Shown: piece by piece, positions 1-64,000 of the stretch
Layout: the number at the start of each line of letters is the position of its first letter
How positions within the stretch are numbered: the stretch's first letter is position 1
Assembly: GCA_028554795.2 (NCBI GenBank)
Contig: CM068842.1
Span: forward strand, 22,478,590 to 22,542,589
Direction of reading: 5' to 3'
DNA: 64,000 bases
DNA from: Sinohyriopsis cumingii
Taxonomy: Eukaryota > Mollusca > Bivalvia > Unionida > Unionidae
Notes under the pieces: model-generated
Database searches by the model: none
Told to the model about the DNA's origin: nothing
Seen by the model: the letters and a program-made list of their open reading frames with translations, nothing else
Position numbers and translations under genes: made by a program

Positions 1-1441
1 TATCAGCATCGAAATATTTGGCGCTGTCGCAAAACGGCATGGGCAGAGGCACATGGCACGGATATGTAGATCGGTAAAGTCGCTAACCCTAAGCGATACT
101 GAGTATTAAAGAAAATACCAGCTGTCTTGTTTTTGCATTTTCACACATTTGTATTGTCATATATCGATTTAAGGTGATGAGAAGCATATAAATTAATACT
201 GAATTTGTCAAAGTCGGTGGCTGTTTACGATCGGTATGACCTATTTGCCTATATGGAAAACTTTTGCATATGAAGGCATTAGGCATACGGACAGATAAAT
301 AAAGACGTATTTAATAAGATACATACACATATTATATACTGTTGGATAGCTTGAATTCTATGTTTGAAATCTATAATATTAGCATCGATACTCGTGGCAC
401 TATGCCAGCAAGGCAATGGTAGAAGCACATAGCATGGATATGTAGATCGGTAAAGTCGCTAAACATAAGCAATATTGAGTAAAAAATACTTTTTTTTTTG
501 CATTTTTGCCCATTTCTAGTGGCATAGATCGATTTAGAGTGATGAGAACCATATAAATTGATATCAAATTTGTCAAACTTGGTGGTTTTATACGACTAGA
601 ATGACTTATTTGCCTATACGGTTAAAGTTTGTATTGGAATGCGTCAGTCGCACGGACAGACAAATTAAGATGTACTTAATAAGATACATACACATATTCT
701 GTACTGATGCATGGCTTTAATTATATGCTTCAAATCTATAGTACTAGCATCGAAATATGTGGCACCATCACAAAAAGGCAAGGGTAGAGGCAAAAAGCAT
801 GGATAAGTAGATTGGTAAAGTTGCTAACCCTAAGCGATATGGAGTAAAAAAAAATACTATATTTTTTGGTTGCATTTTTGCACATTTCTATTGGCACATA
901 TCGATTTAAAAAGATTAGAATCATATAAGTGTATATCAAGTTTGTCAAAATCGGTGGTTGTTTACGATTGGTATGACTTACTTGCCTATACGGAAAACGT
1001 GTGAATAGGTAGGCATTAGGCGCATGAACAGACAAATGAAGACGTACTTAATAAGATACCTACACATATTATAGACTGTTTTATAGATTGAATATTATGA
1101 TTCACATATGTAGTATTAGCGTCGAAATATGTGGTACCATCACAAAACGGCATAGGTAGATGCACATATCCTGGATATGAAAAATCGGTAAATTCGCAAG
1201 CGATACTGAATAAAAAATACAAAAAACTTCTTTATTTTGCATTTATACAATTTTCTGCTGGCACAGATAGCTTTAGAGTGATAAGAAAATTATCAATTGA
1301 TATCAAATTTGTCCAAATCGGTGGCTGTTTACGATTAGTATGACTTTTCTGCCTAGACAAATGACGTTCGTGTATGAATGCATTAGGCGCACGTACAGAC
1401 AAATGATGACGTACTTAATAAGGTACATACACATATTTATA
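1..1441. repeat. ~370-bp satellite-like tandem repeat, four diverged copies
   Basis: Four diverged units begin with variants of AGCATCGAAATATGTGGCA near 4, 382, 747 and 1118, so the spacing is about 365-377 bp. Each unit then shows the same order of blocks: a GCAAAACGGCATGGGCAGAGG-like block, GGATATGTAGATCGGTAAAG, an A/T run, TGGCACATATCGATTTA, TTTACGATTGGTATGAC, and GATACATACACATATT at the end. The long minus-strand reading frames here simply translate this repeat, share the same peptide in successive units and show no known domain. I see no gene. Further copies lie on the other side of the Polinton at about 20080-20540. Confidence 0.85.
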
Positions 1442-1564
1442 GGTTACTGCATTTGTATGGGAAAATATGAACGAGTTTTGGGATGGAATACTGCACGAAC
1501 TTGTGAGTGCAATATATCCTTCCGACAAAACGAGTTCATATTTTCCCATACAAATGCAGTAACC
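1442..1564. mobile_element. 123-bp foldback (MITE-like) element inside the satellite
   Basis: The stretch starts GGTTACTGCATTTGTATGGG and ends with its exact reverse complement. The perfect inverted repeat is about 31 bp, and after a short mismatch it continues for five more pairs, leaving a loop of about 45 bp. It sits at the end of the fourth satellite unit, where the other units have a continuous ATTATATACTGTTGGATAG-like sequence, so it looks like an insertion. It encodes nothing. The flanks are T/A-rich, so a target-site duplication cannot be fixed with confidence. Family not recognised. Confidence 0.7.
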
Positions 1565-2152
1565 TTTTTATTATATGCTCATTTTTTTATTCTACCTAAG
1601 GTTTAATTATATAAACAAAATACACTACAAGAAACAACGTAAATGAATAAATGCCGTATACCAAACTAAATACACAAGCGCAGATTTGTCATTACACAAT
1701 GACATCATTATTAATGCGCACATAACTCCGTTAAAATAAATTTGAACTTAGTCGCGCGCTCGACATAACTTTCCAAAGAAAATAGCGTGTCTAGTTAAAA
1801 TTGAAATTTGCAGTCATATTGTGAATGAATGCGCATTGCAACAACTTTTCCATTTGATCTGGAATGAATATATTTTGGTATTTTATTTCGATTCGACGAA
1901 AGTTTGTGATTTTGGACTGGATTCATCTGTGCAAATTATACATGAAATACATCCGATTGAAGTGGCGCGGGAGAAGTGCAGATGTGTTTCTGTTTCTGTC
2001 AGTGAATGTTTGAAATCATAACGTTGGAAAAATATGAAGTCTTTCAATTGCAATTATCAAAAAGACGCTATGGAATTTAATGCTTATTTCATTTTGAGTG
2101 CAGTAAGGAGGATGCAATTGCACTTATCATCGAAATTACAGCACACTTTCGA
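1565..2152. other. AT-rich flank, no gene seen
   Basis: Between the foldback element and the Polinton I see no convincing coding sequence, RNA gene or repeat. A 66-codon frame at 1821-2021 has no recognisable motif and is probably chance. Confidence 0.6.
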
Positions 2153-2158
2153 AATGTG
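2153..2158 (+). repeat. Left target-site duplication AATGTG
   Basis: The six bases before the AG terminus of the element read AATGTG. The same six bases follow its CT terminus at 19531-19536. A 6-bp duplication is the hallmark of Polinton/Maverick integration by a retroviral-type integrase. Confidence 0.95.
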
Positions 2159-2500
2159 AGTAGTGAATGGGGCCACCCTAGGGACAATGGGACTTAGCAT
2201 TAAAAACACCCCTGGGCCACTCTAGGGACAATGGAAATTTAACATGGAGAAAAACGCTGGGCCACTCTAGGGACAATGGGAATTTAACATAGAGTTTGGG
2301 CTTGTCTAGGGACAAAGGGAATTGAACATGGGAATAGAGTTTGGGTTTGTCTAGGGACAAGGGGAACTGAATATGAGATTTTTTTTTTCAAAAAGTTTTT
2401 TTAAATTTAAATTTAAATTTAAATTTAAAAAAGGGTAGGCAATGGAAAGGCTATCTCTTTTCGAGAAATATGGCTGGCCCTGAAAAGGGCCTTTGGGTTT
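2159..2500 (+). repeat. Left terminal inverted repeat
   Basis: It matches the reverse complement of 19184-19530 almost base for base. Differences are a few substitutions near 2313-2385 and the lengths of the A and T runs. The outer 200 bp contain five CTAGGGACAA blocks (near 2178, 2222, 2267, 2306 and 2351) spaced about 39-45 bp, with the palindromic core CCCTAGGG in the outermost. Next come a T run and a (TTTAAA)n self-complementary tract. The inner end carries a histone-type stem-loop reading outward. The repeated block is a plausible integrase or terminal-protein site; that is inference. Confidence 0.95.
2454..2491 (-). terminator. Histone-type 3'-end signal in left TIR (stem-loop plus U7-like site)
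   Basis: On the minus strand the stem-loop GGCCCTTTTCAGGGCC occupies 2476-2491, preceded by AAA and followed by AGCCA. Thirteen bases further on is GAAAAGAGA (2454-2462), whose AAAAGAG core is exactly complementary to the CUCUUUU of U7 snRNA. The signal begins 24 bp past the stop codon of the minus-strand gene at 2516-2752. This is the layout of replication-dependent histone mRNAs: a 6-bp stem, a UUUC loop, an ACCCA-like flank and a histone downstream element. Use by SLBP and U7 is inferred. Confidence 0.75.
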
Positions 2501-2522
2501 ATGTTAATATTAATATTAACAT
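2501..2522. repeat. Perfect 22-bp AT palindrome next to the TIR
   Basis: The sequence from ATGTTAATATT to its mirror half is a perfect palindrome abutting the inner edge of the left TIR. It overlaps the last codons and stop (2516-2518) of the minus-strand gene. No copy is present at the right TIR. It could form a cruciform or hairpin; its role is unknown. Confidence 0.8.
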
Positions 2523-2752
2523 AGATGGCATCTGTCACATCTTCTTCTTCTTCTTCTTAAACTCCTTCTAACTGCCGGTCCATACACAAGTACCCTCTTG
2601 AGACATCCTTGTCTTTCTATGTAAACTCTCCTCATCCATTGACTAGTATCTGTCCTATCAACAACAGTCCACTTGGACCTGACATACATGAGCATGTCCG
2701 TCCTAAACATCATGGAAGACACAAGGGTGGATGACTCAACTGTGGTCCACAT
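2516..2752 (-). CDS. Small basic protein with Arg-rich, Cys-containing tail (78 aa), function unknown
   Basis: The ATG at 2752 opens a 78-residue frame. A TATA box on the same strand (CTATAAATAA, 2796-2805) lies about 45 bp upstream, and a histone-type stem-loop follows the stop. The C-terminus has a run of six arginines encoded by an AAG/AGA repeat and then CDRCHLC, which could bind metal or nucleic acid. No family was recognised. The matching promoter, stop-to-stem-loop spacing and position at the element's edge argue that it is a real gene. The small size and simple-repeat tail keep confidence moderate. Confidence 0.5.
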   Translation of the reverse strand: MWTTVESSTLVSSMMFRTDMLMYVRSKWTVVDRTDTSQWMRRVYIERQGCLKRVLVYGPAVRRSLRRRRRRCDRCHLC

Positions 2753-2795
2753 CTTGAAGCGACGAGAATAGGTGAATCAATGCAGTGAACTGCGC

Positions 2796-2924
2796 TTATT
2801 TATAGGTACAGGAAGGATTGAAACGGATTGAATTCATTCACCAATCCGAACACGCGTTACAAAATTCAGTCAGCTCGCATCCAATCCGAAGAGAGCAGCC
2901 TGTGACGTCACGTGGTCTATATAG
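2796..2924. promoter_or_regulatory. Divergent promoter with two TATA boxes, CRE/E-box and CCAAT motifs
   Basis: A minus-strand TATA (CTATAAATAA, 2796-2805) faces the 78-aa gene. A plus-strand TATA (TATATA, 2918-2923) lies about 50 bp before the ATG at 2972. Directly upstream of the plus TATA is a composite TGACGTCACGTG (2903-2914), which combines a CRE palindrome and an E-box. Two CCAATCCGAA blocks lie near 2840 and 2881. CRE and E-box are known binding sites of CREB/ATF and bHLH factors; their use here is inferred. Confidence 0.6.
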
Positions 2925-2971
2925 ATTCGTTAGCGCTTGTGTGCAGTCAATCTATGCGACAGTGATTCAAC

Positions 2972-3532
2972 ATGACGGAAACTCAGAAAACGATCCATTG
3001 GGGTGCACCAGCAAGGGAGACTGCCCAAGGGAACCCGGACTTACTTTCAGAAGAGGTACATTGGGATTTTGTGGATTTTCTTACCTCGCAAGAATTTGTT
3101 CCGGAACCTTCGTTACCTTCTTCATTACCGCAAGTGGAGAATTTTAGACAGAGACAGAAAGAAGAATTGGAGAAATTTATACAACGACAAAAGGAAGCGG
3201 AACAAGCTTTTCTCCTACAGCAACAGCAACAGCAACAAGAAGAGGTAAGAAAAAAACAACAGCAACAACAGCAAGAAGAAGTAGCAGCAAAGAAACAAGA
3301 GGGTGAAAATCAAACGGCTACGGTACTGTTGGACATTTTAGCGGAGTTAAGAAGTCTGAAACAAATGTATCAGACTTCTTTATCACGACCGAAGAGAATA
3401 CGACCTTCCCGAGCTAAACACGCCAACCCTGTGACTAAGCCTGTCGTACCACCCTTAGTGATTTCAACCCAATCATCAGAAGTAGGCCTCGGCCGTGGCA
3501 AAGGCTTAAGGCAGTTAAAACTGATTGGTTAA
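2972..3532 (+). CDS. Glutamine-rich coiled-coil protein (186 aa), function unknown
   Basis: The ATG at 2972 lies about 50 bp after a TATA box. Residues ~1-50 are mixed and Pro-rich. Residues ~55-115 form a highly charged helix with two glutamine runs (RQRQKEELEKF, then Q-rich blocks). A short hydrophobic helix (TVLLDILAELRSLKQMY) follows, then a basic tail with RPKRIRPSR. The pattern suggests an oligomerising, possibly nucleic-acid-binding accessory protein. The coil plus poly-Q resembles the protein at 16623-16982, which has the same kind of 3' signal. No known domain recognised. A histone-type stem-loop begins 27 bp after the stop. Confidence 0.7.
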   Translation: MTETQKTIHWGAPARETAQGNPDLLSEEVHWDFVDFLTSQEFVPEPSLPSSLPQVENFRQRQKEELEKFIQRQKEAEQAFLLQQQQQQQEEVRKKQQQQQQEEVAAKKQEGENQTATVLLDILAELRSLKQMYQTSLSRPKRIRPSRAKHANPVTKPVVPPLVISTQSSEVGLGRGKGLRQLKLIG

Positions 3533-3559
3533 ACTCACTCCTATACCATAAAGAAAAAA

Positions 3560-3597
3560 GGCCCTTTTCAGGGCCACCCACATTTCTCGAAAAGAAA
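3560..3597 (+). terminator. Histone-type 3'-end signal after the 186-aa gene
   Basis: GGCCCTTTTCAGGGCC (3560-3575) is flanked by AAAAAA on the 5' side and by exactly ACCCA on the 3' side. GAAAAGAAA follows 13 bases later (3589-3597). A polyadenylation signal AATAAA lies further on (3626-3631), as is often seen downstream of histone genes. Of the five copies this is the closest to the animal histone stem-loop consensus. Processing by SLBP/U7 is inferred from sequence alone. Confidence 0.8.
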
Positions 3598-3822
3598 TAC
3601 AATTTCAATTTGCCAATAACTCAAAAATAAACCCCACCCATTTTACCCTTATAGTACGTGTCTGTGTATGAGTGCGTGAGTGTAGCTTCTTATTTTAAAA
3701 TCAAAACTCAAAGACACTTACCTTATATCATTAATGTATTCTTTTATCCATTTTTTACAATCCAATTCACAATTCACAACAGAACACTTTAAAACGTTCG
3801 TACACTTCTTCTTTCTCATTAT

Positions 3823-4334
3823 TTAGTCTCTCTGTTTTTTGAATTTCTTCACCGTTTTTTCCTCATTTTCTTCCCTTCTTCTTTTCTTCTCCTGTTTCTT
3901 TGCCTCTTTTAAAAAGAATTGTCTTCTTTCTTCCTCTTCTTCCTCTGAAGAATCCCTCTCTTCTTTCGAAGAATCCCTCTCTTCTTTCGAAGAATCCCTC
4001 TCTTCTTCCGAAGAATCCCTCTCTTCTTCTGAAGAATCCTTCTTTTCTTCTGACTCCTCTTGTTTCTTTTTTGGGCAATCTGGAGACCAATGTCCTTTTT
4101 CTTTACAATAATAACTGGTATCTTGACTTTTGTCTTTTTTAGCCCCTGTTTTTTTCTTTTTTGACGGTCTGGACACTCTGAAGACCAATGCCCTTTCTTC
4201 TGACAGATATAGCAAGTATCCTGACTTTTATCTCGAAAGGAAGGAGAGTAGTCCGTAGGCTGGTCTGAAGAGAATTTTCTAATGACCCCTCGCAAAGCTC
4301 TGACGAAACGTTCCATCTGGGTAGTCTCTTCCAT
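3823..4334 (-). CDS. Zinc-knuckle (CCHC) protein with charged heptad repeats; frame change inside
   Basis: The first ATG (4334) lies about 50 bp downstream of a strong minus-strand TATA (4387-4397). The first frame encodes a CCHC knuckle, CYICQKKGHWSSEC (about 4172-4213), and stays open to 3909 with a basic repeated tail. The -1 frame, open to 3823, encodes a second, degenerate knuckle (YYCKEKGHWSPDC, first Cys replaced by Ser) and an acidic DSSEEER-type 7-residue repeat. The two frames meet at a seven-base A run on the coding strand (4149-4155) that is a classical A_AAA_AAA slip heptamer. Either an indel or programmed -1 frameshifting is possible. CCHC knuckles usually bind single-stranded nucleic acid. 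I do not know this gene as a standard Polinton gene. Confidence 0.65.
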
Positions 4335-4386
4335 CGTTGTGCTCGGTTTGAGAGTGAAATGAATAGTGAAAGGACAAGACACACAC

Positions 4387-4422
4387 CCTTTTATATACGC
4401 TGGTTTGTCATGACTATAAATT
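4387..4422. promoter_or_regulatory. Back-to-back TATA boxes, zinc-knuckle gene (-) and polymerase (+)
   Basis: On the minus strand TATATAAAAGG lies at 4387-4397. On the plus strand CTATAAATT lies at 4414-4422, about 47 bp before the polymerase ATG at 4469. Only about 20 bp separate the two boxes, so the genes probably share upstream control. Confidence 0.65.
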
Positions 4423-4468
4423 AGTCTATGGTGTTTAAACTTGAGTCATTTGACGTTTTGCACTCAAG

Positions 4469-5002
4469 ATGAAACGATCCTATTCATTCGAGAAGAAAGA
4501 AGAAGAAAGTAAGAGGCAGAAACGTGATCTATCGCCTCGTACCAGGGCTGAAATCTTGGCACAAATTCATGCCAGTGATTTTGAAGAGGACATGAGTGAA
4601 CCAGAATCAGAACCCTCTAAACCAAGTTCACCACCCTTAGTCAACCCTGAAAAGTACTATTCCATTCGAGAGACGGAAAAGCGCTCCTCTAGAAAATTTA
4701 GAACTACGGCTTACACCTACACGGTGAAGTTTAAAGATTTCAAGGCCGACGTACCCTTGGAGAAAGCAGAAGGGTTTATCACCGGGATGTGGGATTCTTT
4801 GCTCACTTCACTCAAGCGACAATGTCAACCCAAAGAAGACGATCGCTTGACACTATCCATAGATCACGACGGTTTGAAATCCCCTGTTTGGATCGAGTTT
4901 AGCAGACCCGCAGAACTAACCCCTTCCAAAGTCATGGACAAGATTCAACACGTACAACAATCTAATGACCAGTTTGACATCACCGATGTAAAGCCACACT
5001 GA
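4469..5002 (+). CDS. Protein-primed DNA polymerase B, N-terminal piece
   Basis: The ATG at 4469 opens a 177-residue frame with a charged, Lys/Glu/Pro-rich start. A conserved-looking region follows from about residue 70 (YTVKFKDFKADVPLEKA) and ends in HVQQSNDQFDITDVKPH. This QSN...F...D stretch is what normally precedes the GTGRK motif in Polinton-type polymerases. Here GTGRK sits in the next frame, three bases past the stop. I therefore read this as the amino-terminal part of the polymerase gene, separated by a frame change at about 4995-5010. A separate short protein is the alternative. Confidence 0.65.
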   Translation: MKRSYSFEKKEEESKRQKRDLSPRTRAEILAQIHASDFEEDMSEPESEPSKPSSPPLVNPEKYYSIRETEKRSSRKFRTTAYTYTVKFKDFKADVPLEKAEGFITGMWDSLLTSLKRQCQPKEDDRLTLSIDHDGLKSPVWIEFSRPAELTPSKVMDKIQHVQQSNDQFDITDVKPH

Positions 5003-5004
5003 AA

Positions 5005-5661
5005 ATGGCTCACGTCTCTCTTCCTCAAGGGACAGGACGCAAAAAGATGTTATTGGTGGACGACCTTCGCAACACCAAAACAAGTCTCGTCCGAATTAAC
5101 AACCCTCAAGACCAGATGTGCTTAGCCCGTGCCATCGTGGTGGGACGAACCTATGCCAACAAGAACGACACGGTAGAATGGAAAAGAACCTCGGAGAACA
5201 TTCGAAAATCGAACCGAACCAAACAACGAAACGAAGCAGAACTCCTGTTGCAACAAGCTGGCCTGTCCAAAGACACACCCTGTGGCATTCCTGAGATGCA
5301 AAAATTGCAAGATGCCCTAGCTCCACGCTACACCTTGAAAGTGCACCCTCAAGAAATGCGCGGACCTCTGTTGTTTCGAGGCCAAGACTTTAAGGACGGA
5401 AAATACATTCATGTTTATCATCACGATGACCATTTCAATACCATTACCAGTATCACCGGATTCCTGGGATACAGATATTACTGTGAGAAATGTGACTATG
5501 GTTATAATAATCGAGAGCAACACAAGCATTGTGGATGGAAATGCCCAGGATGTTTGGCCTCTCCACCCTGTCTGAGCGAAGAACCAGTGCCTTGTTCGAC
5601 TTGTCTGCGCACGTTTGTCAGCCCTACCTGTTACCAACAACATTTGAAAACACAAGGTTGA
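5005..5661 (+). CDS. DNA polymerase B, second piece (GTGRK and zinc-binding region)
   Basis: This 218-residue open segment starts just after the previous stop. It carries GTGRKKMLLVDDL, then SLVRINNPQDQMCLARAIVV, CGIPEMQKLQ and a Cys/His cluster (YYCEKCDYGYNNREQHKHCG and later CSTCLRTF). These are the conserved N-terminal blocks of Polinton and related protein-primed polymerases, upstream of the exonuclease domain. The frame ends at a TGA (5659-5661), but the same frame continues without another stop into the exonuclease. The TGA therefore looks like a nonsense change or a recoded codon, not the end of the protein. The 5005 ATG may not be used. Confidence 0.8.
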   Translation: MAHVSLPQGTGRKKMLLVDDLRNTKTSLVRINNPQDQMCLARAIVVGRTYANKNDTVEWKRTSENIRKSNRTKQRNEAELLLQQAGLSKDTPCGIPEMQKLQDALAPRYTLKVHPQEMRGPLLFRGQDFKDGKYIHVYHHDDHFNTITSITGFLGYRYYCEKCDYGYNNREQHKHCGWKCPGCLASPPCLSEEPVPCSTCLRTFVSPTCYQQHLKTQG

Positions 5662-7563
5662 CAGAAGAAATGTGCTTGTCAACTCCTGAGATTGTGCCGT
5701 ACGTGTAGACAAGGCATACGTACCAACAGTACCAAGGCACACGTATTTCGAGGAAAGAAAAAATGTCACATTTGTCACCACATCGTCGACTTGGAACACC
5801 AATGCTACGTGCAAAAAAACCAACCCCCACCAGAGAAAGAGGACGGTCACAAGAAGAAAAGCAATTTCATCTTTTTCGATTTCGAATGCATGCAAGAGAC
5901 CGGCATTCACATTCCTAATTTCTGCGTGGCTCATCGAGCGTGCGAGAAGTGCATTCAAGAACCTATCTTCAGTCATTGCCCTCACTGCAGCAAGATTCCT
6001 GGAGGGCGTGAAAAAATCTTTCGAGGACCGAACACGTTAGCCGATTTTGCCCAATGGGTCTTAGATCCCATCGACAAGACATGGAGCCAAGAGGACATCG
6101 AACGTTACGGAGATTGTCATCGTCATGCCACAGTGATGGCTCACAATTTCTCCGGATACGATGGACAGTTTCTTCTCAGATACTATACGGAACAAGGCAC
6201 CGAGCGTCCTAAAGTGACTTTGAACGGAGCCAAAATCATTTTCATGCAAGTGGGACAAGTGCAGTTTAAAGATTCGATGAGTTACTTGGCCATGCCTTTG
6301 AGTCGAATGCCTAAAACGTTTGGAATGACAGAAATGGCTAAAGGGTACTTTCCTCACTTTTTCAATACGGAAGCCAATCAACATGCCGTTCTACCCCATT
6401 TACCTGAGGCTCACTATTACGACCCCGACAACATGCGTACCGAACAACGAGAAGCTTTCTACGCTTGGTACCAAGCTCACGCCTCGGACCCTTTCGACAT
6501 TCAGGAAGAAATGCTAAAGTATTGTCGTTCCGACGTGGACATTTTACGGCGTTGCTGTGGAAAATTTCGAGAACTGTTCATGGAGCACGGAGGGGTCGAT
6601 CCTTTGAAAGAAGCTTGCACCATTGCCAAAGCGTGTTCCTTAGTGTATCGACAACGATTCATGCCTGAAAACACAGTGGCTGTCATCAGTCCTCAAACGA
6701 CCCACCTTGTCAAACGTCAATACTCGGTCAAAGCCCTACGTTGGTTACATTACTTGTGCGACAAGGAAGACAAGTGGATTCAGCATGCCCGCAACGGAGG
6801 GGGCGAAAAGACCATCGGAACGTATTCGGTCGATGGCTGGGACTTAGAAAACCCCAAGATTGTGTACAAGTTTAACGGTTGCTTATTTCACGGATGTCCC
6901 GTCTGTTACCCTGACCGTGGCACTAAGAATCAGTTTTTGCAACGAACCATGGAAGACTTGTACCAGGACACTTGTCAGCGACGCCTAAAGTTAGAACAGG
7001 AAGGATACCAAGTGGTGGAAATGTGGGAACACGAGTACGATCACCGTATGAAAACCGATCCCGAGTTTAAACGCCTCGTGGAAGGTTACCAGTTCATGGA
7101 CCCGCTGAACCCGAGGGATAGTTTGTACGGAGGAAGGACCAATGCCACCTGTTTGCTGTACCAAGCCGACGAAGAGAAAGGAGAAGAAATCAAATACTTG
7201 GACGTGTGTTCGCTGTATCCCTACGTGTGCAAATATTGTCGCTTTCCTGTAGGGCACCCGCAATTGTTAACGGAACACATCGACCTGAAAAACATTCGAC
7301 AATACGAAGGCTTGATCAAGTGTAAAGTTTTGCCTCCCACGAACCTATACCATCCCGTCTTACCTCACCATTGTCAACGCAAACTGATGTTTCCCTTGTG
7401 CCGTACTTGTGCCGAAACGTGCAACCAAGATCAGCCTTGCCATCACACCCAGGAAGAACGGGCCTTGACGGGAACCTGGGTCAGCATAGAATTGTTCAAA
7501 GCTCTGGACATGGGATACCAACTGTTAGAAGTGTACGAAATTTGCCACTTTCCCAAGACATAA
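5662..7563 (+). CDS. DNA polymerase B, exonuclease domain and palm motif A
   Basis: This is the same frame as the preceding piece, after the TGA, and it has no ATG of its own at the start. It begins with further CxxC pairs, then the 3'-5' exonuclease motifs: Exo I FIFFDFECM (~5870), Exo II HNFSGYDGQF (~6145), Exo III YCRSDVDILRR (~6520). Polymerase motif A follows as YLDVCSLYPYV (~7195), with the catalytic Asp and SLYP. All catalytic residues expected of a family B enzyme are present. The frame stops at a TAA (7561-7563) between motifs A and B, and the polymerase continues in frame directly after it. The enzyme would copy the linear element from its ends using a protein primer. Confidence 0.88.
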   Translation, partial: QKKCACQLLRLCRTCRQGIRTNSTKAHVFRGKKKCHICHHIVDLEHQCYVQKNQPPPEKEDGHKKKSNFIFFDFECMQETGIHIPNFCVAHRACEKCIQEPIFSHCPHCSKIPGGREKIFRGPNTLADFAQWVLDPIDKTWSQEDIERYGDCHRHATVMAHNFSGYDGQFLLRYYTEQGTERPKVTLNGAKIIFMQVGQVQFKDSMSYLAMPLSRMPKTFGMTEMAKGYFPHFFNTEANQHAVLPHLPEAHYYDPDNMRTEQREAFYAWYQAHASDPFDIQEEMLKYCRSDVDILRRCCGKFRELFMEHGGVDPLKEACTIAKACSLVYRQRFMPENTVAVISPQTTHLVKRQYSVKALRWLHYLCDKEDKWIQHARNGGGEKTIGTYSVDGWDLENPKIVYKFNGCLFHGCPVCYPDRGTKNQFLQRTMEDLYQDTCQRRLKLEQEGYQVVEMWEHEYDHRMKTDPEFKRLVEGYQFMDPLNPRDSLYGGRTNATCLLYQADEEKGEEIKYLDVCSLYPYVCKYCRFPVGHPQLLTEHIDLKNIRQYEGLIKCKVLPPTNLYHPVLPHHCQRKLMFPLCRTCAETCNQDQPCHHTQEERALTGTWVSIELFKALDMGYQLLEVYEICHFPKT

Positions 7564-8529
7564 CAGTACCACAAGGGTGACCCTACTCAGAAAGGCATTT
7601 TCGCCGACTACGTGGATGCCTTTTTGAAACTGAAACAAGAAGCCAGCGGCTATCCTTCCTGGTGTCACACTCCCGAAGATCAAATAAAATTCAAAGAGAA
7701 ATACTACGAACAAGAAGGCATCTCTTTAGACCACATCGAAAAAAACGAAGGCAGGCGATCGTTTGCCAAAGTGATGTTAAATTGCTTGTGGGGTAAAATG
7801 GCAAAACGACCGTGTTTACCCAAGACGGAATATTTGACAGAACCTTCCCGCTACTTCCAGATGATTCACGACAAAACCAAATACATGAAACACGTGGACG
7901 TCGTTCGAGAGGATTTGATCTTGGTCAATTACGAAGAAGATCTGGACTTTGTACAAGACGACCCTTTTGGAAATGTCATCATTGCGGCTTACGTGACAGC
8001 TCATGCTCGCTTAAAATTGTACGAAGCTTTAGAACTGTTAGAAGAACGCGTCCTGTACTTTGACATGGACAGTTGCATTTACATCCATCACCCGAGTCAA
8101 CAGCACCCTGACATCGAAGGAGACCGTTTAGGAGCCTGGACAGACGAGCATCCCGACGACAAGATTCTAAGTTTCGTCAGTGGCGGTCCCAAAAATTACG
8201 GCTACGAATACCGGGACAAACAAGGAGAAGTGCACACGACGTGCAAAGTGAAAGGACTGACTCTGAATTATCGTACTAGTCGAGTGGTCAACTTTGAGGT
8301 ATTGAAAGAAGCCTTGCAATCGGGAGAGGATGGAAACTTTAAAGTGACCACCTATCAACCGAACAAGATTGTACGTTTACCCACTCACTACATCGTCAGT
8401 CGACCCTTGGAAAAAGTCTATCAAATTGTATACCAGAAGCGAGTGCGACTTCCCAATCACTTTACGTTGCCGTACGGTCACGTTGGTATTGGTCTGTATA
8501 TAAAAAGGAACCCTAGGCAAGATCGATAG
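7564..8529 (+). CDS. DNA polymerase B, C-terminal catalytic piece (motifs B and C)
   Basis: The same frame continues after the TAA at 7561-7563. It contains FADYVDAFLKLKQEASGYP, motif B KVMLNCLWGKMAKR (~7770, the K...N..YG-type helix with W for Y), motif C YFDMDSCIY (~8055, with the two metal-binding Asp) and CKVKGLTLNY (~8240). These place the thumb and palm in the expected order. No catalytic residue is missing. The last codons overlap a TATA box (8497-8508) for the next gene. As read, the piece lacks a start codon of its own. Confidence 0.88.
   Translation, partial: QYHKGDPTQKGIFADYVDAFLKLKQEASGYPSWCHTPEDQIKFKEKYYEQEGISLDHIEKNEGRRSFAKVMLNCLWGKMAKRPCLPKTEYLTEPSRYFQMIHDKTKYMKHVDVVREDLILVNYEEDLDFVQDDPFGNVIIAAYVTAHARLKLYEALELLEERVLYFDMDSCIYIHHPSQQHPDIEGDRLGAWTDEHPDDKILSFVSGGPKNYGYEYRDKQGEVHTTCKVKGLTLNYRTSRVVNFEVLKEALQSGEDGNFKVTTYQPNKIVRLPTHYIVSRPLEKVYQIVYQKRVRLPNHFTLPYGHVGIGLYIKRNPRQDR
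8497..8508 (+). promoter_or_regulatory. TATA box inside the end of the polymerase gene
   Basis: TATATAAAAAGG lies within the last polymerase codons, about 48 bp before the ATG at 8556. Confidence 0.6.
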
Positions 8530-8555
8530 TTCATTGTTCATTGAAGTAACTTACC

Positions 8556-8947
8556 ATGTCGTTGACGAAGAAGAAACCAGATTGGTTAGGAGTCAAATGT
8601 TGGACATCACCCAGACCAGGGTTTTGAGGCTTGGACACAAGAGGTGGCCCAGTATGCACGAGAGTTGTTCAAGGAAAAAAGTTACTTTTCAACCTGTGTT
8701 AGTGACGGTGCCAGAAGAACCCGTCACCCAGGACAGGACTGTCGTGGACAGGCCTGAAAGACCCTTTCGGGAGGACACTTGTGTGACCTTACCCCCTACT
8801 ATAGAACTGGTTAGAACTTTACCCAAAACATGTGGTTGTTGTACAGACACTTGTTTTTATTCCACGTTCATGGTTATCATGTGCCTTTTATTCTTGTACT
8901 TAAGCCTTTGGCTTTTATGTATTTTTGTCTTTCGTATTCATGTTTGA
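8556..8947 (+). CDS. Small membrane-anchored protein, frame-disrupted, function unknown
   Basis: The ATG at 8556 lies at the expected distance from the TATA. The frame stops after 23 codons at a TTT_TGA junction (~8622). The next frame is sensible for about 20 codons (EAWTQEVAQYARELFKEK), and after an A run near 8690 the third frame runs to 8947. That last part is Pro/Thr/Glu-rich, then has a Cys cluster (CGCCTDTC) and a strongly hydrophobic helix (MVIMCLLFLYLSLWLLCIFVF), so it looks like a C-terminal transmembrane anchor. Two single-base frame changes at homopolymers are implied. TTT_TGA also resembles known +1 frameshift sites, but decay or assembly error is simpler. Confidence 0.5.
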
Positions 8948-8962
8948 AAAAAAAAAACATTC

Positions 8963-8968
8963 AATAAA
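8963..8968 (+). terminator. Polyadenylation signal AATAAA
   Basis: AATAAA lies 16 bp after the stop of the small membrane protein. The central genes appear to use ordinary polyadenylation, unlike the stem-loop genes at the ends of the element. Confidence 0.55.
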
Positions 8969-8983
8969 CGTGTTCTGAAAAAG

Positions 8984-8990
8984 TATATAA
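8984..8990 (+). promoter_or_regulatory. TATA box of the ATPase gene
   Basis: TATATAA lies about 49 bp before the ATPase ATG (9039) and only 16 bp after the preceding poly(A) signal. Confidence 0.6.
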
Positions 8991-9038
8991 ACTCTTGTCT
9001 TGTTTGTTTTTCGTGTCACAAGTGACATTTCTCACACC

Positions 9039-9767
9039 ATGGCTACCTCTGCTGTCTCTGCTCCCTCTTCCTCTACTGTCAAAGTCATCGACGAACACTT
9101 AGATCGTGCCAGTTGGGAGGCTTTGTATCTTCGCCATCCCTTTAACATGCTCATTGCTGGACCTAGCGGTTCAGGCAAAACCGAATTCGTCAAACGTTTG
9201 ATCGAACATAAACATCATTTGATCGATCGGCCACCTCAACGGATCGTGTGGTGTTACAAAGAGTGGCAATCGGCGTACAACCTCTTGCGAGAAAGTCAAG
9301 GCGATTCCATCGTGTTTGTGGAAGGCATTCCTAAAGAAGACGACGGTATCGTCTCTGACTCCCGTCAAACCCATTTGGTCATTTTCGACGACATGTTAGG
9401 AGAAGACGAAGAAGAAATTAAACTGTGGTTCACGCGCAAAGGGCATCACCGTAATGCCAGTGTCGTTTACATCACCCAAAATTTGTTTCAACAAAGTAAA
9501 GCCCATCGCACCATGAGTCTCAATGCGCATTACGTGGTCTTGTTTAAAAGCCCTCGAGATAAATCGCAAGTGCAAGTCTTAGCCAAACAGTTAGGAACGC
9601 CTTGGTTGACTCAGGCGTACGACGATGCCACTCAAACGCCACACGCCTATTTACTCGTCGATTTGAAACCTACGACTCCCGAGGATTTGCGATTTCGTAC
9701 CCACTTGTTTCACCACTGGTGCCAAGACGGAGGGCCTGTCGTGTACTCGTCTCCGTCCTCGACTTGA
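9039..9767 (+). CDS. DNA-packaging ATPase (FtsK/HerA type), 242 aa
   Basis: The ATG at 9039 (MATSAVSAP) was chosen because it follows the TATA at about 49 bp and has a good context (CACCATGG). The Walker A motif GPSGSGKT is at residues 41-48, and Walker B LVIFDDM at about 113-119. A VVYITQN strand follows, matching the sensor position of the A32-like packaging ATPases of Polintons and related viruses. The protein would pump element DNA into a preformed capsid. The frame is intact and of normal length. Confidence 0.92.
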   Translation: MATSAVSAPSSSTVKVIDEHLDRASWEALYLRHPFNMLIAGPSGSGKTEFVKRLIEHKHHLIDRPPQRIVWCYKEWQSAYNLLRESQGDSIVFVEGIPKEDDGIVSDSRQTHLVIFDDMLGEDEEEIKLWFTRKGHHRNASVVYITQNLFQQSKAHRTMSLNAHYVVLFKSPRDKSQVQVLAKQLGTPWLTQAYDDATQTPHAYLLVDLKPTTPEDLRFRTHLFHHWCQDGGPVVYSSPSST

Positions 9768-9788
9768 TTTCACTCCCCATAAAAAAAT

Positions 9789-9799
9789 CTATAAAAACC
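9789..9799 (+). promoter_or_regulatory. TATA box for the 315-aa basic protein gene
   Basis: CTATAAAAACC lies 37 bp before the ATG at 9836. Confidence 0.6.
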
Positions 9800-9835
9800 T
9801 CAGACCCTTTTTCGTCTGTCTCACACAGTGTGAAC

Positions 9836-10783
9836 ATGACGTCCCTTCAGTCGCATCTTCCCGTCAAATTGATTCGTGCCTTGTATGGCATCAGTCGAGA
9901 AAAAGATCCACAAACACGAGCTCGTGTCTTAGAAGCTAGTCTCAAAGAAGTCTTACGATGGTTCACGGTGACGGCACGTCAATTACTCCAAGGAATTATT
10001 CAGATTCCTCATCAAACCAAACGCTTTTTCGATCGAAACAAAGTCGCTTTGGTCCAACTGGCCGATCCCCGCATCGACACTCAAACCAAAAAACAAATCA
10101 TTTTGAAACCTGGAGGGAGCGGTACTCTAGGAGGGGTCATCATTCGCTCACTCTTAAGATGGGATCCTAATGCCCCCAAAGTTATACCCAAGACAAAAGT
10201 CCAACGAAGCCCCAAGAAGAAAAAGACCAGATCCCCAAGCACAACTTCTCCAGTGGCAGGACCCTCCTCTGACCAGACACCACCACCCCGGAAAAAGAAA
10301 AGAAGCCCCCAGAAAAAGAAACAGAGAAAAAGTCCCCAGAAAAAGAAACGTCCACAGAAGAAAACTAGTCGCAAGAGAGGCACTTCGGCCAGGACGCAAC
10401 CTTACACTCGCAAACCACGATCTGCCACGGCAGTGACTGCGTCTCCGGCATCCTCACGTTTATCCACTTCTCCGTTGATGACACCAGGAACTGAAGAGTA
10501 CTTGGAGACGTTGATCACACCAAGAACTTCTCCGTTAATGACCCCCAAAAGAACTTCCCCAGTGGCAGGACCCTCCAATTTAGTGGCAGTGGCTGCTGCT
10601 CACAAAGTACCTTCTCCCAAAATCAAAGTCCATGAAAGATCGGGCATGTTACAAAGTTTACTGGATTTGTCCAAGCAAGAACTGGCTCGATTTAGTCCGT
10701 TGCGTACCCCTGCACGACGTGTCATGCCTGTCCTCGAACTGATACGATGTAAAGACAATCAGTGGCGACGCGTTCCAGTATAA
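9836..10783 (+). CDS. Basic virion-type protein with Pro/Lys/Ser-rich repeats (315 aa)
   Basis: The ATG at 9836 follows a TATA box. The N-terminal ~110 residues look folded and end in DTQTKKQIILKPGGSGTLGG, a polar helix followed by a Gly-rich stretch of the kind seen in Polinton minor virion proteins. The middle (about 120-190) is a dense run of SPKKKK/SPQKKK-type basic repeats. The C-terminal half has repeated TSPLMTP and TSPVAGPS motifs. The basic repeats suggest binding of packaged DNA, like a viral core protein; that is inference. Its TAA stop is part of the TATA box of the next gene. Confidence 0.7.
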   Translation: MTSLQSHLPVKLIRALYGISREKDPQTRARVLEASLKEVLRWFTVTARQLLQGIIQIPHQTKRFFDRNKVALVQLADPRIDTQTKKQIILKPGGSGTLGGVIIRSLLRWDPNAPKVIPKTKVQRSPKKKKTRSPSTTSPVAGPSSDQTPPPRKKKRSPQKKKQRKSPQKKKRPQKKTSRKRGTSARTQPYTRKPRSATAVTASPASSRLSTSPLMTPGTEEYLETLITPRTSPLMTPKRTSPVAGPSNLVAVAAAHKVPSPKIKVHERSGMLQSLLDLSKQELARFSPLRTPARRVMPVLELIRCKDNQWRRVPV

Positions 10784-10789
10784 AAAAGG
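10778..10789 (+). promoter_or_regulatory. TATA box overlapping the preceding stop codon
   Basis: GTATAAAAAAGG contains the TAA (10781-10783) that ends the preceding gene and lies about 54 bp before the ATG at 10843. The overlap shows how tightly the element is packed. Confidence 0.6.
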
Positions 10790-10842
10790 CCTGTGACCAA
10801 GTAGGGTATCAGTGTTTTTTTGGTGCTCCTGAAGACTCAAAG

Positions 10843-11229
10843 ATGTCACCCTCCAGAAAACCCCAAGGAAAGAAAAGGAAAGGACTGCCACCACGTTAGC
10901 CAAACATGGGGACATGTTATCTGTCCTGTCCAAAGCTTCTCCACCACTACGAAAAAAAACTCATTCAAACAGCCTCCAAAGTGGTCATCGATACCGTGTG
11001 CGAATGTTGTTTGAACGTTTTGAAAGGCACGATCTCTATGTCCGAACACCAGAAACAATGCTTAAGCAAGCATCGTCACGTTCTTCGCCAAATGGTTCGA
11101 AAGAAAATTCCCATTCGTCAAAAAAAGAAGATGTTGGTCCAACGTGGAGGCATTTTGCCTCTCTTGTTAGGCCCCATACTGAAAGGAGTCTTGGGAACCA
11201 TGTTGGGACGACTGGTGGGAGCAAGATAA
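10843..11229 (+). CDS. Polinton small virion-type protein with Gly/Leu-rich hydrophobic C-terminus; frame-disrupted
   Basis: The C-terminal two thirds (from about 10955) encode a helix with CECCLNVLKG, a basic stretch RKKIPIRQKKKMLVQRGG and a hydrophobic Gly-rich end, ILPLLLGPILKGVLGTMLG. I recognise the basic helix, then LVQRGG, then hydrophobic glycine-rich tail as a recurring Polinton protein. The part just upstream (TLAKHGDMLSVLSKASPPLRKK) is in another frame, and the two join at an eight-base A run (10950-10957). The likely ATG at 10843 is followed by an in-frame TAG at 10897-10899. As read, only the ATG at 10906 gives a continuous 107-residue product. A membrane-active or scaffold role is conceivable. 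Confidence 0.6.
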
Positions 11230-11278
11230 AAAGGCCCTCGGAAGTCCCAAGATCTCAGAATTGACCCCTGACAACCCA

Positions 11279-11922
11279 ATGGAAGGACGAAAACTAGCTT
11301 TAGTGCCTTACAAACGATGGATGGAATACCATCGGTGGCAAGAACAACGCACCCCGCATTTACCTCCCAATCCCAATTTGAGCGAGATGTCCCAGTTACA
11401 ACACGAATTGCAGTCCTTGATGGATCGCCAAGATTTGTCCGAAACAGAAAAATCGCAAAAGTACGGTCAACTCTTGCAACGACTGCAACTCTTTCACCAG
11501 AACGCTTTAGACGAAACAGCTCTACCCACTCTGAAAGATTTTAAGACCTTGATGAAAAGTCCAGCACAATCACCAGTACCAGTACCAGTACCAGTACCAC
11601 CAGTACCAGTGACCAAGACAGAAAAAGGAGAGGAAGAAGAGGAAGGGTTTCAATCTCCACCAGAAAAGTACGCAAGTTAACAACACCACCTACCTCCAGA
11701 ATTGGATGGATTAAAAAGATGATGGCCACCCCTTCTTCATCACAAGAGAAAAAGAAAGTGAAGACAGAAGTGAAGACAGAAGTGAAACAAGAACCGATAT
11801 CCCCCGCTCAGACATCCTCCTCTTCGACACCTATTGCCGGCCGCACACGCAAAGCATTGCAATCCAAGAAAGTACCCCAAGAGAAAAAGAGTAGCATCCT
11901 CCAAGAGTGGGTGTCTTATTAA
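11279..11922 (+). CDS. Polinton accessory protein starting KLALVPYKRW; probable C-terminal part in the -1 frame
   Basis: The ATG at 11279 starts MEGRKLALVPYKRWMEYHRW. This 'KLxLVPxxxW' beginning recurs in Polintons. Residues ~35-90 form a Gln/Leu-rich coiled coil, followed by a run of PVPV repeats and an acidic stretch. The first frame ends at 11680. The -1 frame is open from about 11668 to 11922 and encodes a Thr/Pro/Lys-rich tail with KTEVKTEVKQEP and GRTRKALQSKK. The frame switch falls at GAAAAG (11663-11668). The second part may be the natural C-terminus separated by an indel, or a short separate protein (ATG at 11719). Function unknown. Confidence 0.6.
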
Positions 11923-11936
11923 CACAAAAAATAAAA

Positions 11937-13046
11937 ATGGAAAAAGTCTTAGCCAGCATTTACTACGATCCCTCCCATCCTGCAGGTTACGCAGGAGTTC
12001 AAAAATTGTATCGTGCTGCCAAAACGCGACTGAAAAGTCTCCGTTTACCTCAAGTGCAACGATGGTTACAAGAACAAGCTACCTACACTTTACACAAACC
12101 CATTCGACGCAAGTTTGCGAGAAGTCGCACCCGAGTGGAAGGCATCGATCATCAATGGCAAGCCGATTTAGCCGATGTCTCTCATTTGGCCAGCTACAAT
12201 CGTGGCTACAAATATTTGTTTTGTGTCATCGACGTCTTTTCCAAATTTGCTTGGGTCGTACCCTTGACTTCCAAATCGAGCAGCGAGTTAGTGCGAGCCC
12301 TGCAACGGGTGTTGAAACAAAGCGGTCGTCACCCTCTTCGATGGCAAACGGACAAAGGCACCGAATTTCTGAACCAAGCTTTCCAAAAAGAATTAAAGAA
12401 ACGTGACATTCATTTTTTTACCACCGAGAATCCCGAAACCAAAGCCAGCATCGTGGAACGTTTTCAACGCACTTTGAAAGAACGCATGTGGAAATATTTT
12501 ACGCATCACCACACTCTGAAGTACATCGACATCTTACCGCACCTGGTGCAAGCGTACAACCAATCTTACCATCGAAGCATTGGACGTGCCCCGCAAGAAG
12601 TGACTCCCGACAACGAAGTGTTGGTGTTTGAGCGCCTGTTTGGTACGTCCCCGACGAGGGCTGTCCCCAAGAAAAGTGGAGAGCTGGCCGTAGGAGATTG
12701 GGTGCGCATTGGCAAAACCAAACGCACTTTCGACAAAGGTTACTTACCTAACTGGACGACCGAATTGTTTCGCGTCACTGGACGAGTGCATGGCCGTCAT
12801 CCTGCCGTCTATAAATTGGAAGACATGAACGGAGAAGTGCTCAAAGGAACGTTTTATTTGCCCGAGTTACAACGTGTCACCAAAAAAGAAGACGACGTGT
12901 ACGACATCGAAAGCATTCTCGAACGCAGAACCCGTAAAGTGGGCAAACGACGTGTCAAAGAAGTCAAAGTACGTTGGAAAGGATATCCACCCAGTTTTGA
13001 TTCTTGGATCGACGCTTCGCAAGTCATCGACTATAAAAAGAAGTGA
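11937..13046 (+). CDS. Retroviral-type integrase with C-terminal chromodomain (369 aa)
   Basis: The ATG at 11937 (MEKVLASIYY) follows the previous stop by 15 bp. The catalytic core has the DDE triad: D77 in WQADLAD, D139 in WQTDKGTEF and E174 in ASIVERFQRTLKERM, with spacing close to 35 residues between the last two. A basic SH3-like region is followed by a chromodomain (about residues 321-366: YDIESILERR, VRWKGYPPSFDSWI). The enzyme would insert the linear element and make the 6-bp duplication. The chromodomain may direct it to modified chromatin. The frame is intact, all three catalytic acids are present and the length is normal. Confidence 0.95.
   Translation: MEKVLASIYYDPSHPAGYAGVQKLYRAAKTRLKSLRLPQVQRWLQEQATYTLHKPIRRKFARSRTRVEGIDHQWQADLADVSHLASYNRGYKYLFCVIDVFSKFAWVVPLTSKSSSELVRALQRVLKQSGRHPLRWQTDKGTEFLNQAFQKELKKRDIHFFTTENPETKASIVERFQRTLKERMWKYFTHHHTLKYIDILPHLVQAYNQSYHRSIGRAPQEVTPDNEVLVFERLFGTSPTRAVPKKSGELAVGDWVRIGKTKRTFDKGYLPNWTTELFRVTGRVHGRHPAVYKLEDMNGEVLKGTFYLPELQRVTKKEDDVYDIESILERRTRKVGKRRVKEVKVRWKGYPPSFDSWIDASQVIDYKKK
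13031..13040 (+). promoter_or_regulatory. TATA box inside the integrase 3' end
   Basis: CTATAAAAAG overlaps the last integrase codons and lies only about 20 bp before the ATG at 13052. Either transcription starts close to that ATG, or translation begins further downstream. Confidence 0.45.
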
Positions 13047-13051
13047 CCATC

Positions 13052-13468
13052 ATGCCCTTTCACACAGCAGACGTAGCTACGTCGACCACTCCTCCTTCAC
13101 CTAGTTCTTCTGTGTAAGATTTACAAAAACAACCCTTGTGGGTGTGGTGTGGAGAACGTGTGCCTAAAACGCAAATCGTCTTTTTCTGCCAAATCTTCTT
13201 GGTGTATTGTGTCATCGGGGCAGCCATCGCCAATTTGAGTTTGCAACAAGGAGACAAACAATTGTGGACCATTTTATTGAGCAGTTGCATCGGTTACCTG
13301 CTTCCTAATCCCTCCCTGAAATTCACCTCGAACGGGAACCCCGGGAACCTTGTGTCCAGTGCCAGTGCCAGTCACCACTTCAATCACAACCAGAACCCCA
13401 TTTTAGACGGAGACACGCCTCTGACGTCCAGTAACCCCTCGGACAGCCACAGAACTCTGGAATTATGA
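13052..13468 (+). CDS. Polinton membrane protein with two hydrophobic helices; in-frame TAA
   Basis: The ATG at 13052 is followed after 21 codons by a TAA (13115-13117). The same frame then stays open to 13468. It encodes WVWCGERVPKTQ, a first hydrophobic helix (IVFFCQIFLVYCVIGAAIANL), a short linker SLQQGDKQLW, and a second helix (TILLSSCIGYLLPNPSLK). The Ser/Asn/His-rich tail looks disordered. A similar two-helix protein upstream of the penton gene is common in Polintons as I know them; the function is unknown. The TGA stop overlaps the next gene's ATG (ATGA, 13465-13468). The early TAA is either a mutation or marks a 5' leader. Confidence 0.65.
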
Positions 13469-14388
13469 GTCGCCAAAACCAATTTTACTTAACTTTACCC
13501 AGTGACAGTTCCATGGAGGTGTTTCCCAAGAACACGTTGTGCTGTTACACGGCCAAATTACCTCAGGCCATCCAGTTAGATCACGAAGCCCATTGGGAAG
13601 TGGCTTTAGTAGAAATGATTCACCCGACCCAAGTCCTCAATGTCCTTCCCAATCAAAATTTTTTTGATGTGGAAGTTCATGACGAGCAAATGCAACAGTG
13701 GATGGATAGCAATGTCAAATATGACAAGAAAACCCGTACACAAAAGTACACCACCTATCACTTGTTCATTCCCCCAGGCTATTATTTTAGTGGTCAACAT
13801 TTGGTCAGCACCATAACCTCCAGGTTTAATGTCGTGTTTCTGAAAGCTTTGGAGCATGTCAACAAAAATGTCACCATGGAGTACCACAAAGCAGCTCGTC
13901 GCTTCTTGATGAAATTTGAACGGAGTAAAATCATGTCCATTTTATTTTGTCCTGAATTGTTTGACATGTTGGGCGGAGACATGGACATGAGAAAGACCAT
14001 GATCAAGAAAAACGAATTACCCATCGTTTACGACAACGAGTCTTTTAGCAAGTTATTTCGTTCCCCGGTAGAACTGAACCAAGGACTGAATTTGATGTTC
14101 GTGTATTCCGATGTGGTGGAGTACAACGTGGTGGGACACACCTCCGTACCGTTACTGCGTGTCATTCCTTTCAAAGTAGATTCTGCCACGAACGCTGACG
14201 AGGAAGGTGGAAACACTTACCACGTCCACCGCGAATTTGTCCATCCTCACTATTTGCCGGTCAGCAAGTCGTATTTGGACACGGTCAACATTGCTATAAA
14301 AGGAGATTTGGGACAAAATATTCCATTCACCAAAGGAAAAGTCACGGTGAAACTCCATTTTCGAAAACGGTTCTCTCACGACTCTTAA
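13465..14388 (+). CDS. Minor capsid (penton-type) protein, 307 aa
   Basis: The ATG at 13465 shares ATGA with the preceding stop. The sequence MSRQNQFYLTLPSDSSMEVFPKNTLCCYTAKLPQ, then HWEVALVEM and YTTYHLFIPPGYYFSG is the typical start of Polinton single-jelly-roll penton proteins. The position just before the major capsid gene also fits. The protein would form the five-fold vertices. The frame is intact. The gene's last 100 bp contain a TATA box (14294-14303) for the next gene. With no TATA close upstream, it may be translated from the same mRNA as the preceding membrane protein. Confidence 0.88.
   Translation: MSRQNQFYLTLPSDSSMEVFPKNTLCCYTAKLPQAIQLDHEAHWEVALVEMIHPTQVLNVLPNQNFFDVEVHDEQMQQWMDSNVKYDKKTRTQKYTTYHLFIPPGYYFSGQHLVSTITSRFNVVFLKALEHVNKNVTMEYHKAARRFLMKFERSKIMSILFCPELFDMLGGDMDMRKTMIKKNELPIVYDNESFSKLFRSPVELNQGLNLMFVYSDVVEYNVVGHTSVPLLRVIPFKVDSATNADEEGGNTYHVHREFVHPHYLPVSKSYLDTVNIAIKGDLGQNIPFTKGKVTVKLHFRKRFSHDS
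14294..14303 (+). promoter_or_regulatory. TATA box inside the penton gene 3' end
   Basis: CTATAAAAGG lies about 98 bp before the ATG at 14392. Confidence 0.5.
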
Positions 14389-14391
14389 GTC

Positions 14392-14808
14392 ATGTATCCA
14401 GTGTACCGAGGGGTTGCTCGACAGCGAGGACACGGCTTAGGAGATATGTTAAAATCGGCCTTTCGTTCGGTGGCCCCGGTGTTGAAACCGATGGTGACAC
14501 GCGAATTGCACGCCTTGAAAGATGCGGCACTGACGCAAGGCAAAGAATTTCTCCAAAATGTCATCATCGACAAACAAAACCCTAAAGAAGCCTTCATGAG
14601 GGCAGGCAAAAATGTCTTGCTGCAAACGGGCAAAGACATTTTGTGTCACCGAGAAACACCTATAAATGCCCTGCACGCTACCGAGTCAGGCATTCAGCAA
14701 GGACAAGGCAGAAAGAGACGACGAAGAAAACACCCTTTCACCAGACTTCAAGCGAGAAAGGCCAAGAAAAGAAGAACCGTTCGAGACTTAGACGTTTTCG
14801 ATTATTGA
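14392..14808 (+). CDS. Small basic virion-type protein (YRGxxRQRGHGLG start), 138 aa
   Basis: The ATG at 14392 follows the penton stop by 3 bp. The N-terminus MYPVYRGVARQRGHGLGDML is a motif that recurs in Polinton and related virus proteins encoded between the penton and major capsid genes. It resembles precursor proteins that bind DNA or membranes in the capsid. The middle is a helical Ala/Lys/Gln-rich segment. The tail is strongly basic (RKRRRRKHPF, RKAKKRR). A role in virion assembly or DNA condensation is inferred. The frame is intact. Confidence 0.72.
   Translation: MYPVYRGVARQRGHGLGDMLKSAFRSVAPVLKPMVTRELHALKDAALTQGKEFLQNVIIDKQNPKEAFMRAGKNVLLQTGKDILCHRETPINALHATESGIQQGQGRKRRRRKHPFTRLQARKAKKRRTVRDLDVFDY
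14660..14669 (+). promoter_or_regulatory. Candidate TATA box of the major capsid gene
   Basis: CTATAAATGC lies in the 3' part of the preceding gene, about 155 bp upstream of the capsid ATG at 14824. The distance is longer than for the other genes, so this is less certain. Confidence 0.35.
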
Positions 14809-14823
14809 GAAAAGAGACAAAAA

Positions 14824-16190
14824 ATGATGCACCGAGAATCTTGCGCTTGTTCCAAGACGGAACTGGATCTGTTTACCATGCCCCCCACGATGATGACGAT
14901 GCAAGAATCCCAGTGGGTGGAATTTCACCCCGTCTCCTCACTGACCGATTCCGCTCCCATCGAGTTTGAAATCAAAGGACAGCCCGAAGATTACATCGAT
15001 CTGAAAGTCAAAATTCTAGATAAGACTGGAGGTGCTATAGACGATGAAGCAGTAGCTCCCGTCAACAATTTCATGCATTCCTTGTTCAGTGGAGTGGACT
15101 TGTACTTGAATAACAAACTGGTCAGTAGCAGCATGGATACTTACCCTTATCGTGCCTACCTGGAAAATCTCTTGACGTACGGAATAGATGCCAAGAACAC
15201 TCATCTCAACGCCTGTGTGGTATGGGAAGCTGACGAACCTACCAAGTTTGAAATATTGGAAACTGATGAAAAGAAAGACAACAATGATGGATTTGTAGAA
15301 CGAAGAAAGAGAATCACGGGAGCCGACACAAGTTTAGAACTGATGGATCGTTTGCATTTGGACATGTGGTTGCAAGAAAAGTATTTGCTGAACGGGGTGG
15401 ATGTCCGCCTGAGACTGAATCGTAGCAGTGCCGCTTTCCATTTGATGGCTGATAGTGACGGTTACAAAACCAAAATCCTAGAAGCCAGACTCTACGTACG
15501 CCGTGTGGAAGTGTTACCTAAAGTGGGAAACGACATCAGTCAGACGTTGAGCAGAACGACCGCCAAGTATCCCATACGACGCGTGGAAGTGAAAACCTTC
15601 ACCATTCCCAAGGGACAGCGATCCATGATCGAAGATCATCTGTTCCAAGGACAGTTACCCAAACGTTTGATCGTTGGTATCGTCGAGAATACAGCCTTCA
15701 ACGGAGCTGCCGAAAAAAATCCTTTCTATTTTCAACACTTTGGCGTGTCCAAAATCGAGAATACAGCCTTCAACGGAGCTGCCGAAAAAAAAATCCTTTC
15801 TACTTTCAACACTTTGGCGTGTCCAAAATCGAAGTCAGTCGCGATGGCATGACCTTGTGTACCCGACCTTTCGAACCTGACTTTACCAAGAAGAATTACT
15901 TGAGATCGTACTTGTCCCTGTACGAAGCCACCGGACAGTTAGGAACCAATACCAGTCACGGTATTACGTACGAGGATTATGCAGGAGGCTACGCTTTGTG
16001 GGCTTTCGATTTCACTCCAGACCAAGGCAGCGACGAGGGACATTTCCACCCTATAAAATCCGGCCAGATTCGTGTGGAAATTCAGTTTAAAGACCGAGAC
16101 CCTGATGAAACGGTGAACGTCATCCTGTATGCAGAATTCGATAATACCATAGAAATCAACAGTTTGAGAGAAGTCATCCTAGATTACTAG
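14824..16190 (+). CDS. Major capsid protein (double jelly-roll), interrupted by a duplicated segment and frame change
   Basis: The ATG at 14824 (MMHRESCACSKTELDLFTMPPT) leads into ESQWVEFHPVSSLTDSAPIEFEIKG, DYIDLKVKIL and PVNNFMHSLFSGVDLYLNNKLV. These are diagnostic blocks of Polinton hexon-like capsid proteins. The C-terminal part (from about 15819, in another frame) has TKKNYLRSYLSLYEATG and GYALWAFDFTPDQ, also typical. Between them a 72-bp segment is repeated in tandem (15685-15830), and the second copy has nine A's where the first has seven, so the first frame ends at 15852. The gene covers the whole capsid protein. Whether it is functional depends on whether the duplication and run length are real, or on frame slippage at A_AAA_AAA. 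Confidence 0.85.
15685..15830 (+). repeat. 72-bp tandem duplication within the major capsid gene
   Basis: GAGAATACAGCCTTCAACGG begins at 15685 and again at 15757. The copies are almost identical. The second has two extra A's in its A run (15785-15793) and one T-to-C change. A duplication of 72 bp alone would keep the frame; the extra two bases break it. Confidence 0.9.
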
Positions 16191-16240
16191 AAACCATGGA
16201 AGACTGTTATCCCTCTTTACCTACTGGAGAAACTTTTAGT

Positions 16241-16425
16241 GTTGGATTATTGTTAAAAAATGTTAGAGTTGTTGTTGTTTAGTGTTAAGTGATTTTTGAA
16301 TAAAAAATGTTGTGTTTTGAAAAAATTGTTTGATGTTATATTGTTGGATTATTGTTAAAAATGTTAGAGTTGTTGTTTAGTGTTAAGTGATTTTTGAATA
16401 AAAAATGTTGTGTTTAGAAAAAAAT
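16241..16425 (+). repeat. Two tandem copies of a ~100-bp AT-rich 3' UTR segment
   Basis: GTTGGATTATTGTTAAAA starts at 16241 and at 16343. Each copy ends with GAATAAAAAATGTTGTGTTT, so the polyadenylation signal AATAAA is duplicated downstream of the capsid gene. It is likely the 3' end region of the capsid transcript. Confidence 0.75.
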
Positions 16426-16528
16426 GCCTTTGTGGTTTGTTTAGCTATAAGAATGTTGGATTGATGCTCTTTCATTTCTTACTATCCCTCTCATGACACT
16501 CACTAAACGTTGCGACTCAAAAACCGTG

Positions 16529-16572
16529 TGGGGGATGTTTTCCTTCACGTCCGCGCTTTGACTTTAAGAACC
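16529..16572 (+). promoter_or_regulatory. Shared cassette promoter, copy A
   Basis: GGGGGATGTTTTCCTTCACG followed by TCCGCGCTTTGACTTTAAG. The same block occurs at 17383 and 18699, always 50-65 bp before the ATG of a small accessory gene. In the other copies the end reads CACTATAA, a TATA-like box; here it is degenerate (ACTTTAAG). Confidence 0.75.
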
Positions 16573-16622
16573 GGGGTTGTTTCCAGTCTAACCATCCATT
16601 GTCGACTCATCCTCCTACGAAG

Positions 16623-16982
16623 ATGTGCTCCAAACTAGCTAAGGTCAACGAAGCCTACGTGAATTTGCATAGGGTCAGACACAGTCTGATACCGAAGCCA
16701 GAAGAAATAGAGAATGTGAGAATGTTAAAAATCACTGAAGACCTGATAGAAGAGCTCTTCAGAGAAGAAATGAGCAGGGAAAAAGAAGAATGGACAGAGA
16801 AGTACAGACTTCAGAGACAGCAGCAACAGCAGCAACAACAACAACAGCAGCATCAACCTGAAGCTGACAGAGGCTTTGTCGATTGTCGTATCGACACCAA
16901 AGAGTTCTTCTTCTCTTTTCGAAGAAGCAGACCTATCGCCAGAAAGTCTATCCTCAGAGGACATCGCATTCTTAGAAACTAA
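16623..16982 (+). CDS. Accessory cassette protein A: helical, poly-Gln (119 aa)
   Basis: The ATG at 16623 follows cassette promoter A. The protein starts MCSKLAKVNEAYVNLHRVRHSL and is helical and charged to about residue 65. It then has an 11-residue glutamine run (CAG/CAA), then a Cys/Arg-rich tail (RGFVDCRIDTKEF, RRSRPIARK). No family recognised. It shares its layout with the two following genes: the same promoter, a short coiled-coil ORF, then a histone-type stem-loop 28 bp after the stop. It is probably an accessory factor of the element. Confidence 0.6.
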   Translation: MCSKLAKVNEAYVNLHRVRHSLIPKPEEIENVRMLKITEDLIEELFREEMSREKEEWTEKYRLQRQQQQQQQQQQQHQPEADRGFVDCRIDTKEFFFSFRRSRPIARKSILRGHRILRN

Positions 16983-17010
16983 AAAAGAATGCCATAGCAA
17001 ACAAAAAAAC

Positions 17011-17048
17011 AGCCCTTTTCAGGGCTACCCAATACTCTAGAAAAGAAA
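17011..17048 (+). terminator. Histone-type 3'-end signal, cassette A
   Basis: AGCCCTTTTCAGGGCT (17011-17026) is flanked by AAAAAAAC and ACCCA, with GAAAAGAAA at 17040-17048. The outer G-C pair of the canonical stem is replaced by A-T, and both arms have changed together, so pairing is kept. AATAAA lies downstream (17091-17096), as after the copy at 3560. Confidence 0.78.
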
Positions 17049-17382
17049 TAACAATCCATTTGCCAATGTGTGTAGGTAGAGTAGTGTGAAAATAAACACT
17101 AACTCTTTTTTAAAAAAATGTGAGGGTATGTGTTTGTGTTTGTAAGTGGTTAAGTAACTTGGTATGGATAGTAGATTAAAATGATGTCTTTTTTTTGTGT
17201 TTGAGGTGTAAATTTGGGGTTAGATTGGATTGCTTTGCGTATAAGGATAGTCTATTGAAGTGATTTATAAAAAAATTTTAAAATAGTGATGGGTAGCATA
17301 AAAAAGTGAGTGAGTGTTTCTTTTAGGTCCGCGCGTTGTTGTTTTTTGGTTATGATCTAGGTAAGATCAATTTTATGTTTTA

Positions 17383-17422
17383 GGGGGATGTTTTCCATCA
17401 CGTCCGCGCTTTCACTATAAAT
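17383..17422 (+). promoter_or_regulatory. Shared cassette promoter, copy B
   Basis: GGGGGATGTTTTCCATCACG then TCCGCGCTTTCACTATAAA. It is nearly identical to copies A and C. It lies about 50 bp before the ATG at 17473. A partial extra GGTCCGCGCG lies at about 17326. Confidence 0.75.
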
Positions 17423-17472
17423 TGAAACTCGCTGGGCAGTCTAGCTACCCTTGTTGATTGATCAACACAAGA

Positions 17473-17781
17473 ATGAATAGCAGAATAAGCAAACTTCTTG
17501 AACTCCAGATACATCTGGAATATGTCAGGCGCCTGTTAAATGAACTGGCCGCGGAGGCTATAGTAGAAGAGGAAAGAATGAAGAACGAAGAGGAGGAGAG
17601 AAGACAGAGGGAAGAGGAGGAAAAGAAACTAGAAGAGAGGATGTCGTACAATATTCCCGAGACAGAGGATTGGGGTGTTGAAGCGAATCATCCTCCCTCT
17701 GCGCTCCCCAGAAGAAAGGTGAAAGGAGACTGGGGAAGAAGATGCGTGTGTGGCGCCAGGCCAGGAAGGTGCAACCATTAG
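17473..17781 (+). CDS. Accessory cassette protein B: coiled coil (102 aa)
   Basis: The ATG at 17473 follows cassette promoter B. An N-terminal helix (RISKLLELQIHLEYVRRLLNEL) runs into a long Glu/Arg-rich coiled coil (about residues 28-58). The tail has CVCGARPGRC, a possible small metal site. Family unknown. The N-terminal Leu-rich helix resembles in pattern that of protein C, suggesting that the cassettes are diverged duplicates. A histone-type stem-loop lies 30 bp after the stop. Confidence 0.6.
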   Translation: MNSRISKLLELQIHLEYVRRLLNELAAEAIVEEERMKNEEEERRQREEEEKKLEERMSYNIPETEDWGVEANHPPSALPRRKVKGDWGRRCVCGARPGRCNH

Positions 17782-17811
17782 ATAGGTGCATCTGGAGTTC
17801 AAAAAAAAAAC

Positions 17812-17849
17812 AGCCCTTTTAAGGGCTACCCAATACTCTAGAAAAGAAA
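17812..17849 (+). terminator. Histone-type 3'-end signal, cassette B
   Basis: AGCCCTTTTAAGGGCT (17812-17827), then ACCCA, then GAAAAGAAA at 17841-17849. The loop is TTTA where the other copies have TTTC. The next ~150 bp also match the region after copy A, including a GT run expanded here (about 17868-17890), so promoter, gene and 3' end were duplicated as one unit. Confidence 0.75.
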
Positions 17850-17963
17850 TAACTATCGATTTGACAATGTGTGTGTGTGTGTGTGTGTGTAGGTAGAGTA
17901 GTGTGATTATAAACACTAACTCTTTTTTCATAGTGAGAGGGTATGTGTTTGTGTGTTTGTGTT

Positions 17964-18677
17964 TGTAACTGCTCACGTACGATTGTGTGGATAGTAGATT
18001 ATGGATTTTGTTTATTGTTTCTTAGCGTATGTGGAGAGTATAGTTTGGGTTTTGTAACCGCTCACGTACGATTGTGTGGATAGTACATTATGGATTTTGT
18101 TTATTGTTTCTTAGCGTATGTGGAGAGTATAGTTTGGGTTTTGTAACAGATCACGTACGATTGTGTGGATAGTAGATTATGGATTTTGTTTATTGTTTCT
18201 TAGCGTATGTGGAGAGTATAGTTTGGGTTTTGTAACCGATCACGTGCGATTGTGTGGATAGTAGATTATGGATTTTGTTTATTGTTTCTTAGCGTATGTG
18301 GAGAGTATAGTTTGGGTTTTGTAACCGCTCACGTACGATTGTGTGGATAGTAGATTATGGATTTTGTTTATTGTTTCTTAGCGTATGTGGAGAGTATAGT
18401 TTGGGTTTTGTAACCGCTCACGTACGATTGTGTGGATAGTAGATTATGGATTTTGTTTATTGTTTCTTAGCGTATGTGGAGAGTATAGTTTGGGTTTTGT
18501 AACCGATCACGTACGATTGTGTGGATAGTAGATTATGGATTTTGTTTATTGTTTCTTAGCGTATGTGGAGAGTATAGTTTGGGTTTTGTAACCGCTCACG
18601 TACGATTGTGTGGATAGTAGATTATGGATTTTGTTTATTGTTTCTTAGCGTATGTGGAGAGTATAGTTTGGGTTTTA
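17964..18677 (+). repeat. 89-bp tandem repeat, eight copies, upstream of cassette C
   Basis: CTCACGTACGATTGTGTGG recurs exactly every 89 bp from 17972 to 18595. The copies differ at only one to three bases (for example CGCTCACG versus CGATCACG, and CACGTGCG once). The array ends about 20 bp before cassette promoter C. Each unit has a CACGTACG/CACGTG-like motif. No reading frame of note. It may be an enhancer-like array or a recent slippage expansion. Confidence 0.92.
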
Positions 18678-18698
18678 TTATATGAAATGAGAAAAGTA

Positions 18699-18738
18699 GG
18701 GGGATGTTTTCCTTCACGTCCGCGCTTTCACTATAAGA
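18699..18738 (+). promoter_or_regulatory. Shared cassette promoter, copy C
   Basis: GGGGGATGTTTTCCTTCACG then TCCGCGCTTTCACTATAAG, matching copies A and B. It lies about 40 bp before the ATG at 18778. Confidence 0.75.
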
Positions 18739-18777
18739 ACCCACAGTATTCGTCGTTCAAACCATTCTACAAAGAAG

Positions 18778-19167
18778 ATGGCTTCTAACCAAATGGACAA
18801 AATACAAACATTGCAAGACGTTTTAGACAACTTAGGAATGATGGAACAGATGTTAATAAGACTCGTTGAAGACCATTATTCCTATAGTCCCCATCGTGTA
18901 AAGATGGAAATTAATAACTTGAGAAAGGTAAAGGACAAGATAAGTGGTGTAATGAAAGAGATAAAGGAGGAGAAGGAGGATGAAGAGAAAAGGATAAGGA
19001 TGAGAGCATGGAATGAAAAAATTGAAAAAGAAGAAGAAAATGAAAAGAGGAAGAAAGAAGAGGAGGAAGAGAAGAAGAAAGAAGAGGAGGAGAAAAAAAA
19101 AAAAGAAAAGAAGAGAAAGAGTGTTGGAGATAAAATAAGAACTTGGTGGAGAAAAAGAAGAAATTAG
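18778..19167 (+). CDS. Accessory cassette protein C: long charged coiled coil (129 aa)
   Basis: The ATG at 18778 follows promoter C. The N-terminus (MDKIQTLQDVLDNLGMMEQMLIRLVEDH) is a Leu-rich helix. Residues ~58-115 are almost only Glu and Lys, a single long charged helix. The C-terminus is basic (KSVGDKIRTWWRKRRN). No family recognised. It is the outermost gene on the right and mirrors the small basic gene at the left end. Its stem-loop lies within the right TIR, 25 bp after the stop. Confidence 0.6.
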   Translation: MASNQMDKIQTLQDVLDNLGMMEQMLIRLVEDHYSYSPHRVKMEINNLRKVKDKISGVMKEIKEEKEDEEKRIRMRAWNEKIEKEEENEKRKKEEEEEKKKEEEEKKKKEKKRKSVGDKIRTWWRKRRN

Positions 19168-19183
19168 AAGCAGAAGAAGAAGA

Positions 19184-19530
19184 AAACCCAAAGGCCCTTT
19201 TCAGGGCCAGCCATATTTCTCGAAAAGAGATAGCCTTTCCATTGCCTACCCTTTTTTAAATTTAAATTTAAATTTAAATTTAAAAAAAACTTTTTTAAAA
19301 AAAAAAAAAAACCCATATTCAATTCCCCTTGTCCCTAGACAAACCCAAACTCTATTCCCATGTTCAATTCCCCTTGTCCCTAGACAAGCCCAAACTCTAT
19401 GTTAAATTCCCATTGTCCCTAGAGTGGCCCAGCGTTTTTCTCCATGTTAAATTTCCATTGTCCCTAGAGTGGCCCAGGGGTGTTTTTAATGCTAAGTCCC
19501 ATTGTCCCTAGGGTGGCCCCATTCACTACT
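19184..19530 (-). repeat. Right terminal inverted repeat
   Basis: Reverse complement of 2159-2500, with a few substitutions and longer A/T runs. It contains the outward-reading stem-loop, the (TTTAAA)n tract and five TTGTCCCTAG blocks. It ends CACTACT before the target duplication. Confidence 0.95.
19193..19230 (+). terminator. Histone-type 3'-end signal in right TIR
   Basis: GGCCCTTTTCAGGGCC (19193-19208), flank AGCCA, then GAAAAGAGA (19222-19230) with the full AAAAGAG complement of the U7 5' end. It mirrors the signal in the left TIR and serves the outermost right gene. Confidence 0.78.
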
Positions 19531-19536
19531 AATGTG
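19531..19536 (+). repeat. Right target-site duplication AATGTG
   Basis: Identical to 2153-2158 and directly after the CT terminus. Confidence 0.95.
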
Positions 19537-20079
19537 TAATCCAGATTGAAAACCTATGACATGGCTCATGTAATTCGGATTTGCAGAATTAAGAAAAAAC
19601 ATTTTGAGAAAATTCAGGATGTAAAACTGTAAGTATATTTTATTTTGCCATTCTTATCACCAGATAAAGAAGACAGTATATGCCTTGTCACTTGTTTATT
19701 ATTTGCAAGGACTTAATCTTCCGTCTTTTATATAATGTTGCTAGCCTAAATCCTTAACATTGTATCAACGCGGAATGTGCCAAAACAGCTGGGGGTTTTT
19801 TTTTTGCAGTCCACGAAACATGTTTTAGTTCATTCAGAAACAAATTTAAACAACCACAGCGTAAAGAGCCTCTTACGCGAGTGTATATGATTTGTTTACA
19901 AATCAAAAGTGTTGGCGTCTGCGTCATTGTTTGTTTACAATAGAAAGTAATTCCTTTATTCACGTGAATGCTATATGTGTATTGTCGCGCGCGTTCAGTA
20001 TCGGGGAATATTGAACGATTCTGACAATGTAAAGTTAACGGGGAAAAAATGAGCATACAATAATATATACTCTTGTATA
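19537..20079. other. Right flank of the Polinton, no gene seen
   Basis: AT-rich. A 100-codon minus-strand frame at 19754-20056 has no recognisable motif and spans a T run; I do not call it a gene. Confidence 0.5.
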
Positions 20080-20540
20080 GCTTAGACTATATGCTTCACA
20101 TATATAGTATTAGCTTTGAAATATGTAGCAACATCGCAAAACGGCATGGGTAGAAGCATGTAGCAAGGATATGAAGATCGGCTTCGTTCGTCTAGGAAAG
20201 CATTAGGCGAACAGTCAGACGAATGAAGAAGTAATTAATAGCATATCTACACATATTATAGACTGTTGTATAGCTTAAATTATATGCTTCACATCTATTA
20301 GCATCGAAATATGTGGCATCATCGCAAAACGGCATGGGCAGAGGCACGTTGCAAGGATATGAAACTCCGTAAATTCGCATGAGATACTGATTAAAAACTA
20401 ATAAAAATTGATTTTACATTTTAAAACATTTATATTGGCATAGATCGATTTAGATTAGTGAGAACCTTATGAATTAGTATCAAAGGAAGATGTGATTAAT
20501 CAGATACATACACACATTATATACTGTTGGATAGATTTAT
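20080..20540. repeat. Further copies of the ~370-bp satellite-like repeat
   Basis: TTAGCTTTGAAATATGTAGC (about 20110) and TTAGCATCGAAATATGTGGC (about 20296) each start a unit with the same GCAAAACGGCATGGG block and ending as at 1-1441. The first unit is truncated (about 187 bp). The Polinton therefore lies between two groups of the same repeat. Confidence 0.8.
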
Positions 20541-22232
20541 AGATTTCCTCGCCGGAAGAGCGTAGCATCATGGGTAAATTTGGGGAATTAATAAGTCAAG
20601 GGACGTAACAACCCATATCGAACAGGCCAATAGGCAACAATGCGTGAGGAAACTAAGGGAAACAAGTCGACCCCAACTTACTAGCTGTGTTGAACCTGGA
20701 GAGTGACCCGTATTGCAGTTACCAAGTTATGAAGACATCCCAGACAATCAAGCTCAAAGCGCTCACACAGTTAATATCAGCTCATCAAGTTATAATGATT
20801 TAAGATGAAATTTGTTTTCAAAGGTTTAAGTATTAAGCATTTTACGATATTCTCATTTTGCCTTTAAATGATGCAGTATTCGGCCTGGCATTTACGAGTA
20901 ATTTAATAACTGATGTTCATTTTTTTTATGCAAGTCCGTGTCGTGTGCTTACCACTTAATATGGAAATCCCCAACAGCTGAGTTTGTATTCAGCCCAAGT
21001 TCGCCCTTCAAGGTATTATAGAGCCCTAGCTGATCACCAATATTCACCCGAGTTTTGTTTTCATCAAATGCACGCTCTTATTTCTCGGTTCCGCTTTAAA
21101 ACGTGTGCCTTTGTCCATTCCATTCTCGAATCAATTATGTTGTTATTAGATTAGTCACTAACGAGATTTTTCGAATATATAACATCACTACATATGGAAC
21201 ACTCTTGGAAAGAACTTAATTACTAATGTAAGACAGTTTTGCAACTTATTTCCTTCTTTTCAAACATTAGTTAGACTGAAAGAATGGTGAATTTAATGAA
21301 AAATGGCGGCATTGGGGCTTTAATTTAGTGTTTACGGTACACCTCTTAAATGATATTGTATCGCCAACTACCGCTTTCTTTACAGGCTTCTGGTTATGGG
21401 GAAAATGGTGTAATTCTGTATTTTGTAATCTTACAAATTTATCGTCTAACAGAAGACGAGATATAAATGCAAAGGTTTTTAACTCCCAACATTTAGACTG
21501 AAATCAGCCAAAGGGGATTCTTTGCTTAGCCCGGAGTAAGGATTGGAAATGGTACAATAACAGACAAAGAAGTACGCATGCGTTTAAACCGCGATGGGAC
21601 AATAAGGATGACATGAATAGGCTATGTCACGAATATCGCGTCATCGTTCCCATGCGTCGTTGGGTCACTGTTCATCGGTCCATCGCATTTTAGGCAATGG
21701 AGCTATTGATCCTAACTGGATTCCATACCAGACTGGTTTTCTAAATTTCATTTGGACACGGTGTCATAAATGATGATATCAAGATTCCAAGAAAACTTAC
21801 TAAGTTCATCATTTGCACACACATGAAATGAACATGTCCTGATTCTTATTATCATGTCTTATTATTATCTTTCATTATACACAAAGAATGAATATCAAAG
21901 TCAACATTAAACAGATTGAGATACAAATAAATGGAGACGAAAAGCCAGTGTGAACGTCTGCTATACCATGTATCACTAGTCAGTTACTTCAATGCATAAA
22001 GTCATCATTATCTGCCTATCGAAGCATAGAGGTTTCATACAAAATTGTGTCAACCTAAGCACATTCATCGACATGGTTCAATTGAAACATGTTCTTAACT
22101 ACAGAGTATCGGGTGGTAACAACTAAATCAAATCAGACACCACGTCGATTAATCAATATACCAATACTGGTGTCTCATTAAAGAGTATGCCGGTAGGAAC
22201 GTACATGCTATCTTTGTTCGAAGTCTGTATAG

Positions 22233-22233
<1 letters not shown>
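20541..22233. other. Non-coding host DNA, nothing recognised
   Basis: No long reading frame, RNA gene or clear repeat seen. Confidence 0.5.

Positions 22234-22277
<44 letters not shown>
22234..22277. repeat. (GT)n microsatellite at the SINE 3' tail
   Basis: About 22 GT units directly next to GATTTATATTTTGAAC, the 3' end of the SINE on the minus strand. Confidence 0.9.
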
Positions 22278-22278
<1 letters not shown>

Positions 22279-22592
22279 TTTATATTTTGAACGTACCTTT
22301 AAAATTGTTTCCCTCATATCGCTACGATCTCTGCAGTGTGGCAGTTTATAGTGATGTTTAGCACTGTGGCATCATGCAGCACATATATAGCATTATGTCC
22401 CACCCAGTCATATCACCCTGACACCAGGACGACCAGTCCTAACAATAATCTCTTAATGCTGACCGCCAAGCGAGGCAGCTGATACTAGTAGCATTTTTCT
22501 AAGTCTTTGGTATGACTCGGCAGGGGTTTGAACCCGCGACCTCCAGCATCCGAGGCGGACGCTCTAACCACTTAGGTCACATGAGAGGTCGG
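22278..22592 (-). mobile_element. tRNA-derived SINE, family 1, copy 1
   Basis: On the minus strand the head reads like a tRNA gene: a GTTAGAGCGTCCGCCTCGGA-like box A region, then GGTTCAAACCCC as box B. The body is conserved in the other copies (GAGGTTAGTGTTAGGACTGG-like) and ends TGCAGAGATCGTAGCGATAT. The tail joins a (CA)n tract. This is a Pol III SINE layout, consistent with molluscan tRNA-headed SINEs; the family was not identified. Confidence 0.8.
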
Positions 22593-22702
22593 TTAGAAAA
22601 CGCAAGCCTTTAGTTGCATGTAGAAGGGGTAAGAGAAAAAAAACACCCTATAGTTACCTGTGAAGAGGTAAAAGGTCATTACATCAATTAAAAATTACAA
22701 TA

Positions 22703-22862
22703 AGCAGGGCCGTAGAGAGCGATCGCGGGACCTCGGGTAATAAACACCCGGGCCTCTCCTAATTCTTGTTTAAACAAGATTTGTCTTTTATAAAATTAAA
22801 AAGTGTTGTTCGGCCCGGGCCCCGGTGATATATTATCGGCTGCCCCCCCCCCCTTGTCGACC
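22703..22862 (+). repeat. Dispersed GC-flanked repeat, copy 1
   Basis: Contains AACACCCGGGCCTCTCCTAA, then TCTTTTATAAAATTAAAAA, then TCGGCCCGGGCCCC. A clear reverse-complement homologue lies at about 62484-62646. It ends in a C run. Probably a short non-coding transposable element or retrocopy fragment; family unknown. Confidence 0.65.
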
Positions 22863-22989
22863 CTGACAATAAGCTTCATAGCCACTCTCCCATGAATCAA
22901 AATAACCTTAACATCATGGTAATTGAAATTAGTTCAATAATTAGACGGGCGGTCTTCTCATTGAGAGTAAAAAGCAGAAGACAATGTAT

Positions 22990-23174
22990 TACCTCTGTAC
23001 TCGCTTATAAATCGAGCTCAACCGCAAACTTCATAGACCCAGATGTGCATAATGCGCCGGCAGACGTGGGTCTTTACAGTCTGTTAGGAGTAATTAGTTA
23101 AACAAACAGCTACTGCAGATCAGCTTCTGTGTTGTTTGCAGTTTGACTTGACTTATAAGCGAGTACATACGGTA
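22990..23174. mobile_element. MITE with ~40-bp terminal inverted repeats, copy 1 (185 bp)
   Basis: The left end TACC-TCTGTACTCGCTTATAA and the right end (reverse complement TACC-GTATGTACTCGCTTATAA) match, and the match extends inward to GCAAAC. There is no coding capacity. A related copy lies at 32498-32718. Confidence 0.75.
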
Positions 23175-26009
23175 TATTCCTTTGTCATTGGGAGATTAAA
23201 CTGGGTGCAAGTCAGAATGAAGATTGCTTACCTGTTAATGGATAGCCTTAAAATAAAGCAAACAATATATGGTAATTTCATCGTTATGAACTTATTTCGA
23301 GGTTTACCTAGACCTGACAGTTAAGGTAATTATGGTTCGTCATACCTGTCAAATAAGACACTCTTCTTGATTGATCGGGTCTGCGAATTTGCCGATTCCA
23401 GATACATGATAATGCACTTTACCATAGAAGTTGCTGAAAAAAGGAGGAATGTGTGAGAAACAATATGCTTTTGTCAGTGGTTAATATACAAATCTAGTGG
23501 AATCTCGCTTCTTCAGATACCAGAAAGCTGTCCTGTTACCTTCATCAGACTTGTTATGTTTGTTTAGTGTCACTCTAAAGATTCTCGGCTCCTGTGCAGA
23601 GGGACCAGAAAACAAAAACAAGGGATCAAAACCTAGTATTATTAACTGTATCAGCAAGAACTGAAGCAACAGGAACGGTAGCAGCGGCCGTAGACCAAAT
23701 ATCATCCACCTGTTGTTTCTGCACTTTTAAAAATTTAGAGGGGACTACGTGTACATGAGCTGCTTATACCCCCATTTTGGTGCATACATTAAACATTGTG
23801 TAATAATTAATTTCAGACATTTGTACATAAAAGCTACATATAATCATGAGATTATTTGCAGCACGGGCCTTAGCAAACGTGGGCCCGATTTGGATCGTTT
23901 TGGAGGGGCCCCCTTGATTTATGCGCTGGGCTCCCTGTGAGCACAGCATTTGGAAATAAACTTTTAAACAAGTTTTATATGATATTGAACTTAAAATTTA
24001 CTTACATCACTTTAAAATTAATTTCTCTCCATAGATATAGTTTTTTAAATTACTAACGCGCGTTGCCTCTTTGAGCGCAGGCCAAATCGGTCCAATCGGC
24101 CTAAGGCCGGCCCTGATTAATTGTATTTCATTTTGGTGTTCGAAGGTACAGCTGATCCAACTGTGCTGGGCCCGTACATGTATATCCGATTTACGACATA
24201 ATTTATTGCAAGGTAAACATTATGCAGAACCAATAAATCCGATGATCCAACCTTTAATCAGTAACGTCGGGTTTCAATAAATAGCATTTAATGATATAAA
24301 TCCATTTCAATATTTACAGATTTAATCAGTATTCACAAATATTTTTAATTTTTTTAAGTCGAAGTCAAGATAATAATTGATCAGTTATGTACCAACTGAT
24401 ATAAAGTTTTATCAAGTAGCGAAATTAAAACTTGCACTTAAAATGGACTAGACAACAATCTATACTCCATCAAAACAGAACGGAAATGTGTTACTAATCC
24501 CCCACCATGAATAAGTTCGACACCATTTAATGTTAACACTCTAATGTATTGTTCAAACGTAAGTATTAGTTCTAATCGTTTATCAATGAAACGTAATTGA
24601 TTCAGGAAAAATATTCAAAAGCTCATTGATTCCTTTGTGAGTGAAAAACTGTGAGAAAAAAACATATATTAAAGTTCACAGAGAGATTTAATCAAATATA
24701 TGGTTCTTGAATTAAATGTGATTAATTATCAAACTCGTCAAGGTCACTCCTCTAACTTTTGAAGAAAAGTACTAGTATACGACACACAATTTTTGTTAAG
24801 TGTACATCGGGTCGTTATTAATCATCATACAATGAACACAAATCCCATAGAACAAACATCGGAGCTTGTCACAAAGATACTCTAATCCTTTGAAAATATA
24901 CCGTGAAAGTTAGTAAGAATGATCTTTATATGTGAAATGGTGTTTGCTTAATACATTGGAGTATGAGAGATGGTGTTCATATTTTTTATTGAAGTACGCT
25001 TTGTCAATCCAGGATATCTTATTGCCAAGTTAAAGACCGACAAATCAAGTCAAAGATCAACAAATCAAGTTAGAGACCAAACAATCAAGTAAAGACCAGA
25101 ACAATGAAGCAAAGGAGTCATCCAATGTGTTTATATCAACTCCACCTACATTCAATCTATGTGCGTGTGCGTCTCTGTGTGTGTGTATCGAAAAAGTTTG
25201 GCATTAACGATGGCCTGTTGTGACTCCCTTTTACCTATATTTCAAGATGACACTCCATTTTACCTATATTTCAAGATGACTCGCTCCGCAAAAGTGTGTT
25301 TGCAATTAAGTACATCAGAGACGCTTCTGGCAAATCAGATAATCTGCCTGGGAATAATCAATCAAACGTCATATACGTCAGGATGTGTTATTACCGTTTA
25401 CATGAAAGGTAGGTCAGAGCGTGACCGGAAAAATATATGCAAGCAAATGAAAACACACACATATACGTACGCACATTCACACACAAAATCAAACACCAGA
25501 ACAAAACAAACAAAATACAAAATACAAGGAAAAGTGCACACTATACTTTCGTTTTAAACGCTTTTGTTTTATTATGTTCCTCTTGGGTCTAACATTAAAA
25601 ATCTACGTGTTCAAAATATTTATATGAAACATGTGGAGATAAAGAAATGTTCTTTAAGACACAGTAAAAGTTTAATTAGGGTCAGCAACAAAATTTCACA
25701 TTCTTTTCCTCCTGCTTACAGTTGTAGGACAGTAACAAATTTTATCTGTGTCATTTCCAGCAATGTTTTATGAAGATGTAAAAATGATAAAAGGAAGATA
25801 TCAAGAGAAACAACGTATTTAATATCTGAAATTGGCGATAAATCCCGGTGTCAAAACAAAATAAACTAGCCACTCATCAAGCTTTCATCATCATATGTAT
25901 CTTATTTACCGAAAAGAAATAACTTGTAGGATACGGTCAGAGTTTTCTTCACTAACCTTCTAAAAATATTGTCGACACCTTGTATGTGGTGAAAATATTT
26001 TATAGCGGC
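23175..26009. other. Host DNA without recognisable genes
   Basis: Short frames only. A 132-codon frame at 25159-25557 runs through GTGT and ACAC simple sequence and shows no domain. A GGGCCC-rich patch at 23860-23950 looks like another old repeat fragment. Confidence 0.5.
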
Positions 26010-26606
26010 ATGTAATAACCTCATTTCGCCTATTGAAGAAAACTATATCGTGTTTAATCGGCATGTAAGAAACCTCCTCATTTCGTCTATTGAAGAAAAC
26101 TAGATTATGTTACATTAGTATGTAGGAAACCTCATTTCGTATATTAAAGAAAACTAGATTATGTTACATCATTACGTAAGAAACCTCATTTCGCCTATGG
26201 AAGAAAACTAGATTATGTTACATCAGCATGTAAGAAACCTCATTTCCCCTATTGAAGAAAACTAGATCATGTTACATCATTACGTAAGAAACCTCATTTC
26301 GCCTATGGAAGAAAACTAGATTATGTTACATCAGCATGTAGGAAACCTCATTTCGCCTATTGAAGAAAACTAGATTATGTTACATCAGCATGTAAGAAAC
26401 CTCATTTCCCCTATTGAAGAAAACTAGATCATGTTACATCATTACGTAAGAAACCTCATTTCGCCTATTGAAGAAAACTAGATCATGTTACATCAGCATG
26501 TAAGAAACCTCATTTCCCCTATTGAAGAAAACTAGATTATGTTACATCATTACGTAAGAAACCTCATTTCGCCTATTGAAGAAAACTAGATCATGTTACA
26601 TCAGCA
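26010..26606 (+). repeat. ~54-bp minisatellite, about 11 copies
   Basis: CCTCATTTCGCCTATTGAAG recurs about every 54 bp, with AAAACTAGATTATGTTACAT and a CAGCATGTAAGAAA or CATTACGTAAGAAA variant between. Alternating variants suggest a higher-order pair. Confidence 0.9.
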
Positions 26607-26997
26607 TAACAAATAGTCAATATTCCTAATGGTTGATTGTATTAGGCCGCTCACAGTGATGCCATTATATAACGTTGTATTAAATACGAAATATAACAGA
26701 TGATTTAATGTAAAAACATGATATTCTTAAGAAAAACTGTTCTACCCTTATGTCTTAAGAGTACTTGAAAAGCCTGCAAGATCGTCTTTAATGTTCCGTT
26801 TTCTGTATTATTTGCATTATCCTAGACATTTCCACAGTGAAAGTTTCATGCCTTTTCATCTGAACAAAATGAATCTATGTTAATACCTAATAATACAGAA
26901 CATCCAAAGACCTTACATAATCCATACATTCATAGTTTCTTCTGGGTCAACATTATTTTCCAAAAGTGTCAGAGAAAAGGTCAAATTTACATATGTA

Positions 26998-27320
26998 GGT
27001 GTGTGTGTGATTTAGATTTTTAAAGAAGCTTTAACAAAATTTCCAGTCATATCGCTACGATGTCTGCAGTGTGACAGTTTATAGTGATGTTTAGCACTGG
27101 GGTATCATGCCGCAGACACGTAGCATCATGTCCCACCCTGTCACATTATCCTGACATCAGGCCGACCAGTCCTAACACTAACCTCTTAATGCTGAGCGCC
27201 TAGCGAGGCAGCTGCGAGTACCATTTTTATAAGCCTTTGGTATGATTTGGCTGGGGTTCGAAGCGGTGACCTCCGGCATCCAAGGCTGACGCTCTAACCA
27301 CTAGCCCACCGGAGCGGTCC
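26998..27320 (-). mobile_element. tRNA-derived SINE, family 1, copy 2 (near full length)
   Basis: Same order as copy 1: GTGTGTGTGATTTAGATTTTT tail side, GCTACGATGTCTGCAGTGTG, the central body, GGGGTTCGAAGC box B complement and GACGCTCTAACCACTAGCCC at the head. Minus strand. Confidence 0.82.
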
Positions 27321-28452
27321 AACCTCAATAAGTAAATATCTTTCGTAATATAGTATTTCCGCGTGTACCTCTAGAAGATAATAGAAAACAAAACGAACGC
27401 TCCTTATCGTTCACCATTTTAGAAGTTAAAGAAAAGAGTACTCTCACATATGCCTCGAATGATTGAAAATACGAAACTAATTGAAACATATACCGAACTT
27501 GTGTTACATCTACTGAGCCATTTTAAAGATACGGCACATTTTTTTTTAAAATTGTTTCCATAGGCATGGCTAAAAGAGTGGCCATGATCTAAGTAGTTGT
27601 GACGTCACTAAATCGATCCCGGTATCTCGCTGATAATTTGTCTGAATATTCAACTATTTTAATAAAGTTTATCTTGTTGATGTCTGAAACAATATCACAC
27701 AGAGCAACGAAGTTAAACTTAATTGTAAATAATTAAGACGAATTCAAATTTTACTGATAGACGATAACATGCCGCCTTTCACCACCACAAAATAAGGGAG
27801 GTAAGTGACCATTTATTCCCTGAAAAGGGATAAACAGCATTTTTGTGGTAAATGCAGAATTGTCCAGACATTGTATGCCTTATAGAAACTTTTTGTCGTA
27901 GCAGTTCGTTTTCTTTTCAGCCAAACACATTCCCTTGTAGCATACTGCCAGTGGTATAGCTGGTTATGCTGTTTCCATTAATTTTGCATATCGTATCTAA
28001 TTAGATGCACTTTTTCTTTCATTGGTGCACGTATCGTTATCGATTACAGAAATTGCACAGACGATGTAAATATAACAATCAGGCAAATGTCGCAGCATAT
28101 GGGCGTACGACGGAGTAGATTAGAGCCTTGGTGCATAAGAACTAGGCGATGTTTGCTGTTACTGTCAGTGTGGGTTTGATTCCTGCTTGGGACTAATTAT
28201 AACTTTCTAACCAAGTTGATTACGTTTGGTGGTATCCTTATATCTATATCTCTGGCACCCAGTTGGACATCCATGCATTTTAAATGTACAAGCTGTTACA
28301 TTTTTTTTCTTCATTAAATACCTGCTTAGAGTCTCACAAACATATGTGTATTATTTGGTTCAATAAAATATATGAAAGTTATAATCGACGTGTAATGTCA
28401 TGTACATTAAACATAAATTTCTTCAGGCAAACAAATAACGAGTAGCATGTGA
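27321..28452. other. Host DNA without recognisable genes
   Basis: No supported feature seen. Confidence 0.5.
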
Positions 28453-29010
28453 ATGAACAAACAGAGACGGACAGAAAACAGGAACAGAGACGGACAGAAA
28501 TCACGAACAGAGACGGACAGAAAACAGGAACAGAGACGGACAGAAATCACGAACAGAGACGGACAGAAAACAGGAACAGAGACGGACAGAAAACAGGAAC
28601 AGAGACGGACAGAAATCACGAACAGAGACGGACAGAAAACAGGAACAGAGACGGACAGAAAACACGAACAGAGACGGACAGAAATCACGAACAGAGACGG
28701 ACAGAAAACAGGAACAGAGACGGACAGAAAACAGGAACAGAGACGGACAGAAATCACGAACAGAGACGGACAGAAAACAGGAACAGAGACGGACAGAAAT
28801 CACGAACAGAGACGGACAGAAATCACGAACAGAGACGGACAGAAAACAGGAACAGAGACGGACAGAAATCACGAACAGAGACGGACAGAAATCACGAACA
28901 GAGACGGACAGAAAACAGGAACAGAGACGGACAGAAATCACGAACAGAGACGGACAGAAAACACGAACAGAGACAGACAGAAAACACGAACAGAGACGGA
29001 CAAAAAAAAA
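28453..29010 (+). repeat. 23-bp minisatellite, about 24 copies
   Basis: The unit GGACAGAAAACAGGAACAGA is repeated, with AAATCACGA and AAACACGA variants. Because 23 is not a multiple of 3 and the unit has few stop triplets, several frames on both strands stay open for 200 codons or more. None has an independent sign of being translated. Confidence 0.92.
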
Positions 29011-29621
29011 CACGAACACGAACACAATCTGAGAGGCAAACAAAAAAGATGTACCAGCAGACACATTATGAGAGAGACATAGAGACACACAGAAAGACAG
29101 ACACGTATAAGGACATAAAGACAGATGGCCTGTAGTTGAAATAATACATTGCAATATAAACACAATACACCTGAGAAACTCCAAGAACTGATATCGTACA
29201 CAATACATATTATTTTGTTGTTGCCCAAGAAATAATGTCACTGCAATAACGCCTTTTATATCGAGTAGATAAATATATTTGTTTCGTCTGTCAAATAATA
29301 TATCTACACGTTATTGCATCAATAGACATATAAATGTAATACACTATGGCCCAGAAAAGAAAGTCATCTCCGGTACCAATGTAGGTTCGCCAATCTGTTC
29401 TTTTCTAGTCTATGAAGAGAAATATTCGTTAATCTAGACCATTAAAAATTAAAAGATTTTATATAAAGTATGCATAACATTTTATTCAAAATATTCAGTT
29501 TTATGTCCTTCCAAAAGCCGGACAATGGACAAATATTGCAAAAGGTGTCTCACACTTTACTGTGTTTCCTGTTTAGTTTACAAACTTCTCCGTTCTGATT
29601 TTGTTTTGATTAAAGTCTCAA

Positions 29622-30308
29622 AAGGTAATATGTCAATGTGCTCTTCTGTCTCAAAAGGTACGATGTCAATGTGCTCCTCTGTTTCGAAAGGTACGATGTC
29701 AATGTGCTCTTCTGTCTTCAAATACACGATGTCAGTGTGCTCTTCTGTCTTCAAATACACGATGTCAATGTGTTCTTCTGTCTTTAAATACACGATGTTC
29801 ATGTGCTTTTCTGTCTTCAAATATACGATGTCAATATGCTCTTCTGTCTTTAAATACACGATGCCAATGTGCTCTTCTGTCTTCAAATACACGATGTCAA
29901 TGTGCTCTTCTGTCTCCAAATACACGATGTCAATGTGCTCTTCTGTCTCCAAATATACGACGTCAATGTGCTCTTCTGTCTTCAAATACATGATGTCAAT
30001 GTGCTCTTCTGTCTTCAAATACACCACATCAATGTGCTGTTCTATCTCCAAATATACGATGTCAATGTGCTCTTCTGTCTCCAAATATACCACGTCAATG
30101 TGCTCTTCTGTCTTCAAATATAACACGTCAATGTGCTCTTCTGTCTTCAAATACACCACATCAATGCGCTCTTCTATCTCCAAATACACGATGTCAATGT
30201 GCTCTTCTGTCTCCAAATATACGATGTCAATGTAATCTTCTGTCTCCAAATATACCATGTCAATATGTTCTTCTGTCTCAAAAGGTACGATGTCAATGTG
30301 CTATTCTG
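29622..30308. repeat. 33-bp minisatellite, about 21 copies, open in several frames
   Basis: The unit GATGTCAATGTGCTCTTCTG plus TCTTCAAATACAC repeats every 33 bp. As the unit is 11 codons, frames on both strands stay open for more than 220 codons (plus strand ...SVFKYTMSMCS..., minus strand ...EHIDIVYLKTE...). The minus-strand peptide is the more protein-like. No start context, splice sites or domain support a gene. Confidence 0.9.
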
Positions 30309-30455
30309 TCCATAAGATGGTGACATTTTCGATAACGTATTTTTTAAGGCTTCCGTATTTAACAGCAAACAAGTCAAGCAGTTGATCTAATTGTGCTGTA
30401 TCGAAGATTTCTTGTGGTCTAGAGATGGTAAATTTTTGTCATGTTTATGCTATCG

Positions 30456-30459
<4 letters not shown>

Positions 30460-30507
<48 letters not shown>

Positions 30508-30655
30508 GTTGTTGTTGTTGTTGTTTTTATTATAATTATTATTATTATTATTATTATTATTGTTGTTGTTGTTATTATTATTACTATTATTATTATTATT
30601 ATTATTATTATAATGATTATTGTTGTTGTTGTTGTTTAATGGTGGTGGTGGTGGT

Positions 30656-30700
<45 letters not shown>
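30460..30700. repeat. Compound (ATT)n/(GTT)n/(GGT)n/(GT)n microsatellite
   Basis: About 180 bp of ATT and GTT trinucleotides, then GGT and GT runs. Confidence 0.95.
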
Positions 30701-30974
30701 ACAAGCTGAAAGACCCAATATTTAATTCATTGGATAAAAGAACGAAAAAAGTATTGTAATGTTAATATATAAACCATCCAGGCATGGAAAATTGGATGCA
30801 CTCTACCAACGCCATTATTCTGCATTTTTTTTCGTCTGTAATTTAAATCAAACGTACAACAATTGCAGAAGGAATAAAAGAGTATGAAATTAAATGGCAT
30901 AATATGTTTGGTTTGAGGAAGTGTAATTCTTTAATTGCACGCTATGATCGCTCTTCTAGTTCTGAAAATAGCGT

Positions 30975-31160
30975 GATTCGGATTTTTATCGTAGCTTTAA
31001 CAATTTTTCAGTCATATCGCTACGATGTCTGCAGTGTGGCAGTTTATAATGATGCATAACACTGGGGCATCATATCGCAGACATGTAGCATGATGTCCTA
31101 CCCAGTCACATTATCGTGACACCAGGCCGACCAGTCCTAACACTAACTCTTAATGCTCAC
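30975..31160 (-). mobile_element. tRNA-derived SINE, family 1, copy 3 (tRNA head missing)
   Basis: Body and 3' end match copies 2 and 7 (GCTACGATGTCTGCAGTGTG to CAGTCCTAACACTAACTCTT) and then the match is lost. The tRNA-like head is missing, as expected for 5'-truncated retrotransposition. Confidence 0.75.
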
Positions 31161-32193
31161 TCTTTCTTGTGTTACTGTTTATTCGAGCCTAAAACCTAAC
31201 AAAAGGCTCTTCAGCCACACTGCTCCGTCTCCCGAACGTGGAAATGACCCATAAGCAGACGCTGTCAGAACTTTGTGTAGGACGGTGGAGATCAGATTTT
31301 AATCAAACTGGATGTAAAAATTATAGATTTCACATCATGCCATGCGACTCTTGGTTGTGTGTACCCAAAGAAGTTATATTTGCAGCAAGAAAAAAGGAAG
31401 ACTTTGTGAACTAGAACAAATAAATGGAAACTTCATTACCTTTCAGACACGTATATTTTGCTATGCTGAAGAAATTTGATTCGCCACTGTTCGCGTTTCT
31501 ATGAAGCTATTTACTCTAACTACCTTGACAATAATGATAGAATGATGCGTGCATTGCTGAACTGGACTTGCTGTGTGGTCAGAGAGGGTAAAATAATTTG
31601 CAAAATGACAGCATGTTACAGATTCGATCATCCCAAACCTACCGCTCTCCTAAATTGCTGATATGTTTGTCATCGGCCAATTAAAGTAAGGTGAATTTAC
31701 GAATTAAAAAAATGAAGTGTGTGGGGGTGGTGGGGGGTACTGAAGAGTGAGCTTAACCTTCTAAATGTCGATTCCAGAACATATCTGTTTTGCAATAAAA
31801 AAGAAAATTTTCTTTTCTCCTGTAAATACCTCATATATTTCATCTTCTAGCACAAAAAAGTGAAGAAAAAAGAAAGAAAAAAAAAACAAAAAAAAAAAAC
31901 AAACAAACAAGAAACACTCATTTATATAAAAAAAAAGTTTTACAGCACCACATGATGAAATATGGTTGGCCCTCTCTCTCTCTCTCTCTCTCCCAGTGAC
32001 AAATTCGAATAACTCATGTAACTTTTTCATGCAAAAAACATGTGAATTGTTAGAACTTAAGAAGATGGTATAATTTGAAATAATTATTTGTAGTTATTAT
32101 TTAAACATAATTTTAAAGTAGTTTAATTTAAAACATTTATAATAACACCGAAATGAAAATTATTATATACTGGATATTGTGTGTATTCCTGGC

Positions 32194-32236
<43 letters not shown>

Positions 32237-32497
32237 GAAACAAAACAAAACTTTAAAGGTTGAAATAGTCTAACTTATCCCATGTGATCTTACTTTAAAT
32301 TGTTATTTTAATATTAAAGTAAAAAAAGAAAACGCCCGAGGAGGATTAGAAATTGGCAGTCAGCGTTAGATTGAGTTATACAGAGATGAGCACGTGTTTT
32401 CCTTGTCCTGTTCAATATGTTATTATGTAGGCCCATGCGCATAGCAGCTGCTGTATTACTGCAGTAATACTTAACGACATCATTCAAAAAAATCTGG
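31161..32497. other. Host DNA with simple repeats only
   Basis: Contains an A-rich stretch (31857-31910), (CT)n at about 31973-31992 and (AC)n at about 32197-32234. No gene seen. Confidence 0.5.
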
Positions 32498-32718
32498 TAC
32501 CGACTTTACTTGCTTATAAATCGAATCAATCTGCAATCAACAAAGATCCCGTTTTGCCGTAGCATATACTCATACAGATCAGGGTCTATGTTGATTGGTT
32601 TAATGATTACTCCTGAAAACACTGCACAGATCCAGATCTGCTTGTTCATTATGCGACGGCAGATCTGGGTCTGTGCAGTTTGCAGTTGGGTTCGTTTTAT
32701 AAGCTAGTACAGACGGTA
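32498..32718. mobile_element. MITE with terminal inverted repeats, copy 2 (221 bp)
   Basis: The left end TACCGACTTTACTTGCTTAT pairs with the right end, whose reverse complement is TACCGTCTGTACTAGCTTAT. Inside are CAGATCTGGGTCTGTGCAG-type blocks similar to the copy at 22990. Confidence 0.75.
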
Positions 32719-33560
32719 CAATGAATTATCTTGTGGCCTATGAACTTGCTCATTGCGACACTCGCATTCTATATAGCTTTAATATATTTTTTAAAATGTA
32801 GATTATAATCGGGATGTATTTTAGTCAGTGATTACCAAATTAGTTGTCAAGATCAGTCCCAAACACAGACACGATTTAATTAGGCTTCTTAATTAATCTA
32901 TTTTAGTTTCTATTTTTTACATAAAATATATCATACACCTATCACATCAAGCATATCGGTGGATTTCTCCAGCAATTAGACTACGATATATGGTTGTGTC
33001 GTTTAAAGTACATATTCATGGAAATGCTTTTAGCTCCGATTCAGATGGTGTCTATTTGTGTGTAAAGAACTATTTTTCCTACTTGTTTCTTAACAGTACT
33101 TAGGGACAGACATATAGATAATCGGACGGACGGATGGCTGGACAAATATAGATCTGCGTCTGCGTGAATGGTAGATAAGATTTAATATCCTTTCTCATGG
33201 CCTTGACCTGCCAGTGATTAGTGTTATTTAGGGATCGAAATCTGCTCCAATTAATCTTTTTAATAAATATATACGGTCAATGGATTGAACCAATCCGGTA
33301 GCACGGCTGCTTGGCTGTATGGGGAGCATTTCTCTCGCTGATCCGTCTGCTATTTGAGGCGAAGTGACAGTGGGCGGGCCGATAGTCGGCACATAGAGAA
33401 ACCACCTTACGGTTCTGTAGTGCACAGGTCATGTCTCTCCCTCTCAACCTAAACAATTTTCTAGTGTCACAGCATTCTCATTAAACTGGTGGAGATTGAT
33501 CTATTCCCGTAAAAGGGCTTCTTATAACGCTACTTCAATGTGTTTTTAATTCACCCCCAG
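32719..33560. other. Region upstream of the phospholipase exon
   Basis: No gene seen. A candidate splice acceptor TTCACCCCCAG ends at 33560, so the exon may begin at 33561 with upstream exons lying further left. Confidence 0.4.
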
Positions 33561-33607
33561 GTATCACAGTGAATGGAACAGGTGTTTCTCGTACAGAAAG
33601 TTCCAAC

Positions 33608-34545
33608 ATGAGGATTCCTTTCCTTGTACTTGGCACTATCTATCTTATATTCATTTCGGCTTTAGTGAAATTCCCTTATGTGGATACAAAGAGCATACAA
33701 ACTAGAAAATATTATATGAAAAATTTCATTCATGTTAAATATAATACCAGACATGAAAGAGAATTAAGGGTCTCTTATGACAAGATTCTTGCTTTTGAAA
33801 CTTCAGGACTTCTGGGCAACAAGGCAGAGCTGGAAATACGACAGATGACAGATGGCAAGAAATTGATTCTAGGAATTTACCAAGAGGGACAACTTAAAGA
33901 GTGTGACAGTTCTAAAAGCCCAAAGCAAATTCTGAGATTCATGGAACAATTTCTGGCATTCCATATGGATTTTGATGGAAAAGATTCCGGCGATGTCTTT
34001 GACGCTTACAATAGAATGAATGGGAACACAACCTCGGCTATTCAATATTTTGATTCGAATTCTTCTTTAAGGCAGTTTCATAATATGGTTGATATTAAAG
34101 GATTCACCAAAATGTGTCACGAATTTATGGAAAGTGCTAAAAAGGAAGCTCGTAAACATCGCAACGATCCAGAAAGACCACCTTTTGCGGACATTTGGCG
34201 ATCGCCTCTTTATTCTCAAGAAACACTGTCTTTAGAGAAGATGGCTCTTGAAATTGGCGACAAAAAACAAAAACAGTACCCTCTAGATTCCACGGCCCCT
34301 GTTCGCCGATCGCGCTTAAAGAGGGCGGTTTTTGACTTTAACAATGTTCTGATTTTTCCGGGGACAAAATGGTGTGGGAAAGGAGATTTGGCAAAATGTT
34401 ACGAAGATTTGGGGCCTGACCAAGAGACTGACTCCTGTTGCAGAGACCACGACTGTTGCCCCTATATCATACCTCCCTTTACCTCTCGGTACAATGTCTT
34501 CAACTACAGGTTTCACTCTCTCATCCACTGCGACTGCGACGACAG
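33608..34545 (+). CDS. Secreted phospholipase A2, group III-like, one exon (partial)
   Basis: The ATG at 33608 gives MRIPFLVLGTIYLIFISALV, a signal peptide or signal anchor. A ~210-residue region without a recognised domain follows, then RRSRLKRA (about 233-240), a furin-type site. After that comes the phospholipase domain: calcium loop with WCGKG (~255-259), CCRDHDCC with the catalytic His-Asp pair (His ~281) and SLIHCDCD (~304-310), as in the bee-venom group III family. A splice donor CAG|GTATGG follows at 34545/34546, exactly where the family continues, so more exons are expected but were not found. The enzyme would hydrolyse the sn-2 ester of phospholipids outside the cell. An endogenous role and a venom-type role cannot be told apart from sequence. 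Confidence 0.85.
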
Positions 34546-34578
34546 GTATGGTGAGATTGGATACATTATAGACATACA

Positions 34579-34660
34579 CAAGTATACATACATACATACA
34601 TACATACATACATACATACATACATACATACATACAGACAGACAGACAGACAGAGAGACA
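34579..34660. repeat. (CATA)n(CAGA)n microsatellite in the intron
   Basis: Tetranucleotide repeats just after the splice donor. The reading frame that runs through them is not coding. A further (ATC)n tract lies at about 34811-34846. Confidence 0.9.
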
Positions 34661-34810
34661 GACACATAAATATCATCGTAGTTACATACAGACAGATAAA
34701 CACGCTAATCCAAATGATTTCTTTGTTTTGACCTAGAAGTATCAATTAAGATAAAAAAATTTAACATTTTACCATATAAGCCTCAATTAGGTTTTTTCAG
34801 GTTACAAATG

Positions 34811-34848
<38 letters not shown>

Positions 34849-35035
34849 GTTTTCTTCACAATCACAGATTAGTAATTTCATTTCCGTATCAACATATTGT
34901 CGGCAAGGCAAATAAGGCTAAATTTAATTTCAGTTGCATGGCTAGGAAGGGTAAATTTAATTCCAGATCCATTAATGGCTGCCTTTGTTTTTCCCCCGTA
35001 AATGTGTTGTGAATACTGAATCTCTAACATTCGTA

Positions 35036-35283
35036 ATCGGGCACCGAGTGACCGAGTGGTCTAAAGCGCTCTCCCTTACGGATCACTGCCATCTCACCTC
35101 TGTCTGCGTGGGTTCAAGTCTTGGATTCGGCCAATACTGTTATGTGAGAAAGCTTGCCAGTAGCTTCTCGTGGGTAGGTGATTCTTTCCGGGGTTTTCCC
35201 GGGTTCTCCCTCCACCATTAACACTGACAGCCATGTATAGCCTATCGTGTGCTGTAAAATGGCGTTAAACCCCACAACAACAA
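35036..35283 (+). mobile_element. tRNA-derived SINE, family 2, copy 1
   Basis: The head GTGACCGAGTGGTCTAAAGC (box A region) and GTGGGTTCAAGTC (box B) are tRNA-like. The body has CCGGGGTTTTCCCGGGTTCT and CATGTATAGCCTATCGTGTG. The tail is GGCGTTAAACCCCACAACAA. It is distinct from family 1. Confidence 0.78.
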
Positions 35284-35401
35284 CATTCGTAATCCATAAT
35301 ATTTAATGCAAGATCACGAATGAAGCAAAATAAACAATTATACGTATGCACTGGTTTATGTAGCTTACAATGCTTCTGTGTCTCTCACACACGCACACAA
35401 A

Positions 35402-35434
<33 letters not shown>

Positions 35435-38003
35435 CGGATCCTGCTACAATGTATGAAACAATGCCATTTGTAAGTAATCAAACACTGACGTTGTTTATGG
35501 ATCACAGAGTAGTATAAATTCTTGCTACAGGCTCCGGCATGTATACAGAAATATTATGTTATTTTTTATGAATTCATTTACAGCCAAAGTAGCTTGGAGG
35601 CAAATTTTTCTATCACATATATAATTGTGGACAAAGTATGTATAGATCAACTATTGTTATTTAGGTTACAAGGATTTTAATCGAAATGAAAAAGATTATG
35701 TCTACATGAAAGTTTCAGCAACTAGTTTTAATATGAATTATTTCACTAATCACTTGTGTCCGGCATGTATCAAGAAAAGCAGTTGTGTACATCTTTGCAT
35801 TTTTGACAGCCAAAGATCGTTGTTGTTTTAGTGTTCCAAAATATATAATTTTTATACTGTCAACGTATCAGATTTTTTTCCGTTTACTTTGCTTCATTCT
35901 TGTCCTTTCTTTGTAAACTTTCTAAGTATTCACTTTGCTGAACAGCTAACTTTCATTTCACCTCCCACCCACCCCATTGTGACAATAGTCCGAGTAAATG
36001 AAGCATAATTAAATAATAATAATTATTCATAACGTGATCTGACCAGTCGTCAGTTTCCGTCTTGATGCTTCCATTTGAGATGAACAGTTTAGCTGGCTGT
36101 ATTTAGGGCAGATCCTAAAGTAACAAACACGCGGTCTTGGCTGTATTTAGGGCAGGCCCTAAGGAACGAAAACGCGGTTCTGACGGTGTTTAGGGTAAAG
36201 GAATATAAATATATTTCTGTACTATATGAAAGAAAAGAAAACTGAACCTAAAATTATAAGATCTGTCTCTTTGTTACCCTGGTGCATAATTCCAAAATTT
36301 TTACCAGTGTATTTATAATGAAGAAAAGGATAATTGTTCAATCAGTACACTTGCATATCTAAATAATTTTTTTAAGTGAATGCAAGATGTAACTTAAAGA
36401 GTTTAAAAAGTACATACTATTCAAAAGCACTTGGCTGAGTATATTCATTTAAGCATTTTAAAAGTGCAACATCAGGAGTGTTGCGCTGTACATGTAATAC
36501 TTAAAGGCATAACATACATGACTAAATAATTCAAGTACGAATGGCAAGTGGATGTTATGCTTTATCTGGGTCACGCAGAACATTTCATATCCTCTATTAA
36601 AAGGCGTCTCACATTCCCGTGTACGCGTGTCTAGCAATTTTTTTGGTCAACAATATTACCTTTCAATTGTAACCGTGTTAACTTAACCGTCTAAGCTATG
36701 CATACGGCTCTTTTGATCCCATTCTCAACTAGGTTAAGAATCTCCAGCACTAATAACTGTCACTAATGCAAGTAATGAACCAACACCACTATTTTAAGCA
36801 ATTACTACTACTACTACTACTACTGATAATGCTGCTGCTGCTGATGATGATGATAATGATGATGCATCTATCTAGAACGACGTAAACATAATTTATACCC
36901 TTTTCTTAGGTTACGGACTAAGCATTTAATGGGGGCGAAAGGTGTAACTGGAATATTTTTTCCAACCATGAGCTTTTTTGTAATTTCAAGATAATTGTTT
37001 TTTTTAAAAATATAATGGAAATTAATTTTTTTTATATTTTCTGCAATCAGAGCAAGGTTATTTTTGCAAGCTATTTGGGGGACAGGAATGATTATTCCCA
37101 AAACATCCCAGGCGGGTGGTCTGAACATAAAATGTCTGTCCATTACTCATAAATGTGTACAGATCATAATTCTGCTTCTGTATTATCCTTCAAAACACCA
37201 CACACACACCCAACAAAATAAAAAAACGAAACCAATACAAAAAACCCCAAACCCTCCCCCCAAATAATTTTTAAAAAAATATGAAAAAAAAACCAGAAAA
37301 CTGAGGAGTATTTTATTTCACTTGGGTTAATAATATAGTGTCATACGCAGTAACTGATCATACAGTTACATTACAATAATTTGCATGTGGACGAAGTTAC
37401 AAAATACAGCTATACTGTGTTAAGTATGTCAATATGGCGAAGAAGAGGTTCGTAAGACGCCACTTTCGCATGAAGAGTTCACATAATGAATAAGATACAT
37501 CATATAAGATGAAAGTCAGTACAAAATTTAATGAGTTCTCAGAAAACTAAAACTAAAATTTAGGTGTGTATTGTTTTCTCTCTACATAGAAATCTGAACA
37601 ATCAAGTATTTAGTGAATCAAGCATGATCAGAAATTACATAGTATACATATGTCCCCTTCGCTACATTACGGCATCTCACTCCTGTTGATTGTCTGTGCT
37701 TAGATGTTCTGATTTCACTGAAAATATTTTCTTGGTTTATTCAAATATCTGAGTCTTTCCCACATGTGACTGTTCTCTTAATCCACGTTTCACGAACACC
37801 AGTCTCCTCAAAATCGAGTGAACTCCGCTGAGGATGACGTAATGCTCACATCATTGACTACGCAATCGGTCGGCTTCTTCTACTTACGTTGTATTGTGTT
37901 TAGTATAAAACATGGATGATTGTGAAGGGAAAACAAATATGTGCAGTGTAGACTGAAAATGAGAACGTTGTGCTGGTGGAGAATGTGCTGAAAAGAGAGA
38001 AGA
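35284..38003. other. Host DNA, simple repeats, no genes recognised
   Basis: (AC)n at about 35402-35432, mixed trinucleotide repeats at about 36806-36864, and a short duplicated CTGTATTTAGGGCAG block at 36098/36141. No supported coding sequence. Confidence 0.5.
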
Positions 38004-38007
38004 GAGG

Positions 38008-38148
38008 CCGACTAGTCCTAACACTTAACCTCTTAATGCTGAGCGCCTACCATTGTTATAAGTCTTTGGTATGACTTGGCCGGGGCTCCAACCCGCGACC
38101 TCCCGCATCCGAGGCGGACGCTCTAACCACTAGGCCACCGGAGCGGTA
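38008..38148 (-). mobile_element. tRNA-derived SINE, family 1, copy 4 (head only)
   Basis: Only the tRNA-like head and adjoining body are present: GACTAGTCCTAACACTTAAC to GGACGCTCTAACCACTAGGC. The 3' half is missing. Confidence 0.75.
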
Positions 38149-39711
38149 CAAACAATCTAGAGAAAATGTAGTCTTAATAAAAGAGTCAACAGAAATAAAT
38201 ACTAATTTGTTCTGCAGTACACACGATATTTAAATTATTGTTTCCTAATGTAATTATCATAAAGGCAAGAAGTAATTTTTTTCCAAATAAATTAGCAATT
38301 TTAAATCTATGACACATGGTTACTGTGTTATTAAGAAGTGAAAATTAATATTTTTTAATTATGACTGTATACTGGCATTGTCAACTTTTGCTCAAAATCC
38401 AAGTGTTCATAACTAAATTTTAAGAACTATGAATATTATAAAATGCTATTATTGTGACAAACTCAGTAAAAATGACTAATATATAATTAACTTAATTGTT
38501 TACAATGCCTCGTCTAAAATAAGGAACACATGGAAAAACGATCAGTTTAATTGTGACTTTATTTACTAAGTTGTTGTGAATACTTAATTTGTATTGTTTG
38601 TTGGATTTTCTCAATGATTTTATCTTATGTATATCTGTATTTTGTAACTGATCTTAGTCCGAACTCAAGTTAATGGTTATCTGACCAGTGACATTTATTT
38701 TGTAAACAGCATAATACATTGCTACCATTTCTTTATGAGTATAGATTAAATATGCAGATATTTATTGTTGGAGTTAATCTTGTTTATTCGAATCAGAGTC
38801 TAGGACATTTTTTTTTACACTTGGAAATTCCTTAACTTTTTGACAACTTTGAATGTTTCTAAGGAGCAGACTGACCAATATCCTTGCTCTAATATTGTGT
38901 CTTGTCGTTTAGGTAGCGCTCTACAGTTTTGTATTTTGCATAGGGGTTAGAATTTTAAAGCAAAAGAATTTCCCCGGGATTTCCTCACTGGTTATACTGG
39001 CTATTTAAAAAAAGACCTTGTATATCTTAGGTACTGTTCAAATAACCTTTAATTCCCTTTATTTTGGTGTATGCTTGATGGGTGTAATATGGGTTATAGA
39101 ATATACAGCATGGCCTTACTCCAGATGTGCATCTTTTAAAAAAAAACTACATGCTCCGCTTGGTCATTTTCACTTCCTGGACTTCAGAGGTAAATTGTAT
39201 ATAAAAAACAGAGCCTATAATTTTTTTTTATAGATTTTATATATTTGGTAATTCATCCATTGCACTTTCAGCAGCTGGTATTGTCTAATTGGGCAAAATT
39301 CATTATCCCTATTTTAATAGCTGCTATGGATAGTGTACTTTAGACTAACTCAGGCTGACTTTTTTTAGCACAAGGAAATAGTCATTTTAGTTAGCAGTGT
39401 GCATAGATCATGTATATTTTCCATAAGTACAATATCCAAAGAAATGTCAGCCACATTATATCAAAACAGCATAGAGGTATGCCAACATTCTCTCCAATGT
39501 GCATGTTTCAAATGCGTGCAGCTTCACCTTACATACGTCACTCTCTCAAACGTACATAATAACTCTTGAGCGCCCCATTAATATAATGTTGTTTACTTGA
39601 AAAATTACTCATTCTTGCATAACAATCGAAACAGAAACAGTCTTATTGTTCTGTTCAGTTTTAATTTGGGTTGATTTATCTATTCAAATTTTTATTCACT
39701 GGAATTACATA
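38149..39711. other. AT-rich host DNA, no genes recognised
   Basis: A 71-codon frame at 39018-39233 has no recognisable motif. Confidence 0.5.
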
Positions 39712-39916
39712 GTGCTCGGACATGTAGCATGATGTTTCATCCAGTCACATTATCCTGACACCGAGCCGAGTAGTCCTAACAATAACTTCTTAATGCTGAG
39801 CGCCTAGCTGTTAGTACCATTTTTAATAAGTCTTTGGTATGACTTGGCCTGGGTTCGAACCCGCGATCTACCGCATCCAAGGCGGACGCTTTAATTACTA
39901 AGCCATAGGAACGGTG
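39712..39916 (-). mobile_element. tRNA-derived SINE, family 1, copy 5
   Basis: Body and head present (ATGTAGCATGATGTTTCATC to AACCCGCGATCTACCGCATC and GGCGGACGCTTTAATTACTA). The 3' end is missing. More diverged than copies 2 and 7. Confidence 0.75.
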
Positions 39917-40915
39917 TTCTAGGACTAAATATTTTTTTGGAATTGTAGTGAATTCAGACAAGGCCAATTTGAATTATATTATTGTGATACATCAAAAGAC
40001 CGTTAACACATCACCACATTCCAGGCCACAGGCCCATTAGCACGTTCAGGCTTAAAACTTATCAACACATTCATTTTTGGAATTTATTTTGAACACCACT
40101 GTAATTTAGTTGGAACTTCATACGCTTGGACTTGAGATCTAACTTTTACAACTATTTAGGATTTAATTTACAATACTGTAAAATCAATTTAAATTTTCCT
40201 TTTTGTATTCTGGGGAAAAATAAATTACATGTTGAATTTTACAAAACTTGCGGTTTTCGATCTTTTATGTTATTATTTAGGGTCTTAAGAGAGTAAGCAC
40301 ACGAAGGCTGAATCCGAGAATTATGTAGATTTCAAATATATTTAAATATTGTCATTTGAAATGTTGGAATCTGGAGCAAAATGTTTCCTTTTAATGAAAA
40401 ATGTATGCAGCTAGTGTCATATAAAAAAGAAACATTAACTGCAGTCAAATGTGTATTGAAAGAATGAATGAACTCAGCACTTTCCTTTTGTGAGTCCGCT
40501 ACAACAAAAATTCTTAACCTTTTGCAGGTAATCACAATCTTATTTGCAAATTAACAAGTGTGCTTTTTATTTATTGAACTTCTATTTCATTCGCATTAAT
40601 TAAATAAATGTAAAACACATTATGATTTAAACACGAAAGATGATTTAAATGAAGAAAGTACATCACTACAAACAGTCAACAATAGGTAATTCAAACATTT
40701 AAGTGTATTCACAGTTCATTTTATGATTTAATAAACTTTGCTACAGACCACAGTTGTTTCTATCCTCCATTTCTTTCTTTCCCCTTTGCTTTTGTAAGCG
40801 TGAATTTTACGATCACTCATTGATACAGAGACATAGTGGCAGTTACAGGTGAAGATCCGCCACGATCGTTTTTACACGAACTTTTCGCCAGTATCTTCCT
40901 GCGATGGTGCATGGT

Positions 40916-40969
<54 letters not shown>

Positions 40970-41456
40970 GCTAGTGAGGCTGGGGAGACTTTCCATAAAG
41001 GGAAGCATTAAATGTTAGCATTAAATAATTTGTTTTTAGAATCTTATTATTATGTTTTATGAAATAGGAAGAGAAACAAGATATATAAAGGATTCAATAG
41101 ATTCTAGTATATTTGTTCTTTCTAACCAAGATGTATACCGTACAATCCTTAATTTGGTATTGTGAACACTGCATTAAAATAAGACGGAACGTGTACCCAG
41201 AAGCCTGCAGAAATATTTTTCGGGGAGGGGGGCAAACCTGTAGTAGTCAGCTATTACGTTTTGTTAAAAAGGCCAAAACATGTTTAGAGGTGGAATATGG
41301 GGCAAGGATGTGCCAGCCCCCTTGCCCCAGTGTGCGGGTGCCAATATGTACATCTAACCAGTACGAAGACATATGTTCTTGCACGTTACGTGATGAAAAT
41401 TCAGTTTTCATTTTCTGTTTCACTCCACATACTTCCCTGTAGTTGGTCCCTTATGC

Positions 41457-41494
<38 letters not shown>

Positions 41495-42549
41495 TAGACA
41501 GAGACAGAGAGACAGAGACAGACAGACATAGAGACAGAGAGAGAGAGAGAGAAAGAGAGAATTTCGATGAAATTGTGTACCGTACTTATTTCATTTAGAA
41601 GGGGGGATTATTATTTTCTAACGTCGCTAGTGGAAATTCATCACTGATTTAGAGAGCATATAAATGATAACCTATGGTTGAGACATATTTATATATGCGT
41701 ATTAATGCGCCATGTTTGTATCACAAATTGATTTACCAACAATATTAGTATATCAAACTGCTTTATCACAACACTTTGAAAGCCATGTTAATTTTAATGT
41801 ATGTTTGTAATTATTGGAACAATTTGCTCTATTCGTGAAAAATGAATATTTAGACGTTCCTTATGCAGGCGATATGTATCCCAGAATTATAGTGTTTTAC
41901 ATTGTAAAGCGACTACAACAATTTAACACCCTATGATCCTTGCAACTCTGATACACCACGGTCGGCTGCGATAAACCCATGCTGTCCTCGCTTAGCCGCA
42001 TACGGGCTCCACTTGCAAAATCTAGAAAGGCGCAGAGCAACTGAGATCGCGGAGTAATGATCTATACGGATTTATCAATGGTAATAGAAAACATTCCAAA
42101 AATTGATAAAAAAATAAAACTGCATTCATTCTAAATTATCCACATCGTGTCAGGAAAGCCTTTCCTTAATTCATGTTAGACCCATTCTTCGGCGTGTTTG
42201 TAGGAGATGTGCATACACGGTTTTGAGTGTAGTCTTTGAGTTAGGTTAAATAAACTCCATCTCTTCTATTTGAGTGAGAGAAAAAAAATTTTAAAAAAAA
42301 ATGCCACAGGCCTAAATTAGGGAGTCAGATGTGTAAATATTAATCTAGTTTGCTTCAATATATGTTATATTCTCATTTCGTATGAGTCAGAAAATTTTGC
42401 AAAAACTTCGGTTAAATTGTTTCTATAATGGCAGGATTGTCAAATTCTTTTAACACGCACCATATGTCAAATTTGGAAATATGGCTTAGAAAAAAAGGTT
42501 GAATTGACAGTTTAACAATAAATTTAAATTCTGAATTCTCTTCTGATTT
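39917..42549. other. Host DNA with (GA)n tracts, no genes recognised
   Basis: (GA)n at about 40917-40960 followed by a G run, and GA/CAGA repeats at about 41457-41560. Frames through these are simple sequence. Confidence 0.5.
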
Positions 42550-42770
42550 TACACTAATTTCCCTTGAAATGTACACTAAATTTTCCTTAAAATGTACACT
42601 AATTTCCCTTGAAATTTACACTAATTTTCCTTAAAATGTACACTAATTTCCCTTGAAATTTACACTAATTTTCCTTAAAATGTACACTAATTTTCCTTCA
42701 AATTTATACTAATTTTCCGTCAAATTTGCACTAATTTTCCTTCAAATATACATTAAATTTCCTTCAAATG
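42550..42770. repeat. ~22-bp minisatellite, about ten copies
   Basis: ACACTAATTTTCCTTAAAATGT alternates with ACACTAATTTCCCTTGAAATTT. Confidence 0.85.
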
Positions 42771-44133
42771 AAAAACCAAAAGTATCTGATGTTCGTTGTA
42801 GATAAATAACATCATCGTCAACAATAAGAATGTCATCTGCAAAAAGGAAAATCATTTACATATATATTGAAACTTCTCTCTCTTCCATGTTAACTGATAA
42901 ATCATTACATCTATTTTCATTTTATAGGTGTATATATATTTAAAAATTTTAAAAAAGAGGTGAAAAGTCTACTCCCTGCCGCAAACCTTTCGAACAGTAA
43001 CAAAATTCATTAATGTAACCAATTACACGTACATTTTGTTACGGCTTTTGTATATACTATCAAACAAAATAAAATTATTATTATCCATAGTTTTAAACTG
43101 TTACTATAGGTACAATTGTATAAAAACTACGAGTATATGTTGGTATGAATAAATCTACAGTAAAATTTTGTCTTATATTTAATGATGTTATAAATCGCCT
43201 ACCCTTTGCCATTTTTTTAATATCAATTTCGTATAGCATTATGTTGTAATAAATTTGGAGTATGCGCATTTGGTTATAGCGCCCCGTTTTAAGGACTTAT
43301 TAGATTATTGTGATTACTTGTCTGATTATTGGAAATCGGTGCAATGGAAATATTCCTTAGTCCAAAATATTTAGCCAGTTACGAGAAGCAAAAGTCACAG
43401 AGTGAAGTGTTAGTGAGTTTCCATGATGCCATGGTTCACTAGTAGTGAATTCGGGTCAAAACCGAATGAGTGTCCCTGTCGTACCATAATCGATATTAAA
43501 ATGTAGAGGTGTGCATTGGTGGTGTGGCTGTAGTGGCAGTATCTACGGTAGGAAACCGGTAAATTACACAAAGGAATAAATAAGAAGGCACTCGGCAGAT
43601 ACCGTTTATGTCGCCATGGTGGCAAACGTGATGCAGTTGTACTGGCGAAATGCGCCTGGAATCCGTGGATTGACTGACCTAAGGTGGCTTAGTTAAAATA
43701 GTTCCCTGTATTAGGGGATGGTTTAATAGTTTATACTGCGTGAACTGCAGGCGGTACGGAAACCTGATTAAGAGAACCATGCAGATGTGCAGTTGATGTA
43801 TATTTGACTAGTTGTGAGATCTGTGGTCTTGCATTGATTAGAGTAAAATGTATGTATAGAATGGACACGTCGGGCTTTCTAATTTACATATGATGTTGTA
43901 TAGAAATCTTAGGAAATTTGGGGTAAACTTATGACTTCTAGCAGAAATGGCATCAGGGTTTGACACAGCTCGGTCATGTAAAGACCCCTGGCTGGTAACA
44001 ATATATTACTTCATTTCTCATTTATTAACTTTATATAACATTATGTATTTATTCACGTTGTCATTATTTAAAATTAATATTGTTTATAATATTTTCCTGA
44101 TATTTCTTCAACTATAACACTTTTATTCCATAT
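42771..44133. other. Host DNA, no genes recognised
   Basis: A 71-codon minus-strand frame at 43410-43625 is not supported by any motif. Confidence 0.5.
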
Positions 44134-44514
44134 CTAATTTAATAAATTTCGTGGGAGAAAAGAAATATCTTTTTCATCACATTTGTCAAACCTGTTTTCA
44201 TGTGTGTCGTTAAAGGAATCAAATATTTTATCTAATGAAGGAAGTTTACACTTCTGGTCTTGTTCCAACACTATTGATGAGTTTCCGATCTTTAGATCTT
44301 TCCTGCTCATATTTAGATTTCTCTTTGGATTTTTGTTTTTACATATAGCTACATATTTATTCATCTTTATTAAATAAACATGTGTCATATATTGTGTATT
44401 TTTTATCAGTGCTGTTGATATGTCCTTTTCAAGCTGTATCGTAATGATCCTTGGCAGATTGGTAACCTTTATCATACTGAGGGGCTCGGACAATTCCTTT
44501 ATTGCTTTGTCCAT
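44134..44514 (-). CDS. Hypothetical 126-codon reading frame, low support
   Basis: It starts at an ATG (44514) and is open for 126 codons in AT-rich DNA, long enough to be worth noting. The product is Lys/Asn/Asp-rich with KDISTALIKNTQYMTHVYLI and no domain I recognise. No TATA box, splice signals or repeat membership are evident. It could be a single exon, an old element fragment or chance. Confidence 0.18.
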   Translation of the reverse strand: MDKAIKELSEPLSMIKVTNLPRIITIQLEKDISTALIKNTQYMTHVYLIKMNKYVAICKNKNPKRNLNMSRKDLKIGNSSIVLEQDQKCKLPSLDKIFDSFNDTHENRFDKCDEKDISFLPRNLLN

Positions 44515-44919
44515 GTTTCATTTAGAATAAATTAATCTGTTCCGATGTCTTGCTGCTGGTCATAATGTACCCTCCACACCAATGACTCAGCTATGGATCT
44601 GAAAGATAAATGCTACAACCAAAACAAAATTTCTAGCCTCATACATGGACATGTATTGCCTGTCTCTCAAAGTGCTACCTTTAGGACAAATTACAAAAAC
44701 TATGCTCTGGAAATGCCTTGAAAAAAACAGGACGTTCAAATGCGGAAATTAATATGCTTTCGTACAAATCATTTTGTGCTTGCAGTGTTTAAAAGGCGAT
44801 AGCAAAGATACCTGACTTCGTACGTAGCAATATAATAGCATGCACACAAACACACAGGTCATCGCTTACTTCCCAATTCTTGTTTTTCTCTTAGTTATAC
44901 AATATTGGTAAAGAAACAC

Positions 44920-45345
44920 TCTCTTCCTGGAAACGTATGGCTCGTTCTTCCTGGAGAGGTAGATTGCAATTTGTATTACGCTGTCTTCCAGGAATAGTAG
45001 GTTGCTGTTTGTAATGCGCTCTCTTCCAGAAATAGTAGGTTACAATTTATATGACTCTCTTTCGAGAATTGTGTGTTACAATTTGTATCACTCTCTTCTG
45101 AAAATTGTAAATTACAATTTGTTTGACTGTCTCTACTGGGCTTGTAGGTTAGAATTTGTATGACTCCATCTTCCAGAAATAGTAGGTTACAATTTGTATG
45201 ACTCCCTCTTCTGGAAATAGTAGATTACAATTTGTGTCACTCTCTCTGCGTGACCTGTAGGCTACAACTTGTATAACTCCATCTTTATGGAATAGTAGGA
45301 TACAATTTGTACCACTCCATCTTCAAGGAGTAGTAGGTAAGACGT
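44920..45345 (+). repeat. ~40-45-bp diverged minisatellite, about ten copies
   Basis: Repeated AATAGTAGGTTACAATTTGT followed by a TGACTCTCTCTTC-like block, with variable spacing. Confidence 0.8.
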
Positions 45346-48300
45346 TCCAATTTACACTTGCTTGATTAACACATAGTTGTTCCACGATCCCAGCAGTCGG
45401 GTAATACAAAATGCTTTTGATCTAATAGTATTTCTGACTCAGCATAATGACCGATCCGTGTGGAAGCGTTAATTTTAGCTTGTAGTTTGTAGTAACTACG
45501 AGAGCATGGAAATTGCCTTCTACAGGTAACGTTTACCGGTATAATGGATCTATAATAATAGATAATAGTCATACATTTGTCGACAGAAGGTTCATGTTTT
45601 CAATATTTCATTAGACTATTTCATTAGTTATGAACATGATGTCCTTTTGGGGTCGACAATCTTATTTTGTAATGGGTGATGCTGGTGGTGTGTTGGGTGT
45701 ACACGGTATTTTTATTCGAACCAACTTTTTCCTTTTTTTTTGTTTTAGCTCAAGATGATTTTTTGGGTCCACTAATATAATTGACATACTTTGTTCTTTT
45801 CTTTACAAATCAGGCAATTTGTAGGCCAGAAACTTAAAACGGAAATCATAACACCGTCCTCCTACCAAAAAAAAAAAAAGAAGAAGAAGAAAACAAAACA
45901 TGATCAGGTGATTAGGCAAAGACAATATGCCATGAACATAGCTCGTCATTTTTCAAGCATTCACGAAAGATTATCAAACTTGTAATAAAATAAGAGTTTT
46001 TAAAATAAAAGACTATTCAACATTCCAGTTTAGAACTAAGTAGTTTTATATATTTTCAAATACAAATTACAAAAAAATAAGAACTGGACGTAAAAGGAGG
46101 AATAAACAAACAAAGGAGACAATGGAGAGAAGGTGGTAATGTGACAAATTTAAAGAAAACATAAAAAAGAAAATTGGTGCCAAGAGGTAGTGGTAATCTT
46201 ACTTTCGTTTTTAATGTTTATTTTCTTCCATATGACATGTTTAATGGCGATTGCATGTCAAGAACATATGGAGTACTGTTGGAGTTATAAGGCTATGACA
46301 AGCCCGCAAATGCTCTCTGATTCAGTCGCGGACTTGTTTTGATTCAAAATTAGTGGATGTAATAAGAGGTCCTTAAGTACACTTTACCAAAAGTGTTTTC
46401 GCGACGGAGAGTGTATGAATATATCTACCAGACATGGTGTTTGTCATTCTTTTTAAAAGTCAATCCTGTTGATGTAGCAGGTCATTTTCAAGTTTATTTT
46501 GACTAGGTGACCACTGATATACCAGGTCATTTTCAAGTGCAACTTGACTGAGTTACCATTGTTTGCTTCGTTTTAAGTTGTTATTTCCCCCAGAATCTGA
46601 GAGTCGACTGAGGTAATCTAATGCAGCTCAATGTACGTTAATTAAATAATTTTTTTCGGACAAAGTACTTGCAAACTTCAAGTAAATACAAGCACTTGGG
46701 TGATGCTGTAATGGCCCTGGATTGCTTTATCCAGCTCCAAGAGATGCATCATTATATCCATAATCAGTCTTATCGTTTCACTGTTTGAATCCTTGCAACA
46801 GTACGACTTCCCGTTTTTCATACTTTCGCATGCTTGACAGCTGATGAACTTGCGCAGCTATTAAAAAGTAATTGTCCTTCAAAGTTTGGTAGAACTCAAG
46901 TAAAAGTGTCCACGTTTTGATATCGGTTTTTATAAATAAATTTCAGTACATGGTGAAATGTGGCCATAAAGAATTTTAATGCATTCCTTTTATGAAAGAA
47001 ATATTGTCTGGCGTGTACACTGGTATTGCACTATTTGCTCTGTGTCAAATATTCAAATAAGATTACACGAATCCGTCAGTTACCTTCGTCAAGACACTGG
47101 AATAACAGCATATTAGCACTATTGCATAAGGATTGGAGAATCCAAAATAAGAAATAAAAGGGAAAAAAATATGTTTTGAAATTCGTAACAAATTGAAGAT
47201 ATGTTAAATTGATTCCATTTTAAAAATAAAAAAAATTATACCTTTATTCTGAGTAAACTCCTGATGATAAAACTTTGGGTCTGAGTTCATACATTGTCTC
47301 CCGAAACTGGTGGAGTATTTTGGATTGTAGTATTGCCGCTGCTTTGTTGTGTTTTTTTGTTTTTTTGTTTTTTTTTTGTTTAGTTTCATTGCCAACTTTG
47401 TTATATGCCAGTTCCTTCTGAGCATTTACCATGTTCCTGACAATGTTTATCTACTTGAATTGTTATTAAATGTGCGATTCATGCAATTTTCTTTGACTAT
47501 TTGGAAATGTAGCTGTTCTAAAAGATATGCAATATTTCTTGGCCAGGACAGCTCAGAACCTTTATCTTGCCTATTTTTTTCCAAACTGTAAAAACATTAG
47601 AAATACAAATTTAGAGCGGCTTGGAATGCAGGTATATGAAATCAGGACCATAAGTTGTTTTTACAACATACTTTGCACATGTTTCCTATCGATACTCTTT
47701 TCCCCTGCACATCGTGCCACAGTCAACCATCTCAGTAAATCACATTTATTAGTTACGTTATCTTTACATTCGTGTTCTCCATTCTCAGACGCCAGTAGTA
47801 CGTAACTTTCTGAATCACGCGTTTTGATCTAATTTGTTGTCAATTTAGCCGAATATCATACCTACCTTCCAAACCTATAGTATCTTCCCCTAACCAAGAT
47901 TCTGACCAATTGCTACTTTCAAGGAAAGATGGGTCACTATAACAAGATTTAGGTCCACAGGTGAACTTGTACACTAAGCACTCTATGTTACTACATACTG
48001 CGTGAAATATTCACACCTTGATTGTATTTTGACCTATATTAAAGAACAGGAAAGACGTATAATTCCAAGACTGTAACAGACATCAGGATAAATATATATG
48101 CTGCTAGACAGGTACAGGTGCTCGTGCTAGAGGCCACTTTGGTTCTTCAGAGACGATTTTGTTTAAATACGTGGATTTTTTATGTCATTTAGTACTAGTC
48201 GAGTGACCACACCAGCAATTATAGCAGATTCACTTCTGGACCCTGGCATCGGCATCCGCAATAGTTCGTCAGAGAAGCAGGATATTTTTTAGTAACAGTA

Positions 48301-48756
48301 ACACATATGTAAAGGTCAAATATACTGACTCTTTAAAACACAAAATGTCCATGATCGGGACATTTAATATGAATACTCTTCATATTCGTACATTAGCATG
48401 GATATAATTACTTAGACTGTACACGTATCCTATAGAATGGGGTAGATATACATTGTTGTTCTCAAATGTAACAAGTCTATGTTTGTAATTAACTCATGTC
48501 TTCATAAAAACTTTCTGATTCCTCTTCCTCTCCATGTACGCTAAATCAAGTTTGACTTGGGACCCTGTATAGTTCACTGGTTGAGGCTTTTAATTCACAC
48601 AATCTGTATACCTAATTCGAGACATGGTATGGATGGTAGGACAAACGGTAAATATTGAACATTGTATCCATTACGGTATTACACTGTGCAGATGGTAAGT
48701 CCAGCGCGTAGAAGAGATATCTTTAGAACCGTATTTACTGAATGTGTGTGTTTGTG
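45346..48756. other. Host DNA, no genes recognised
   Basis: Only short or homopolymer-driven frames, for example around the T runs at 47340-47390. Confidence 0.5.
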
Positions 48757-48968
48757 TTGCATCATGCCGCAGACATGTAGCATTGTGTCCCACCCAGTGA
48801 CATTATCCTGACACCAAGCTGACCAGACCTAACACTAACCTCTTAATGCTGGGATCCAAGCGAGGCAGCTGCTAGTATCACTTTTAGAAGTCTATGGTAT
48901 GACTAAGCCGGGGTTCGAACCCATATCCTCTAGATGACGCTCTATCCACTTAGGCAACTGGAGCGGTC
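48757..48968 (-). mobile_element. tRNA-derived SINE, family 1, copy 6
   Basis: GCATCATGCCGCAGACATGT to GGGGTTCGAACCC (box B complement), and a shortened head with part of box A lost (GATGACGCTCTATCCACTTA). A short GTGTG tract lies on the tail side. Confidence 0.75.
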
Positions 48969-49095
48969 ATTCACTGACTAAATCTACATACTTGTATCGG
49001 CTGGCACAATACAGAAGCGTTTACATATATTAATTCGTACTGTATATTGAGAATCATTACGAGGTGTCCATCGTCTCCTCCGTAGGCAAATTAAA

Positions 49096-49137
<42 letters not shown>

Positions 49138-51211
49138 TTGTTGTTGTTGTTGTTTTGTGTTTTGTTTTCTTTGTTGTTCGATTGAAGGCTTTCCATTCCT
49201 CCTATGTTCCCCAACCCATTTGGATATTAAGTACTATTTACAATGATATATTCATTCTTGAGATATTAAACATGTAAGTGCTATAAGGTCCGAAAGTAAT
49301 TGAATTTTTATTGTGTTCAATTGTATTTTTCGATTGTGAAATAGACCGACAACCAAACAATTACTAAGTATGACCCGACTCTATTATCAGCCGTTGTAAA
49401 TTAGTTTAACAATAACGACGGACTTGAAGAAAATCGACACAAACGGGGCGAGAATTATTGTTAAACCGGATTGCCCAAAACAGAATGGATCGGGTGTTAC
49501 ATGGATATTTGATTTATGGCGAGAGTATCCAGCTAGCCTTAACGCTTTTTACTCTTTAATGAGTCTTTTTCAAAGGCAAATACAAAACATAGACAATAGA
49601 AACAAATAAAACAGAAAAAATGTTTATGTTTGCGAAACTTTACATGGCTGTTTCTACAGGAATTCAACCTTTTCACTCTAATATTGTTAGCTAGTTTATT
49701 TCAGCTTGTTGCTGATACTGGAAAATATTTGTATTGACCAAGAAATTGATGAGCCATAACGACATCTGTTATTTTATGTAAATTTATGTAAGCGCAGATT
49801 ATATCCCGGATATTTCATTGTTATAGTAGACATAGGATATTAAGTAAATTTAGAGAATTATTTAAAAGAAAATGTGTCGGCTGCAAAAGATAATTTTATT
49901 TTTGCATGGTTGTCTTTTTCTAGTCTTCTTGGCTTATATATAGTGTACACAGTTTCTCACTTCTTATGATGGTTTGTTTTGTTGGTTTTTAACGGTGCTT
50001 TTTTTTAATTAATCTTGCAAAGGAAACTGGAGCTAAGTGGCTTTCACTAGGACACGCCAAGGCTGCCGACACGGGCTGGTCTGGGCGAGTGTCGAATCAG
50101 CGATTTCTGGATTACGAATCTGAGTTGCCTTCTCATATCATGTTCTAAAAATGGCGCTTAACCATCCCCTACTCCCCAAATCCTCCAAGTCGCAGATCAT
50201 TACCCAGCTACCTAGCGCGGCGAGGTATGTTGGACTTACAAGTTTATCCTGTAGCAACCTAACGGGGGTGGGGGAGGGGGGTAGGGGTGGCGGACAGGGC
50301 GGTTGCTTTTGGCGCCAGAGATCTTGGTCCTAAAGGCCTGATTAAAATTAAATTGCAGGATAATTGTTGGCGGGACATCATCGTCGTCCAAAGCGTCATT
50401 TACCTTTAGTACGCCACTGAGAAAGTCGTTCTTTTATTAATCTCTTGGTGACGTTTCTGTGAGCTACTTAGTGGAATAATTATTATTACTTGTAAAGTTT
50501 AAAAATCCCAAAATTAAGTTAAGTGCTTCACTGGTTTAAATTTACAAGCATAAAATAGACTAGGATTTAAGTCAAGCGTAACATTTCCGCGCTTATTAAA
50601 TTGTTCCAAGCCATATGCCATATGGTTTCCATCTGAACAATCAATACAAATTATTGTATGTGTATATGCAATTTTAAATACACAATTACTTTGAATGTGT
50701 TTCCTTACAGATCACAGAAAGAATGAATCCCTTGACTGGGTGGTTTGTTCAATATAATATTGTTGATTAAAATATGAAACAGAGAGAGCAGACGAAGATC
50801 AATATTTTTTTTTAATGAAGATATGTATTTACTACTGCAATCTAAAAGAGGTTTCTTTATGTTACAGATAAAACCCGAAATGGGTATAAAAAATTAACGA
50901 TGTCTTTGAATGTCTTTGCTCACTTCAAGCCTCAAAGATGTGATTTTCACACACACACACACACACACACACGATTCATTTCGCACTCACTAGAGCAACA
51001 TGTACTTTCGTTATATCTAACCTAAATGAATATGTTCGTCATTGTACTACAGTAGGAGGTGGAGTCCGACTAATAAGCAGTCCTATGACAGGATGACTAA
51101 ATCACCCACCAAAGACAGATCTTTATTTTTAGAAAATACATCAGGAATGTGGCCGTTATGATTAATTATTTACCACCATGCAGCATGCTTGATTCTCGCG
51201 TATGTCTGTCT

Positions 51212-51251
<40 letters not shown>

Positions 51252-51796
51252 AATAAATACAAATACTCTCAGAGTCATATGCACTATTAAGCGGCAGTAG
51301 TTTTTATACATCTAGCCACTAAGCCATGTGATCTCTATGATAACTTTTGAGATGTGTGAGAGGTTTTCCTATCTCCTTGCCCTCAGGTAAAATATGTAAC
51401 AAGATACGATTTTAATGACCTGTACAAACACTAGCTAAATGTCTGGCAATTTGTAGGGAAAAGAACTTAGGAATTTGCTATAATAAATAATCTATATTCA
51501 ACACTGCAGAAGGGAGTCTGTAGTAGGATAGTATGTTTCCTCGCTTAATGGTGTAGGGTATTTCCTAGGAAAAATGCCAAGACCAATATCATTTGGCCAG
51601 GGGAATATTTTTGTGTGTCATTTTATTTATCGGAGTTTTTGGGTCTTTAATGGAGATTTAATACTAGATCAAATTAAAATTTTCTGTTAGATTACCGATA
51701 TTATCCATAGGTATAACCATAAAACGAACAGGTAAAATAATATTTTTCTGTACACCCCTCCCCTTCAAAGACCTGTAAGCTGTGTAGCGCGCGCGC

Positions 51797-51830
<34 letters not shown>

Positions 51831-53426
51831 CTTTCATTTTTCCGCACTGAACTTGTAATTCTTAGTAACCTGCTAGCTGTACGTTATCTGATGTAAAAAA
51901 TCGTAATGAATAAGAAGTGTAGTATTTTCACATGAAAGTACGGATGTTTCAACTTGTGCTTGATGTCAGTTTTGTGCTTTTGACTGCATCGATTGAGAGC
52001 TCAAAATAACTGCTCTTTTACTTTGATCACTGTTCTGCTTTGATCATGCAATAATGTGATCGCATAATAAAATTACCTGTTTTTGAAGTATTGATAGCAT
52101 TTACCTGTCAAAAGTCTCAAAGCAGTTTCTTGAAAATGTGTTATTTTTTAAATCAAAAAAAGATACATCAAACTGAGACTTTATCAATTGTTTTGTATTT
52201 AGTTCTCTTTTTCTTTGTCCAATAGCGATCAATCTAATTCGTTCCATAAAAGCGACGTAATTTGAAAGGTCCTTAATAGCTGCCATCCATTTAGCATGCA
52301 ACAGGCTTTCAAGTCGTTCACATTAAATATCTTTTAACAAGACCACGTTCGACTTGTATAGGATTATAGAGATTTTACCTGTAGATGGAAGTCTTACCGA
52401 AATCGTGAAGGCTTACTGGTCTAAAATACTTGCATGATCGTATTCAGTTTGTTCCGAAAATATTTGAAAATGGCATGGTAAATCGCTAAAAAAAATTCAT
52501 TTGACCTTTTATCCTCCAAGTGATGCTAGATTTTTTTGTGGGGGTGGTTGGTTGGTGTAGAACGTGAATAAAATTCCTCTCGGCAATTGTTAAAATGGGG
52601 TCAACATAGTTATACCGTTTAGGGATTTCCACTCAATGATTTAGGAACAGAGATGGTAAGTGACAGACAGACGGTTGGATAGATGAATAGTATCACACGA
52701 TTGATTCTAAAGCGTATGGATCAAAAATGTGCATAGAATAAAATTACCTGTAGTCCGTGCAGTCTAAACAGCAGTCAGGGTAAGATGCATTTGCTAATTT
52801 CCGAGACGTCTCATAAAACTGATAAAAACTAGATAATATTCTCACATTATCAAATATCAGGAGTAACATTTTGTGTGTATTATAAATCTTGTTTCCGTTT
52901 GCAATAGAGGTTTCGGTCTCTGCATGATGAAGAAGAAGAAGAAGAAGAAAAAAAACAGAGAAAGTAAAACTGGCTTTTAGTTATTTGTTACACCCACAAC
53001 ATGCATCTCTAAGTGCAATTTTTCTTTCCTAAAGGTAAAGAGTTGGGATATTTTAATACTGTCATAGATACCATATTTAACATTCTAATACTGCATTAAG
53101 GTAATCCAGTGAAGAGTCCGAGTTTTCTTTTGCACTGACCACTCAGCATGTTATACTAAACATTTTTGGGTAGAAGGTAGGAGCGTGTATCCACTATTGA
53201 CAACATGGAATTTGCCAAAACCACGCGGTCTTGGCATGGGGTAGTCTAAAAAGTGTGTGGCAAATAAAGCGCCTTTGAATCTAACCCATGCTGCCAGAAA
53301 TCGGTCAAGTAAATATTTTTTTAAAAAAATAGGATTATGATCGATCTTGCCCTACATATGTTTTGTTTGTATCACGTGGCTTCAGACATTAAAGAAATGA
53401 AGGCCAGGAAATTTGGATTATGTAAT
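48969..53426. other. Host DNA with microsatellites, no genes recognised
   Basis: (ATT)n/(GTT)n at about 49098-49153, (AC)n at about 50948-50972 and 51800-51826, (CT)n at about 51221-51249. No supported coding sequence. Confidence 0.5.
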
Positions 53427-53753
53427 GTGTGTGTGTGTGTGTGATTTAGATTTTTAACGTTGCTTTAACAATTTTTCAGTCATATCGTTACGATGTCTGC
53501 AGCGTGACAGTTAATAGTAATGTCTAGCACTGGGGCATCATGCAGCATACATGTCGCATGATGTCCCCACCCAGTCACATTATCCTGACATCAGGCCGAC
53601 CAGTCCTAACACTAACCTCTTAATGCTGAGCGCCAAGCGAGGCAGCTGTTAGTGCCATTTTTGTAAGTCTTTGGTATGACTCGGCCGGGGTTTGAACCCA
53701 CGACCTCCCACATCCGAGGTGGACGCTCTAACCACTAGGCCACCGGAGCGGTC
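53427..53753 (-). mobile_element. tRNA-derived SINE, family 1, copy 7 (full length)
   Basis: The best-preserved copy: a (GT)n tract, GATTTAGATTTTTAACGTTG, ACGATGTCTGCAGCGTGACA, the body, GGGGTTTGAACCC and GGTGGACGCTCTAACCACTA, ending GGCCACCGGAGCGGTC. On the minus strand this is tRNA head, conserved body, then (CA)n tail. Confidence 0.85.
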
Positions 53754-56700
53754 GGGTTATGTAATCAAGTATTGTAAGAGAATGCCATGTTCGATATCCA
53801 GTTTGTAAACACGGTAACTTGGATTGGATGGTGTGTCGGCTTATTGAAGTTACAAAATTACGTTTAATGTTTAAATCTGAGAAGCTATATATTCTAAATA
53901 TAAATTGTAGGCCGGTCGATTTTGTTTCAAAGTCACATAATTTTGTTAGTGTGTGAGGGGGTGATATGACCCCAACCCCCTGTTCTGGTACTCTGGTTAT
54001 CGTTATCTAGGAGATGCTCGGTCACGGTGTTTTTGCTCCGATCTAGCAAACAATAAAAGTATATGCAGATAATGGATGCAATGTCAGAGATCTGAGCAAA
54101 GATATATAATAGAACAACATGAGACCCCATATGTAAAATATAACAATTTAATCAATTACATAAATAAAATGAAATTGAATGTGCTATTTGAATGATACAC
54201 TTTCTCTTAGAAATAGAATTACAAAATTAATGAGAAATGCAATTAGCCGTTCTGTTCTACCGATGAAACAAATTTCATCACTGAATCGACTGAATGATCA
54301 AACTAAAATTTCCCGTACGTCAGTATAACCTGGTTGCTTCCGGTCCTTCCCATATCACTATTGGTGACAGGTCAGTGTTGCCGTATTTATTTTCCTGCTC
54401 TCTCTCGCTCTCTCTCTCTCTCTCTCGATCAATCGATCGATCGATCGATCTATTGACAATACATTTACACATATGTTACACCATTGCAGAGTGCGAATTT
54501 AACGTGGTTTTGGAGAATTTCATGTTTTGAATAGCGGATGTGCTCTGACTTTTCCAACCTAACTGTTCAAACATCGTAAACGGTGTGAGAAAGGTCAGAG
54601 TAAACCAGGACTATGCATTAAGGATATATAAGTTGCATAGTTTGACGTCTTAAATCTGCTGACTCCATACTTTGAAAGACAAGTATCAGTCGCAGTTGAG
54701 CGGTATTTAATAATCATATAGTAAGAGATTGTTTAATGAGCGTGCAGGTCGTTTCATAACCTGGTGTTCCTTAACCGGAATGTATCGGAACCAAGACGGT
54801 ATTTCTACACATGCATTGTATTTTCCGTTAACATTAGCTGCATTTTATAGACAGAAAAATTGCGAATGCTTATAATTATATATTGTTATTGTTAGATACA
54901 TAAATGATCCCCAATTAGAATTAAACAAGTCCAGTTGTGTAAGTGTGATTTTAATTCTTTGTACTCTTTGTATATTGTCAAGTGTTGTTGAAGTTGGTCT
55001 GTACATGAGGAAGGCGCAAACAAAGTAGTGATTCCATTTTATTCAACTTAGCATCTTTTCACTTTAGAAGCGTACACTTCGTTTAATGTTGATCACAAAG
55101 ACGAGAGCACGATGTAAGTAATTGATCTGGACAGGTGTTGTATGTCTGCTCATTGAAGTGGTAACATTGTTTCAGTGTTGTTGGCTGCGTCGGCTTCCAA
55201 TGATGTTATTCACTCGTACAAAAAAATGTGTGTAAATATTGAACTTGTCAGGTCTTTTATTTGTGCTCATACATGTGGTAGTATTGTTTTAAACATTCAA
55301 GTGGCCGTCGTTTGCTTCGCCGTAGTTTTCTTCTTTTCTATTCTTTACTTTCGTTATTGTAGAGGCGAAAGCACGAAATTAAGTACATACTAATTTGCAA
55401 ACTTCGTACTGCATATGTGTATGAGATTGTTGAATGTATTATTTAATGAATATTGTTGCTTCATTTCAATTATCTTTGAGTAACATCTCCACTGTATGTG
55501 CAGAAACAGCAAAAAGCATATCAATCGGATACACAAATTATATCAAAAATACGTTTAGCTGTCTTCATAGGTTAACGTTAGAATACATCCGATTGTTCAT
55601 CCATTAATTCATAGTGTCTGACAAAATGCACATGACGAATTTTAGCACTGATTGTAGAGATATAAATTACACCAAGTCAAGATGCGCGCCAATGTAATGT
55701 TTTTACACGTTGGCAAAACCGCAAATGCAACAGTGGTATTACAAAGGAAACGTACATACAAGCTGTAGAGCACATATCGACTGGCATTGCACCAACTGCT
55801 TCGATGTGTATCAGCCTTCTGATCTGGCACCCATCTCTGATTCAGACCAATCCCACAAAACAGATTAAGAGCATGACCAGTTACAACAGATGGATTCGGA
55901 CCATACCTAACTAAAACCAAACCAGTCCTGATCCATCAGTGTAATATTAGATTCCAACTTTAACTCAGTACTCTTACTAGCGTCCATCTCTGGTCCGGAA
56001 CATGGAATACACTGAAATTAGTCCACTACTTGAACTCAGGACCAGACGAAGACCACACACCAGTACCGCCATTGCATAGACCAAATGTACACAGAGGTAC
56101 CCAATTATCACATTTTGTTAAGACACCAGTGACTCAAATTCAGACCAGCCAGTGTCATCTATAGCCTCAGCCACCCACTTCAATCACATATTTACCAGAC
56201 AGCGATTCTGACTAAAAGCATGGGTATTCAAAAATTTAATTCAAGGTAAAATCTCTTGTAATTGTTCATCTCAATAATAAAATACTTTGCAAATCATTTT
56301 ATGGTACATTTTTTTCAATCTGGTTAAAATCAGATCTTCGCTGTCTTAGCTGAAGATCTGATAGCGATCATATAGGGGTCATGTTGTGGTGATCTATCGT
56401 ATTATCATAAATCGTTAATTTTATCAGCCAATCAGATAAAGTCTTATATCTTCGCGTTTGGGCGACTGAGCAGTGTGGTTGAAGCGCATCAATGTGTTCC
56501 AAACGATTTGGTTCACTTTCAAATTTTTGAAAGTTGCATTTCCATTTTCGGTTTCAAAGGTCACCAGAACACGAACCTTAAGTGGTCGCTGTAAGATCTT
56601 CACCCAGGACAGTGGAGATATGATTTTCATCAGATTGGCCATTTTCGTTAAAAGGATGTTACTAAAATGTGTTTAAAGGTAGCTACAATTTTATCTAAGT

Positions 56701-58234
56701 CTAACAGCTTATTATATTTAAACATAATTATTTAATCGTTTGCGTATATTTTTCTTCAAAAGTATCGCTTTTACAAAGGAAGCGTCGACATCGCAAGAGC
56801 CGAGCAACTATGTCACATTTGGCACTGACCAATTCCGCCATATTCCGTTCATAATTATGTTATAGAGTATACGATTACCAGAATTATATACATCAAATAA
56901 AAGTTCAACACCATAATTATAAGTAGTAACTTTCGTAAACCAACAGGTTACGAAAATCCCGGGTTACGAAAAGACTTAAATCCGTTTAAGGGCTATATAC
57001 ATTCCGTTTTTAAATTAAATGGAACGTGGTGATGGTTAGTAAAAACTTTTAATACCATTTGAAAAAATATTCCGCACAAAGACACCATCAATTTTGACAT
57101 CGAGTTGTTAAGCCCATTGCATTACATTTTAGTAAGGATATCGATATGCTATGTAACGTACTGTAAGTATTTTTTTCTGCGGACATCCTTTCTGCTGAAA
57201 TTTTTACTTTATGAAAGATTGTGCAAAATATAGTTGTAAAATAATGTGTACGTTATTTGAAGGTGAATTTGTCATTGTAAACATTTGTTATCAGATTACT
57301 GGTCACGTGTTTTTGCAACATCATTTAGTGTGGGTGTATCTCAACGCGTGGAGAAGTTTTTGTACAACAAACAGAGAAAGAAGAAAAACAAACCCGAGAA
57401 AACAGACTGACAGATAGATACATTTATAGATAAATAGGCAGATACATAGATATTTAATGACTGTGCCGGTTATGGGAAAATATTTCTTCCCTACTAAAAT
57501 GTATGAGCGTTGTATCACGCATATTAATGATAACATATTGTGCGATCGTTGATGAAAAATTTGCTACACTAGTAAAACGTATTCCTAAAATGGGTGACAT
57601 TTTCTTTTTGGCCTAGTATATTTCATCGTCTTTGGAGTATTTCAAATAATTTCTGATGGGTTTGAAGTGGCTGACTGTTAAATGCATTTTTATTTGGAAG
57701 AGCTCTTAAACACACATTGAAAGTATTATTTATATTGGGGGTAGATCTGAGGGTGAGTACCAGATTAGGATAATTGCCAGTTTTTCTGTAAGTGCTGGCA
57801 TTGAATATTAATTATCTGACCCACTCTAACATTCTTAACTTTAACTTGAAAACCATCTCTATACAAAGTCAACAATATATTATCTTTAGAAGAAAATAAA
57901 AGCTGACACAGAAAATAATGGATGGCGTAAAATAGGCCATTTCTGACGCTAACACACCTGTACTACGATATCGTAAAACTATATCTCCTTGGACAGACTA
58001 GATGATATGCTATTGGCTTCGCATCTTGACCTGGTAGTACACGCGTACCGAAACGATGAGGCACGTCTTAATATAACAAAATAATTTGAAATGTTGCACA
58101 CGTAGGAAAATAATGGCACAAAGCCACATCGTATTGAATTTAACAGTTTGTAAAAGGTGATTGGATATTTCAAGAGCATAACATGAAAGAAACAATGTCT
58201 TGTCATAGATATTTTTCTCTATTTGTTTACACAG
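53754..58234. other. Host DNA, no genes recognised
   Basis: (CT)n followed by (GATC)n at about 54400-54450. A short inverted repeat CAGATCTTC...GAAGATCTG lies at about 56330-56361. No supported coding sequence. Confidence 0.5.
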
Positions 58235-58545
58235 TTGTGTTGACGCATTTTGACTGGAAAAAGTAAAGCGTAGTGTTTACACATTTTGACTGAATAATAT
58301 TAAAGCTAGTCGTGTTTACACATTTGGACTGGATAACAGTAAAGCTAGTTGTGTTTTCACATTTTGACCGGATAACAGTAAATCTAGTTGTGTTTACACA
58401 TTTTGACTGGATAAAACTAAAGCTGGTTGTGTTTTCACATTTTGACTGGATAACAGTAAAGCTAGTTGTGTTTACACATTTTGAGTGGATAACAGCAGAG
58501 CTAGTTGTGTTTACACATTCTAGCTGGATAAAACTAAAGCTGGTT
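58235..58545 (+). repeat. ~39-bp minisatellite, about eight copies
   Basis: GTGTTTACACATTTTGACTG, then GATAACAGTAAAGCTAGTT, repeated. The 13-codon unit keeps one frame open for 90 codons; not a gene. Confidence 0.88.
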
Positions 58546-59626
58546 GTCCTGAAAATCCCAGTTCATTACACAAATATAAATTGATTGTGGAACAAATTAT
58601 ACACACCAAAACTGAAAAAAGCACAACAAATTTGAATAATTGTTAAAATTAAACTATCAGATTGTATGTTCAATATTAGAGGTACAATCAGCTGTATAAT
58701 GTCGCAGATTCAAGAGATAACAGATTTTTAAAAAATTCCTGCTTTAAAATTCATCTTCCGTCTGATTGTTAGTAATGATTAAAGTAACAGTTTTATTTCA
58801 GAGTCTTAAAAAAACTCAGATTCATTGGCTACACTTCTGATTTAAACTACATATAATGTTCATCAGGCTTATAACACTGCCAATGATTCCATTGTAACTC
58901 TTGGAAATTTAAGACAAATACTTTAATGATGAAAGAATAGCCTATACTATTATACGTATCTTTAGATCAAACTATTTATTTACAGAAATTCGTATTTTCC
59001 TAAGAAGAAAGGCCCATTACCAATATGTGAGTAGCAAAAACTGTTCGTAATCTTTCAAGCGTAATAATATGCAATGTCAGCTATTTAATCTTGCAGGTAC
59101 ACAGTAGGCCAGTTTAGGGTCACCCTCTACAGGCACTAATATACGTAATATGTTTCGTTAAGACTGAGATTACTCCTTAATCTATTTTTCAGGAGCCCTT
59201 TTTCCTTCTCCCGATAGTTAATTAAATATTCGACACCTGTAAGATAACGATTTTCGTCTGAAGCAAATATATTAAAGAGACACTATTTTTGATATGCAAG
59301 GAAAAGGGAAATTAATACAATGCCCCAAAACACAATTATGACCATATTCGACAAGTTATAATCTCTTTATTCTACGGTCAGTGCTGACGTAATTTATACA
59401 TAACTAGATATAGCAAAATGATGTTATTATTATATTACCTGATAGCAAATGGTTTTCCAAATATAACCCCTTTTCCATTTAAATTGAGTATACATATACT
59501 ATCTCTAATTCATTAAAAACGTTTTCAAATACCGACTAGGTCTTTTTTGGTAGTCGTCAACGTCAGCAGATTAGAAACTTGGTGTAAATGTCGATGCCCG
59601 ATTCTAGTCAGCTTGAACACATGAAC

Positions 59627-59673
<47 letters not shown>

Positions 59674-60339
59674 AGAAGTAAGGAAGTGGGTGCTCTCTGA
59701 TTGATATTGAATAACGACTGAGCTGTACATAGGCCTTTTTTAATCAGGCCAGTTCCTGCAAATGATGGACATCTCGTCTAGACCCAAGTTTCATTGGGGA
59801 GGGTAACTGGACTGTAGACAACTTAGTTTAAAGGGAGAGGACCATACATCTCAAATATTAGTACAGGTTTAGACCAGTACGGGAAAATATATCCATACAG
59901 TGGTTGGTGTTCTGTCTGGTTGCAAAGAGATGGGCTAAAGCGACCAGAAGATACCGCATAAACTTTCCTTCCGGTTCACAACGTAAATGAAGACGGTGAC
60001 ATCAGGCGTGATGCACGAGAGGCCTTAGTGTAAAACAAATTTGCTGAAAAAGTTGTGTTAATGTCCGGTTGTATATTGCAATATGATTTTCGCAGTTTCC
60101 AAGTTAGGAGGATATAGTTAGTGTTCATATTAGTCTGAAGTTTATCTAGTTTCAACTGTTAGAGAGACAAGAAGACACGAGTATGGAACTACTATTGAAT
60201 ACACAGTAGCGAAAGGGTTGTTTTACATTTTGAAGATAAAATTTAAACCCAGAAACTAGACACGCTTTTGCTGAATATAAGATAGATACAACAGATGCTT
60301 CAAAGCAATATGTCTTTTAGATAACAACCAGGTTCATCC
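58546..60339. other. Host DNA, no genes recognised
   Basis: (GA)n at about 59631-59672. Nothing else supported. Confidence 0.5.
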
Positions 60340-62040
60340 GCAACATGTAGAAAATTGTCGACATAGCGGTCAGTACAACTATAATGGAACGTGTAGAAAA
60401 TTATCGGCATAGATGTCTGTACACTTATAACGGAACGTGTGGAGCATTATCAACAAAGCGGTCAATACAACTGTAATGGAACGTGTAGAGATCTATCTTC
60501 ATAGTGATCAATACAACTATACTAGAACGTGTAAAGAATTATCGACATAGATGTCAGTACACTTATAATGGAAGGTGTAAAGAAGTTTCGAAATGGTTGT
60601 CAATACAACTATGATGGAACGTGTAGTGATCTATCGACACAGCGATCAATAAAACTATAATGGAACGTGTAGAGATCTGTTGACATAGCGGCTAGTACAA
60701 CTATAATGGAACGTGTAGAGATCTATGGATATAGAGATCAGTACAACATTAATATAACGTGTAAAGAATTATCGACAAAGCGGTTAGCAAAACTAAAATG
60801 TAACGTATAGACAATTATCAACATAGCGGTCAGTACAACTATAACGGAACGTGTAAAGAATTATCGACATAGCGATCAGCACAACTATAACGGAACGTGT
60901 AAAGAATTATCAACAAAGCGGTCAATACAACTATAGCGGAACGTGTAGAGATCTATCGACAAAGTAGTCAATACAACTATAATGGAACGTGTAGAGATCT
61001 ATCGACCTAGCGGTCAATACAACTGTAATGGAGGTTGTAGAGAATTATCAACATAGCGGTCAGTACAACTATAATGGAACGTGTAGAGGTTTATCGACAT
61101 AGCGGTCAGTACAATTATAATAGAACGTGTAGAGGTTTATCGGCATAGCGGTCAGTACAATTATAATAGAACGTGTAGAGGTTTATCGACATAGCGGTCA
61201 GTACAATTAAAATGGAACGTGTAAAGAATTACAGACAAATAGGTCAACACAACTATAATGGAACGTGTAGAGAATTATCGACATTGCTGTCAGCACAACT
61301 ATAATGGAATGTGTAAAGAATTATAGACATAACTGTAAATGCAACTCTGATGGAACGTGGAGAGAATTATCGACATAGCAGCCAATACAATTATAATGGA
61401 TCGTGTAGAGATATATCGACATAACGGTCAATACAACGATAATGTAACGTGTAGAGATCTATCGACATAGCGGTCAATACACTACAATGGAACTTGGAGA
61501 GAATTATCAGCATAGCGGTCAATACAACCATAATGGAGCGTGTAGAGAGTTATCGCCATAGCGGTCAGTACAACTGTAATGGACGTGTAGATAATTATCG
61601 ACGTAGCGGTCAGTACAATTAGAATGGAACGTGTATAGAATTATAGACATAGCGGTCAGAAAACGATAATGTAACGTGTAGAGAATTATCGAAATGGCAG
61701 TCAATACAACGATATTGGACGTGTAGATAGTTATCGACATATCGGTCAATACAACTATAATGGAACGTGTAGAGAATTATCGACATAGATGTCAGTATAT
61801 CTGTTATGAAAGATGTATAGAATTATCGCCATAGCTGTCAGTACAGCTGTAATGGAACGTGTAGAGATATATCGACATAGCGGCCAGTACAACTGTAATG
61901 GAACGTGTAGAGAATTATCGAAATAGCGGTCAATATAACTATACTGGAACGTGTAGAGAATTGTCGACATAGCGGTCAATACAACTATAATGGAATATGT
62001 AGAGAATTATCGACATAGCGGTCAGTGCAACTATAATGGA
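60340..62040 (+). repeat. ~43-bp minisatellite, about 39 diverged copies
   Basis: The unit is ACAACTATAATGGAACGTGT, then AGAGAATTATCGACATAGCGGTC-like sequence. It repeats over 1.7 kb with many substitutions and AGATCTATCGAC variants, so it is older than the 89-bp array in the Polinton. Confidence 0.92.
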
Positions 62041-62185
62041 ATTTAATCTTCATTCTACTTGAATATGTTTAGAGGGTGTTCTGATATTGTGAAGATTGGT
62101 AGCGAATGCGATACACAAACTTTTCTAAGTCAGCAAGAGAAAAATTCATTTACGACGTTAAACTTTACCTAACAAAGGTTTTCAA

Positions 62186-62372
62186 CTGTGGTTGTTGTTG
62201 TTGTTGTTTTAGGGTTTAACGCCATTTTTCAGCACACTATAGGCTATACATGGCGGCCAGTATTAATGATGGAGGAAGAACCCGGGAAAACCCCGGAAAG
62301 AACCACCGACCCACGAGAAGCTACTGGCAAGCTTTCTCACATACCCACATAGGCTGAATCTGAGACTCTTCA
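62186..62372 (-). mobile_element. tRNA-derived SINE, family 2, copy 2 (head missing)
   Basis: The reverse complement matches the body and tail of the copy at 35036: GTTGTTGTTGTTTTAGGGTT, TATACATGGCGGCCAGTATT, CCCGGGAAAACCCCGGAAAG. It stops before the tRNA-like head. Confidence 0.78.
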
Positions 62373-62483
62373 ACTGTGGTAACGTGAGGATGCAATAAAG
62401 AATGGTTTGATGAATAACAAAAGTACACAAAAATTAGTATCACAAGTGCTACAAAATATTTAATTGGATAACCATTGTATCTG

Positions 62484-62646
62484 GCATGATATGTAGGGCC
62501 GACGAGGGGCGAGGGCAATCGGGGATATATCCCTGGGGCCCGGGCCGAAAACATTTTTAAATTTTATAAAAGAAATTTTTTGTTTGAACAAGAACTAGGA
62601 GAGACCCGGGTGTTTCTTACCCCTGGGCCTATGATCGCCCTCTATT
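62484..62646 (-). repeat. Dispersed GC-flanked repeat, copy 2 (inverted)
   Basis: Reverse complement of the repeat at 22703-22862: GGGGCCCGGGCCGAAAACAT, TTTTATAAAAGAAATTTTTTG, GGAGAGACCCGGGTGTTTCT. Confidence 0.65.
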
Positions 62647-64000
62647 GTCCTGATGACATGAGAAGGACACGTAATGATAAATTATATGAAACTCTTTGTT
62701 CACAGTCACCAGAGTACTAACCCAAAAGCAACAGGAAACGAAATGTAGAGTGTAACAAATTGTACGTAGAGTTTATTTGTTGTGCTCAGGTAAACATTCA
62801 AAATAATGAACAACAGTCAGTTATTCTTTGGACATAAATCACGTCAGAGACAACGTGTGCTTTTATCTCAATAACGGCATTAGAATCAGCATTATAGCGT
62901 GATTTTTTAAACAAAATTTCCAATTTATCTTGTGATCATCGTTATTCGTTCTAAATGAATAATGGTTTTACCTTAGCTACGAAACTGTCCAATTGGAATT
63001 CCATTTACCTCATTTCTTGGGATACCATTTACCTCATCTCTTGGGTTACGAAATATATTGTCCTCAGTCACTAATAAAATAAGTTGACGTCATCACTGAT
63101 ATCATTTTTGACGTTTTATGTCTCAACATGAATGGATAACAGATCAGTATCAGTCACGTGTAAGTCTCATTCAATCACTCTATGTGTGTGTCAACTTGCA
63201 GTGATATCCGAATAACTCTGATTTACCCACCTTTTATTGCTTTTAATAATCTGATTTGTTTTCAGAACGGCAAACACTAAATCATCCTCAGTATTGTTGC
63301 AATGTATTTTCATATGTAGACTGGGTGTTTTTTAAAATAATTTTTTATGTTTTTCTTCATATGCTTACTAAATACATCTGTATTCATAAATATGAAGAAG
63401 CTTGTTAAAAGTAGTTGAGACCTTTGTGTCTGAGACGTGTATTCAGGTCAATGAAGAATTCTAACCTAGTTTTTATCAAACGAAGCAGATTGGTGCACTT
63501 GTCTTCAAACCGAAATGTGTGTGATGATTTAACAGCACATACTGAATGTTAACTATCTCTGTCAGTGTGTTCTTTTCCATTATATGTAATGGTGTTGGCA
63601 CCACTATAATTATGCTGCCAAATTCTGTAACGCTGATAAGTCCTTTTCATTTGGAATTAATAGTGTCTTTGATATAGTCATGCCGGTGTAATGGAATTTC
63701 CAGCTCTGCTTCTGAATTACAACGATAGTGGTCTGATATGGTGAGCAGATTTGCTCCAGCCCTGTCTTTCTCCAGCTCACTCATTCGTTGTTTTTATTAC
63801 AATTATGTGTTGATGCAACCCATTTCCTATCCATAGCAACCCTATCCCTATCAATAGCAAGTGATAACATAAAGGTAAATAATGAAAATACCTCAATAGT
63901 TAGGACGCATCATCTGTTTTTTAAACTCTTACCATCTTTCTCCATGTACAATTGATTTTGGGAGTCCTTGTGCGGTGCAGTGCTAATTACACCTCGTATT
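62647..64000. other. Host DNA, no genes recognised
   Basis: No supported coding sequence or repeat seen up to the window end. Confidence 0.5.

Follow-up and report, generated by a model that had tools for sequence, protein, structure and literature searches.

Candidate histone-type 3′ processing signals and histone-promoter-like boxes at the terminal genes of a Polinton in Sinohyriopsis cumingii

Introduction

Can a virus-like DNA transposon end its mRNAs in the manner of its host's histone genes? DNA viruses and transposons use the host 3′-end machinery through canonical poly(A) signals, and the histone stem-loop (Rfam RF00032, Histone3) is conserved across animals. In passages of two papers, the histone-specific branch of 3′-end formation is described as confined to histone mRNAs (PMC6303110; PMC12775136). 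The question is raised by a 17.4-kb Polinton that occupies positions 2159–19530 of a 64,000-nt stretch of Sinohyriopsis cumingii contig CM068842.1 (22,478,590–22,542,589, forward strand; hereafter, the window), in which five terminal genes are each followed by a hairpin of histone type. From the signals described below, we judge it most likely that these five accessory genes are expressed as replication-dependent histone genes are.

Results

The element and its terminal genes

The element is a Polinton, as an earlier note on this DNA had proposed, with inverted-repeat arms of 230 and 122 nt (complementarity, 98% and 97%), a 6-bp target-site duplication, and genes for a family B DNA polymerase (PolB), a Pox_A32-type ATPase, and a chromodomain rve integrase (Table 1), features shared with the Polintons/Mavericks (Polintoviricetes, adintovirus-like). 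PolB is of the protein-primed type, its ORF being apparently shortened in the window copy, and the next ORF (7774–8529) has no Pfam match. When a capsid or maturation protease was sought, no Pfam match was obtained for the ORFs 13465–14388, 14392–14808, and 14824–15852, and for the first and last of these NCBIfam also gave none and PHROGs none at E <0.05. What sets the window element apart from known Polintons/Mavericks is the terminal gene block, which bears putative expression signals of histone type.

Table 1. Positions in the window of the Polinton features, the stem-loop (SL) genes, and their candidate signals
Feature	Positions	Strand	Remarks
Target-site duplication AATGTG, left copy	2153..2158		6 bp
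Left inverted repeat	2159..2500	+	contains gene 1 stem-loop on − strand
GAAAAG core of HDE-like downstream element, gene 1	2457..2462	−	
Gene 1 stem-loop	2476..2491	−	24 nt past stop; 35.6 bits (Histone3)
SL gene 1	2516..2752	−	78 aa, Arg-rich, Cys residues C-terminal
SL gene 2	2972..3532	+	186 aa; 20 protein-database homologues
Gene 2 stem-loop	3560..3575	+	27 nt past stop; 41.2 bits
GAAAAG core, gene 2	3589..3594	+	
Family B DNA polymerase, N-terminal part	5890..7563	+	PF03175, E 4.8e-35
Packaging ATPase, Pox_A32-like	9039..9767	+	PF04665
Integrase, rve and chromo domains	11937..13046	+	PF00665 and PF00385
Histone-promoter-like box, gene 3	16530..16559	+	23/24 bases as host H2B promoter
SL gene 3	16623..16982	+	119 aa
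Gene 3 stem-loop (AGCCC/GGGCT)	17011..17026	+	28 nt past stop; 31.0 bits
GAAAAG core, gene 3	17040..17045	+	
21-mer identical to host H4 promoter, gene 4	17317..17337	+	
Histone-promoter-like box, gene 4	17383..17412	+	exact host H2B 24-mer at 17387–17410
SL gene 4	17473..17781	+	102 aa
Gene 4 stem-loop (loop TTTA)	17812..17827	+	30 nt past stop; 31.1 bits
GAAAAG core, gene 4	17841..17846	+	
Histone-promoter-like box, gene 5	18699..18728	+	23/24 bases as host H2B promoter
SL gene 5	18778..19167	+	129 aa, highly charged
Right inverted repeat	19184..19530	−	contains gene 5 stem-loop
Gene 5 stem-loop	19193..19208	+	25 nt past stop; 35.6 bits
GAAAAG core, gene 5	19222..19227	+	
Target-site duplication AATGTG, right copy	19531..19536		6 bp

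Like replication-dependent histone genes, the SL genes are short uninterrupted ORFs; unlike them, they encode non-histones and sit in a mobile family whose sites number in the tens of thousands. A histone origin of the five proteins was rejected by blastp against H4, H3, H2A, and H2B, with H1 left out (best E, 0.93), and a 16-base match to H3 coding sequence at 13042–13057, beside which nothing further was recognised by eye, was judged to be chance.

Purifying selection acts on genes 1, 4, and 5. Their dN/dS values are 0.10–0.13 (gene 1, versus three copies), 0.16–0.23 (gene 4, versus four copies), and 0.05–0.11 (gene 5, versus three ORFs from three different copies; a further comparison was saturated), with dS of 0.73–1.79 in nine of the ten comparisons. 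Because Rfam score guided the choice of the eight loci in this coding comparison, intact examples are over-represented among their target stem-loops. Low-complexity cross-gene matches were set aside; an orthologue of gene 3 was not found among the ORFs compared for selection.

Stem-loops and downstream elements

All five stem-loops lie where the earlier note had placed them, each in the sense orientation and 24–30 nt past a stop codon. They have an A-rich 5′ flank and an ACCCA-type 3′ flank, as in animal replication-dependent histone genes, the latter being ACCCA at the three internal stems and AGCCA at the two inverted-repeat stems; the loop is TTTC in four cases and TTTA in one (17812). The purine element GAAAAGA(A/G)A, claimed to begin 13–14 nt past the stem, was measured at 13 nt in all five genes. 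A covariance-model search of the window, as the earlier note had advised, matched every one of them to Histone3 at 31–41 bits (E, 2e-5 to 3e-9), three above the gathering cut-off of 34 bits and two (genes 3 and 4) below it with E ~2e-5. The stem-loops at 2476 and 19193 are one sequence present in both inverted-repeat arms, so the five amount to four independent stem-loops. Taken together, these features support the five as histone-type 3′ processing signals. Other sub-threshold Rfam matches, and matches to bacterial-type promoters and terminators, were taken as chance or irrelevant.

Paired changes in the stem had also been offered as a sign of selection on RNA. A change from G–C to A–U at pair 1 stands, but it splits two subfamilies and reflects few events. 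In an alignment of 16 stem-loops, 7 of them distinct (rows L075, L078, L079, and L005a left out), 97.6% of the cells pair and a two-sided change occurs at two of the six stem pairs, at one of these in host H1 only; the observed covariation score was reached by 8 of 500 shuffles, the two-sided pair count by 47/500, and the number of pair types by 500/500. Among the genome sites fetched, the six with the lowest scores still exceed the Rfam cut-off; the pair is retained as U–G in L075–L077 and broken (C–A) in L078–L080.

Likeness to the host histone genes

From the same assembly, a host histone quintet (H4, H2B, H2A, H1, and H3) was read, and the stem-loops of its five genes score 35.0–39.4 bits. 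Three Polinton copies were scanned alongside; of six sites in them, four score 41.7–45 bits and the others 31.4 and 30.6. The distance from stem to GAAAAG is 13 nt in host H4, H2B, and H3 and 14 nt in H2A and H1. In stem-loop family, GAAAAG, and spacing, the element thus agrees with the host's own genes, a comparison that the earlier note had called for. In an exploratory observation with a consensus picked post hoc, a third shared motif, CAATTTTGCC, lies ~11 nt after GAAAAG (0/2000 resamplings).

The likeness extends to the 5′ side, where three of the five SL genes (3, 4, and 5) are preceded by a box of the host histone promoters, 64–78 bp upstream of the ATG in the element and 72–96 in the host; in genes 1 and 2 the box was looked for and is absent. 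The element has an exact 24-mer in common with the host H2B promoter and a 21-mer with that of H4, and agrees with the H1 promoter at 25 of 26 bases. When the histone repeat was resampled 40 times (first-order), the longest exact match was 12–16. These boxes lend independent support to the suggestion, made from the 3′ signals, that the genes may be expressed in S phase.

As a control, the window flank was compared with the histone repeat. Matches stronger than those of the element were seen at L030 positions 2608–2638 and 6316–6753, away from promoters and 3′ ends and resembling simple repeats. One 8.5-kb flank piece has a 20-mer in common with the element, which exceeds the resampled range.

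Other copies, and what else the signals might be

A set of 47 promoter boxes was chosen irrespective of stem-loops. Among these copies, 36 retain the pattern stem-loop and GAAAAG; the stem is damaged in 9, and GAAAAG is missing from another 2. The earlier note held that absence of the element from related copies would speak against its reading; in the copies read, the signal, or what mutation has left of it, stands where it is expected.

The signals might be passive relics: an ancestor captured a histone promoter and 3′ end, and the genes now use other signals and carry ordinary poly(A) tails. The damaged copies are in keeping with this, as is AATAAA at 94 (gene 2) and 109 nt (gene 3) past the stop, downstream of the stem-loop, by which poly(A) ends are possible in two of the five genes. 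In this respect the earlier statement that the genes end in histone-type signals instead of poly(A) sites was too strong, its first half holding at all five; the lack of AATAAA within 400 nt, found also in 11 of 15 other element ORFs, is no mark of SL genes. We nevertheless regard relics as unlikely. Damage in integrated copies is expected from neutral decay after insertion, and 36/47 copies keep both parts of the signal. In four copies whose gene 4 stem-loops were chosen independently of Rfam score, and whose coding dS versus the window is 0.86–1.30, the stem-loop and GAAAAG are intact in three (L005, L006, and L008) and damaged in L004. Moreover, the same signal is kept by distinct gene types, namely genes 1–5 and another right-end ORF type (L004 and L008).

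Transfer of regulatory sequence in the reverse direction, from a Polinton copy to the host histone cluster, may be entertained insofar as the box was seen in one host only, which does not polarise the direction. It is, however, a poor candidate: the conservation of the stem-loop over animals indicates that the 3′ signal predates the element, and the box is spread over the host cluster, preceding H2B and H1 as such or as a variant, H4 as the shorter GTCCGCGC core, and H2A in inverted form (19/20 bases; E, 0.03).

That two of the five hairpins lie within the inverted repeats could mean that they work as DNA, in transposition, replication, or packaging, and that the RNA form is a mere look-alike. 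This is very unlikely, since three are internal, all are in sense orientation at a narrow distance past the stop, and GAAAAG follows each at histone spacing. Box and stem-loop are, in addition, coupled on the same strand only: in 32 of the 47 copies a pattern site lies 421–783 nt downstream of the box, and on the opposite strand in 0/47; the other 15 were fetched, and in every one a stem-loop is present, whether intact or mutated. Hairpins that arose by chance or convergence and mean nothing biologically, conceivable for short motifs with a stem of just 6 bp, can practically be dismissed in view of the covariance E-values, the exact 24-mer promoter match, and 50,905 stem-loop+GAAAAG pattern sites genome-wide versus 0 for the reversed pattern. 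Exact promoter boxes number 25,341 genome-wide, and the reversed-pattern control again gave 0.

Among viral contigs (PolB and ATPase alignment) and genome contigs scanned for Polintons of other hosts, no clear Polinton was found, and phage records gave no ATPase match; L066 and L067 match the ATPase query over 23 and 46 residues only. Two stem-loop patterns run on the viral contigs yielded three stretches, all without a matching 5′ arm, and four stretches with no GAAAAG within the next 45 nt, respectively; all were rejected.

U7 snRNA and SLBP in the host assembly

A host with such histone arrays must be presumed to have the SLBP/U7 machinery. In the RF00066 search of the assembly for U7 snRNA, 65 of 801,960 first-look candidates were scored, and the single site obtained is weak (29.3 bits; E, 0.27); pattern searches gave 210 and 85 places versus 259 and 50 for the reversed-pattern controls. 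Of these candidates, 27 were fetched (8 + 19), none convincing by its 3′ hairpin. Several that have the same surroundings resemble, by eye, one interspersed repeat. For SLBP, intron-blind searches, by family (E 1e-3, then E 10) and with a single protein, all run without a working positive control, gave nothing convincing; four weak places from the E 10 search were read and, by eye, are not SLBP.

Discussion

Like other DNA viruses and transposons, the element would borrow the host's RNA polymerase II 3′-end processing; unlike them, it appears to use the histone-specific branch. We propose that the stem-loop and the purine downstream element would direct SLBP binding and U7 pairing, and that endonucleolytic cleavage a few bases past the stem would then yield mRNAs without poly(A). 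Where the box of the host histone promoters is present (genes 3, 4, and 5), it would drive S-phase transcription, and promoter and 3′ end together would confine accumulation of the five products to S phase, the time at which both host DNA and element are replicated. Both modules were presumably derived from host histone genes. What the DNA shows directly is the signals, their anatomical identity with those of the host histone genes, their coupling across the genome, and selection on the coding regions of genes 1, 4, and 5; the cleavage, the missing poly(A), the timing in S phase, and the source of the modules are inferred from it.

No precedent for Polinton genes with histone-type signals appeared among the literature matches listed, and no literature pairing Polinton with SLBP or with the histone stem-loop was found; in a term check, the main text of PMC11244446 mentions neither stem-loop, SLBP, U7 snRNA, nor histone gene. 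If true, the present case would be the first found of a genomic parasite using the histone-specific pathway, and it offers an explanation, open to test, of the way in which a virus-like element, once integrated, can tie its gene expression to host DNA replication.

A wider reading, which we put forward only tentatively, is that the element took over the host histone programme, promoter and non-poly(A) 3′ end alike, so that production of the gene block is limited to S phase. The element's signals number tens of thousands versus some hundreds in host histone genes, and for that reason they could compete with the host for SLBP/U7 during DNA replication. The family would also serve as a natural experiment, in that a single Sinohyriopsis cumingii genome holds candidate SLBP/U7 target sites by the tens of thousands, and it would open a route to defining the histone promoter elements of this host.

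Histone-type stem-loops of the element

The five hairpins that the earlier note had placed 3' of five small non-histone genes (genes 1–5) of the 17.4-kb Polinton were all re-found in place, and each matches the Rfam model Histone3 (RF00032), three over the curated threshold and two below it. A scan of the entire window at curated thresholds gave four matches, three of them Histone3; when 1–22000 was scanned again at relaxed thresholds, the remaining two hairpins were the next-best matches (31.1 and 31.0 bits, with a cut-off of 34; E about 2e-5), and the top match outside Histone3 had an E of 0.068. The two end hairpins represent a single sequence, because both sit in the inverted repeat. The stem-loop signals are real and far beyond chance.

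Covariation was examined in 16 stem-loops (seven distinct; 11 from the element and five from the host), in which 97.6% of cells are paired and two of the six stem pairs, pair 1 (element) and pair 3 (host H1), show two-sided changes. The observed covariation score was matched by 8/500 shuffles; two other measures were unremarkable (47/500 and 500/500). Few independent events underlie the covariation.

Within the element, Pfam recognises a family B polymerase, a Pox_A32-type ATPase, and an integrase with a chromodomain; capsid genes are expected within 13465–15852, where profile searches gave no confirmation. The polymerase ORF and the region 14824–16190 seem to be interrupted in the window copy. 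When the ATPase was searched against its own assembly, the best 150 of 35,541 first-look candidates were scored, all 98–100% identical to the query. The element also contains a gene at 3909–4334 (-) whose product combines a CCHC zinc knuckle with a basic, low-complexity tail, and, between genes 4 and 5, a tandem repeat (about 17960–18680) of roughly eight units, counted by eye, each about 90 bp long. Elsewhere in the window lie a host open frame with a Phospholip_A2_2 domain (33500–34669; PF05826, E 2.4e-24) and a tRNA-like gene (53677–53749, -; Rfam, 34.2 bits).

Features of the Polinton and of the host histone repeat (L030)
Feature	Position	Strand	Description
Inverted repeats	2159-2500 and 19184-19530		flanked on both sides by AATGTG
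Histone3 (RF00032) match	2451-2496	-	Rfam curated threshold
Histone3 (RF00032) match	3555-3599	+	Rfam curated threshold
Histone3 (RF00032) match	19188-19233	+	Rfam curated threshold
Promoter box	window 17383-17412, 16530-16559, 18699-18728; L030 985-1008, 4385-4410, 1825-1844		GATGTTTTCC(A/T)TCACGTCCGCGCT
Host H4, H3			3' end GGCCCTTTTTAGGGCC, then TAGAAAAG
Host H2B			3' end GGCCCTTTTCAGGGCC, then TAGAAAAG
Host H2A			3' end GGCCCTTTTAAGGGCC, then CCGAAAAG
Host H1			3' end GGTCCTTTTCAGGACC, then TAGAAAAG

Comparison with the host histone genes

Host H4 has 114 matches in the assembly (2.9 Gb, 1,138 contigs), 109 of which are full-length and 100% identical, with a spacing of mostly about 8.3 kb. 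A single histone repeat (L030) contains H4, H2B, H2A, H1, and H3, in which GAAAAG follows the stem by 13 or 14 nt. In the comparison with these genes, which the earlier note had proposed, element and host agree in the stem core and in the spacing between stem and GAAAAG, and of the three loops used by the host, two recur in the element; both histone 3' signals are present in the element at host geometry. In a joint scan, the five host stem-loops scored 35.0–39.4 bits, and in three Polinton copies four of the six sites scored 41.7–45 bits and two 31.4 and 30.6. Among the named rows of the 120 matches listed, host H1 is closest to mollusc H1 (Mytilus, oysters, chiton, abalone, and Biomphalaria), which makes the host probably a mollusc; a single row bears a bacterial MAG label (Sedimenticola). 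A further common motif near CAATTTTGCC, for which the scoring consensus was picked after inspection of the data, is found about 11 nt past GAAAAG in genes 2–4 and in H4, H2B, and H2A of the repeat, and is weak in genes 1/5, H3, and H1.

Alignment of the entire element with the histone repeat by blastn at short-word settings yielded eleven matches below E 0.01, which point to a second common module absent from the earlier note. Each of them is an upstream box or a stem-loop of these genes, and two are one 21-mer against the two H4 promoters in the repeat. This 21-mer occurs unchanged in the H4 promoter and 5' of gene 4, and the 24-mer GATGTTTTCCATCACGTCCGCGCT is common to the upstream regions of host H2B and gene 4. 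The box of gene 4 is identical to that of host H1 at 25/26 bases, and those of genes 3 and 5 to that of H2B at 23/24. The box is common to H2B, H1, and the three right-hand element genes, with a weaker inverted match upstream of H2A (19/20 bases, E 0.03). TCACGTCCGCGC precedes the ATG by 78 bp in gene 3, 75 bp in gene 4, and 64 bp in gene 5, and by 96 bp in H2B and 94 bp in H1; a box variant lies 72 bp ahead of the H4 ATG. The sole other GTCCGCGC of the entire window, at 5365 (-), falls within coding sequence. Genes 1 and 2 have a common divergent promoter without the box (2752–2972), which carries CCAAT-type repeats (CCAATCCGAA) and GTGACGTCACGTGG.

When the histone repeat was resampled 40 times (first order), the longest stretch that it shared exactly with the element ranged over 12–16; for five 8.5-kb pieces of window flank compared with the element, the corresponding lengths were 14, 14, 14, 20, and 16. 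The window flank matched the histone repeat more strongly than the element did (up to 91.7 bits); the forty such matches listed fall between genes, at 2608–2638 and 6316–6753 of the repeat, and look like simple repeats. The box is a candidate histone-coordinating promoter element of the host and, as an independent common module at the promoter, strengthens the histone-type reading.

Distribution in the genome

The pattern of stem-loop, 13 nt, and GAAAAG, which leaves the first pair free (A-C included) so that some matches are imperfect stems, occurs at 25,197 + 25,708 sites in the genome, and the promoter pattern at 12,528 + 12,813; both reversed patterns gave 0. Because the histone share of the stem-loop sites is estimated at roughly 330 (about 109 repeats with three matching genes each), the element family should account for nearly all of the sites, which suggests element copies on the order of ten thousand at four to five sites each, as an estimate and not a count. 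An Rfam search of the genome, in which the best 75 of 589,472 first-look candidates were scored, placed stem-loops at Polinton ends elsewhere: all 14 sites read (the eight top and the six lowest) are such ends.

Starting from the boxes, we took the first 47 on one contig (up to 3,132,615), among 100 listed, those beyond being omitted because the stem-loop list ends at 3,133,115. A pattern stem-loop lies 421–783 nt downstream on the same strand at 32/47 boxes, and on the opposite strand at none; nineteen boxes also have a same-strand stem-loop 250–1000 nt upstream, as expected with tandem genes. The other 15 comprise four intact stem-loops with a 14-nt spacer, two intact stems without GAAAAG, and mutated stems with one (six), three (one), or five (two) mismatches. 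The stem-loop pattern and GAAAAG are kept at 36/47 boxes, and at least a remnant at 47/47.

In eight other Polinton loci picked by Rfam score (L001–L008), fourteen stem-loops fit the pattern, two with an A-C first pair (L001 and L007); two neighbouring stem-loops are mutated (L002 and L004), and one intact stem has lost its downstream element (L002). In L004 (894–1481) and L008 (893–1543), a longer, different right-end ORF of about 200 aa, stop to stop, replaces gene 5 and retains the promoter box and a histone-type stem-loop. Judged from this arrangement, such ORFs would represent gene exchange inside a fixed cassette.

Coding selection

Pairwise dN/dS (Nei-Gojobori; window copy against others, some comparisons partial) was 0.10–0.13 for gene 1 (three copies), 0.16–0.23 for gene 4 (four copies), and 0.05–0.11 for gene 5, from three ORFs in as many copies, with saturation in a fourth comparison. 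For gene 2 it was 0.23–0.67 (four pieces, three copies; dS 0.07–0.18), and an orthologue of gene 3 was absent among the ORFs compared. For genes 1, 4, and 5, dS was 0.73–1.79 in 9/10 comparisons. Across all ten, nine have an intact stem-loop, the exception being gene 4 of L004, and nine retain GAAAAG, which is missing from gene 1 of L002. The sites of genes 1 and 5 are biased to intact ones, because they were found by Rfam score; those of gene 4, picked independently of it, have 3/4 stem-loops intact. For gene 2, the protein database contains 20 homologues (56–91% identity), on contigs all of 2.3 kb or less.

Polyadenylation signals and possible processing

The earlier note had the histone-type signals standing in place of poly(A) sites. 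That wording goes too far: three of the five genes have no AATAAA/ATTAAA within 400 nt, and genes 2 and 3 have AATAAA past the stem-loop, 94 and 109 nt beyond their stop codons. Such absence is no argument by itself, because 11/15 other element ORFs are equally without a signal. A poly(A) option is known for at least one human histone gene, H2AC18 (PMC9756948).

As outlined in PMC9756948 and PMC6303110, the stem-loop of histone mRNA binds SLBP, U7 snRNA pairs with the downstream element, and cleavage yields mRNA without poly(A). By analogy, SLBP would bind the stem-loop in element transcripts and U7 snRNA may pair with the HDE-like purine element (candidate pairing sequence, UAGAAAAGA), so that transcripts would be cleaved past the stem to give mRNA without poly(A). 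S-phase expression would be the natural reading of the 3' signals together with the promoter box.

None of the listed open-licence PubMed Central matches, a set outside which most subscription literature lies, ties Polintons to histone stem-loops, SLBP, U7, or histone promoters, and no open-licence paper there pairs Polinton with SLBP exactly. The component parts are of known kinds, and their combination as histone-type signals in a mobile element appears to be new.
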